Shown here piece by piece: positions 1 to 38,009 of a stretch of 38,009 bases of DNA; position 1 is the first letter of the stretch; each line of letters opens with the position of its first letter. The DNA comes from Prevotella sp. (lineage in GTDB: Bacteria > Bacteroidota > Bacteroidia > Bacteroidales > Bacteroidaceae), in NCBI GenBank assembly GCA_017615355.1, contig JAGAAJ010000011.1, forward strand, positions 1-38,009, read 5' to 3'. A model generated the notes under the pieces. The model saw nothing but the letters and a program-made list of their open reading frames with translations, was not told where the DNA came from and made no database searches. A program made the translations under genes and the position numbers.

Positions 1-153
1 ATGACCGAGGATGCCCAGCTGGGTTACACCTCCCTGGCACAGAAGATCAAGACGGGCGAGCTGACCCTCTCCAGCGTCAAGGGCGAGTACATCGCCGGCG
101 GCGGTGGCAGCGGTTCCAGCGGCTGGGGCGACGAGCCTGTGGTGAATCCGTAA
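1..153 (+). CDS. C-terminal end of an unidentified protein (partial)
   Basis: The frame is open from the window edge and ends at TAA 151-153, giving 50 visible residues. The ATG at position 1 may be an internal methionine, so I treat the gene as cut at its 5' end. The visible part is a short charged segment (AQKIKTGELTLSSVKGEY) followed by a Gly/Ser-rich tail (AGGGGSGSSGWGDEP). Low-complexity Gly-rich tails occur on many Bacteroidales HU-like DNA-binding proteins, and such genes often sit just before smalltalk-type genes like the one at 280. That makes an HU-like protein a reasonable guess, but no HU core residue is visible, so this is inference from context only. Confidence 0.5.
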   Translation: MTEDAQLGYTSLAQKIKTGELTLSSVKGEYIAGGGGSGSSGWGDEPVVNP

Positions 154-154
154 A

Positions 155-247
155 CACTCGCGCAGAGCCGCAGAGTACGCGGAGTAGACGCAGAGGACAT
201 TTGGTCTTACTCAGCGTTACCTCTGCGTACTCAGCGACTCTGCGCGA
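155..247. repeat. Inverted pair of 9-bp-period arrays
   Basis: The left arm (about 156-194) reads as 9-mers such as CGCGCAGAG, CCGCAGAGT and ACGCGGAGT. The right arm (about 220-247) reads ACCTCTGCG, TACTCAGCG, ACTCTGCGC. The outer ends CTCGCGCAGAG and CTCTGCGCGAG are exact reverse complements, so the transcript could form a long imperfect hairpin. The element lies between the partial gene and the smalltalk-type gene. It is followed by two copies of an octamer AATTCTCT at 250-265. Confidence 0.85.
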
Positions 248-279
248 GAAATTCTCTAATTCTCTAATTCTTGACAACT

Positions 280-417
280 ATGAAAATCTTTGATACTCTG
301 CGAGAGAAAGCATGGCAGGCCATCAAGCGCAAGGCCGTTGAGGTGATTGTCGCTATCCTGACCGCCGCCATCACTGCCCTGACCACCACCAGCTGCATGG
401 GCTATGGCCCACTCTAA
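280..417 (+). CDS. Smalltalk-type small protein
   Basis: A 45-residue ORF starts at ATG 280. It has an amphipathic, basic N-terminus (KIFDTLREKAWQAIKRKAV), a hydrophobic stretch (VIVAILTAAITAL) and the ending TTTSCMGYGPL. A short basic helix, a hydrophobic segment and a Ser-Cys-Met near the end are the hallmark of the Bacteroidales 'smalltalk' family, whose function is unknown. It ends just before a strong terminator, which supports it being a real transcribed gene. Codons 5-10 (ACTCTGCGAGAGAAA) resemble the outer end of the upstream 9-mer repeat (ACTCTGCGCGAGAAA), so part of the reading frame may be repeat-derived. The hydrophobic segment may insert in a membrane; this is not shown. Confidence 0.75.
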   Translation: MKIFDTLREKAWQAIKRKAVEVIVAILTAAITALTTTSCMGYGPL

Positions 418-421
418 AAAG

Positions 422-461
422 GAAGAAACGCAGGCCTATGAAGGTCGGCGTTTCTTCTTTT
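422..461 (+). terminator. Rho-independent terminator after the smalltalk-type gene
   Basis: GAAGAAACGC (422-431) pairs perfectly with GCGTTTCTTC (448-457) across a 16-nt loop and is followed by TTTTA. It lies five bases after the stop codon at 417. Confidence 0.8.
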
Positions 462-471
462 ATGTGCCGTT

Positions 472-502
472 GGTGACATGGTGACGGTGACGTGGTGACG
501 TT
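472..502. repeat. GGTGAC tandem array
   Basis: Four GGTGAC cores (472, 480, 486, 494) follow one another with 6- or 8-bp spacing. The motif recalls the GTGACG/CGTCAC palindromes after the helicase gene at 15186-15245. It lies just beyond the 3' end of fkp. Confidence 0.7.
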
Positions 503-542
503 AAGGCCCAATTTTTGCGACTTTTTTACTTCATCACAATTT

Positions 543-3299
543 TCAGCTGCGGCTTACCTGCAGACCTGTGGTGGAGAGGGACATATCGACGAAACGGGCA
601 TTGGTGAGCGATGAGTGATGTGACGAGAGAATCTGCTTGATACGGGCTGCTGCCTCAGGGTCTTTGGCCACCATGTAGAGGTAGCCGCCACCACCAGCGC
701 CAGGCAACTTATATCCCAGGCAGAGATCGTCGACAAGCTCGGTGAGCCGTCTGACGGCCTCGGGGTTGGTGCCGCTGTCGATGAGCTGGTTCTGCTGCCA
801 CGTGCGTCGCACAAGGAGGCCCATCTGTCGGAAGTCCTGCCGCTGGATAGCGTCGAACATCTCTGCGGCCTGTTCCTTCATCTGGCGGAGGATGTCAAGC
901 TGTCGGCCGTTGTTGAGGAACATACGGCGCACGATCTCGGCCAATATCTGCTTGGCAGTACGCGTGATGCCCGTGTAATAGAGCAGATGGCACTGGCGAT
1001 ACTCGGGCTGCGTGTAGACATCGGTGGGCAGCCATCGTGCCAAAGGCTGCTGCGTAAAGCCACCATCGGTCTGCAACAGCTTGACGCCAGGCAGGATGCC
1101 TCCAAACTGGTCTTGCCATCCGCCGCCTGTGGTGAGCAGCTGCTCCAAAGCCAGCGTGCGACGGCCTATCTCGTTCTTGTCCCACGCCAACTGGCAGAAA
1201 TCGCTGACGGCGGCGAGGACGGTAGCAGCGAGGATGGAGCTGGTGCCCAATCCACTACCTGCGGGAATGGCGGAGAGCAAGGTCAGCTCGATGCCGCTGC
1301 CGAAGTCCCTCAGCTGTTCCTCAAGGGTGGAGAAGCTTCGCGCAGCAAATTGCGGTGCAAAGCCGGCCAGCGCCAGCGCAGCCTTCGGAATGGAGAAGGG
1401 TGAGCCTACGCGGTTATACTGCAGCAGCTCGTCGTAGGTGGTCACGGTCTCTGTGGCGCCAAGATCGATGCTTCTTAGAATAATCTGTGGCTTTGAAGAC
1501 GGTTTGATGTATGCCTGCAAGGGCTGCTGCCCGTTGAGCTCGATGGCCAGGTTCACCACGCTGCCACCTTCGAGGAGGCAATAGGGCGGCGTGTCGGTCC
1601 ATCCGCCGGCGATGTCGATGCGCACCGGACTGCGCGCCCACACGATTTGGTCGGTCTGCACGGCCAGCTGCGGCATCTGTTTCCGCGATACGATGTCGTC
1701 GATAATGCCTTGTCGCAGCAGCTCGAAAGCATGCTGGCTGTCGCCACGAAACATCGCGTCGTGGATGCGGGTCATCAGCGGGGCATCGTCGTTCAGCGGC
1801 GGAGGCAAGGGGATGTTGTTCTTGTGGAAGTCATGTGCGGCATCGTCGAGGTCGAGCTGATAGAAGACGCTGTGCTGCCAGTTGCGAGCCAGAGCAGGCC
1901 AATTCTCGCAACGGAAATGGCGCCGCTGGTCGAAAAGGCGGGCCAGGTTGGCCTGAGCAGAGATTTGCTCAGCACTCAAGAGGAGCGCATGGGGCTCATT
2001 GGCCTCATGGGGCTTATGGGGCTCATGGGCCTTATGGGTGAGCCAAGGCTCTATCTCATCCAACTTGAGCACGGGGAACTGCGGACGCTGCTGCTCTGCA
2101 CCGTCGAAGCGGTCGTCAATACGGTAGGGGCGTACTGCATAGTCGTCATTGCCGATGGGCACGATGTCGAGACATTGTCCTGGCTCAAGCGTCAGCTGCC
2201 AGTCGTTCTCAGGCACACCCGTCACGATATTGTCGTGGGTGAGTCGCCAACGTGGACCTATCCAGCTGTTCTCCACCCAGATGTTCGTATTCTGCTCTGT
2301 GAAATGAAAATGGTTGACGGTGTTCTGCACGAAGATGGAGGGATGGGGCTTACGGTCGTGGTGCATGATGCGTCGCTGGTCAGAGACGACATTCTGCAGG
2401 CGCACCGTCGAGGAAATCATCTCCGTCGAGGTGCCGAAATGGTAGAATTCGCCACCCGTCAGCGGCACGATGGCCACCGACAGCTCCTTCAACCCAGGGT
2501 CGTCAATCTCAGGGTCGGTGCCAAGGGCACGGCCGAAGTCGGAATAGAGATCGTAGAGGAGGGGTGAGTGTTGAGAGGTGAGAGGTGAGAGATTACAACG
2601 CTCCATCAACAGGCTGACGGCACGGTCGCTGAGCAGCCAGATGCCGATGTCGGTGAGGTAGAAATGCTCGCGCTGCATCTCGGACAGGCGTTCCACAGAG
2701 GGTTTCTGCAACATCTGCTTCAGCACCTGCGGCGTGTGACGATCGGCAATGAACACACCATGATGCTGTGCCACGCTGGCGTCAAGCCAAAGGCCATAGC
2801 ACACCACATCGGCCTTGGGGACTGGCGGCAGCGACGGCCTTTCGCCACCTACGCGGATGAGCACATCGCCGCTCACCACCATCGTGTTCAGTCCTATTGG
2901 CGCCATTTGCATGATGCGTTCGTAGAGTGGCAGCTGCAACGACAGGAGATCCTGGCTGAGCCGCTGTCCCCTTTCCCATCGGAACACAGGCACAGGCGTG
3001 AGGATTTTTCCTGACGGCGCATAGGCAGGCAGGCGCCGGCTCTGTCCTCCGGCATGGAGCAGGATGCGTTTCTCGCTCGCAAGCCAGTCAAAGAAAGTGG
3101 AGTGTGGAGTGTGGAGTGTGGAGTGGTAAGCCTGCCACAAAAGCCAAGCCGTGCCTCCGCCACTACCCACGCGATGGCCATCAGGATCGCAGGTACAGAA
3201 AAACTCGTCGGCACTAAGGCCGGTGATATCATGAAACACAGTATCGCCCTTGATGCCTTTCTGCACAAGGTTGGGCGGCAGGGAAAGTAACTTTTTCAT
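543..3299 (-). CDS. fkp: Bifunctional L-fucokinase / GDP-L-fucose pyrophosphorylase
   Basis: This 918-residue protein would phosphorylate L-fucose and then transfer GMP to give GDP-L-fucose for surface glycans. The N-terminal nucleotidyltransferase half carries GSGGGTAWLL near residue 46 and LLHAGGQSRRLPAYAPSGK near 80. The C-terminal GHMP-kinase half carries RSPVRIDIAGGWTDTPPY, the ATP loop PAGSGLGTSS (about 679-688) and PGAGGGG (about 866-872). Length and domain order match the Bacteroides Fkp family, which is near 950 residues. The ATG at 3299 starts MKKLLSLPPNL. The gene diverges from fucP, the matching transporter. Three short-period repeat arrays lie in frame at residues about 58-67, 236-247 and 422-437, all in poorly conserved segments away from the active sites. 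Confidence 0.96.
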   Translation of the reverse strand: MKKLLSLPPNLVQKGIKGDTVFHDITGLSADEFFCTCDPDGHRVGSGGGTAWLLWQAYHSTLHTPHSTFFDWLASEKRILLHAGGQSRRLPAYAPSGKILTPVPVFRWERGQRLSQDLLSLQLPLYERIMQMAPIGLNTMVVSGDVLIRVGGERPSLPPVPKADVVCYGLWLDASVAQHHGVFIADRHTPQVLKQMLQKPSVERLSEMQREHFYLTDIGIWLLSDRAVSLLMERCNLSPLTSQHSPLLYDLYSDFGRALGTDPEIDDPGLKELSVAIVPLTGGEFYHFGTSTEMISSTVRLQNVVSDQRRIMHHDRKPHPSIFVQNTVNHFHFTEQNTNIWVENSWIGPRWRLTHDNIVTGVPENDWQLTLEPGQCLDIVPIGNDDYAVRPYRIDDRFDGAEQQRPQFPVLKLDEIEPWLTHKAHEPHKPHEANEPHALLLSAEQISAQANLARLFDQRRHFRCENWPALARNWQHSVFYQLDLDDAAHDFHKNNIPLPPPLNDDAPLMTRIHDAMFRGDSQHAFELLRQGIIDDIVSRKQMPQLAVQTDQIVWARSPVRIDIAGGWTDTPPYCLLEGGSVVNLAIELNGQQPLQAYIKPSSKPQIILRSIDLGATETVTTYDELLQYNRVGSPFSIPKAALALAGFAPQFAARSFSTLEEQLRDFGSGIELTLLSAIPAGSGLGTSSILAATVLAAVSDFCQLAWDKNEIGRRTLALEQLLTTGGGWQDQFGGILPGVKLLQTDGGFTQQPLARWLPTDVYTQPEYRQCHLLYYTGITRTAKQILAEIVRRMFLNNGRQLDILRQMKEQAAEMFDAIQRQDFRQMGLLVRRTWQQNQLIDSGTNPEAVRRLTELVDDLCLGYKLPGAGGGGYLYMVAKDPEAAARIKQILSSHHSSLTNARFVDMSLSTTGLQVSRS
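1991..2035. repeat. 9-bp array x5 inside fkp
   Basis: Five 9-mers run head to tail: GGGGCTCAT, TGGCCTCAT, GGGGCTTAT, GGGGCTCAT, GGGCCTTAT. Because 9 is divisible by 3, the coding strand encodes a three-residue periodic His/Pro/Glu/Ala segment (HKAHEPHKPHEANEPHA) in the linker between the two enzyme halves. Confidence 0.9.
2559..2593. repeat. Heptamer array x5 inside fkp
   Basis: Units are GAGGGGT, GAGTGTT, GAGAGGT, GAGAGGT, GAGAGAT. The coding strand is the pyrimidine-rich one and encodes LSPLTSQHSPLL. Confidence 0.88.
3097..3124. repeat. Perfect heptamer array x4 inside fkp
   Basis: GTGGAGT is repeated four times without mismatch, for 28 nt. The coding strand gives HSTLHTPHSTF between the nucleotide-binding loop and the conserved WLASEKR segment. 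Confidence 0.92.
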
Positions 3300-3321
3300 G
3301 CTCAGTTTGTTTTTTGCCCTG

Positions 3322-3329
3322 CAAAAATA
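3322..3329 (-). promoter_or_regulatory. Putative -7 box of fkp
   Basis: On the minus strand the sequence is TATTTTTG, matching the Bacteroidetes TAnnTTTG element. It predicts a leader of roughly 15-20 nt before the fkp ATG at 3299. I see no clear -33 TTTG at 19-21 nt. Confidence 0.55.
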
Positions 3330-3372
3330 AGAAAAAGTTGGCGAAAAAGCATCGTTTCTAAAGAAAATATTG

Positions 3373-3380
3373 TAATTTTG
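3373..3380 (+). promoter_or_regulatory. Putative -7 box of fucP
   Basis: TAATTTTG lies 31 nt before the fucP start. The -33 element is not evident. Together with the minus-strand box at 3322 it makes 3300-3411 a divergent promoter region for the fucose genes. Confidence 0.55.
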
Positions 3381-3411
3381 CCCCGATAACCAGAAAGAAA
3401 CTGTTCAAACT

Positions 3412-4746
3412 ATGAAACTGAACATCAATATCCGCCCGCAGCAAATCCTGTCGAAGGACGGCGTAAGCTTTATCATCCCCTTCTTCCTCATCACCGGCTG
3501 CTTTGCCCTATGGGGCTTTGCCAACGACATGAACGGCCCCATCGTGAAGGCTTTCTCGAAAATATTCTGCATGAGCGTTACTGAGGGCGTGATGGTGAAC
3601 GTAGCCTTCTACTTAGGCTATTTTGCGATGGCTTTTCCTGCTGCACTCTTCATCCAGCGTCACTCGTTCAAGGCGGGTGTCATCGTAGGCTTGTCGCTCT
3701 TCGCCATCGGTGCATTGATGTTCCTGCCAGCCAAGATGATGGGCATGTATGCCCCGTTCCTGCTGGCCTACTTCACGATGACGTGCGGCATGTCGTTCCT
3801 TGAGACTTCTTGCAACCCCTACATCTATTGTATGGGCACGGAGCAGACGGCCACACAACGCCTCAACCTGGCGCAGGCCTTCAACCCCATCGGCGCCCTC
3901 TTGGGAATGTATATCGCTATGCACTTCGTGCAAGCCCGCATGAGTCCGATGTCAGCCGATGGCCGCCAAATGTTGGGTGAGGCCGAGTTCAACACGCTGA
4001 AAGACCACGACTTGGGTATGCTCATCGGTCCCTATCTGGCATTGGGCATCGCCTGTCTGGTATTGTTGGCCCTCATTTTCATCAAACGCATGCCCAAAAA
4101 TGGCGACAAGCGCTCTGACAAGGGACTGAGACAGGCGCTGCGCGAGTTGTCGTATGTGAAGAGCTACCGTGAGGGTGTCTTTGCACAGTTCTGCTACGTC
4201 GGTGCACAGGTGGCCTGCTGGACCTTCATCATACAATATGGTACGCGCGTTTTCATGCAGGAAGGCATGGACGAGAAATCGGCCGAGATCCTGTCGCAAA
4301 AATACAACATTGTGGCGATGGTGTTCTTCTGCGTGAGCCGTTTCGTCTGCACTTGGTTGTTGAAATACATCAAGCCCAGCCGTCTGTTGTCTGTACTGGC
4401 CATTCTGGCTGCCGTGCTCGTAGGAGGTGTCATCCTCTTCCCTGACCGCAACGGACTCTACTGCCTCGTGGCTATCTCGGCCTGCATGTCGATGATGTTC
4501 CCCACCATCTACGGCATGGCGCTGCACAGCGTAGGCGAAAATGTGAAATTCGCTGGTGCAGGCCTCATCATGGCCATCCTGGGCGGCTCAGTGTTCCCAC
4601 CGATGCAGGCGCTCATCATCGATTCCAATATCCAGCTGCTGGGTCTGTCGAGCACCAACCTGTCGTTCATCATCCCCTTACTCTGTTTCATCGTTATCGC
4701 TGTTTACGGTCATCGCTGCTTCGTGCGCCAGTTGCAGGAGGTATAG
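3412..4746 (+). CDS. fucP: L-fucose:H+ symporter (MFS, FucP family)
   Basis: A 444-residue polytopic membrane protein with about 12 hydrophobic segments. It matches the FucP family of the major facilitator superfamily, which couples proton entry to fucose uptake. Family landmarks include FALWGFANDMNGP (Asp39) and MSFLETSCNPYI (Glu131), positions corresponding to the two acidic residues implicated in proton and sugar coupling in FucP. RLNLAQAFNPIGALLG follows. It diverges from fkp, so imported fucose would feed GDP-fucose synthesis directly. No fucose isomerase or fuculose kinase is present, which favours salvage over catabolism at this locus. Related sugars as substrate cannot be excluded from sequence. 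Confidence 0.88.
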   Translation: MKLNINIRPQQILSKDGVSFIIPFFLITGCFALWGFANDMNGPIVKAFSKIFCMSVTEGVMVNVAFYLGYFAMAFPAALFIQRHSFKAGVIVGLSLFAIGALMFLPAKMMGMYAPFLLAYFTMTCGMSFLETSCNPYIYCMGTEQTATQRLNLAQAFNPIGALLGMYIAMHFVQARMSPMSADGRQMLGEAEFNTLKDHDLGMLIGPYLALGIACLVLLALIFIKRMPKNGDKRSDKGLRQALRELSYVKSYREGVFAQFCYVGAQVACWTFIIQYGTRVFMQEGMDEKSAEILSQKYNIVAMVFFCVSRFVCTWLLKYIKPSRLLSVLAILAAVLVGGVILFPDRNGLYCLVAISACMSMMFPTIYGMALHSVGENVKFAGAGLIMAILGGSVFPPMQALIIDSNIQLLGLSSTNLSFIIPLLCFIVIAVYGHRCFVRQLQEV

Positions 4747-4770
4747 CGACCTTATTATCCCAACAAGAAC

Positions 4771-5889
4771 ATGAGAATAGAAGATTTCGACGCCATCCGT
4801 CCCTTTGAGCCGCAGGAACTGCCAGCTGCCTATGACAGGCTGGAGCAAGATGCGCAGTTTCGCGCCGTCGTGGCCTACCTCTACCCGCAGGTACCCTTCG
4901 AGGCCATGATGATGAATATGCGTCAATGCCATACAAGCTACGAATTCCAGAAAGCTTTCTGCTATCCTTTTCTGAAGCAGCTGATGGCGAAAGCATCGAC
5001 AGGCTTCGACATCGATGTCGAGTGCATCGATGTGTCACGCCGGTATACCTTTGTCAGCAACCACCGCGACATTGTGCTCGACAGCGCCCTGCTCGACGTG
5101 CTGCTCATCGATGCCAATGCCGGCACCACCTGCGAGATTGCCATTGGCGACAACCTGCTGGCCGCACAATGGATCAAGGACGTGGTACGCATCAACAAAT
5201 CGTTTATCGTAGAACGCTCCTTGGGCATCCGAGAGATGCTGGCCGCCTCGAAACGCCTATCTGAGTACATGCACTTCGTCATCAACGTGAAACACGACAA
5301 CGTTTGGATAGCACAGCGTGAGGGACGTGCCAAGGACAGCGACGACCGCACGCAGCCCAGCATCCTGAAGATGATGGCTATGGGCGGAGAGGGGTCTATA
5401 GTGGAACGACTGAAACAGCTGCACATCGTGCCTCTGAGCATCAGCTATGAGTACGACCCCTGCGACTATCTCAAGGCACGCGAATTCCAACTAAAACGCG
5501 ACGTACCAGGCTGGAAGAAGAGCAAGCAGGACGACGTTGAGTCGATGCGCACAGGCATCATGGGCTACAAGGGCCACGTGCACTATCACTGTGCACCCTG
5601 TATCGACGACTGGCTTGACACTTTGCCACAAGACATGCCCAAGGCTGAGCTTTTCGATGCCGTCGCTGCCCATATCGACAACGAGATACACCGACACTAT
5701 CGTCTCTACGCCAGCAACCGCGTAGCCGCCGGGGCTGAAAGCACAAACGAGGAGAAAGCAGTTTTTGCCCATTTCATCGATAATCAGCTTGCAAAAATAC
5801 AACTCGAAGAGCCAGACATTCCTTTCTTGCGCGAGCGACTCATAACCATGTACGCTAATCCTTATCGCAACCATCAGGCTGCAAAATAA
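4771..5889 (+). CDS. 1-acylglycerol-3-phosphate acyltransferase-like protein
   Basis: A 372-residue protein with a glycerolipid-acyltransferase core. The catalytic segment is FVSNHRDIVLDSALL, in which His and Asp are separated by five residues instead of the usual four (HX4D), a variant I associate with this Bacteroidales family. The substrate-binding region AQREGRAKDSDDRTQPS corresponds to the EGTR-type motif, and VPLSISYEYDPCD follows. No membrane segment is obvious. It starts 24 nt after fucP and is followed 13 nt later by a lipoprotein gene, so all probably share a transcript. The role is inferred as acyl transfer to a glycerophosphate or similar acceptor; the exact substrate is unknown. 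Confidence 0.8.
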   Translation: MRIEDFDAIRPFEPQELPAAYDRLEQDAQFRAVVAYLYPQVPFEAMMMNMRQCHTSYEFQKAFCYPFLKQLMAKASTGFDIDVECIDVSRRYTFVSNHRDIVLDSALLDVLLIDANAGTTCEIAIGDNLLAAQWIKDVVRINKSFIVERSLGIREMLAASKRLSEYMHFVINVKHDNVWIAQREGRAKDSDDRTQPSILKMMAMGGEGSIVERLKQLHIVPLSISYEYDPCDYLKAREFQLKRDVPGWKKSKQDDVESMRTGIMGYKGHVHYHCAPCIDDWLDTLPQDMPKAELFDAVAAHIDNEIHRHYRLYASNRVAAGAESTNEEKAVFAHFIDNQLAKIQLEEPDIPFLRERLITMYANPYRNHQAAK

Positions 5890-5902
5890 ACTGCATATCA
5901 TC

Positions 5903-6574
5903 TTGAAAAACTACAAACATACCTATCTTTTCGTCAGCATGTTTGTGATATTGTTCATCACAGCGTGCTCCATAGATGCATATGACAAAGGTGAAGGCGA
6001 ATACTCCCTGATGACAGCCGAAATGGCGGATGTCACGGTAGGCAGCGACAAGTATGTGACGGCAGTAGAGACCGACCTGGGCGAACAGCTCAAGCTGGCC
6101 AAGCCCGTCACTGTGAAATGGATGGAGAAAGGCGATACCACTTATAGGGCATTGGTCTATTACAATTTGCAGTCAGATGGCCGGGCCGAAGCCGTGAGTA
6201 TGAAAAAGGTGGGTGTACTGACTCCTCATAAACTCAAAGAAAAAGTTGGAGAACAACAGGTAATCATGAAGACCGACCCGCTTTACGTTGAGAGCGTATG
6301 GGTGAGCAAGAATAAAAAATACGTGAATATGCGTCTTCGCTTGCTGACAGGTGCTTCAGAAGATGAAGAAGCGGTGCAGACCATTGGCATCGTCCGTGAT
6401 GAAGAACGCAACGGTCATGAGACACTTCTACTCTATCACGACCAAGGCGGACAGCCTGAGTATTATTCCACAACGGCCTTTGTCAGCATTCCCCTTGCTG
6501 AGGTACATGCCGACACGCTGACCATCAAGGTCAATACTTATGATGGGCCCTACAATAAGACCATTGTCAAGTAA
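5903..6574 (+). CDS. NigD-like lipoprotein
   Basis: A 223-residue secreted lipoprotein. I chose the TTG at 5903 because it gives a complete signal peptide (MKNYKHTYLFVSMFVILFITAC) with lipobox Cys22; the first in-frame ATG at 5939 would leave only a stub. The mature part shows GDTTYRALVYYN and a later beta-rich region like the NigD-like family, which has an N-terminal OB-like and a C-terminal beta domain. Family members are outer-membrane-directed lipoproteins of unknown function; NigD itself was named from a bacteriocin-linked gene cluster. It sits between the acyltransferase and argB in the same direction. No functional link is evident. Confidence 0.75.
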   Translation: MKNYKHTYLFVSMFVILFITACSIDAYDKGEGEYSLMTAEMADVTVGSDKYVTAVETDLGEQLKLAKPVTVKWMEKGDTTYRALVYYNLQSDGRAEAVSMKKVGVLTPHKLKEKVGEQQVIMKTDPLYVESVWVSKNKKYVNMRLRLLTGASEDEEAVQTIGIVRDEERNGHETLLLYHDQGGQPEYYSTTAFVSIPLAEVHADTLTIKVNTYDGPYNKTIVK

Positions 6575-6601
6575 GGATTAAAGAATAAAAGAAGAACGAA
6601 A

Positions 6602-7393
6602 ATGAAAAAGGAGCTTACCATCGTAAAAGTGGGAGGTGCAGTTGTAGAAGACGAGGCCCAACTTTCACAGCTTTTGCACGATTTCATCGCTATTCAAGGC
6701 CCCAAGATACTGGTACATGGTGGTGGTCGCCGTGCTACAAAAATAGCTGAACGGCTGGGCATTGAGACAAAGATGGTGGAAGGGCGGCGCATCACCGATG
6801 CCGATATGCTGGAGGTAGTGACGATGGTCTACGGCGGACTGGTGAACAAGCACGTGGTGGCCTGCCTGCAGGCGCAAGGTGCAGATGCCATCGGCCTGAC
6901 TGGTGCTGACGCTGATATCATCCGTTCTGCGAAACGTCCACCCGTCACCCTTGGCGGTAATCAGCCCATTGATTTTGGCTTCGTGGGTGATGTAAAAAAA
7001 GCAAATGGCATAAAAATCGCCCATTTCATCGATGCAGGGATGATTCCCGTCATCGCTCCGCTGACACACGACGGACAAGGGAATATGCTCAACACCAATG
7101 CCGATACGATGGCTTCGGAGACGGCCACAGCGCTGGCTGAACTTTACGATGTGACATTGGTCTTTGCCTTTGAGAAGCCTGGTGTGCTCAGCAATCCTGA
7201 CGACGACACCTCAGTCATCAGCACCATCACCGCTTCCGACTTTGAGCGACTGAAGGCCGATGGCACCATCAGCGGCGGCATGTTGCCAAAGATAAGCAAC
7301 GCGCTCGCCGCCATACAAAAAGGCGTCAAGCGCGTTGTCATCACTAGCGCACAAGCTATCGGAAAGAGCGGAGGCACCACCATCAAGGCTTAG
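6602..7393 (+). CDS. argB: N-acetyl(or succinyl)glutamate kinase
   Basis: A 263-residue amino acid kinase for the second step of arginine synthesis. Visible motifs are VKVGGAVV (8-15), LVHGGGRRAT (37-46), the substrate-side EGRRITDADMLEVV, NTNADTMA (164-171) and SGGMLPK (224-230). All fit ArgB. Some Bacteroidetes run this pathway with N-succinyl rather than N-acetyl intermediates, so the acyl group is uncertain. No other arg gene is in the window. The stop overlaps the stop of the convergent aroK by a few bases, leaving no room for a terminator between them. Confidence 0.93.
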   Translation: MKKELTIVKVGGAVVEDEAQLSQLLHDFIAIQGPKILVHGGGRRATKIAERLGIETKMVEGRRITDADMLEVVTMVYGGLVNKHVVACLQAQGADAIGLTGADADIIRSAKRPPVTLGGNQPIDFGFVGDVKKANGIKIAHFIDAGMIPVIAPLTHDGQGNMLNTNADTMASETATALAELYDVTLVFAFEKPGVLSNPDDDTSVISTITASDFERLKADGTISGGMLPKISNALAAIQKGVKRVVITSAQAIGKSGGTTIKA

Positions 7394-7926
7394 TCTTCCT
7401 GCAGCAATTCCTTCAGTTTGGCGACCGTTATTTTAATTTTGTCGTAATTGTCCATCAGCGAGACATCCAGCTGATAGTGGGCCTTATTGTAAAAAGGTTC
7501 GCGCACATTAAGCTGCTCCTTGATGAAGGACACCAGCTCCTCGGACGACTTCCCCTTCAACAGCGGACGCTCGGTCTTCCCCATCAGCAGATGGGCGTGC
7601 AACACCTCTGGCGAGCAGCGCAGATAGACCACCTTCGCCTGTTGGTTCATATAGTCGATGTTGTCGAAGAAACAGGGAGTGCCGCCACCACAGCTAAGCA
7701 CAACATTCTCAAACTCAGCCACCTCATGCAGCATATTGTACTCGATGCGACGAAAACCTTCCTCGCCCTCTTCGCTGAAAATCTGTGGAATCTTTTTGCG
7801 TCGACGGTTCTCGATATACCAGTCCAGATCATAGAAGTCCAGCCCCAGCTCCTTTGCCAGGGCGCGACCTACGGTGGTCTTGCCGGCACCCATGTAGCCG
7901 ATGAGGATGATGCGCTTGAAGTTCAT
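7390..7926 (-). CDS. aroK: Shikimate kinase
   Basis: A 178-residue P-loop kinase that phosphorylates shikimate at O3 in aromatic amino acid synthesis. The Walker A loop GYMGAGKT is at 10-17, DLD at 33-35 contains the shikimate-binding Asp, FRR around 58-60, CGGGTP at 79-84 and the lid arginine in ERPLL at 119-123. It begins five bases after the topA stop, so it is probably co-transcribed with topA. It converges with argB with a four-base overlap of the ends. Confidence 0.95.
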   Translation of the reverse strand: MNFKRIILIGYMGAGKTTVGRALAKELGLDFYDLDWYIENRRRKKIPQIFSEEGEEGFRRIEYNMLHEVAEFENVVLSCGGGTPCFFDNIDYMNQQAKVVYLRCSPEVLHAHLLMGKTERPLLKGKSSEELVSFIKEQLNVREPFYNKAHYQLDVSLMDNYDKIKITVAKLKELLQED

Positions 7927-7931
7927 CCGCC

Positions 7932-10232
7932 TTATTTATTGATGATGGCCATTGCCTCTTCGTAGCTCATCTCACGGACACGATCGTGCATGGCTTTCGG
8001 CAGGCGGTAGTTCTTTCCCTTGTAGCAGAGATAGGGACCGTAGCGGCCATTAAGAACCTCCAAGTCAAGGTCTTCCGTGAAGACACGCAGATGCTTGCGC
8101 TCTTCCTGATGACGCTTCTCGTCGATGAGTTTAACAGCATCACCAATGGTGATGGTCAGCGGATTCATATCCTTTCCAAGTGAAGCGTACAGCTTCTTAT
8201 GAAGCACATAGGGTCCGAAACGTCCTGTGCCCACGGTGACGGGCTCGCCTTCATATTCGCCCAGCATACGCGGCAGACGGAACAGTCCCAGCGCTTCTTC
8301 CAGGGTGATGGTCTCCATGCTGAGCTCCTTGGGCATATGGGCAAAGACAGGCTTGTCTTTCTCACCGGCATCGCCAATCTGCACGACGGGACCGAAACGG
8401 CCGATCTTCGCATAGACAGGTCGGCCCGTCTTCGGGTCATTTCCTAACTGACGCTCGCCAGCCTTGTGTTCCATGCGCTGGTTGATGGCTTTGTCGACGA
8501 TAGGCTCAAATTCCTTGTCGAAATCCTTCATGATCTTCTCCCACTTCACCTTTCCTTCGGCAATCTTATCGAAGTCCAGCTCCACGCGTGCAGTGAAGTT
8601 ATAGTCCATGATGGTGGGGAAGTTAACCATCAGGTAATCGTTGACAACGGTGCCAATATCGGTAGGCAGCAGCTTGCCCTTCTCCGAACCTGTCGTCTCC
8701 TTGCGTTTCTTCGTGAGAATCTGCTTCTCCTTCAATATGATGACTTCATATTCACGCTCCTCACCTTTCTTGTCGCCCTTTGCCACATATTCACGCTGCT
8801 GGATAGTGGAGATGGTGGGCGCATAGGTCGACGGGCGGCCAATGCCCAGCTCTTCCAGCTTATGCACCAGCGAAGCCTCAGTATAACGCTGCGGACCCTG
8901 GCTATAGCGCTCGCTGGCACTGATTTCACGACGTGTCAGCACGTCGCCCACTTTCAACGGCGGCAACACATGTGCGAACTCGTCGTGGTTCTGTTCCTCA
9001 TCGTCATCGGTCGATTCGCGATAGACTTTGAGGAATCCGTCGAACTTGACAATCTCACCCTGAGCAAGGAATTTTGAAGCGAGCGTTGAGACTTCTATTT
9101 CCACAGCCGTCTTCTCTATCTCGGCATCAGCCATCTGACAGGCGGCAGTACGTTTCCATATCAGGTCGTAGAGACGGCGTTCCTGTGCCGTTCCCTCGAT
9201 AGTTGGCTGATCCATATAGGTTGGACGGATGGCCTCGTGAGCCTCCTGGGCACCTTTCGAACTGGTGTGATACTGGCGCACCTTCGAATACTGGGCTCCA
9301 TACTGACGTGTAATTTCCTCTTTGGCGGTGTTGATAGCCAAGCCTGAGAGGTTGACCGAGTCAGTACGCATATAGGTGATGCGGCCGCTCTCGTAAAGAC
9401 GCTGTGCCACCATCATCGTTTGACTGACAGTGAAGCCCAGCTTGCGAGCGGCTTCCTGCTGTAATGTTGACGTAGTGAAGGGAGGTGCAGGCGTGCGCTT
9501 CATAGGTTTCTTCTGCACGCTGCCCACAGTGAAGGTGGCATCCTTGCACTGCTCAAGGAAGTCCATCACCTCTTGCTGGTTCTTCAGACGCTGCTGCAAA
9601 GTAGCCTTCACCTCTGATGCCGAGCCATCGGCATTGGTGATAGCGAAGATGGCGGCAACGCTGTAATAGCTTTCGCTTTGGAACGACTGTATCTCGCGTT
9701 CCCTCTCTACGATAAGCCTCACGGCCACACTTTGCACACGGCCTGCCGAGAGGGCCGGCTTTACCTTGCGCCAAAGCACGGGCGACAATTTGAAGCCCAC
9801 AAGGCGGTCAAGCACACGACGGGCCTGCTGCGCATCCACCAAATGCATGTCTATTGTGCGCGGATGCTCGATGGCCTCCATGATGGCCGGCTTTGTAATC
9901 TCGTGGAACACAATACGCTTTGTCTTCTGCTCGTCCAGACCTAAGACCTCGCACAAATGCCAGCTGATAGCTTCTCCCTCGCGGTCTTCATCACTTGCGA
10001 GCCACACCTGGGCGGCTTTCTTGGCTTGCGACTTTAATTCGTTGACCAGTTTCTTCTTTTCCTCAGGAATCTCATATTCGGGCTTCAGCGACTTCTCGTC
10101 GATGCTCAGCTCGTGCTTCTTCAAGTCGCGGATGTGACCGTAACTCGACATCACTTTATAGTCTTCTCCCAGGAATTTTTCAATGGTTTTAGCCTTCGCA
10201 GGCGACTCCACTATGACTAAGTTCTTTTGCAT
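7932..10232 (-). CDS. topA: DNA topoisomerase I
   Basis: A 766-residue type IA topoisomerase that relaxes negative supercoils. The N-terminal TOPRIM domain begins NLVIVESPAKAKTIEKFLG and contains ASDEDREGEAISWHL. The nucleophile is Tyr287 in RITYMRTDS. The C-terminus holds three repeats of the type 'GRFGPxVxxG / GRYGPYLxYKGKNYRLPK' in place of the Cys4 zinc fingers of the E. coli enzyme, as is usual in Bacteroidetes. The start at 10232 (MQKNLVIV) sits about 30 nt below a -7 box. aroK follows after five bases. Confidence 0.96.
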   Translation of the reverse strand: MQKNLVIVESPAKAKTIEKFLGEDYKVMSSYGHIRDLKKHELSIDEKSLKPEYEIPEEKKKLVNELKSQAKKAAQVWLASDEDREGEAISWHLCEVLGLDEQKTKRIVFHEITKPAIMEAIEHPRTIDMHLVDAQQARRVLDRLVGFKLSPVLWRKVKPALSAGRVQSVAVRLIVEREREIQSFQSESYYSVAAIFAITNADGSASEVKATLQQRLKNQQEVMDFLEQCKDATFTVGSVQKKPMKRTPAPPFTTSTLQQEAARKLGFTVSQTMMVAQRLYESGRITYMRTDSVNLSGLAINTAKEEITRQYGAQYSKVRQYHTSSKGAQEAHEAIRPTYMDQPTIEGTAQERRLYDLIWKRTAACQMADAEIEKTAVEIEVSTLASKFLAQGEIVKFDGFLKVYRESTDDDEEQNHDEFAHVLPPLKVGDVLTRREISASERYSQGPQRYTEASLVHKLEELGIGRPSTYAPTISTIQQREYVAKGDKKGEEREYEVIILKEKQILTKKRKETTGSEKGKLLPTDIGTVVNDYLMVNFPTIMDYNFTARVELDFDKIAEGKVKWEKIMKDFDKEFEPIVDKAINQRMEHKAGERQLGNDPKTGRPVYAKIGRFGPVVQIGDAGEKDKPVFAHMPKELSMETITLEEALGLFRLPRMLGEYEGEPVTVGTGRFGPYVLHKKLYASLGKDMNPLTITIGDAVKLIDEKRHQEERKHLRVFTEDLDLEVLNGRYGPYLCYKGKNYRLPKAMHDRVREMSYEEAMAIINK

Positions 10233-10263
10233 ATTCCTAACTGATATATTCGTTTTTGGGGTG

Positions 10264-10271
10264 CAAAAGTA
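10264..10271 (-). promoter_or_regulatory. Putative -7 box of topA
   Basis: The minus strand reads TACTTTTG, about 32 nt before the topA ATG. A -33 TTTG is not seen at the expected distance. The 112-nt gap to the LOG gene shows no strong hairpin, so read-through from the upstream operon is possible. Confidence 0.5.
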
Positions 10272-10344
10272 CGAATAAAGTTTGCTTACACATTATTTAT
10301 AATAAAAGATTTTAGTTTTCTTAACGTTTCTATTGCGTAGAAAA

Positions 10345-10887
10345 TCAAAAAGTGGATGCGCTTAGCAACTGTTCTATCTCTTGCAATGAGGAGGCCACTT
10401 TGATGTAAGTCTGCCACTCGTTGCGCATGACTCCACGTCGAGCCAGATCGTCGAGCAAAAGGACAAGCGAATCCCAGAATCCCTTCATGTTGTAGAGGAT
10501 GACGGGCTTCCGATGATAGCCGATGGTGGCAGCGGCTGCAATGGTGAAAACCTCGTCGAGAGTACCGATACCACCAGGCAGGGCAATGAATACATCGCTC
10601 TGGTCTTGCATCAGCTGTTTGCGGTCATTCAGGTTGTCGCAGGGAATCTCCACATCCACATAGACCGACAGCCGTCCGTTCTTCTCGATAATCTGCGGCA
10701 CCACGCCTATGGTGCGGCCTCCAGCTTCGTGGGCAGCTTTCGCTACGCACTCCATCAATCCCTGATTCACGCCGCCAAACACGATGGAATGGCCGTTTTT
10801 TGCAGCCCAACGTCCCAATTCTTCCGTCAAAGTGAAGAACGCTGGGTCAATCTGCTCATTGGCAGAACAAAACACACATATTTTCAT
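10345..10887 (-). CDS. LOG-family nucleotide 5'-monophosphate phosphoribohydrolase
   Basis: A 180-residue Rossmann-type protein of the LOG family, often mislabelled lysine decarboxylase. The paired active-site motifs are NDRKQLM (Arg89, Lys90) and PGGIGTLDE (104-112). FGGVNQGLMECVAKAA forms the phosphate-binding region. Characterised members release the base from cytokinin-type or ordinary nucleoside monophosphates. It lies 15 nt after the radical SAM gene and is the last gene of the Memo/AMMECR1 operon. The substrate in this organism is unknown. Confidence 0.88.
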   Translation of the reverse strand: MKICVFCSANEQIDPAFFTLTEELGRWAAKNGHSIVFGGVNQGLMECVAKAAHEAGGRTIGVVPQIIEKNGRLSVYVDVEIPCDNLNDRKQLMQDQSDVFIALPGGIGTLDEVFTIAAAATIGYHRKPVILYNMKGFWDSLVLLLDDLARRGVMRNEWQTYIKVASSLQEIEQLLSASTF

Positions 10888-10902
10888 AGATTCACATTTA
10901 AG

Positions 10903-11772
10903 TCAAGGAACATTTCCCAGATAGACATGCTGTATGCCTTCCTCCAAAGCCACTTGCTGCGCCATCCTCAGCGTCTGAACAGGTGTGGGTGCTATATCCT
11001 GCATCTTGTATCTGGGGAAGAAGCGGCTGAAGTGGAGGGGTGCTGTCGCCAGGCCATTCTCACACAGCCAGCGACACATCCGTCGAATCATCTCCATATC
11101 ATCGTTAATACCAGGAATGACGAGGTTGGTGAGTTCTATCCACACCCCGGCTTCTTTCATGGCGAGGATGGTGTCGAGCACAGGCTGGAGACGGCCGCCA
11201 CTTACTTTTCTATAGATTTCATCGCTGAATGACTTCAGATCAATGTTGGCGGCATCGAGATAGGGCAGGAGGTCGGCCAGCGGCTCTGGATTGACATAGC
11301 CTGCTGTGACGAGGATGTTCCACAGCCCTTTTTCATGCGCCAACCGAGCCGTGTCAATGATATATTCGATGTAGGTGAGCGGCTCTGTGTAGGTGTAGGC
11401 GATGCCTGGACAGCGATGCTTCACACAAAGGGCTACCACCTCTTCAGGCATCAGCTCGTAGTGATCCACATCGTTTGGCGAGGCTTGTGAGATGTCGTGA
11501 TTCTGACAGTTCAGACAACGGAAATTGCAGCCGGTACAGGCAAGGGAGAGACAGGTAGTGCCAGGATGGAAATGGTAGAGTGGCTTCTTCTCGATGGGAT
11601 CGATAGCCAGCGCGCAGGGCTTTCCGTAGACTTCGCTGACCAACACACCTTGATGGTTGCGTCTGCTACGACAACTGCCCGTCTTACCGTCTGCGATGCG
11701 ACAGCGGTGCGGACAAAGCTGGCACTCGACAGCTCCATCATCCAATCGCTGATAATACCTGCACTCAAACAT
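10903..11772 (-). CDS. AmmeMemoRadiSam system radical SAM enzyme, short C-terminus
   Basis: A 289-residue radical SAM protein. The SAM-cluster cysteines are C82, C86 and C89 in GCNFRCLNCQN. An N-terminal Cys set (CQLCPHRC, GSC) and ECQLCPHRCRIADGKTG are characteristic of the partner that is encoded with Memo and AMMECR1 proteins. It lies 12 nt after the Memo/AMMECR1 fusion gene, confirming the pairing. The reaction of this system is not established. The protein ends abruptly at VYLGNVP. Many relatives continue with another Cys-containing tail of some tens of residues, so this copy appears C-terminally short. No disabling change is visible in the core. Confidence 0.9.
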   Translation of the reverse strand: MFECRYYQRLDDGAVECQLCPHRCRIADGKTGSCRSRRNHQGVLVSEVYGKPCALAIDPIEKKPLYHFHPGTTCLSLACTGCNFRCLNCQNHDISQASPNDVDHYELMPEEVVALCVKHRCPGIAYTYTEPLTYIEYIIDTARLAHEKGLWNILVTAGYVNPEPLADLLPYLDAANIDLKSFSDEIYRKVSGGRLQPVLDTILAMKEAGVWIELTNLVIPGINDDMEMIRRMCRWLCENGLATAPLHFSRFFPRYKMQDIAPTPVQTLRMAQQVALEEGIQHVYLGNVP

Positions 11773-11784
11773 CTTCTTCTCAAA

Positions 11785-13260
11785 TCAGAATACGATTGCT
11801 TCGTAGACATACAGCTCGGCATCGCGCCATCCATTCCATCCAAGGCCGGCTTTGTCCTGCGAACAGTGACCAAGAAATTCCTCCTTCGTCCAGTTCACCT
11901 GGTCGGCCACTTGCGGCAGGAAGGTGCCGCTACGACGTCCTTTGCGGATGTAGATGCCATGTTTGTGCAACTGGAACTCCTCAATACTCTGGATGCGGCG
12001 CATGGGCGTGAGGACAGAAATCTCGATGTCGACATCAGCCAGCTCTTCACGACGCAGCGGCATGAAACGTGGATCTTCGAAGGCAGCAGCACGGGCCATC
12101 TCTGCCACGATTTCATGCAGGGGTGTGTCTTCGCCGAAGTGCCCGATGCATCCACGCAGCTGTCCGTGTTTGTGAAGCGACACGAAAGCACCGCATTTGG
12201 CCGAGAGGTGCGAGGTGAGAGATGAGAAGCGAGAGATGGGCTTCCCGTCAAGACTGTCCTTGATACTCTGGAGGGCGATGTCTTTCAGGATTTGTTTCTC
12301 CTCATCTGATAATGCAAATCCCCTTTCTTCTCCTCGCAGGATTGCGAAGGAGTGATAGCCCACCACACGGCTGTGGTCGTGGTCGTCGATGTCTCCGGAG
12401 TTCTGGTATAGCAGGTGCTTCACTTCGTAGCGGCTGTCGAGCATCATCAGGAGCGTGGCAATGGCATACTCTCCGCAGGCACTCGTGGCGAGGTTGCGCT
12501 TGCCGCTCTTGGCGTTGACATGCAACGCCTCGATAAACTGCGTAATATCGCCGCTCTCCACAGCCTTTCCCGTCCTGGCATCCACCTCGCAGGCGTCTTC
12601 GTATGACGGATAATGAGAGAAGTCGCTGCTGATAACAAAGAGATTGTCGTCGTTGAAGAAAGGCTTCAGCACCTCAGCCATCCGTTTCAGTTGCCTGAAG
12701 TCGTTGGTGGAGATGATGATGGGCACGATAGGCGGCACCTCTTTAGGGGATTGCGAAGAGTGAAGGGCGAAGAGCCGCTGCAGGAACGGCAGCTGCACCT
12801 CCAGGCAATGCTCGCTGTCGTGTGCTTCCTTGCGGTAGGAAAACACGCTGTCAGCATTGATGAGCTGCTGTGCCGTCTCCACGTCTACCCTCACCTGTCC
12901 TAACGGTGTAGCATAAAAGTCGGCTTCGCTGTTTACGGAGGCGCCGTCGAGCCACACATGGTGGCTGGGACCTATCAGGAAGATGCGCTTATAGGTCTTC
13001 TCAGGGCTTAGCGTCATATAGGCCGAAGCCGCCACATTGCCTGAGAAATAATAGCCTGCGTGAGGCACGATGAGTGCCGCCACATTCCCATACTCCTCAC
13101 TCCCGCTGTGAAGTGCCAGCAGGCTGTCCACCTCCTGGCTGAGCAGCTGAGGGTTCTTCTCATAGAATCTTCCGGCCTGCGTAGCCGGTCTCACTACTGG
13201 TATCTGTCTGTCGCTCATACTCATTATTGCAAATAATGCCAAAAATACTATACTCTTCAT
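11785..13260 (-). CDS. AmmeMemoRadiSam system fusion: Memo (B) plus AMMECR1 (A)
   Basis: A 491-residue fusion. Residues about 18-310 form a Memo domain with putative metal ligands His67 (VPHAGY), His100/101 (GPSHHV) and Cys262 (TSACGEY), plus SSDFSHYPSYEDA. Residues about 320-491 form an AMMECR1 domain with its signature LRGCIG (368-373). I start at ATG 13260 because the longer frame upstream runs antisense to the helicase gene and two -7 boxes lie just above 13260. The N-terminus MKSIVFLALFAIMSMS is hydrophobic and could be a signal peptide, which would be odd for a partner of a cytosolic radical SAM enzyme; ATGs at codons 13 and 15 are alternatives. Two heptamer arrays fall in loops (near residues 163-170 and 342-353). 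Confidence 0.9.
   Translation of the reverse strand: MKSIVFLALFAIMSMSDRQIPVVRPATQAGRFYEKNPQLLSQEVDSLLALHSGSEEYGNVAALIVPHAGYYFSGNVAASAYMTLSPEKTYKRIFLIGPSHHVWLDGASVNSEADFYATPLGQVRVDVETAQQLINADSVFSYRKEAHDSEHCLEVQLPFLQRLFALHSSQSPKEVPPIVPIIISTNDFRQLKRMAEVLKPFFNDDNLFVISSDFSHYPSYEDACEVDARTGKAVESGDITQFIEALHVNAKSGKRNLATSACGEYAIATLLMMLDSRYEVKHLLYQNSGDIDDHDHSRVVGYHSFAILRGEERGFALSDEEKQILKDIALQSIKDSLDGKPISRFSSLTSHLSAKCGAFVSLHKHGQLRGCIGHFGEDTPLHEIVAEMARAAAFEDPRFMPLRREELADVDIEISVLTPMRRIQSIEEFQLHKHGIYIRKGRRSGTFLPQVADQVNWTKEEFLGHCSQDKAGLGWNGWRDAELYVYEAIVF
12203..12237. repeat. Heptamer array x5 inside the Memo/AMMECR1 gene
   Basis: Units are GAGAGGT, GCGAGGT, GAGAGAT, GAGAAGC, GAGAGAT. The pyrimidine-rich coding strand gives SRFSSLTSHLSA, in the linker between the Memo and AMMECR1 domains. 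Confidence 0.85.
12753..12773. repeat. Heptamer array x3 inside the Memo domain
   Basis: GCGAAGA, GTGAAGG, GCGAAGA run in tandem. The coding strand gives LFALHSSQS, in a loop after the conserved HCLEVQLPFLQ helix. With three units this is the weakest of the clear examples. Confidence 0.65.
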
Positions 13261-13269
13261 ATCCGTTTG

Positions 13270-13285
13270 CAAAATTACAAAATTA
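13270..13285 (-). promoter_or_regulatory. Duplicated -7 box upstream of Memo/AMMECR1 operon
   Basis: On the minus strand TAATTTTG occurs twice head to tail (13278-13285 then 13270-13277), 10-18 nt above the ATG at 13260. Either could serve the operon Memo/AMMECR1, radical SAM, LOG. A -33 TTTG is not obvious. Confidence 0.55.
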
Positions 13286-13320
13286 AATGAATAATGTGTG
13301 TTAAATTCTGAAATATTTCG

Positions 13321-13328
13321 TACTTTTG
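13321..13328 (+). promoter_or_regulatory. -7 box abutting the helicase start codon
   Basis: TACTTTTG ends only five bases before ATG 13334. If used, the transcript would begin at or within a few bases of the start codon. The -33 position has TGTG rather than TTTG, so the match is partial. Confidence 0.5.
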
Positions 13329-13333
13329 CAGCC

Positions 13334-15151
13334 ATGATGAAGACATTTGAAGAATTGGGCGTTAGCGCCGCCATCCGCCGCGCTATTGAGGAACTGGGAT
13401 TTGTACAGCCCATGCCTGTACAGGAGGAGGTCATTCCCTTCTTGATAGAGGGGCAGCGCGACGTCATCGCTCTAGCGCAGACGGGCACAGGCAAGACGGC
13501 AGCCTTCGGCATCCCATTGCTGCAACGCATCGACACCAGCAGCCGCGACACACAGGCTCTGGTGCTCTCGCCCACCCGCGAGCTGTGCCTGCAGATTACT
13601 GACGACCTGCGTGACTTTGCCAAATATATGGAAGGCGTTCACGTGGAAGCCGTCTACGGCGGCGCAGCCATAGAGCCGCAGATGCGAGCGCTGAAAAAGG
13701 GCGTCAATATCATCGTGGCCACGCCAGGACGTCTGATCGACCTGAAGAATCGCGGCTTCGTTCACCTCGAGAATGTGAGCACCATCGTGCTCGATGAAGC
13801 CGACGAGATGCTGAACATGGGTTTCTCCGACAGCATCAACGAGATATTCGAGTCTTTGCCTGAAGAGCACTGCACGCTGATGTTCTCAGCCACGATGAGC
13901 CGTGAGGTGGAGCGTGTGGCCAAGCAGTACCTCAAGGACTACGAGACCATCGTCGTGGGTTCTCGCAACGAGGGGGCTGAAAACGTCAACCACATCTATT
14001 ACATGGTGCAGGCCAAGGACAAGTACCTGGCCCTGAAGCGTATCGTGGACTTCTATCCCAAAATCTTCGCCATCATCTTCTGTCGCACGAAGATAGAGAC
14101 GCAGGAGATTGCCGACAAGCTCATCCGCGACGGCTACAATGCCGAGTCGCTGCACGGCGACCTCTCGCAGCAGCAGCGCGACCTCACCATGCAGAAGTTC
14201 CGCCAGCACCTCACGCAGCTTCTCGTAGCCACCGACGTGGCAGCACGAGGACTGGATGTCGACGATCTCACACATGTCATCAACTTCGGCCTGCCCGACG
14301 ACATCGAGAACTATACCCATCGCTCAGGCCGCACGGGCCGTGCAGGCAAGAAAGGCACTAGTATCAGCATCGTACACTCGAAGGAGAAGCACAAGATTCG
14401 CAACATCGAGAAAGAGATTGGCAAGAAGTTCGTTGAGGCGCCCATTCCTTCTGCAGAGGAAATCTGCAAGAAACAGCTCTACAAGGTGATGGACCAAATC
14501 GTGAAAACCGACGTAGATGACGATGAAATCGCGCCTTTTATGCAGGACATCAGCCGTTACTTCGAGTATATCGACAAGGAAGAGATCATCAAGAAGATTG
14601 TCTCGCTGGAGTTCGGCAAGTTCCTTGCCTACTATGCTGACGCACCGGAGATAGAGATAGTGAAAGAGGAAAGAGGAAAGAGGAAGGAGGAAAGAGAACA
14701 GAGCGACAAGCAGAAGCGCATGAACAAGGCGCAGCCGGGCTATCACCGTCTGTTCATCAATCTAGGCAAGCGCGACGGTTTCTATCCAGGTGTGCTCATG
14801 CAGACGCTCAACCGCTATGTGGGCGGCAGGCAGGAGGTAGGCCATATCGACCTGCTCGACACCATCTCATATTTCGAGGTGCCTGAGAAAGATGCCAAGA
14901 AAGTGATGACGCAGCTCACAGGCATCCGCTATCACGGGCGTGTGGTGCGCTGCAACTCTGAAGATGAGAAAAAGACCGATTTCATCGGTAAATCCGAAAC
15001 GAAAAACCCCTCCCGCAAGGACAAGTCAAAGCGTCCTAAGCGCGACGACTGGAGAGCACTGATGAACGACAGTCAGAAATTCTTCAAAGGCGAAGAGCCC
15101 GACTTTTCCGAAGAGGGTTGGGCACGCCGCAAGCCAAGAAAGAAGTCGTGA
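13334..15151 (+). CDS. DEAD-box RNA helicase with DbpA-like RNA-binding domain
   Basis: A 605-residue ATP-dependent RNA helicase, probably for ribosome assembly or mRNA remodelling. Q-motif region and Walker A AQTGTGKT (49-56), PTREL near 81, DEAD (154-157), SAT (185-187) and HRSGRTGRAG near 330 are all present. From about residue 470 the segment YHRLFINLGKRDGFYPGVL...RYHGRVVRC resembles the DbpA C-terminal RNA-binding fold, followed by a basic tail. I prefer ATG 13334 (or 13337) to the in-frame GTG at 13298, since the -7 box at 13321 would lie inside the longer frame. A heptamer array encodes KEERGKRKEER at about residues 445-454, just before the RNA-binding domain. The family is commonly named DeaD/CsdA-like. 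Confidence 0.93.
   Translation: MMKTFEELGVSAAIRRAIEELGFVQPMPVQEEVIPFLIEGQRDVIALAQTGTGKTAAFGIPLLQRIDTSSRDTQALVLSPTRELCLQITDDLRDFAKYMEGVHVEAVYGGAAIEPQMRALKKGVNIIVATPGRLIDLKNRGFVHLENVSTIVLDEADEMLNMGFSDSINEIFESLPEEHCTLMFSATMSREVERVAKQYLKDYETIVVGSRNEGAENVNHIYYMVQAKDKYLALKRIVDFYPKIFAIIFCRTKIETQEIADKLIRDGYNAESLHGDLSQQQRDLTMQKFRQHLTQLLVATDVAARGLDVDDLTHVINFGLPDDIENYTHRSGRTGRAGKKGTSISIVHSKEKHKIRNIEKEIGKKFVEAPIPSAEEICKKQLYKVMDQIVKTDVDDDEIAPFMQDISRYFEYIDKEEIIKKIVSLEFGKFLAYYADAPEIEIVKEERGKRKEEREQSDKQKRMNKAQPGYHRLFINLGKRDGFYPGVLMQTLNRYVGGRQEVGHIDLLDTISYFEVPEKDAKKVMTQLTGIRYHGRVVRCNSEDEKKTDFIGKSETKNPSRKDKSKRPKRDDWRALMNDSQKFFKGEEPDFSEEGWARRKPRKKS
14666..14693. repeat. Heptamer array x4 inside the helicase gene
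   Basis: GAGGAAA, GAGGAAA, GAGGAAG, GAGGAAA, 28 nt, then a looser fifth unit GAGAACA. Here the purine-rich strand is coding; this particular heptamer has no stop in any frame. It encodes a charged linker. Confidence 0.88.
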
Positions 15152-15185
15152 AGTTCTTTCCTTCCATTTCTCTGCACAGTCACAG

Positions 15186-15245
15186 AAACGTCACAGCTGT
15201 GACGATGTGCGTGAGGTTATTGTCACAGCTGTGACGCTGTGACGT
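15186..15245. repeat. Nested CGTCACAG/CTGTGACG palindromes
   Basis: CGTCACAGCTGTGACG at 15189-15204 is a perfect 16-bp palindrome and GTCACAGCTGTGAC at 15222-15235 a perfect 14-bp one. The outer ends AAACGTCACAG (15186) and CTGTGACGTTT (to 15245) are also reverse complements, so the whole 60-nt block can fold on itself. Confidence 0.8.
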
Positions 15246-15302
15246 TTAGCTTGCCAAAAGGCCCATAATGACGAACTTCAAGCGGCTGCTAATAGTCATT
15301 AG

Positions 15303-15330
15303 GAGCCTCTTGAGCAAATTTAAGAGGCTC
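15303..15330 (+). terminator. Hairpin after the helicase gene, possible terminator
   Basis: GAGCCTCTT (15303-15311) pairs exactly with AAGAGGCTC (15322-15330). The following run TTCAGCAATTTTT is only moderately T-rich, so termination is plausible but weak. Confidence 0.4.
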
Positions 15331-15373
15331 TTCAGCAATTTTTGGAGGCTTCGGTGACTTTTCCTGATTTTAC

Positions 15374-15494
15374 TAGACACTTTTTCTCTTCATTAGCTGA
15401 AACAGTAGACAGTTGTTTTGAAGTCATACTGAATCGATAGACACAAGCGAAAAAGCCATGCTGATTTGGTTGACACTTCAGCCATGCTGGACAC
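15374..15494. repeat. TAGACAC boxes at exact 32-bp spacing
   Basis: TAGACAC (15374), TAGACAG (15406), TAGACAC (15438) and TTGACAC (15470) start exactly 32 bp apart. A fifth, TGGACAC, is at 15488. Other positions of the units are partly conserved, for example CTGAAAC, CTGAATC and CTGATTT at matching places. Thirty-two bp is about three helical turns, so the boxes would face the same side of DNA, as for repeated protein-binding sites. Confidence 0.85.
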
Positions 15495-15500
15495 GCAGAG

Positions 15501-15600
15501 CCCGGGCTGTTTGTTCGGCAAAACTGGATGCCCCTCGATGGGGCATTCAGTTTTACGTCAGGTGCGCTGGCATACGCCTTCGCCCGGACTGTTTGTTCGG
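15501..15600. repeat. Direct repeat flanking a hairpin downstream of orfB
   Basis: CCCGGGCTGTTTGTTCGG (near 15501-15518) recurs as GCCCGGACTGTTTGTTCGG (ending 15600), about 82 bp apart. The copies enclose the hairpin at 15520-15554. Confidence 0.75.
15520..15554. terminator. Bidirectional hairpin, likely IS terminator
   Basis: AAAACTGGATGCCCC (15520-15534) pairs with GGGGCATTCAGTTTT (15540-15554), with one G-T wobble and a five-base loop. Both strands end in four T, so it could stop transcription either way. Confidence 0.7.
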
Positions 15601-16538
15601 TTCGGCAAAGATACGTGATTATTTTCATTCCCGGTCTCTTTTTTAGGATAAATTTTGTTTTTCCACATCTTTTTCTGCGCTCCGTGCTCCAGATGTACCA
15701 AAGCTGGTACCTTGTATCCGATGCTCATGTGAGGACGGCGGTAGTTGTAGAAGTGGATGAAGCGTTCGATGATACGGTAGGCGTGCTCAAAGGAGTTGAA
15801 ACGCTGCCGATAGACACTTTCCACCTTTATTTTCCCATTGACAGACTCTGCGATGGCATTGTCCGTTGGCTTGTAGTCCTCGGTCATGGAGATGCTGATG
15901 TCATATGCTTGCAGCATGGTCACGTAGGCATCGCAGCAGTACTGCACGCCACGGTCGGAGTGATGTATCAGGCCCTTGAGGGATTCGCTGCCAGACATTG
16001 CGACAGCCTGCCCGACGGCCATCTTCAATGCCTCCATGCTGATAGCCGCCCTGAGCGTCTTGGCAAGCGCCCATCCAACAATCTTGTGTGAGTAGGCATC
16101 GGTGATGAGGTGCAGGTAGCACACGTCACCGCCAGGCAGAGCTATGTAGGTGATGTCGGCTACCCAAAGTTGGTTGGCGGCAGCAGGCATGAAATCCTTA
16201 ATCAGGTTCTTCCACTTGTGGTAGCGGTGGTTGGAATTCGTCGTGTGGCGCGGCTTCGGCTTGGGAAGCATCAGTCCCCTGCGGCGCAGGATGGCGAAGA
16301 AGCGGTCACGTCCTGGCACGAAGTCGCGCCCGAACATTGCGATTAGCATCAGCCATAGCTTGTAACAGCCTATGCCGGGATCCTCATCACGAATTTCCCT
16401 GACGGCAGCAATGACTTTCTTCTCACGTTCCACCTCCTGATCAATATCGGCCTTCAACTGGTAGAAAGCCTGACGACAATGGCCAAACAGCCGGACAACG
16501 AGCGCCACCTTCAGGCTGCACTCGAAGACCAGCTCCAT
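15558..16538 (-). CDS. IS3-family transposase OrfB
   Basis: A 326-residue integrase-core transposase. The DDE triad is Asp128 (WVADITYI), Asp195 (HHSDRGVQY) and Glu231 (NAIAESVNGK), with exactly 35 residues between the last two, the DD(35)E pattern of IS3 OrfB. RRPHMSIGYKVP near the end is also typical. In IS3 elements the active enzyme is an OrfA-OrfB frameshift fusion, but no orfA is present here, so the copy is probably immobile on its own. The frame is in phase with the GH78 stop upstream and reads CLEKKFWSQVA between that stop and the ATG, which resembles the tail of an OrfA coiled coil. The last 30 residues (after YPKKE) look like run-on into the element's terminal region. Confidence 0.88.
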   Translation of the reverse strand: MELVFECSLKVALVVRLFGHCRQAFYQLKADIDQEVEREKKVIAAVREIRDEDPGIGCYKLWLMLIAMFGRDFVPGRDRFFAILRRRGLMLPKPKPRHTTNSNHRYHKWKNLIKDFMPAAANQLWVADITYIALPGGDVCYLHLITDAYSHKIVGWALAKTLRAAISMEALKMAVGQAVAMSGSESLKGLIHHSDRGVQYCCDAYVTMLQAYDISISMTEDYKPTDNAIAESVNGKIKVESVYRQRFNSFEHAYRIIERFIHFYNYRRPHMSIGYKVPALVHLEHGAQKKMWKNKIYPKKETGNENNHVSLPNRTNSPGEGVCQRT

Positions 16539-16571
16539 TGCTACTTGGCTCCAGAATTTCTTCTCGAGGCA

Positions 16572-19016
16572 CTATGGCATTTCCAACGCTTTCTGCATTC
16601 TTTCGGCCTCCGGCATACAAAAACTGAAGTCACCTGACTGTACGCGCTTGACGGTGCCGTCGGGCAGGTGTATCTCGGCGTCGGAGCCTTGTGGAATGGT
16701 GACGTCCATAGTCCATTGACTGCGGTCGGGCGAGGCTGTCCAATGGCAGACGATGTAGCCCTTCGGCGACTTGAAGCTGGTGTTGGCCCATGTGAGGTTG
16801 CCCACCATCTGCGGTGCGATGACGATGTGACGCCAGCCTACGCTGCCCTCTTTCTGACGGATTCCGCCAGGTGCCTGGAATATCCACTCCATCAAGTGGC
16901 CCAGCATCATGTGATTGTTTGATGCGTTGTCGTATGCCTGCCAGCTCTCGGTCAGCGCTGTGGCACCCTGACGGATCTGCCAGGCATAGCCGGGAATGTC
17001 GTTGCGCTGGATGATCTGCCAGATGAGATCTGAGTAGCCGCCCTGCTCAAGTGCCTGCAGGACGTAGCGGAAACCTACATCGCCGGAAGTGATGAGAGGT
17101 GTGAGGTGAGAGGTGTGAGGTGAGATGGTTTCCATGCGGTTAGTGAGGTCGTCCGCCAGCGACTGCAGGACGTCGTTGCGGTTGTCATCGGTCACTAAAT
17201 CCATGTAGAGGGCCATTGCCGAGGCCGTCTGGCTGCCGTTCTCATACTGTCGTTTCTCAGCATCCCAGAAACGCTGGTTGAAGGCGTGTTTCACATCGGC
17301 AGCCATCGTGGTGAAACGGCGTGCGTCGTTGACCCTGCCCAACAGCTGCGCGATGCGGCTCATGGTGCACAGCTCGTAGTGATACATCGCCGTAGCCGAG
17401 AGGGCGACGGAGGTGAGCTGTGCCTTGCCCGGCCGATCAGGGCCGATGTCGAACCAGTCGCCCAGGCCGTAGTCGAGGATGCCGTCATTGGTGCGACTCT
17501 GCAGGTAGTCGATGTAGCGCTTCATCGCATTGTAATGTTTGCGAAGGGCGCTGGCGTCGCCATACCATTGATAGGTGTACCAGGGACAGAGGATGAACGA
17601 GGCACCCCACTCGGGTGTATCCTCGAAGCCGCTGCCCTTGTCGAAGACGGTATACTCAGGCGCGATGGTGGGGATGGCGCCGTCGGCATGCTGCGAGGCG
17701 GCCAGGTCGTCGGCAATCTTGTTCATCAGCGCCTGCATGTCGTAGCGGTACATCATCGAGGCGGCCATCAGATGGTTCTGCTCCTGCCAACCCAGCTTTT
17801 CACGGGTGGGGCAGTCGGTGGTGATGCTGGTCAGATTGCTGCTGATGGCCCAGTCGATGAGCTTGAAGATGCGGTTGAGCTGCTCGTCGGAGCAGTCGAA
17901 GGTGCCCGTATAATCAACATCGGCAGAGGTATGGATGGCTGTGAGCTTGAGAATATCCACATCGTCGTCGGCCTCCACCTCCACGTAGCGGAAGCCCGTG
18001 TAGGTGAACTGCGGCTGCCAAGTCTCGCCCTCGGCATCACCACGCAGGGTATAGGTCCATGCATAGTTCGGAGCACAATGCTGATAGACGTGGCCATCCT
18101 TCATGAGCTCGGCCGGTCGCAGGGTGATGGTGCTGCCCCGCTTGCCGCAAACCGTCAGGCGAACAATGCCGGAGAAGTTCTGCCCCGAATCGAAGATGAA
18201 GGGGACGGGGATGCTTTTCTCCTCCTTCACTCTCTTATTCATCATCGATATGTGAGGAGAGATTTGCTGCATGAACTGCTCTTGTTTGATGCGAAGGCGG
18301 GTGCGGTCGTCCTGTTTCTTCAGCGGTACGTCCCAATGCGGACGGGTGATGACGACGGGCCTCTGCTCGCTGCTGAAGGTGGCGTCGTAGGTCTCGCCGC
18401 CGAAGATGCTGCTATAGCGGATGGGGCTCTCGCTCACCTTCCACGAGCCGTCGCTGACGATGGTCTGCCGCTGGCCGTTGGTGTACTCGATATGCAGGGC
18501 GAAGAGCAGCTTCGGCGCTCCACAAGAGCCCGCAAACTTATGGTAGCCCTGCAGGGGCACGTCATACATGCCGCTGCCCAGCATTATTTTGAGGTGAGAG
18601 GTGGGAGGATTCCCGCTGACGCGCCTACCCGTAGCCTTTGAGAGGTGAGAGGTTACGTCGAAAGTGTTGTAGAGCAGCTCCTTGTCGTACATCGTCCAAC
18701 CTGGGTCGAGGAAATGCTCGCCTATGCGCTGGCCATCAATAAAGAGCTCGTATTGCCCCAGTCCGCAGACGCTGGCCCATGCCTTTTTTATCGTGCCTTG
18801 CTTCAGTTGTACCTGCTTTTCAAACACAGGCAGGGCATACTGCTTGAGCGACTGCCCCTCGGCTGACGACTTCTTCAACAGGTGTATGTGTGGGAAGAGG
18901 ATGGTGGAGTCAGCCTCCATCGCAATCCATTGTGCGCCCCTGAACTCGTTGTCCTGGGCAAACAGCGACGATGCCGATAGCAGCATCGCTACCAATGATA
19001 TGAGCAGCTTTTTCAA
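16572..19016 (-). CDS. Alpha-L-rhamnosidase, GH78
   Basis: An 814-residue secreted glycoside hydrolase that removes terminal alpha-L-rhamnose from plant or microbial glycans. A Sec signal (MKKLLISLVAMLLSASSLFAQ) is encoded from TTG 19016; no ATG gives this signal, and the TTG overlaps the capA stop as TTGA, suggesting coupled translation. GH78 hallmarks include WASVCGLGQYELFIDG, DPGWTMYDK, TDCPTREKLGWQEQNHL (Asp401, Glu406) and GLGDWFDIGP. Heptamer arrays encode THLSxx-type loops at two places (17094-17128 and 18591-18653). The ending FSFCMPEAERMQKALEMP lies next to the IS3 orfB in the same frame; its last dozen residues look coiled-coil-like and may be IS-derived. Confidence 0.93.
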   Translation of the reverse strand: MKKLLISLVAMLLSASSLFAQDNEFRGAQWIAMEADSTILFPHIHLLKKSSAEGQSLKQYALPVFEKQVQLKQGTIKKAWASVCGLGQYELFIDGQRIGEHFLDPGWTMYDKELLYNTFDVTSHLSKATGRRVSGNPPTSHLKIMLGSGMYDVPLQGYHKFAGSCGAPKLLFALHIEYTNGQRQTIVSDGSWKVSESPIRYSSIFGGETYDATFSSEQRPVVITRPHWDVPLKKQDDRTRLRIKQEQFMQQISPHISMMNKRVKEEKSIPVPFIFDSGQNFSGIVRLTVCGKRGSTITLRPAELMKDGHVYQHCAPNYAWTYTLRGDAEGETWQPQFTYTGFRYVEVEADDDVDILKLTAIHTSADVDYTGTFDCSDEQLNRIFKLIDWAISSNLTSITTDCPTREKLGWQEQNHLMAASMMYRYDMQALMNKIADDLAASQHADGAIPTIAPEYTVFDKGSGFEDTPEWGASFILCPWYTYQWYGDASALRKHYNAMKRYIDYLQSRTNDGILDYGLGDWFDIGPDRPGKAQLTSVALSATAMYHYELCTMSRIAQLLGRVNDARRFTTMAADVKHAFNQRFWDAEKRQYENGSQTASAMALYMDLVTDDNRNDVLQSLADDLTNRMETISPHTSHLTPLITSGDVGFRYVLQALEQGGYSDLIWQIIQRNDIPGYAWQIRQGATALTESWQAYDNASNNHMMLGHLMEWIFQAPGGIRQKEGSVGWRHIVIAPQMVGNLTWANTSFKSPKGYIVCHWTASPDRSQWTMDVTIPQGSDAEIHLPDGTVKRVQSGDFSFCMPEAERMQKALEMP
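17094..17128. repeat. Heptamer array x5 inside the GH78 gene
   Basis: GAGAGGT, GTGAGGT, GAGAGGT, GTGAGGT, GAGATGG alternate. The coding strand gives ISPHTSHLTPLI, in a loop of the helical barrel domain. Confidence 0.88.
18591..18653. repeat. Two heptamer blocks around a 30-nt insert in the GH78 gene
   Basis: GAGGT, GAGAGGT and GGGAGGA (18591-18609), then about 30 nt, then GAGAGGT twice (18640-18653). The coding strand gives SHLS, ATGRRVSGNPP, TSHL. The two blocks are in the same orientation, unlike the inverted pairs elsewhere. Confidence 0.82.
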
Positions 19017-20191
19017 TTGTCAATGATCAATTCCTTTACTCCCTTTCCATGTCGTTCCATCAGGCGACGCATCGAGGCGCGGATGGCGTAGCGATTCTTC
19101 TGCTCCATACCTGTGAGCAGGCTGTCGGGCTCGTCGATGGGCAGGATGCGATAGTTGTGCTTGTTGCCGCTATCCGACGGACGGCTCACCCAGTAGAGCA
19201 TGTAGCCGCAATCAGAGAGTTTGGTGGTAGAAGAATTCTCCTTTATCTTTCCACCTTCCTCAATCCACTTTTTGGTGAAGTCCATCCTCACCATGTAGCC
19301 ACCGTAGGTATTGGGCTTCGACTGGTTGCTGATGACGTTGCCCATCGACCAGGCAATGAGATGGAGGCTGTCGGCGCTGAGTTCCAGGGGCTGTGCCACA
19401 TGCGGATGACCGCCGATGACGTGATCCACGCCGTTGCGGATGAGCCAGTCGGCTATCTCACGCTGCTGTGGCGAGGGCAGCTGCTGGTACTCGATGCCCC
19501 AATGCGGCATGGCGATGATGACGTCGGGCTCCATCGTCTTCGCCTTCTCCAGGTCGGCACGAATCTGCACCGTGTCCATCAGGTTCACCACGTTGGGCGC
19601 CTCTACCGGCAGACCGTTGGTGCCGTAGGTGAAGTTCAGCAGCACGATGCGCAGCCCGTTCTTCTCCAGCAGGAAGGGATAGGTCTCCTCGCGTACAGTA
19701 TTATTCACGTAGGTGCCAAGATGGGGCACACCCAACGAGTCCATCATGGCGATAGTACGCTCGAGGCCCTTGCGGTGGCTGTCCACACAATGGTTGTTGG
19801 CCGTGAGCAGGATGTCGAAGCCTGCATCGACACAGGCCCGCAGGTATTCGTCGGGTGCACGGAATTGCGGATAGCCGGTGTAGGGTTTGCCGCCCAGCGT
19901 CACCTCGAAGTTGCCGATGGCCACGTCGGCCCGCTCAATCTCGTTCTTCACATGGGCGAAGCACTCGTCGTAGTTGTATGTGCCGTCACTTTGCAGGGCA
20001 GCCTTGATCTGCGGCCCGTGCTGCATCAGGTCGCCTGCAATGAGCAGGCTGAGGTGTTGCTCCACGGGAACTTGTTCTTCCACAACGACCGTATCATTCG
20101 TTGCGGCATTCTTCTGGTCGGCTTTGCATGAGGTGGCCGACATACTCAGGCAGCAAATCCATGCTGCAGTCATCGTCATTGTCCTAATCAT
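19013..20191 (-). CDS. CapA-family metallophosphatase-like lipoprotein
   Basis: A 392-residue protein of the CapA (poly-gamma-glutamate synthesis-associated) family with a calcineurin-like fold. Visible motifs are LIAGDLMQHGP (51-60), GNFEVTLGG, TANNHCVDS, AMPHWGIEY and GGHPHV. The N-terminus MIRTMTMTAAWICCLSMSATSC gives a lipobox Cys22, so the protein is probably membrane-anchored outside the cytoplasm. Its stop overlaps the TTG start of the GH78 gene, implying a two-gene operon, so a role in handling a surface or dietary glycan is possible. No capB/capC polymerase genes are nearby, so true poly-glutamate synthesis is not supported. Its promoter lies unusually close to the start codon. Confidence 0.87.
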   Translation of the reverse strand: MIRTMTMTAAWICCLSMSATSCKADQKNAATNDTVVVEEQVPVEQHLSLLIAGDLMQHGPQIKAALQSDGTYNYDECFAHVKNEIERADVAIGNFEVTLGGKPYTGYPQFRAPDEYLRACVDAGFDILLTANNHCVDSHRKGLERTIAMMDSLGVPHLGTYVNNTVREETYPFLLEKNGLRIVLLNFTYGTNGLPVEAPNVVNLMDTVQIRADLEKAKTMEPDVIIAMPHWGIEYQQLPSPQQREIADWLIRNGVDHVIGGHPHVAQPLELSADSLHLIAWSMGNVISNQSKPNTYGGYMVRMDFTKKWIEEGGKIKENSSTTKLSDCGYMLYWVSRPSDSGNKHNYRILPIDEPDSLLTGMEQKNRYAIRASMRRLMERHGKGVKELIIDN

Positions 20192-20196
20192 GCCGC

Positions 20197-20227
20197 CAAA
20201 GGTACGAAGAAATATGCAAATGACAAA
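20197..20227 (-). promoter_or_regulatory. Complete Bacteroidetes promoter of capA-like gene, abutting the ATG
   Basis: On the minus strand TTTG (rc of 20224-20227), 19 nt, then TACCTTTG (rc of 20197-20204). Both elements and spacing fit the consensus. The -7 box ends only five bases before ATG 20191, which predicts a leaderless or nearly leaderless mRNA. Confidence 0.75.
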
Positions 20228-20265
20228 AAAAGTGACAGATTTATCATGTATTTGAGATAAACTTT

Positions 20266-20297
20266 ATTGTTTTTCTCAGGGAACTGTTGTAACTTTG
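20266..20297 (+). promoter_or_regulatory. Putative promoter of the esterase gene
   Basis: TAACTTTG (20290-20297) is preceded by ATTG (20266-20269) at 20 nt. It predicts a leader of about 20 nt before ATG 20321. Confidence 0.6.
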
Positions 20298-20320
20298 CAG
20301 CCGAAAATCAATGAACTATC

Positions 20321-22114
20321 ATGAAACATTCAGCAATTGCCCTAATTCTTTTTCTCTTTTCGGCTTTCCAGGCTTCGGCCTACAAGAAGGAGTCAATCAA
20401 CATCAATGTGAATGGTCAGCAGAGGAACATGGTGGTCTTCACCCCGAATCAGCTGCCGGCCAAGTCGCCTCTGTTCATCGTCACGCATGGCATGAACCAA
20501 AGTCCTGAATACCAGTATGACGGCGATAAGATGTACGAGATGGTCGACACGGCCAAGTTCGTCATCACCTACCTGCGCAGCGACGGCAATACATGGGATA
20601 CAGGCGGTACGAAGGACCAGAACTTCGTCATCAAGACCATCGACGAGATGGCCAGCCGCTATGACATCGACAGAGACCGCGTGTATTGGTCGGGCTTCTC
20701 GATGGGCTCGATGCTCATCCACCATTGCATTGCCAATATGCAGGACAAGATAGCTGCCTTTGCTCCCACCAGTGGCATCCAGTTCAGCGAGCAGCCCTGG
20801 AACAACTGCAAGAAACCGGTCAACCTGCTGGAGTGTATCGCCTATGGCGATGATGTGTTCGGCTATGAGCAATATAACATTCATGGCTACATCGAGAACT
20901 ATGCCAAGCACGACAAGCACACTCAATACACGAAGATAGTAGGCTATAAGGCCCAAAGCTCCAACTGGCAGGATGGCGACCTGGAGAAATGGACGGGTGG
21001 CCCCAACGGCGGCGAGGTATGGCTGTTCTCCTACAACAATGGCGGACACTGGCCCTCTGATCAGAATCGCACCCTCATCTGGAACTTCTGCAAGCGTTTC
21101 TCCCTGAAGATGCCCCAGACGCACATCACCGAGCCTGCTGGCGATGCCGTTCATTTCTGTATGGCTCCGAAGGACGAAGTCGTTTTCCCTGACCTCACCA
21201 TAAAAGCTACTGCCAAAGCTCCCAACGGTCAGGTGGTCAAGGTTGACTTCTACGATGGCAACACGCTGTTGGACTCATTGAAAGACACTCCCTATACCAC
21301 GACGCTGGCCGCCCCTTCCTCAGGAAAACACAACCTGCGCGTGGTGGTGACGGACAACAAGGACATGACTGCACAGGCCTCATGCCTGGTCAACTATGTC
21401 TCTTCGCAGGGATCCTACAGCCTCAACAGATTATACACAAATATCGAGAACGCCGTGCCATTGGGCTGGTACGTGAGCAATGGCTCGTCAAAGCGTGTGG
21501 GTGGCGGTCTGCCATATACTGACGGCCCTCGTCTTCTTCGTTTCACGAATTCCACCCGAGCCTTTGAATATGGACTGCTCGTTCAGAACGCTACAACCAG
21601 GGCCAAGGCCGCATGGGCAAAATTCGGCGATAACACAGCCCGTTCCTATATGACGTTGCACGCAGGACATTACGTCTTCAGGTATAAACTGTGTAATTGG
21701 AATCAGCCCGAGTTCAAGCCGGTGACCATCGCCATAGAGACCCTAAGCGGACAGGAGATAGCTTCGCAGACATACACGCCAACCGTTAATATCGGTGGCA
21801 ATGTAGCCAACAAGTTCACAGGCGTTCAGCAGCAGATGATGGAGATGGATATCCCTGAGACAGGCGACTATGTCATCGTCTTCTATACTGATGCTGCAAG
21901 GAATTCCGACTTCGTATTGGGCTCTATCGGTATTCAGGCTACGGAATTCTATGCCTCAGGCATCCAGGATGTTTACCATTCACAACCTGACAATCTGCAA
22001 TCAGAAGATTGCTATGACCTCAGCGGCCGTAGAATAGTGAATAGCAATTCCTCCAATCGTCAACTCTCTCCCGGCCTTTACATCATTGGCGGCCGCAAGG
22101 TGGTGATCAAGTAA
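20321..22114 (+). CDS. Secreted PHB-depolymerase/CE1-type esterase, multidomain
   Basis: A 597-residue exported protein. After a signal peptide (MKHSAIALILFLFSAFQASA), residues about 25-265 form an alpha/beta-hydrolase of the LpqC/PHB depolymerase esterase group with nucleophile Ser127 in GFSMGS and a late His in NNGGHWP. Residues about 285-350 look like an Ig-like module (VVKVDFYDGNTLLDSLKDTPY). A beta-rich module follows, perhaps carbohydrate-binding. The C-terminal tail CYDLSGRRIV...GLYIIGGRKVVIK is the Prevotella-type exported-protein ending. Family members include feruloyl and acetyl-xylan esterases. Being next to the GH78/CapA pair it may de-esterify plant cell-wall glycans; the substrate is inferred only. 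Confidence 0.85.
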   Translation: MKHSAIALILFLFSAFQASAYKKESININVNGQQRNMVVFTPNQLPAKSPLFIVTHGMNQSPEYQYDGDKMYEMVDTAKFVITYLRSDGNTWDTGGTKDQNFVIKTIDEMASRYDIDRDRVYWSGFSMGSMLIHHCIANMQDKIAAFAPTSGIQFSEQPWNNCKKPVNLLECIAYGDDVFGYEQYNIHGYIENYAKHDKHTQYTKIVGYKAQSSNWQDGDLEKWTGGPNGGEVWLFSYNNGGHWPSDQNRTLIWNFCKRFSLKMPQTHITEPAGDAVHFCMAPKDEVVFPDLTIKATAKAPNGQVVKVDFYDGNTLLDSLKDTPYTTTLAAPSSGKHNLRVVVTDNKDMTAQASCLVNYVSSQGSYSLNRLYTNIENAVPLGWYVSNGSSKRVGGGLPYTDGPRLLRFTNSTRAFEYGLLVQNATTRAKAAWAKFGDNTARSYMTLHAGHYVFRYKLCNWNQPEFKPVTIAIETLSGQEIASQTYTPTVNIGGNVANKFTGVQQQMMEMDIPETGDYVIVFYTDAARNSDFVLGSIGIQATEFYASGIQDVYHSQPDNLQSEDCYDLSGRRIVNSNSSNRQLSPGLYIIGGRKVVIK

Positions 22115-22166
22115 AGATCTTTCATTTTTATTCTCGGATGAAGGTGGTGATTCCTTGATCCACTAT

Positions 22167-22194
22167 AAAAAGCCCCCAATTTCGGGGGCTTTTT
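22167..22194 (+). terminator. Strong terminator after the esterase
   Basis: AAAAAGCCCCC (22167-22177) pairs perfectly with GGGGGCTTTTT (22184-22194) over a six-base loop. The A and T runs allow bidirectional use. Confidence 0.92.
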
Positions 22195-22266
22195 GTAATT
22201 GAATGATGAGATTGCCAAAAAAAACTAATTTTTTGGTCTTTATTATGTTGTGTCATAGAAAATGAG

Positions 22267-22274
22267 TAATTTTG
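22267..22274 (+). promoter_or_regulatory. Putative -7 box of the FKBP cluster
   Basis: TAATTTTG lies about 42 nt before ATG 22317. At 19 nt upstream the sequence is TATG, a poor -33 match. Confidence 0.5.
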
Positions 22275-22316
22275 CACGCATTTTTCAAAGTACACATTAT
22301 TTAATATAGAGAAAAC

Positions 22317-22928
22317 ATGGATAAACTGAGTTATGCCCTTGGCTTGGGCATCGGCCAGCAGCTGGCACAAATGGGAGCCGGCGCAGACCTGAATATCGAC
22401 GATTTTGCACAGTCCATCCGCGACGTGCTGGAGGGCAACGAGCTGAAGGTGTCGCACCGCGAGGCCCAGCTCATCGTGGAAGGCTATTTCATGCAGCAGC
22501 AACAGAAGATGACGGCTGAGCGTGCCGAGAAGGGCAAGGCCGCCAAGGAGGAAGGCGAGAAATACCTGAAGGAGAATGCCAAGAAGGAAGGCGTCATCAC
22601 CACCGCAAGCGGCCTGCAGTATCAGGTGCTGAAGGAAGGCAACGGCAAGCGCCCCACGGCGAAGGATCAGGTGAAGTGCCACTATGAGGGCTTCCTCATC
22701 GACGGCACCGTCTTCGACAGCAGCGTGCAGCGTGGCGAACCCGCCGTCTTCGGCCTGCAGCAGGTCATCGCCGGATGGACTGAGGGCTTGCAGCTGATGC
22801 AGGAGGGCGGCAAGTACCGTTTCTTCATCCCCTACCGTCTGGCTTACGGCGAGGGTGGCGCAGGACAGATGATTCCTCCCTTTGCCACGCTCATCTTTGA
22901 TGTGGAGCTGATAGAAGTAATGAAGTAA
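22317..22928 (+). CDS. FKBP-type peptidyl-prolyl isomerase, cytoplasmic
   Basis: A 203-residue isomerase of the FklB/Mip architecture. An N-terminal helical dimerisation region (LSYALGLGIGQQLAQM, then a long Gln/Lys-rich helix) leads to a C-terminal FKBP domain (about 95-203) with VKCHYEGFLIDGTVFDSS, VIAGWTEGLQLM and YGEGGAGQMIPPFATLIFDVEL. There is no signal peptide, unlike the two paralogues that follow. It is the first gene of a three-gene tandem set, 54 nt before the next. Confidence 0.93.
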   Translation: MDKLSYALGLGIGQQLAQMGAGADLNIDDFAQSIRDVLEGNELKVSHREAQLIVEGYFMQQQQKMTAERAEKGKAAKEEGEKYLKENAKKEGVITTASGLQYQVLKEGNGKRPTAKDQVKCHYEGFLIDGTVFDSSVQRGEPAVFGLQQVIAGWTEGLQLMQEGGKYRFFIPYRLAYGEGGAGQMIPPFATLIFDVELIEVMK

Positions 22929-22982
22929 ACGAAGACGAAAACGAAAAATATAATCACAATTCAAAACATAAACAAAAAAACA

Positions 22983-23903
22983 ATGAAAAAGCTTTCAATC
23001 ATGGCCATTATGGCCGTTGCGGCCATCACACTGGCCTCGTGCAATCAGACTCGTCCTCCCAAGGCCGACGTTAAGACTGACATCGACTCGCTGAGCTACA
23101 CACTCGGCAATCAGCTGGCTAATCAGGTGAAAGGCAGCGGTATGCTGGAGAACAGGTATCAGCTGGATTCTACTTACTATGCAGAGTTCCTGCGTGGTGT
23201 GAACGATGCTTTCAGCGCTGGCGAAGACAAGGCCAAGGCTGCCTATTTCGTGGGCCTGCAGGTGGGCTTGGATCTCAATGCCTCCTACCTCTCGGAAGCT
23301 GAGAAGATCTACTTCTACGATGGTGACACCACCAAGACATTCTCACGCGACAACTTCCTGGCTGCCTTCTTTGATGTGTTCAATGGCAAAAAGCCCCTCC
23401 TGGATGCTGAAAAGATGGCACAGATGAATGCTGAGTTCAACATGCTGATGCGCACGAAGGCTCAGGCCTACGAGGAGTACAAGCAGACCAAGGAGATGGA
23501 GGAGAAGTACGGTGAGAACCGCAAGGCCGGCGAGCAGTTCCTGGAAGAGAACAAGAAGAAGGACGGCGTGCAGACCACCGAGAGCGGCCTCCAGTACAAG
23601 GTGCTGACCCAGGGTACTGGCAAGGTGCCCACCAAGGAGCAGGTGGTGAAGGTGGAGTATGAAGGCCGCCTCATCGACGGTACCGTCTTCGACACCTCGA
23701 AGAATCAGGAAGAAGGCTTCGTCACCTTCCCCCTCAACAGGGTTATTCCTGGTTGGACTGAGGCTCTCAGCATGATGCCCGTTGGCTCTGAGTGGGAGAT
23801 CTACATCCCGCAGGAGCTGGCTTACGGCAGCCGCGAGGCTGGCCAGATCAAGCCTTTCTCGGCCCTGATCTTCAATGTCAAACTGCTTGACATCGTTGAA
23901 TAA
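22983..23903 (+). CDS. FKBP-type peptidyl-prolyl isomerase, lipoprotein
   Basis: A 306-residue paralogue with a lipoprotein signal (MKKLSIMAIMAVAAITLASC, Cys20). Its helical N-terminal region is longer than that of the first copy (DSLSYTLGNQLANQVKG onward). The C-terminal FKBP domain contains VKVEYEGRLIDGTVFDTS, VIPGWTEALSMMPVGSEWEIYIPQELAYGS and FSALIFNVKLLDI. It would act as a folding catalyst tethered outside the cytoplasm. The next paralogue starts six bases after its stop. Confidence 0.93.
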   Translation: MKKLSIMAIMAVAAITLASCNQTRPPKADVKTDIDSLSYTLGNQLANQVKGSGMLENRYQLDSTYYAEFLRGVNDAFSAGEDKAKAAYFVGLQVGLDLNASYLSEAEKIYFYDGDTTKTFSRDNFLAAFFDVFNGKKPLLDAEKMAQMNAEFNMLMRTKAQAYEEYKQTKEMEEKYGENRKAGEQFLEENKKKDGVQTTESGLQYKVLTQGTGKVPTKEQVVKVEYEGRLIDGTVFDTSKNQEEGFVTFPLNRVIPGWTEALSMMPVGSEWEIYIPQELAYGSREAGQIKPFSALIFNVKLLDIVE

Positions 23904-23909
23904 TCCGAT

Positions 23910-24812
23910 ATGAAAAGGATACTCACTATTGCACTCGCCCTCCTTGTGGCGGGTGCTTCTTTCACTACCGCTACGGCAGGAAAGAAAAAGAAGAAAGAAC
24001 AGCAGCAGCCCGTCGTCGAGGCTCCTGTGCCCGTAACCCTTGCCAGCAGCAGCGATACGCTGAGCTATGCAGCAGGTATGATGCTCACCAATGGCCTCAT
24101 CCCCTATCTGCAGCAGCAGTTCAAGGTGGACACCGCCTATATGGCTGACTTTGTGCGCGGCTTCAACGAGACTGTGCTGGGTGACGACAGTCCTGCCGAA
24201 GTGGCTCGCCGGGCTGGACAGCAGATAGGCAATCAGCTGAAAGAAGGTATGATTATGCGCATGAAGCAGGATTTCACCGACACTCCCGACAGCATCATTG
24301 ACATGCTGGTCTATCGTGGTTTTACCGATGCCCTGCTGTCAGACACTACCGTGATGAAGACTGATGTCGCCGACAATACTTTCAAGGCCAAGCAGCAGCA
24401 GAACAACGAGGTACGCATTGAGCGTCTGTCGAAGCCCGGCCGCGACTTCCTAGCTGAGAACAAGCAGAAGGAGGGTGTCATCACCACGCCAAGCGGCCTG
24501 CAGTATAAGGTGCTGGTGAAGGGTGAAGGCGCAGTGCCGCAAGCCAGCGACAAGGTGAAGGTGAACTATGAGGGTAGGCTGATTGACGGCACCGTCTTCG
24601 ATGCCTCATCGAAACACGGCGACGAGCCCGCCACCTTCCAGGCCAATCAGGTGATTCGCGGCTGGACAGAGGCCCTCACCATGATGCCCGTCGGCTCGAA
24701 GTGGCAGCTCTACATTCCGCAGGAGCTGGCCTACGGCGACCGCCAGGCCGGCAACATCCCGCCTTATTCTACGCTCATCTTCGACGTGGAGCTGGTGAGT
24801 ATCGAGAAGTAA
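23910..24812 (+). CDS. FKBP-type peptidyl-prolyl isomerase, exported
   Basis: A 300-residue third paralogue. Its signal peptide (MKRILTIALALLVAGASFTTATA) has no lipobox Cys, so it is probably soluble in the periplasm; a basic KKKKKEQQQ stretch follows cleavage. It shares the helical N-terminal region (SDTLSYAAGMMLTNGL) and the FKBP domain (VKVNYEGRLIDGTVFDAS, VIRGWTEALTMMPVGSKWQLYIPQELAYGD). Six-base spacing from the second copy and a strong terminator afterwards mark it as the last gene of the unit. Confidence 0.93.
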   Translation: MKRILTIALALLVAGASFTTATAGKKKKKEQQQPVVEAPVPVTLASSSDTLSYAAGMMLTNGLIPYLQQQFKVDTAYMADFVRGFNETVLGDDSPAEVARRAGQQIGNQLKEGMIMRMKQDFTDTPDSIIDMLVYRGFTDALLSDTTVMKTDVADNTFKAKQQQNNEVRIERLSKPGRDFLAENKQKEGVITTPSGLQYKVLVKGEGAVPQASDKVKVNYEGRLIDGTVFDASSKHGDEPATFQANQVIRGWTEALTMMPVGSKWQLYIPQELAYGDRQAGNIPPYSTLIFDVELVSIEK

Positions 24813-24834
24813 TTTTACTCCCCAAATAACAATT

Positions 24835-24870
24835 TGCGCATGTTTTGAGAAAAAACATGCGCATTTTGTT
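24835..24870 (+). terminator. Terminator after the FKBP cluster
   Basis: TGCGCATGTTTT (24835-24846) pairs exactly with AAAACATGCGCA (24852-24863), loop of five, followed by TTTTGTTGTTT. Confidence 0.92.
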
Positions 24871-24899
24871 GTTTATATCATTCTTTTTACTTACTTTTG
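24869..24899 (+). promoter_or_regulatory. Putative promoter of the Lrp operon
   Basis: TACTTTTG (24892-24899) is preceded by TTG (24869-24871) at 20 nt, the latter overlapping the T-tract of the upstream terminator. The leader would be about 25 nt before ATG 24929. Confidence 0.6.
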
Positions 24900-24928
24900 C
24901 TGACAAATTGAAAACTTTTCAGTAAAAG

Positions 24929-25405
24929 ATGGAAAAAATTGATAATCTCGACAAGAAAATCCTGAACATTCTCTCGAAGAATGCGCGTATCCCATTCAAA
25001 GACGTAGCCGCCGAGTGCGGCGTGTCGCGTGCCGCCATCCACCAGCGTGTGCAGCGTCTCATCGAGGGCGATGTCATCACAGGTAGCGGCTTCGACGTCA
25101 ACCCCAAGTCCCTGGGCTATCGCACCTGCACCTATGTGGGTATCACGCTGGAGCGCGGCTCGATGTACAAGGAGGTGGTGAAGCGTCTGGAACATATCCC
25201 CGAGGTGGTGGAGTGCCATTTCACGACAGGCCCCTACACCATGATGGTGAAGCTTTACGCCCGCGACAACGAGCAGCTGATGAACCTGCTCAACGGACAG
25301 CTGCAGGAGATTCCCGGCGTGGTGGCTACAGAGACGCTCATTTCCTTGGAGCAGAGCATCAAACGCGAGATTCCCGTGCATTTTGAAGAGGCAGAAGAGG
25401 CATGA
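24929..25405 (+). CDS. Lrp/AsnC-family transcriptional regulator
   Basis: A 158-residue regulator. The N-terminal winged-helix domain reads LDKKILNILSKNARIPFKDVAAECGVSRAAIHQRVQRL (written in the protein as residues about 7-45, with the recognition helix near VSRAAIHQRV). The C-terminal RAM domain (about 68-150) carries the ligand-binding fold with HFTTGPYTMMVKL. Such proteins sense amino acids and often regulate adjacent genes. The stop overlaps the next start as ATGA, so it is translationally coupled to the fused peptidase that follows. Confidence 0.93.
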   Translation: MEKIDNLDKKILNILSKNARIPFKDVAAECGVSRAAIHQRVQRLIEGDVITGSGFDVNPKSLGYRTCTYVGITLERGSMYKEVVKRLEHIPEVVECHFTTGPYTMMVKLYARDNEQLMNLLNGQLQEIPGVVATETLISLEQSIKREIPVHFEEAEEA

Positions 25406-27099
25406 ACCGTTTCAACCTTCAGCAACAGACGGACCAGTGCTACGACGGTTTCCCTGCCGACGAGCGGCCCGTCATAGGCATCACGGCGAACTATGGTGAA
25501 CAGACAGCCAAGCTTGCCGAGGGCTACTACAAACAGGTGTTGGCGGCTGGCGGCATACCCCTCATTATCCCTCCCTTTACCGATTGCCCCTCATTACTCA
25601 CCACTCTCAATCGCATCGATGCCCTACTGCTAACTGGTGGCGCCGATATCAATCCGCTCTATCAGGGCGAGCAGCCGCAGCCGCAGCTTGGCGGCATCAA
25701 CGACGAGCGCGACCTGCCCGAGCTGCTCATTACCCGTCTGGCCTTCAACCGCCAGCTGCCCATCCTCGGCATCTGTCGTGGCATCCAGACGATGGCGATG
25801 GCCTTAGGCGGCAAGGTGGCGCAGCACATCAGCACCGATATCAAGCACTCGCAGGATGCCGACCGCCATGTGCCCACCCACAGCATCAGCATTGAGCCTG
25901 ATACATTATTATATAAGTTGACAGGAAACGCTGTCAACTCTTTCCATCATCAGGCAGTATTGGAGCCTGGCCCGCATTTCCGTGTCAGCGCCACAGCCCC
26001 CGACGGCATCATTGAGGCCATCGAAAGTACCGAGAGCAAGCCGATGCTGGGTGTGCAATGGCATCCTGAGTGTATGGGCGAAGACGGGCTGCCGCTCTTC
26101 CGCTGGCTTGTGGATGAGGCCTGCACCTACCGAAAGACACAGCGCCTGCACGACCGCATCCTCACCCTCGACACCCATTGCGACACGCCGATGTTCTTTC
26201 CGCAGGGCATTAACTTCGCCACTCGCGACAGTCGCATCCTCGTTGACCTGCCAAAGATGACCGAAGGGCGCCTCGATGCTACCATCATGGTGGCCTACAT
26301 CCCGCAGAAGATGGAGGAGTCCGCCTATGCCTATGCTAACAGCATCTTCGACAAGATAGAGACCATCGTCGGCGACAACGCCGCACATCTGGCCCTTGCC
26401 CGTACGCCCGACGAGCTATGGCAGAACAAGCAGGCAGGCAAGAAAAGCATCATGCTGGGCATCGAGAACGGCAAGGCCCTTGAGGGCAAGCTCGCCAACG
26501 TGCAGCACTTCGCCAATCGCGGCATCGTCTATATCACTCTATGCCACAATGGCGACAACGACCTTTGCGACTCGGCCAAGGGCGAGCAAACCTATGGCGG
26601 CGTGAGTCCCTTCGGCAGAGAAGTCATTGCAGAGATGAACCGGCTCGGCCTGATGGTCGACCTGAGCCATGCCCACGAGAAGAGTTTCTATGATGCCCTC
26701 GACATCTCGAAGACGCCCATCGTGTGCAGCCACTCGTCGTGTCGCGCCCTCTGCGACCATCCGCGCAATCTTACCGACGACCAGATGCGTGCCTTGGCGA
26801 AGAAAGGCGGCGTCTGCCAAATCACGGTCTACCCAGGATTTCTCAACGCTAACGGGAACGCTAACATTAACGACGTGATGGCTCACCTCGACCACGCCAT
26901 CCAGGTGATGGGCATCGACCACGTGGGACTTGGCACCGACTTCGACGGCGACGGCGGCGTGCCGGGCCTGGCCAATGCCAGCGAGCTCTCGCTCTTCACC
27001 CGCCAACTGCTTAAGCGCCGCTACAATGACGACGATATCCAGAAGATTTGGGGAGGCAATTTCCTCAGAGTTATGAAACAAGTTCAAGAACACAGATGA
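25402..27099 (+). CDS. Fusion of C26 gamma-glutamyl hydrolase and M19 dipeptidase
   Basis: A 565-residue two-domain enzyme. Residues about 20-240 form a class I glutamine-amidotransferase-like/C26 domain (PuuD type, gamma-glutamyl cleavage) with nucleophile Cys125 (GICRG), His221 and Glu223 (QWHPE). Residues about 245-565 form an M19 (renal dipeptidase) domain with zinc ligands His259 and Asp261 (DTHCD), the bridging Glu in GIENGKA, the His residues around SHSSCRALCDHPRN and GTDFDGDGG. Both active sites look complete. No signal peptide is seen. The design suggests two-step breakdown of gamma-glutamyl peptides. Degenerate arrays occur at 25590-25610 and 26845-26874. It overlaps both neighbours by ATGA. 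Confidence 0.92.
   Translation: MNRFNLQQQTDQCYDGFPADERPVIGITANYGEQTAKLAEGYYKQVLAAGGIPLIIPPFTDCPSLLTTLNRIDALLLTGGADINPLYQGEQPQPQLGGINDERDLPELLITRLAFNRQLPILGICRGIQTMAMALGGKVAQHISTDIKHSQDADRHVPTHSISIEPDTLLYKLTGNAVNSFHHQAVLEPGPHFRVSATAPDGIIEAIESTESKPMLGVQWHPECMGEDGLPLFRWLVDEACTYRKTQRLHDRILTLDTHCDTPMFFPQGINFATRDSRILVDLPKMTEGRLDATIMVAYIPQKMEESAYAYANSIFDKIETIVGDNAAHLALARTPDELWQNKQAGKKSIMLGIENGKALEGKLANVQHFANRGIVYITLCHNGDNDLCDSAKGEQTYGGVSPFGREVIAEMNRLGLMVDLSHAHEKSFYDALDISKTPIVCSHSSCRALCDHPRNLTDDQMRALAKKGGVCQITVYPGFLNANGNANINDVMAHLDHAIQVMGIDHVGLGTDFDGDGGVPGLANASELSLFTRQLLKRRYNDDDIQKIWGGNFLRVMKQVQEHR
25590..25610. repeat. Degenerate heptamer array x3 in the C26 domain
   Basis: CTCATTA, CTCACCA, CTCTCAA in tandem, encoding SLLTTLN just before the conserved RIDALLLTGGADI strand. 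It resembles the other arrays but is degraded. Confidence 0.5.
26845..26874. repeat. Hexamer array x5 in the M19 domain
   Basis: AACGCT, AACGGG, AACGCT, AACATT, AACGAC encode NANGNANIND. The 11-mer TCAACGCTAAC at 26843-26853 recurs at 27111-27121 in the signal-peptide codons of the next gene, where a similar run AACGCT, AACTTT, AACCTT encodes TLTLTL. Confidence 0.75.
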
Positions 27100-28127
27100 A
27101 CAAACTATTTTCAACGCTAACTTTAACCTTGACGATACTATCCTGCGGAGGTTCGAAGGTAAACAACACCCAATTTGCAACATCTGACATACATGTTTCT
27201 GTACCTGTCGATGTCAGCTTCGATTCTGATTCTGCCTACGCCTTCTGCCAAAAGCAGTGCGACTTCGGTCCGCGCACGATGAACAGCGATGCCCATGAGC
27301 AATGCGGACAATGGATAGCCAGTAAGTTTCAGGACTACGGCCTGCAGGTAACGGAGCAGCGCACCACCGTACACGGTTTCAATGGCACCCCGCTATTGGC
27401 CAATAACATCATCGCCAGCTACAAACCCGAGCTCTCTGACCGCATCCTCATCTGCGCCCATTGGGACAGCCGTCCCTGGGCCGACAACGACCCCGACGAA
27501 TCTAAGCACCATGAGCCCGTAATGGCTGCCAACGATGGTGCCAGTGGTGTGGCCGTCATGCTCGAACTAGCCCGTTTGTTAAGAGTTAAGAGTTTAGAGT
27601 TGAGTGACTCTTCTAACGCCGATGAAACGTCTCTCAACTCTCAACTCTCAACTCTCAACATCGGCATCGATTTCATTTGCTTCGATGCCGAAGACTGGGG
27701 TTCCCACAATGACAGCGAATCATGGTGTCTGGGCTCGCAGTATTGGGCTCGCAATCCGCACAAGCCTGGCTACAAGGCCCGTTTCGGCATCCTGCTCGAC
27801 ATGGTGGGTGGCCAGCAGGCTCGCTTCTATCGCGAATATTATTCTACAAAGTATGCGAATTCTGTGGTAGACCGCGTGTGGAGCGCAGCATTCACGGCAG
27901 GTTACAGCGGCTACTTCCTGCATGAGGAGTCAGGCGCCATTACCGACGACCACCTGCCTGTCAACGAGATTGCCCATATTCCCTGCATCGACATCATCCC
28001 CTATTATCCCAACAGCGAAAGCTCCTTTGGTCCCACTTGGCACACCGTCAGCGACGACATGCAGCACATCGACAAAAACACGCTGAAGGCCGTTGGACAG
28101 ACCCTCGTGCAGGTCATCTGGGAATGA
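27096..28127 (+). CDS. M28-family glutaminyl-cyclase-like lipoprotein
   Basis: A 343-residue zinc-peptidase-fold protein of the M28 family, closest in appearance to glutaminyl-peptide cyclotransferase-like members. ATG 27096 overlaps the preceding stop as ATGA and gives a short signal with lipobox Cys17 (TLTILSC). The putative metal site includes His122 and Asp124 (HWDSRP), Asp147 (ANDGASG), Glu199/Asp200 (DAEDWG), TDDHLPVN and a late His in GPTWHTVSDD. An inverted pair of heptamer arrays encodes residues about 162-188, between two core elements. It is the last gene of the Lrp operon; whether it cyclises glutamine or cleaves peptides cannot be told from sequence. Confidence 0.9.
   Translation: MNKLFSTLTLTLTILSCGGSKVNNTQFATSDIHVSVPVDVSFDSDSAYAFCQKQCDFGPRTMNSDAHEQCGQWIASKFQDYGLQVTEQRTTVHGFNGTPLLANNIIASYKPELSDRILICAHWDSRPWADNDPDESKHHEPVMAANDGASGVAVMLELARLLRVKSLELSDSSNADETSLNSQLSTLNIGIDFICFDAEDWGSHNDSESWCLGSQYWARNPHKPGYKARFGILLDMVGGQQARFYREYYSTKYANSVVDRVWSAAFTAGYSGYFLHEESGAITDDHLPVNEIAHIPCIDIIPYYPNSESSFGPTWHTVSDDMQHIDKNTLKAVGQTLVQVIWE
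27578..27658. repeat. Inverted pair of 28-nt heptamer arrays in the M28 gene
   Basis: Left array 27578-27605: GTTAAGA, GTTAAGA, GTTTAGA, GTTGAGT. Right array 27631-27658: CTCTCAA four times without mismatch. The arms are reverse-complementary in register apart from a few substitutions and are separated by 25 nt. Total length is 81 nt, so the insert keeps frame although each 28-nt arm alone would not. Confidence 0.93.
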
Positions 28128-28162
28128 TCTGCTAACTGATTTGTTACAATTTCTTTGCGTCT

Positions 28163-28798
28163 TTAATATCCCAGTTCCTCACCAACCAGCACGACGAGAT
28201 GGCGGCCATGGGGTGAGTTTCTGAGGAAATGGACGTAGTTGCAGATACTCTCGGGTGAGTTGCAGTTGTGGCACACGCCGTCCGTCTGACAAGGGGTCTT
28301 GATGTCGAAGCGTGCGGCATTGATGGGCGATGCCGTTCCTCTGGCCCTTGAAAGAGCTGCTTCTACCGTCTGCGCCACCTTGTTCAAGCCAATCACGAAG
28401 ATCACCTTTTTCGGTCCCCAGGTGATGGCAGCCACACGGTTGCCGTTGCCGTCGATATTTACGATGACGCCATCCTCGGAGATAGCGTTGGCACTCGTCA
28501 GGTAGACGTCGGTCGAGAAGGCCCTGAGATACATGGCCTGTTTCTCCTCGGGAGTATTCACCAGGTCGCGGTCAAGCACCTGTAGGGTGCCCCTTTTCCT
28601 CAATGCATCGGGAATGCCCAGGTTGCGGACGGTCATTGTGCCGCCCCAAGTCACGGAGCTGCCATCCTCGATCAGTTCGGATACTTTCTTCACAGCCTCC
28701 TCGCCCGTAGGACAGTAGAAACCCTCGATATGGCGACGTTGCAGATTCTTGATGATGGTCTGAGCCAGATGCTCGTTTCTTTGTTCTTTTGGTGTCAT
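28163..28798 (-). CDS. LUD-domain protein (lactate utilisation-like)
   Basis: A 211-residue protein of the LUD (LutC/YkgG, DUF162) family. Features are VTWGGTMTVRNLGIPDALRKRG, LTSANAISEDGVIVNIDGNGNRVAAITWGPKKVIFVIGLNK (in the protein as one conserved block) and a Cys cluster CQTDGVCHNCNSPESIC. Family members are linked to lactate oxidation through LutABC, but no lutA or lutB partner is nearby and stand-alone LUD proteins are of unknown function. The gene converges with the M28 gene and diverges from the flavodoxin-like gene. Confidence 0.85.
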   Translation of the reverse strand: MTPKEQRNEHLAQTIIKNLQRRHIEGFYCPTGEEAVKKVSELIEDGSSVTWGGTMTVRNLGIPDALRKRGTLQVLDRDLVNTPEEKQAMYLRAFSTDVYLTSANAISEDGVIVNIDGNGNRVAAITWGPKKVIFVIGLNKVAQTVEAALSRARGTASPINAARFDIKTPCQTDGVCHNCNSPESICNYVHFLRNSPHGRHLVVLVGEELGY

Positions 28799-28864
28799 GT
28801 TGCTCGTTATGATGTGTTATGATTCTGCTTTCCGGTATTTCCTAAATTCACTTAAAACTATTTG

Positions 28865-28872
28865 CAAAGATA
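28865..28872 (-). promoter_or_regulatory. Putative -7 box of the LUD gene
   Basis: The minus strand reads TATCTTTG, giving a leader of about 60 nt. A -33 TTTG is not seen. Confidence 0.5.
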
Positions 28873-28894
28873 GTGATAATTGGGAAAAAACAGG

Positions 28895-28902
28895 TAACTT
28901 TG
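28895..28902 (+). promoter_or_regulatory. Putative -7 box of the flavin reductase gene
   Basis: TAACTTTG is 38 nt before ATG 28941. A -33 match is lacking. Together with the box at 28865 this forms a divergent promoter region. Confidence 0.5.
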
Positions 28903-28940
28903 TGCCCAACATTTAGATACTTTATGATTTTGACAAGGAT

Positions 28941-29561
28941 ATGAAGGTATTATTGATCAATGGAAGCCCGCGAGAGAACGGCAACACGTTCACGGCCCTG
29001 AACGAGGTGGCAAAGACCCTGAACAACGAGGGCATTGATACTGAGATCATCAGCATCGGCAAGCAGGCCGTACAGGGCTGCATCGCCTGTGGCATGTGTG
29101 GAAGGAATGGTGCAAGATGCACATTCCGCGACGACCTGTATTATAAAGTATGGAGAGCCGTGAAGGATGGTATCGATGGTCTTGTCGTTGGTTCGCCCGT
29201 CTATTATGGAGGGCCGAACGGCTCGTTATGTGCTTTGCTCGACCGCGTGTTCTACTCGCTTGGCGGCGACCTGCGCTTCAAGCCGGGAGCCAGCGTCGTG
29301 GCCTGTCGCAGAGGTGGTGCCTCGGCAGCCTTCGACCGTCTGAACAAGTATTTCACGATGATGAATATGCCGCTGGTCAGTTCACAGTATTGGAACATGG
29401 CCTATGGACAGACTCCCGGACAGGCTGCACAGGACGAAGAGGGCATGCAGACGATGCGAACGCTGGGACGCAACATGGCCTGGATGATTCGCAAGTTGAA
29501 TGTCAGCGAGGATGGGCATCCCGAGTTGGAGAGTCCTGTCAGAACCAGTTTCATACGTTAG
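28941..29561 (+). CDS. NADPH-dependent FMN reductase / flavodoxin-like protein
   Basis: A 206-residue flavodoxin-fold protein. The FMN-phosphate loop is GSPRENGNTFTAL (8-20), and GSPVYYGGPNGSLCALLDR forms the isoalloxazine region. A Cys cluster at 47, 50, 53 and 60 (CIACGMCGRNGARC) is typical of the iron-sulfur flavoprotein-like branch, though the full cluster-binding pattern is not certain. It would shuttle electrons from NAD(P)H to an unknown acceptor. The M16 protease gene starts four bases after its stop. Confidence 0.87.
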   Translation: MKVLLINGSPRENGNTFTALNEVAKTLNNEGIDTEIISIGKQAVQGCIACGMCGRNGARCTFRDDLYYKVWRAVKDGIDGLVVGSPVYYGGPNGSLCALLDRVFYSLGGDLRFKPGASVVACRRGGASAAFDRLNKYFTMMNMPLVSSQYWNMAYGQTPGQAAQDEEGMQTMRTLGRNMAWMIRKLNVSEDGHPELESPVRTSFIR

Positions 29562-29564
29562 GAA

Positions 29565-30809
29565 ATGACGGATATTCCAATGAAGATGTCGTCCAGAATC
29601 ATTGAACATCCTGACATGCGGGTGCTTCACCTGCCCAGCACGTCGCAGGTGGCTTACTGCGGCATCGCCGTACATGCCGGCTCCCGTCATGAGACGCCGC
29701 AGCAACAAGGACTGGCTCATTTCTGCGAGCATCTGGCCTTCAAGGGCACAGAACGGCGTACTGCTACGCAGATCATCAACGCCATCGAAGGACTGGGCGG
29801 CGAGCTCAATGCCTTCACGAACAAGGAGGACACCGTATATTATTGTGCCATCGAACAGCGCCACCTTCGCCGTGCACTCGACGTGTTGCAGGACATCGTG
29901 TTCCACAGCCAGTATCCTGAGAATGAGGTGGAGAAAGAACGCGAGGTAGTGTGCGACGAGATAGAGAGCTACGAGGACACGCCCGCCGAGCTTATCTACG
30001 ACGATTTCGAGAACATCCTCTTCGAGGGCCATCCCCTTGGCCACAACATCCTTGGCACCAGCGAACAGGTGCGTTCTTACACATCGGCCGATGCGCTCCG
30101 CTTTAGACAGAAATGGTATCAGCCAGAGAACTGCGTGCTGTTTGTTTCCTGTGGAAGGTGGAATGTTGATGGTGGAAGGTGGAAGGAGAATACTCCCGCC
30201 TCAGACAAATCTCCCTCCATCCTCCACCATCAACCCTCCACCATCAACCATCACCATCTACCTTCCACCATTACAAGGGATCGCGGCACCCACCAGGCCC
30301 ATGTGATGGTGGGCACCCGTGCCTACGCCGCTGGCGACGAACGCCGCTGGGCACTCTATCTGCTGAACAATATCCTTGGCGGCCCGGCGTTGAACTCGCG
30401 GCTGAGCATGGCGCTGCGCGAACGCAACGCCCTCGTCTACACCGTCGACAGCTCGATGGTGAGCTACAGCGACACGGGCATGTGGAGCATCTACTTCGGC
30501 TGTGATCCTGACGACACGAAGCGCTGCCTTCGACTGGTGCGACAACAGCTCGACCGTCTGATAGACAAGCCGTTGAGCGAGAGTCAGCTGCGTGCCGCCA
30601 AGCGACAGCTACAGGGCCAGCTGGCCATTGCCGCTGAAAACCGCGAGCAGACCGTCCTTGACTGTGCCCGTACCTTCCTGCATACGGGTAAAGTAAGGAC
30701 TGTCAACGACGTGATGGCGCATATCGCCACGCTCTCAGCCGCCGACCTACAGCAAAGCGCCCAGGAACTGTTTGCCCCTGAGCGCCTTACCACACTTATC
30801 TATCAGTAA
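29565..30809 (+). CDS. M16-family (pitrilysin-like) zinc protease
   Basis: A 414-residue M16 peptidase. The inverted zinc motif is His52-Phe-Cys-Glu55-His56, and the third ligand lies in EKEREVVCDEIESYED near residue 130. The second half contains GTHQAHVMVGTRAY and LLNNILGGPALNSRLSMALRERNALVY, conserved in processing-peptidase-like members. The linker between the two halves (about residues 197-236) is encoded almost entirely by heptamer repeats and is rich in Ser, His and Pro. ATG 29565 follows AGGAA; ATG 29580 is an alternative. There is no signal peptide. The stop directly abuts the stop of convergent manC. Confidence 0.92.
   Translation: MTDIPMKMSSRIIEHPDMRVLHLPSTSQVAYCGIAVHAGSRHETPQQQGLAHFCEHLAFKGTERRTATQIINAIEGLGGELNAFTNKEDTVYYCAIEQRHLRRALDVLQDIVFHSQYPENEVEKEREVVCDEIESYEDTPAELIYDDFENILFEGHPLGHNILGTSEQVRSYTSADALRFRQKWYQPENCVLFVSCGRWNVDGGRWKENTPASDKSPSILHHQPSTINHHHLPSTITRDRGTHQAHVMVGTRAYAAGDERRWALYLLNNILGGPALNSRLSMALRERNALVYTVDSSMVSYSDTGMWSIYFGCDPDDTKRCLRLVRQQLDRLIDKPLSESQLRAAKRQLQGQLAIAAENREQTVLDCARTFLHTGKVRTVNDVMAHIATLSAADLQQSAQELFAPERLTTLIYQ
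30153..30271. repeat. Inverted heptamer arrays filling the M16 linker
   Basis: Left block 30153-30187: GGAAGGT, GGAATGT, TGATGGT, GGAAGGT, GGAAGGA. Right block 30216-30271: eight units beginning TCCATCC, TCCACCA, TCAACCC, TCCACCA. The blocks are reverse-complementary in composition and register (ACCTTCC and ACCATCA types) and separated by 28 nt. They encode RWNVDGGRWKE and HHQPSTINHHHLPST. Confidence 0.92.
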
Positions 30810-31907
30810 TCAGGTGAATTCCTCGCCGTAGCGGATGCCCACCTCGTTCACGTATTTGCGTATGAGCGAGGAGGAATCGCCCTTCTTGCAGATGAGGAGC
30901 ACGTCGCCCTGCTCAGCCACGATGTAGCCGTCGAGGCCGTTGATCACGCCGATGTGTCCTTTGGGCAGCTTGATGATATTACCCGTGCAGTTCTCCAGCA
31001 GCACCTCAGAGTCGATGATGACGTTGTCGCCCTCCTTGCGCTGGCGGAACTCGTAGATGGAGTGCCACGTACCGATGTCGGCCCAGCCGAAGTTGCAACG
31101 CATGACATAGGCATTGCCCGACAATTCCAACGTGGCCTTGTCCATCGACAGGTTGGGATAGGCGGGGAAATGCAGCTGCACATACCGCAGCTCGTCGTCT
31201 ATTGAGTTCATCTCCCTCACCGGCGCCAGTCGGGCACTGATATCCTTGATGGTGTTGAGAAAGAATTCGCGCAGGTAGTTGACGTTGGCGAGGAACATGC
31301 CGGTATTCCAGAGGAACTCGCCGCTGTTCATGAACAGTCGGGCAAACTCGCGCTCAGGCTTCTCCGTGAATGACTTCACCTTTGTGATGCCATCGGTCAA
31401 TGTGGCCTCGCCCATCTGTATGTATCCATAGCCAGGCTCTGGACGCGTAGGCTGTATGCCCATCGTGAGGAGGATGTCGTTCTCAGCCACGAAGTCGAGC
31501 CCGCGCAGCACACACTGACAGAAGCTGTCCTCGTTGATGATCATCTGGTCAGAAGGCAGGACGATGATGCGGGCATCGTTGCAGAGACGGTGAATACGGA
31601 CACCAGCCCATGCCACCGACGGCGCCGTATTGCGGTTGACAGGCTCAGCCAGGATGTTTTCTTCCGGCAGCTCAGGCAGCTGTTGCCGCGTCAGGTTGTA
31701 ATAGCGGCGACGAGTGGTGACGAAGATATTCTCCGCAGGAATGATGCGTGCCATGCGGTCATAGGTGGCCTGCAACAACGTGCGGCCCGTCCCGAAAAAG
31801 TCGACAAACTGCTTTGGACATGCCTTTCGGCTGCTGGGCCAGAGGCGGCGTCCATGGCCTCCTGCTAAGATAACACAATAATTATTGTGACGTTTTTCTG
31901 TATCCAT
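30810..31907 (-). CDS. manC: Mannose-1-phosphate guanylyltransferase
   Basis: A 365-residue nucleotidyltransferase making GDP-mannose, precursor of mannosylated glycans and of de novo GDP-fucose. The GTP-binding motif ILAGGHGRRLWPSSRKACPKQ begins near residue 13 (listed by its key residues G16, G17, R19). EPVNRNTAPS, LPSDQMI, FTEKP, LWNTGMF and NFGWADIGTW follow. It lacks the C-terminal isomerase domain of the bifunctional form. With fkp it gives two separate GDP-sugar sources in this window. Its stop abuts that of the M16 gene. Confidence 0.94.
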   Translation of the reverse strand: MDTEKRHNNYCVILAGGHGRRLWPSSRKACPKQFVDFFGTGRTLLQATYDRMARIIPAENIFVTTRRRYYNLTRQQLPELPEENILAEPVNRNTAPSVAWAGVRIHRLCNDARIIVLPSDQMIINEDSFCQCVLRGLDFVAENDILLTMGIQPTRPEPGYGYIQMGEATLTDGITKVKSFTEKPEREFARLFMNSGEFLWNTGMFLANVNYLREFFLNTIKDISARLAPVREMNSIDDELRYVQLHFPAYPNLSMDKATLELSGNAYVMRCNFGWADIGTWHSIYEFRQRKEGDNVIIDSEVLLENCTGNIIKLPKGHIGVINGLDGYIVAEQGDVLLICKKGDSSSLIRKYVNEVGIRYGEEFT

Positions 31908-31961
31908 TCAGATTAGCATTGGTAAATGTGCGGCTAAGTTAAGGAAAAAAACGCATACCAC

Positions 31962-31969
31962 CAAATATA
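31962..31969 (-). promoter_or_regulatory. Putative -7 box of manC
   Basis: The minus strand reads TATATTTG, about 55 nt before ATG 31907. The -33 region falls in the T-rich flank of the rplS terminator and has no clear TTTG. Confidence 0.5.
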
Positions 31970-31991
31970 TTAAACTTTTTTGTGAAAAAAG

Positions 31992-32028
31992 AAGAACGTT
32001 AGACGGAATCCATCTAACGTTCTTTTTT
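31992..32028 (-). terminator. Terminator between rplS and manC
   Basis: AAGAACGTTAGA (31992-32003) pairs with TCTAACGTTCTT (32013-32024) over a nine-base loop. T runs flank both sides, so it can serve rplS on the minus strand and also stop plus-strand transcription. Confidence 0.9.
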
Positions 32029-32053
32029 CGTGGGGTACTTCTACATAAAGAAT

Positions 32054-32446
32054 TTATGCTTCCTTCTTCACAGCAACGCGCTTCTCCTTGATGCGGGCAG
32101 CCTTACCCGTGAGCTTGCGCAGGTAGTACAGCTTGGCGCGACGCACCTTACCGTGCTTGTTCACCTCGATGCTGTCGATATTGGGCGACTCAAGGGGGAA
32201 GATACGCTCCACACCCACGGTGCCAGACATCTTACGGACAGTGAAGCGCTTCTTGTCGCCATGGCCGCAGATCTTGATGACTACGCCGCGATAGAGCTGG
32301 ATGCGCTCCTTGGAACCCTCGATAATTTTGTAACCAACGGTGATGGTGTCACCAGGAGCGAACTCCTCAAACTTCTTGCCGCCTTCAGCAGCCTTGGCCT
32401 GATTGCTGGTTGCAAATGCTTCTTCAGCAACTTTAATTAAATCCAT
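32054..32446 (-). CDS. rplS: 50S ribosomal protein L19
   Basis: A 130-residue L19 with the signature region [54 protein letters not shown] and [23 protein letters not shown], each recognisable in shorter blocks. It is somewhat longer than the roughly 115-residue E. coli form owing to a basic C-terminal tail. It is transcribed alone, with a leader of about 100 nt (32447-32546) and its own terminator. The leader contains a small GC hairpin (GCCG/CGGC at about 32532-32545). Confidence 0.97.
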
Positions 32447-32546
32447 TGTATTAAACTACTAATAATTAAATTGTTGTATCGTTCCAACGCAACATAACGG
32501 GCAACTCTCCTATCTTCCCGCCATCGGTTACGCCGAAAAGCGGCTG

Positions 32547-32554
32547 CAAAGGTA
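32547..32554 (-). promoter_or_regulatory. Putative -7 box of rplS
   Basis: The minus strand reads TACCTTTG. The positions where a -33 TTTG should lie (about 32574-32579) are inside the heptamer array at 32562-32589. Confidence 0.65.
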
Positions 32555-32561
32555 CGAAAAA

Positions 32562-32589
32562 GTTGAGAGTTGAGAGCTGAGTGTTGAGC
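32562..32589. repeat. Heptamer array x4 in the rplS promoter
   Basis: GTTGAGA, GTTGAGA, GCTGAGT, GTTGAGC, 28 nt. It begins seven bases beyond the -7 box and covers the expected spacer and -33 region. It is the only clear heptamer array here that is not inside a gene. Confidence 0.9.
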
Positions 32590-32662
32590 GTTTTGTTTCT
32601 ATTGTTAAGCTTTTTTAACTACTTTAACCCATTCTTTCCTCTTGTGAATCAGGAATAATGTG

Positions 32663-32670
32663 TATTTTTG
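32663..32670 (+). promoter_or_regulatory. Putative -7 box of the nucleotidase pair
   Basis: TATTTTTG lies 22 nt before ATG 32693; TCTTG sits near the -33 position at 18 nt. Confidence 0.55.
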
Positions 32671-32692
32671 CAGGGGAAAAACCAATAACGAT

Positions 32693-33460
32693 ATGAATAC
32701 ATCCTTCCGAATCTTTGCCCTCGGAGCCGTCGCAGCGATGGCTGTGGGCTGCACCACGCACTTTCAGATAGCTGGCGTGGAACGCTCAAGAATCCTTGTC
32801 AACAACCGTTTCGACAATGAGCCCAACTCACAAGGCACCGCTTTCCTGGCTCCCTTCAAGGCACAGGTAGACGAGGTGATGAGCCCCGTGATGGGCGTTG
32901 CTGCCCGTGACATGGCCGTCGCTCGTCCTGAGAGCGGCATCAGCAACCTGCTGGCCGACATCCTGGTATGGTCGGGCAAGGACTATGGCGAGAAGCCCGA
33001 CTTCGGCGTCTACAACATCGGCGGCATACGTGCCGCATTGTCGAAGGGCATTGTCACCTATGGCGACATCAACGACATCGCGCCTTTCGAGAACAAGATT
33101 GCCTTCACCACGCTGAAGGGTGACAAGGTGATGGAGCTCTTCGCACAGATTGCCAAGCGTGGCGGCGAGGGCGTGAGTCACGGTGTGGAGATGGTCATCA
33201 CCAGCGATGGCAAGTTGGTATCGGCCTGCCTTAATGGTGAGGAGATTGACCCGCAGCGTGAATATCGCGCCGTTACCATCGACTATATCGTGCAGGGCAA
33301 CGACGGTATGGCGGCCTTCAAGAGCGGCACCAACACCGTGTCACCACAAGAGGACAAGGACAACTCGCGCTTCCTCATCATGAACTACTTCAAGGCCATG
33401 CAGGCAGAAGGCAAGGAGGTAGATGCCAAGGTGGAAGGCCGCATCACCATTCAGCAATAG
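32693..33460 (+). CDS. 5'-nucleotidase C-terminal-domain lipoprotein
   Basis: A 255-residue lipoprotein (signal to Cys20, AAMAVGC) consisting of only the substrate-binding C-terminal domain of UshA-like 5'-nucleotidases. Family motifs are NIGGIRAALSKGIVTYGDI, PFENKIAF and IVQGNDGMAAF. I start at ATG 32693 since an upstream in-frame ATG would precede the -7 box. The matching catalytic domain is encoded by the next gene 27 nt later, so the two are likely partners. This order (C-terminal domain first) is the reverse of the fused enzyme. Confidence 0.9.
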   Translation: MNTSFRIFALGAVAAMAVGCTTHFQIAGVERSRILVNNRFDNEPNSQGTAFLAPFKAQVDEVMSPVMGVAARDMAVARPESGISNLLADILVWSGKDYGEKPDFGVYNIGGIRAALSKGIVTYGDINDIAPFENKIAFTTLKGDKVMELFAQIAKRGGEGVSHGVEMVITSDGKLVSACLNGEEIDPQREYRAVTIDYIVQGNDGMAAFKSGTNTVSPQEDKDNSRFLIMNYFKAMQAEGKEVDAKVEGRITIQQ

Positions 33461-33487
33461 ACATCATCACCATAAAACCACAAGAAC

Positions 33488-34327
33488 ATGAAACATATTA
33501 TTACCGCCATAGCACTGCTGCTCACACTGAGCGTCAGCGCACAGAAACAGAAGACGCTCACCATTCTGCACACCAACGACACACACTCCACCGTGATGCC
33601 CCTGAACAAGAACCTGGCTGACACGCTGCTGGCCGACCGTGGCGGCTTCCTTCGCCGTATGGCCATCGTGGAGCAGGAGCGCCAGCAAGACCCCGACCTG
33701 TTGCTCTTCGACAGCGGCGACTTCTCGCAGGGCTCAGCCTATTACTCAATGTTCAAGGGCGACGTCGAGGTGGGACTGATGAATCAGATGCACTACGATG
33801 CAGCCACCATCGGCAACCATGAGTTCGACTTCGGCCTCGACAATATGATCCGCATCTTCAAGATGTGCAAGTTCCCCATCATCTGTGCTAACTATGATTT
33901 CGGCGATACGGAGCTGAAGGATATCGTCAAGCCCTACATTATTATAAAAAGGAAGGGCATCAAGATTGGCGTCTTCGCCCTCTGCCCGAAGCTCGACGGT
34001 CTGGTCTTTACGAAGAACTATGAGCCGCTGGTCTACCTCGACCCCATCGCAAAGGCACAGGAGATGGTTGACTTGCTGAAGAATAAGAAGAAGTGCGACT
34101 ATGTCATCTGCCTGAGCCACTTAGGTTGGGCGAAGGGCGAGTGTCCTGATGAGCGTGTCATCGAGGGCACGCAGGGCATCGACCTCGTCTTGGGCGGCCA
34201 CAGCCACACCTATCTGGAGAAGCTGGAGTACGTCAATGACCAAAGCGGCCGTGCAGTACCCGTCGACCAGAACGGCAAGCATGGGGCCTTCATCGGCAAG
34301 CTGCAGCTGACGTTCAATAAACGCTGA
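33488..34327 (+). CDS. 5'-nucleotidase metallophosphatase domain, exported
   Basis: A 279-residue calcineurin-like phosphatase with a signal peptide (MKHIITAIALLLTLSVSAQ). All metal-site blocks are present: LHTNDTHS, DSGDFSQG, GNHEFDFG, SHLGW and GGHSHT. It corresponds to the N-terminal catalytic domain of periplasmic 5'-nucleotidase and lacks the C-terminal nucleotide-binding domain, supplied presumably by the preceding gene. Together they would dephosphorylate nucleotides outside the cytoplasm for uptake. Confidence 0.92.
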   Translation: MKHIITAIALLLTLSVSAQKQKTLTILHTNDTHSTVMPLNKNLADTLLADRGGFLRRMAIVEQERQQDPDLLLFDSGDFSQGSAYYSMFKGDVEVGLMNQMHYDAATIGNHEFDFGLDNMIRIFKMCKFPIICANYDFGDTELKDIVKPYIIIKRKGIKIGVFALCPKLDGLVFTKNYEPLVYLDPIAKAQEMVDLLKNKKKCDYVICLSHLGWAKGECPDERVIEGTQGIDLVLGGHSHTYLEKLEYVNDQSGRAVPVDQNGKHGAFIGKLQLTFNKR

Positions 34328-34382
34328 TTAATCCTTAGGAGGTGAGACAAGTGCCAGTCCCCTACCATCCTATTAAAACTAG

Positions 34383-34453
34383 AATTTTGAGAATTTTGGA
34401 GAAAAAGCCAAATAAATTTTGAGAATTATGGGAAAAATGGCCAAATAAATTTT
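34383..34453. repeat. Tandem repeat with 32- and 33-bp units
   Basis: Unit 1 (34383-34414) and unit 2 (34415-34447) both begin AATTTTGAGAATT and end GCCAAATA; a third partial unit begins AATTTTGAGG at 34448. The one-base length difference puts the units in different reading frames. Confidence 0.8.
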
Positions 34454-34655
34454 GAGGAAACGGGAAATCGAAACCGCTACCTCGTTTACACGAAAGACTA
34501 TTTCAAAGAAGGTGCCATGAAATATCTTCCTGCATATCTTGCATATTTCCTTTAAGGTCTTCGTGCAAGTCGCGCCATTGTCTGTTGGCTGTATGACCAC
34601 AAAAATACACCATTATTTTTCATCTGCCAAATTTTTACGCCTGAAATTGATCACT

Positions 34656-34668
34656 GAGAACCGTCCCC
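34656..34668. repeat. Solitary REP half-site
   Basis: GAGAACCGTCCCC is identical to the core of the right arm of the palindrome at 36711-36734. It lies about 95 bp beyond the 3' end of the LRR gene. Confidence 0.65.
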
Positions 34669-34762
34669 GACGATCCAGCCAATCGCCCGCTTGGCTTTTC
34701 CGCTACTGAAAGGAAGCAAGAACCACTGCCTACCGTGATGTCAGAGTCTCCACCGTCTCGTT

Positions 34763-36547
34763 TTACCAGATCGCCACCTTCCTGCCTTCACGGATATACA
34801 CGCCAGGGCGGGGCGTTCCGGTGATGCGATTGCCATTGAGATCGTAAATCATGGGAGGCTCCTCGCAAGTCATAGGCGACAGGATAGCCGAAGGCTCGAC
34901 ATCATCAACGATTTTCGTGAATCTCTTCCAGTTGGCATCCATAGTGTATGCTTCCTTACTCCCTGTCGGCACGTGAAGCGTTGCCTTATAGTAGGTATTC
35001 TCCCAGAATGTATACTGAAAAATCTCGGCTGGAACGGAAGAATGAACATAGATGTTGGCTAATTTTTTACAACCAGAGAAGGCATTGATGTCTATCTTCG
35101 TCACCTGCGCCGGAATATCAATCGTGCTAAAGCTACAACCCGCGAAAGCACTACTGCCTATCATCGTCAACCCATCGGGCAATGATACAGATGCTAAACT
35201 GCTACAGACGCAGAACACTGTTGGCTCGAGTGTCGTCACGCCATCGCCCACCTTGGCGTACGTTATTCCAGTACAATTAGAGAAGGCACCGTTGCCGAGA
35301 GTCGTCACACTGTTGGGAATAACAATCTCTTTCAGTTGTTCACACTCCAAAAAAGCATGAATGCCTATCGTCTCCGTACCCTCCTGAAGGGAAACGCTGC
35401 TCAAGTTCTTGCACTTGTCAAAGGCGTAGTGGCCTATTTCTTTCACACTTCCGGGTATCGCGACCGACGTCAGTTCATTCCAACCTCTGAACAAGCCTTC
35501 GGCCAGCTTTGTCACGCCCTCCGGAATCACGAGGTCGTTCTTAACCTCTTCGCCGTTGACAAAGAGATGCTTGGCAATAGACAACGGATTTCCGCCCAAG
35601 TTGTCAATGGCTATGTCTAAAGCCATCACGTCTGTGAAGGTGATGCTGCACCATGCCTTCAGGCTGGAGACATGGACTTCCTTCAAGCTATAGCAACCGT
35701 CAAAGGCGTTGACGCCAATGGTGTCCAGCCCTTCGCCTAACGTCACCTTCTCCAACAGGTCGCAATAGACAAAAGCCCTCGCACCAATCTTTTTCACATG
35801 ATTGCCAATCACTACGGCTTCCGTCCGCCAGCAATGCCAGAATGCTTCCTCACCGATGCTCACCACACCGTCGCCTATTTCTATCGTCTTGAGGTCCTGA
35901 CACAGTCTGAATGCCTCTTTCCCAATAGTGGTTTTGCCGCTGCCGGGGATATTCACAGCTGTCAGGCCAGTGTTAGAGACTGCTGACGGCGCAATCTCAT
36001 TGATACTTTTCGGAAAGTTGAGGGACTCCAGCTTGAGGCATCCTTGAAAAGCGAAGGTGCCGATAAACTCCAACCCCTCGGAAAGGACGACGTTAGTCAA
36101 CGACTCACAGCCCATAAAAGTGGCATACTCCATTCGCTTTACATTCTTGGGGATGTTTACCGACGTGAGATTCTTGCAGTCCATGAATAGTTTCTTGCCA
36201 ATAGACGTCAGCGTTTCCGGTAGCGTTGCCGATGTGAGCTTTTTGCAACCCTCGAATACCGAATTGCCAATATACGTCACCCCCTCAGATACGATTACGC
36301 TCGTTATTCCATGGCGATTCTTGCAGGCGTTGTCTGCTATTCCCAATACAGAATAGTCATCATTGCCCCACTGAAGCGGATTGGGTATGACCAGTTTTCC
36401 ACTGAAACCCTCGTCCACCGCTATCACCTCAGCAGTATGGGCAGACAAGTCCACTTCGTATATAATGCTGTTGTTGTTTACTCGGACTGCGTTAGCTTCC
36501 AACTGCACGACAACTGCCAGCAGGATTATCATCAGAATTTTCTTCAT
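34763..36547 (-). CDS. BspA-like leucine-rich-repeat surface protein
   Basis: A 594-residue exported protein. The signal peptide is MKKILMIILLAVVVQLEANA. Residues about 70-530 consist of roughly 23-residue LRR_5 repeats of the type 'LTSVxIPxxVxxIGxxAFxGCxxL', as in BspA and Treponema pallidum-type LRR proteins that bind host or bacterial ligands. The C-terminal tail YDLNGNRI...GVYIREGRKVAIW is the exported-protein ending seen elsewhere in the window. Its promoter is a full TTTG-N19-TACTTTTG match. REP-type sequences lie on both sides of the gene, which may mark it as a movable or recombining cassette. Confidence 0.92.
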   Translation of the reverse strand: MKKILMIILLAVVVQLEANAVRVNNNSIIYEVDLSAHTAEVIAVDEGFSGKLVIPNPLQWGNDDYSVLGIADNACKNRHGITSVIVSEGVTYIGNSVFEGCKKLTSATLPETLTSIGKKLFMDCKNLTSVNIPKNVKRMEYATFMGCESLTNVVLSEGLEFIGTFAFQGCLKLESLNFPKSINEIAPSAVSNTGLTAVNIPGSGKTTIGKEAFRLCQDLKTIEIGDGVVSIGEEAFWHCWRTEAVVIGNHVKKIGARAFVYCDLLEKVTLGEGLDTIGVNAFDGCYSLKEVHVSSLKAWCSITFTDVMALDIAIDNLGGNPLSIAKHLFVNGEEVKNDLVIPEGVTKLAEGLFRGWNELTSVAIPGSVKEIGHYAFDKCKNLSSVSLQEGTETIGIHAFLECEQLKEIVIPNSVTTLGNGAFSNCTGITYAKVGDGVTTLEPTVFCVCSSLASVSLPDGLTMIGSSAFAGCSFSTIDIPAQVTKIDINAFSGCKKLANIYVHSSVPAEIFQYTFWENTYYKATLHVPTGSKEAYTMDANWKRFTKIVDDVEPSAILSPMTCEEPPMIYDLNGNRITGTPRPGVYIREGRKVAIW

Positions 36548-36582
36548 TGTCTTTTTTCTGTTAAGGTTTCGAAATGATGTAG

Positions 36583-36613
36583 CAAAAGTAGTAATAAAAG
36601 CGCTAACGTCAAA
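36583..36613 (-). promoter_or_regulatory. Consensus promoter of the LRR gene
   Basis: On the minus strand TTTG (rc of 36610-36613), 19 nt, TACTTTTG (rc of 36583-36590). The leader would be about 30 nt before ATG 36547. This is one of the two best promoter matches in the window. Confidence 0.78.
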
Positions 36614-36674
36614 ATTTTCTTCTGTATTTTTCTTACATTATTTATTTTTATGATGAGGAGCTCTAAAATTGCGG

Positions 36675-36734
36675 AGGATCACGGGACGGTTCTTTGATCC
36701 AATTTGGCGAATCAGAGAACCGTCCCCTGATCCT
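36675..36734. repeat. REP-type palindrome upstream of the LRR gene
   Basis: The left arm 36675-36698 and right arm 36711-36734 are reverse complements at 22 of 24 positions (core GGGACGGTTCT / AGAACCGTCCC), with a 12-nt loop. The core resembles GGGACGGTTCT-type extragenic palindromes that are mobilised by IS200-like RAYT transposases. It lies between the LRR gene and the small lipoprotein gene. Confidence 0.88.
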
Positions 36735-36755
36735 TTTCAATTTGACTTGTTTAAT

Positions 36756-37190
36756 TCATTTGACCTTATAATAGACGACAGGAACCTGAGGCGTCCATGG
36801 AATGGAAGGACGATAATCATTGTCATCAAGCAAAATGAGTTCTTCATTCGTCAGTACGAATTTCATCCTGGGTCCCTGTTGTCTCTTAACATCCTTAATG
36901 AAAAAAATATGTCCTGACAAAGAACTGGAATTTGCAGCATCTTCTATATCCTCTTCTATATAGTAGCGGAATTTGTTCCCCTCCAAATCCGTAGCCCAGA
37001 GAACGCCATTTATTTCATAAGAAAATATGCCATCTTTATAGAAAGTATAAACGTCAGGGGAATTGGTTATTTCCTTGCTGTCGGCTTTCTGCCATTTCCC
37101 GACGACATCGTTTTGTCGAATCGTCTCTTCCTCATTGCTACAGCTCCAAAGCATGAGCAGAGCAGTAATTGCAAATAATACCTTTTTCAT
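36756..37190 (-). CDS. Small lipocalin-like lipoprotein
   Basis: A 144-residue lipoprotein (MKKVLFAITALLMLWSC, lipobox Cys17). The mature part begins VVGKWQKADSKEI and has alternating beta-strand-like segments (VYTFYKDGIFSYEI, MKFVLTNEELILLDD), which recall the lipocalin-like domains common in Bacteroidales lipoproteins. No ligand or role can be assigned. It is 27 nt downstream of the incomplete gene at 37218 and on the same strand, so the two may be co-transcribed. Confidence 0.75.
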   Translation of the reverse strand: MKKVLFAITALLMLWSCSNEEETIRQNDVVGKWQKADSKEITNSPDVYTFYKDGIFSYEINGVLWATDLEGNKFRYYIEEDIEDAANSSSLSGHIFFIKDVKRQQGPRMKFVLTNEELILLDDNDYRPSIPWTPQVPVVYYKVK

Positions 37191-37217
37191 TGTCTTCTGT
37201 GATAGTTTATAGATTAT

Positions 37218-38009
37218 TCACTTTATGTAAACCTTTTGTCCATTTACGATATTCAATCCCTTCTGCAAGGAACTGATGCGCTGACCCTGAAGGTTGTAGA
37301 TACTTTCATTTTTTACTTTTTCAATTTTAACATTTTCCTCTATTCCCGTTGTTTGTACTTGGAATTCGCCTGTGAATATCTCCTGGCTATTCTCTACTGT
37401 GACGGTATAGAGGCCTTCTGCGTAGGTGGAGATGTCGATGTTGAGGGCGACGATGCTGCCTGCGTTGATAGCTTTCCCATAGACGGGTTTGCCCGTTTCG
37501 TCAGTAATGCACACCACATAGGCATCGTCGAGCTGATCAAGATAGATACCCAACTGCTGTTCGCTGTATTCACCATGCAGCTGGCTCCCCTCATCGCTCT
37601 TCTCTCTCCTTATAGGTGTCTTGGGCTGTATCTTGGTGGTATGAGTGAAGTCGAAGCGGCCTTTTCTGGCTCCCATGATGAATGGATCTTCCACTTCGCT
37701 GTTGTAATAGATGACTTCATCGCCCACGCTACATGCCAGGAGAATACATTCGCCTCCACCTTCATAATCCCACGGATGACTAATGTCTGGATACGACGTG
37801 TCACAGCCAATGCCTTCGAGCCAGCGTCCTATGATATGATCATCACGCCATAAATCATAATACGTACCTTTGAAGCCAGGAATGCCTCCTGACATTTTTT
37901 GAACAACAACAAGATATCCCCATGAAGAAAAACTGTCGTTAGAGGAGAGCGAAAAGTCGTAGATTTGGTCAAACGTTGAGTGATATTGTGTATAATACAC
38001 TTTCTTGTC
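37218..38009 (-). CDS. Exported protein with DUF3244-like C-terminus (partial)
   Basis: The frame is open to the window edge (codons GAC AAG AAA before the first GTG), so the N-terminus is missing; at least 263 residues are visible. A beta-rich region LGIYLDQLDDAYVVCITD...GLYTVTVEN resembles the DUF3244 / carboxy-terminal beta-sandwich type. The end, IYNLQGQRISSLQKGLNIV and NGQKVYIK, is the Prevotella exported-protein tail. The upstream part (CDTSYPDISHPWDYEGGGECILLAC) is Cys- and aromatic-rich and I do not recognise it. The protein is probably secreted or surface-linked. Confidence 0.8.
   Translation of the reverse strand, partial: DKKVYYTQYHSTFDQIYDFSLSSNDSFSSWGYLVVVQKMSGGIPGFKGTYYDLWRDDHIIGRWLEGIGCDTSYPDISHPWDYEGGGECILLACSVGDEVIYYNSEVEDPFIMGARKGRFDFTHTTKIQPKTPIRREKSDEGSQLHGEYSEQQLGIYLDQLDDAYVVCITDETGKPVYGKAINAGSIVALNIDISTYAEGLYTVTVENSQEIFTGEFQVQTTGIEENVKIEKVKNESIYNLQGQRISSLQKGLNIVNGQKVYIK

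What the first reader, a model, noticed from the sequence alone, without database searches (positions are those of the whole stretch)
1991..32589. A dispersed family of 7-bp (and 9-bp) tandem arrays lodged inside conserved genes
I count at least ten arrays with a 7-bp unit: 2559, 3097, 12203, 12753, 14666, 17094, 18591/18640, 27578/27631, 30153/30216 and 32562. A 9-bp array lies at 1991. They fall in Fkp, Memo/AMMECR1, a helicase, GH78, M28 and M16 genes and one promoter, always outside recognisable active-site motifs. Unit sequences differ (GTGGAGT, GAGAGGT, GAGGAAA, GTTGAGA, GGAAGGT) but are all purine-rich on one strand. Several arrays are exactly four units (28 nt). A shared period with different sequences suggests a mechanism that makes short periodic DNA, not copies of one element. 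Most coding arrays use the pyrimidine strand; because 7 is not a multiple of 3, the purine strand would often present stops. I know of no described mechanism for this.
Basis: partly seen in the sequence, partly recalled or inferred. Interest (0 to 1): 0.85.

Follow-up and report, generated by a model that had tools for sequence, protein, structure and literature searches.

The report
Hairpin elements armed with 7-base repeats
Many of the scattered 7-base repeats are arms of small hairpin-shaped DNA elements that sit in frame inside working genes of Prevotella; longer copies carry a little-understood protein gene known from insertions in ribosomal RNA, which hints at a wide, largely unnoticed family of such elements.

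Summary
Confirmed: period-7 arrays are far above chance (95 in 682 host gene models against a mean of 1.2 after codon-preserving shuffles; window 7 against 0). Many are not free-standing satellites but the arms of discrete palindromic elements: about four tandem heptamers, a conserved core, then the heptamers inverted. The window holds two whole ones (27577-27660 in an M28 gene, 30151-30271 in an M16 gene), both in frame; its other arrays are solo or half arms. In relatives, elements picked by core alone have heptad arms that end about 30 nt from the core. Two long copies with the same ends, and one in the host genome, carry a 23S-rRNA-IVP (S23, four-helix-bundle) gene. IVP genes are bracketed by inverted arms in 35 of 45 usable loci (tandem 7/8-mers in 31 of those 35) against 0 of 400 random spans and 3 of 146 small genes; phylum-wide 12 of 26 against 5 of 287. 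Best reading: IVS/IVP-type mobile hairpin elements outside rRNA, with short in-frame derivatives resembling Rickettsia palindromic elements. Movement was not observed and the reason for 7/8-nt units is not shown. 71 of 105 host arrays have no recognised core half; their descent from such elements is inferred.

The parts
27577..27660 (+). Whole type-A palindromic element, in frame in an M28 peptidase gene (27048-28127 +): purine arm GTTAAGA GTTAAGA GTTTAGA GTTGAGT, core GAC..GTC, inverted arm TCTCAAC x4; reads LLRVKSLELSDSSNADETSLNSQLSTLN
   Evidence: M28 by Pfam; aligned with 12 other host copies; model R1, which was built with it, scores it 1e-18; most of 29 orthologues lack it
30151..30271 (+). 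Whole type-C palindromic element, in frame in an M16 peptidase gene (29565-30809 +): GTGGAAG/GTTGATG arm, core GGAGAATACTCCCGCCTCAGACAAATCTCC, inverted arm; reads GRWNVDGGRWKENTPASDKSPSILHHQPSTINHHHLPSTI
   Evidence: M16 by Pfam; partly similar cores at L024:3254 and L009:13646; orthologues have unrelated loop sequence of similar length, so it stands in place of loop residues
3097..3125 (-). Solo arm, (GTGGAGT)x4, in Fkp variable loop 1 (gene 543-3299 -)
   Evidence: same unit in both arms of a palindrome with 35-nt arms and no mismatch in locus L196; other inserts at this loop in relatives, incl. a whole type-B element in L031
2559..2591 (-). Solo arm (GGTGAGA family) ending in a core half GAGATTAC, in Fkp variable loop 2
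   Evidence: GAGATTA endings on 4 of 105 host arrays, this one included
12202..12238 (-). Degenerate GAGAGGT-type array in the AmmeMemoRadiSam B/A gene (11785-13623 -)
12753..12775 (-). Weak GCGAAGA array in the same gene
   Evidence: score 32; below the stricter cut-off
14662..14703 (+). GAAAGAG array in the C-terminal part of a DEAD-box RNA helicase gene (13298-15151 +), purine strand coding
17093..17125 (-). GAGGTGT/GAGGTGA array in an alpha-L-rhamnosidase-like gene (16572-19016 -)
18591..18653 (-). Two short GAGAGGT-type stretches in the same orientation, same gene
32561..32592 (+). Solo GTTGAGA-type arm in an intergenic stretch beside a TAnnTTTG promoter-like box on the minus strand
   Evidence: nearness to such boxes is not above chance (5 of 46 arrays not inside genes against 422 of 3092 random such places)
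1988..2038 (-). 9-bp array in Fkp variable loop 3; a separate array family

Best explanation
Many of the arrays are arms, whole or in part, of small mobile palindromic elements of the intervening-sequence (IVS/IVP) type. SHOWN: a short element is about 80-120 bp: an arm of about four tandem heptamers, a conserved core, and the arm inverted; elements with unrelated cores share this build; the same core and loop recur at unlinked sites within a genome; arm length is fixed at about 30 nt; elements occur between genes and, in one constant reading frame per type, inside conserved genes at loops where relatives have a plain loop or another insert. Some long copies with the same ends carry an IVP (PF05635, four-helix bundle) gene, and IVP genes in Bacteroidota are often bracketed by inverted arms, mostly of tandem 7- or 8-mers, and lie in sense with their neighbours. 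INFERRED: the short copies are non-autonomous derivatives mobilised, or once mobilised, by IVP-bearing copies; solo arrays are decayed halves, some lengthened by slippage; the arms copy each other through the hairpin, which keeps them matched while unit sequences drift; the IVP ring binds the tandem units. In-frame, stop-free copies survive because they are translated as harmless loops.
For: Palindromic pairs: 37 of 40 nearby opposite-oriented array pairs (34 host, 6 G010; some nested) point purine arm-core-pyrimidine arm. 22 of the 34 host pairs lie inside one ORF model. Constant frames: type A LRVESLELxD..SLNSQLSTLN, B EELRVKSEEFATA..VANSSLFTLHSS, D EELRTKSYDYS..SNHNSSLFTLNS. Core-only searches: B 33 places in 6 of 119 genomes, 0 control hits; D 37 places in 13 of 119 genomes, control hits in 4 of 119. 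Flanks of such cores have period-7 autocorrelation 0.74 (B, n=32) and 0.63 (D, n=36) against 0.20-0.41 at periods 4-6 and 8-12. Left-right identity drops past 30 nt: B 0.84 to 0.35, D 0.77 to 0.61 to 0.45; with no row dropped the fall is 0.84 to 0.40 (25 coding) and 0.74 to 0.51 to 0.42 (43 non-coding). Arms match within an element beyond same-genome chance in non-coding copies (n=33; 23.4 against 22.1 of 28; 5 of 10,000 permutations). Long copies: L324 and L326 carry type-B ends around PF05635 hits; host contig C59 has an IVP gene inside GTTNAGA arms and type-A core halves. IVP arms score 14 or more in 18 of 26 and 17 of 19 usable loci, against 0 of 400 random spans and 3 of 146 host small genes; the best period is 7 or 8 on both sides in 14 of 18 and 17 of 17. 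Phylum-wide 12 of 26 against 5 of 287. Neighbours in sense 73 of 82 against 66% of adjacent pairs in the host.
Against: 71 of 105 host arrays have no core half that I recognise, so their origin from elements is not shown. Of three places where opposite type-B ends lie 400-500 bp apart, the third (L325) has no IVP gene, only other repeats. Coding copies show no arm matching beyond chance (n=21; 6741 of 10,000 permutations). 13 aligned type-A copies show 0 compensatory pairs among 13, though these pairs hardly vary. No target-site duplication was seen, and no excision or new insertion was observed. In M16 the element stands in place of loop residues of about equal length, so a clean insertion is not seen there. 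Type-C arms are tied to IVP by unit family only; the core of L376 differs. 10 of 45 IVP loci lack clear arms; phylum-wide 14 of 26. Genomes with type-A hits but no IVP hit exist (G010, G018), and the reverse (G026, G029, G046). Two nuclease-like families (PDDEXK_3, DUF559) also sit inside inverted repeats, so inverted flanks are not unique to IVP.
Confidence: 0.7

Rival explanations
1. Ordinary microsatellites: polymerase slippage favours a 7-nt step, arrays arise anywhere and survive where the loop tolerates them.
For: Solo arrays are common (71 of 105 without a known core half); periods 6, 8 and 9 are also raised; heptamers are over-represented in many bacteria and slippage was proposed (PMC4692102, passages). 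Loops in Fkp and threonine synthase have different units in different species.
Against: Fixed 30-nt arms, conserved cores, inverted pairing, recurrence of one core and loop at many sites and the IVP link are not products of slippage. Variation in 70 GTTGAGA-family arrays is position-specific: A5 differs in 0 of 355, position 4 in 17.5%, position 7 in 15%, though stop avoidance in genes may add to position 4.
Confidence: 0.17
2. Non-autonomous DNA transposons (MITE) or REP elements moved by an unrelated transposase such as the Y1/RAYT type; the IVP gene is a passenger.
For: Terminal inverted repeats, many copies, patchy presence; the IVP-bearing form could be cargo, and other small genes sit in inverted repeats too.
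Against: No target-site duplication; the host genome (89.7% complete) and G008, G023 and G027 carry elements but gave no Y1_Tnp hit. No formal correlation was made and other transposases were not tested.
Confidence: 0.15
3. Functional RNA hairpins or terminators kept for gene regulation, which need inverted arms and drift into genes by chance.
For: Many copies lie outside long ORFs, some with perfect arms; IVP copies lie in sense with neighbours.
Against: 25 of 68 core-selected copies lie in long open frames, nearly always in the type's own frame; no compensatory changes among 13 aligned type-A copies (weak because pairs hardly vary); loops differ between most genomes.
Confidence: 0.08
4. The repeat peptides themselves are selected as flexible linkers.
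For: Inserts fall in inter-helix loops of Fkp (low-confidence model, mean pLDDT 62.9).
Against: Different peptides, same DNA build; non-coding copies keep the build; many orthologues lack the insert.
Confidence: 0.03

Closest known systems
23S rRNA intervening sequences (IVS) with S23/IVP gene, e.g. Coxiella (PMC4990558, abstract and passages)
   Same: Stem of inverted ends (28 bp there; about 30 nt here), optional S23p/IVP gene, whole element of about 430-520 bp, called selfish, mobility unexplained
   Different: Here between and inside protein genes, no rRNA nearby in 39 IVP loci tested; arms are tandem 7/8-mers; many short copies without the gene; in-frame copies lie in open frames
Rickettsia palindromic elements (RPE); Ogata et al. 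2000/2002 recalled, summarised in PMC10969869 (passages)
   Same: Palindromes of about 150 bp in frame inside unrelated genes, coding a conserved peptide
   Different: Other phylum; tandem-repeat arms and IVP-bearing partners are not described for RPE in the passages I saw
Heptameric repeats: Calothrix heptanucleotides, GGGNATC in Xanthomonas/Nostoc (PMC4692102, passages), TAACTGA in Beggiatoaceae (PMC4679880, abstract and passages)
   Same: Dispersed tandem heptamers; inverted pairs noted in Xanthomonas
   Different: Described there as mostly intergenic and not as arms of an element; here 90 of 136 lie inside gene models. L419 IVP arms (TCAGTAA/TCAGTTG) resemble the complement of TAACTGA, a lead only
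PINSR of Prevotella intermedia (PMC4755523, passages)
   Same: Dispersed repeat in Prevotella
   Different: 188 bp, intergenic, no terminal inverted repeats
PARCELs (PMC2996958, passages) and coding palindromes of Nematomorpha mitochondria (PMC6649704, abstract)
   Same: Palindromic DNA that is translated
   Different: PARCELs are repeated amphipathic protein domains; no heptamer arms or IVP mentioned in what I saw
Foldback (FB) transposons of Drosophila (recalled)
   Same: Inverted ends built from short tandem repeats around a core
   Different: Eukaryotic, longer repeats, no IVP (recalled)

Membership tests
IVS/IVP elements | S23/IVP (PF05635) gene between the arms | tested here: met
   Met for long copies L324, L326, host C59 and C84; absent from the short copies, including both in the window, and from long copy L325
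IVS/IVP elements | Terminal inverted repeats forming a stem of roughly 30 bp | tested here: met
   arms of about 30 nt; 35 of 45 IVP loci
IVS/IVP elements | Insertion in helices of 23S rRNA | tested here: not met
   No rRNA match at Rfam's threshold in 39 IVP-bearing loci and the window (flanks 0.5-1.5 kb, longer for L084); so filed as a relative, not as an rRNA IVS
IVS/IVP elements | Excision from RNA by RNase III | not testable with these tools
   needs RNA work
Rickettsia palindromic elements | Palindrome of about 100-150 bp in frame in unrelated genes, one constant frame | tested here: met
   lengths here about 80-120 bp
Rickettsia palindromic elements | Sequence homology to RPE families | not tested
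   no RPE sequence was compared
MITE | Terminal inverted repeats with target-site duplication | tested here: not met
   inverted ends yes, but direct repeats of 3 or more at the 30-nt ends in 0 of 31 B and 0 of 30 D copies
REP/RAYT | Y1_Tnp (PF01797) in carriers | tested here: not met
   0 in the host genome, 89.7% complete
Microsatellite (heptamer SSR) | Tandem 7-mers above chance | tested here: met
Microsatellite (heptamer SSR) | No larger unit or fixed ends | tested here: not met
   for paired arrays; open for solo arrays

The most novel reading that the evidence does not exclude
IVP proteins are the recognition factor of a phylum-wide class of hairpin mobile elements: the toroidal pentamer reads one 7- or 8-nt unit per subunit along an arm (as TRAP reads its repeats, recalled), which is why arms are tandem repeats of that period whatever their sequence; the arms are remade from each other at each move, so units drift in concert. 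The rRNA IVS would be one specialised branch, and short in-frame copies a continuing source of new protein loops.
Probability: 0.2. Interest if true: 0.95.

Novelty: new variant of a known kind. Interest (0 to 1): 0.8.

Why it matters
S23/IVP proteins have no known function and the origin of IVS is called unclear more than 25 years after their discovery (PMC4990558, passages). Tying them to many short-tandem-armed hairpins gives a defined substrate to test. It also offers an explanation of heptamer abundance in this lineage by a mobile element rather than by slippage alone, and shows a recurrent supply of in-frame inserts into enzymes such as threonine synthase and Fkp. In the listings of the nine literature searches made (PMC open-licence papers only, top results only) I saw no report of this link; subscription papers were not searched.

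Tried and rejected
Rejected or not supported: Y1/RAYT mobilisation. Target-site duplications at offsets 24-36: no consistent signal; the raised D counts at offsets 26-27 I read as arm periodicity. RNA helix kept by compensatory change: 0 of 13 pairs, little power. Promoter preference of arrays outside genes: at chance. Arm matching in coding copies: none. PINSR: different. The backwards control of the first pattern searches is uninformative because GTTGAGA read backwards is a rotation of itself. First control of IVP flanks by swapping partners was contaminated by related loci (14 of 128 at score 15 or more, maximum 117, against 17 of 30) and was replaced by random spans and small genes; the small-gene control left out the host's own C59 IVP. 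The structure of Fkp gave only a low-confidence model; the three variable sites fall in its loops 61-68, 235-250 and 425-442. No fold search was made.

Names of par, radC, lpxH and threonine synthase genes are recognised from translations by memory. Rows dropped: L240, L242, L243, L248, L249, L269, judged by eye to be chance cores, (one search keeps them); 4 cut loci, 1, 3; 4 loci without an assigned strand. Core halves and the heptamers of L296, L298 were assigned by simple patterns or by eye.


Full report
THE OBSERVATION. The window comes from a Prevotella-like genome: 14 Fkp orthologues at 52-83% identity are in records named Prevotella or Prevotellaceae and one Alloprevotella. In 0.98 Mb of the host genome period 7 stands out (136 arrays at score 12 or more; 0-2 for periods 4, 5, 10, 11, 13; 26 for period 8), also in contigs not picked for hits (28 in 361 kb). 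In 682 gene models there are 95 arrays against a mean of 1.2 (maximum 4) in ten codon-preserving shuffles; in the window's genes 7 against 0. GTTGAGAGTTGAGAGTTGAGA with up to two mismatches matches 107 places, many overlapping, in the genome, and exactly in 10 of 30 genus genomes, the host included.

ARRAYS AS ARMS. Reading the flanks of arrays showed recurring sequence. Opposite-oriented arrays within 110 nt of each other are arranged purine arm, core, pyrimidine arm in 37 of 40 cases (34 host, 6 G010; a few rows are nested). In the host the cores fall into types. Type A: GTTnAGA units, then GACnTTTC...AAAnGTC (13 copies aligned). Type B: TTTGCTACCGC...GCGGTAGCAAA (imperfect in the host). Type C: GAGAATTGTC...GAGTATTCTC. 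The window has one whole type A (27577-27660) and one whole type C (30151-30271). 22 of 34 host pairs lie inside one ORF model, and in-gene copies of a type share one frame; the purine arm carries stops in other phases and the copies in genes avoid them.

TEST WITH THE ARMS LEFT OUT. To avoid circularity I searched 119 genomes with core patterns only. Type B occurs at 33 places in 6 genomes with no hit of the backwards control; a second core, type D (TTATGATTA...TAATCATAA), at 37 places in 13 genomes, with control hits in 4 of 119. The host itself has no exact match to either pattern. The 35 nt beside these cores have period-7 autocorrelation of 0.74 (B, 32 distinct copies) and 0.63 (D, 36), other periods 0.20-0.41. 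Left-right identity and periodicity both end near 30 nt from the core, abruptly in B, over two positions in D: the arm is A(RTKNAGA)x4R in both families although the cores are unrelated. Type A units (GTTNAGA) fit the same consensus; type C units do not. Arms of the two sides match beyond same-genome permutations in non-coding copies (n=33; 23.42 against 22.14 of 28; 5 of 10,000) but not in coding ones (n=21; 6741 of 10,000). In several loci unit variants are mirrored (L173, L175, L182, L191; L292, L293). 25 of the 68 core-selected copies lie in long open frames.

GAIN AND LOSS. In M28, most of 29 orthologues have the plain loop; L119 has another, type-D-like insert and a few have other extra residues. 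In M16 the element stands where orthologues have unrelated residues of similar length, so replacement rather than plain insertion is possible there. In Fkp the three variable loops carry, among 14 orthologues, a whole type-B element (L031), a half (L032), a GAGAAAT palindrome (L034), a GTTGAGA array (L029), 9-bp arrays (L029, L033), a CCCTCCCT...GGGAGGG palindrome (L037, L042) or no such insert (L035, L041). In threonine synthase 5 of 30 species have heptamer arrays at one and the same loop, with three unit families; most others have the plain loop, a few other extra residues. So presence differs between species and recurs at tolerant loops.

THE LONG COPIES. Looking for distant partners of type-B ends (list cut) gave three places with ends 400-500 bp apart. 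Two, L324 and L326, code for a PF05635 / TIGR02436 protein, the 23S rRNA intervening-sequence protein; the third, L325, has no IVP gene. The relative with a solved structure is 2rld, five chains, and the host's own IVP is weakly similar to the Avd protein of diversity-generating retroelements (E 2e-8, below cut-off). The host has two IVP genes. One (contig C59) lies between genes I recognise as parA and parB, inside GTTNAGA arms with type-A core halves; the other (C84) has ATAATGC arms. Across relatives the inverted arms around IVP genes score 14 or more in 18 of 26 and 17 of 19 usable loci, against 0 of 400 random spans and 3 of 146 host small genes; the best period is 7 or 8 on both sides in 31 of these 35. 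The second set was chosen from genomes of interest. In a phylum-wide draw 12 of 26 against 5 of 287. IVP genes run with their neighbours in 73 of 82 cases against 66% of adjacent pairs in the host. No rRNA is near 39 IVP loci.

HOW IT PROBABLY WORKS. Shown: discrete hairpin elements, short and long forms with common ends, recurrence at unlinked sites, in-frame residence. Inferred: IVP is the protein that serves these elements, acting on a hairpin of RNA or single-stranded DNA; no duplication of target and sense orientation fit such a route better than a cut-and-paste transposase. S23p of Xanthomonas is a toroidal homopentamer (PMC4990558, passage), so a repeat-by-repeat contact is a natural guess for the 7/8-nt units. 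Copying of one arm from the other while folded would keep arms matched and let units drift. Solo arrays are then leftovers; 34 of 105 host arrays still carry a known core half, 71 do not, and for those slippage alone remains possible.

WIDER PATTERN. The only three of 146 control small genes with strong inverted flanks code for PDDEXK_3 (two) and DUF559 (one) proteins; the DUF559 gene is flanked by a CCCTCCCT/GGGAGGGG palindrome like the one found, short and in frame, in Fkp loop 2 of two other species. So short in-frame palindromes with long, gene-bearing versions may be a general scheme.

COMPARISON. It works like the rRNA IVS (stem of inverted ends, optional S23p gene) and lives like Rickettsia palindromic elements (in frame in conserved genes). 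It is not filed as an rRNA IVS since the site feature is not met, nor as a MITE or REP. I call it a new variant of a known kind.

Noticed in passing
L061:13878-14250, L087:11571-12015, L057:6388-6775 (host genome): DUF559 and PDDEXK_3 genes sit inside strong inverted repeats; a palindrome like that of the DUF559 gene recurs, short and in frame, in Fkp of L037 and L042.
   Followed up: partly
window 15299-15350; L065:3911, L075:9751 and others: A 21-nt repeat family (GGAGGCTCCTCAGCAAAATAA) is dispersed in the host genome.
   Followed up: no
L061:3173, L083:16289, L028:1460: A dispersed family CCCAAGGCTTGGGACTTTT with its own palindromes.
   Followed up: no
L051:15498, L073:12536, L063:18090: A dispersed CGTTATTTCGTTATAACG-like family.
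   Followed up: no
window 1988-2038; L029 and L033 Fkp; G010 sample: 9-bp arrays of related kind lie at variable Fkp loops of three species; period 9 is raised in G010 (22 arrays in 0.4 Mb).
   Followed up: partly
L093, L098, L100, L101, L184 (genome G010): Here the core between GTTGAGA arms is itself a CCTAGTATTCCTAGTAATTCTAG-like repeat; this genome has no PF05635 hit.
   Followed up: no
L419 (genome G162): IVP arms of TCAGTAA/TCAGTTG units resemble the complement of the TAACTGA heptamer of Beggiatoaceae and cyanobacteria.
   Followed up: partly
window 18591-18653 and L325: A shared stretch CGCCTACCCGTAGCCTTT lies between the two arrays here and inside a long type-B copy of another species.
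   Followed up: no
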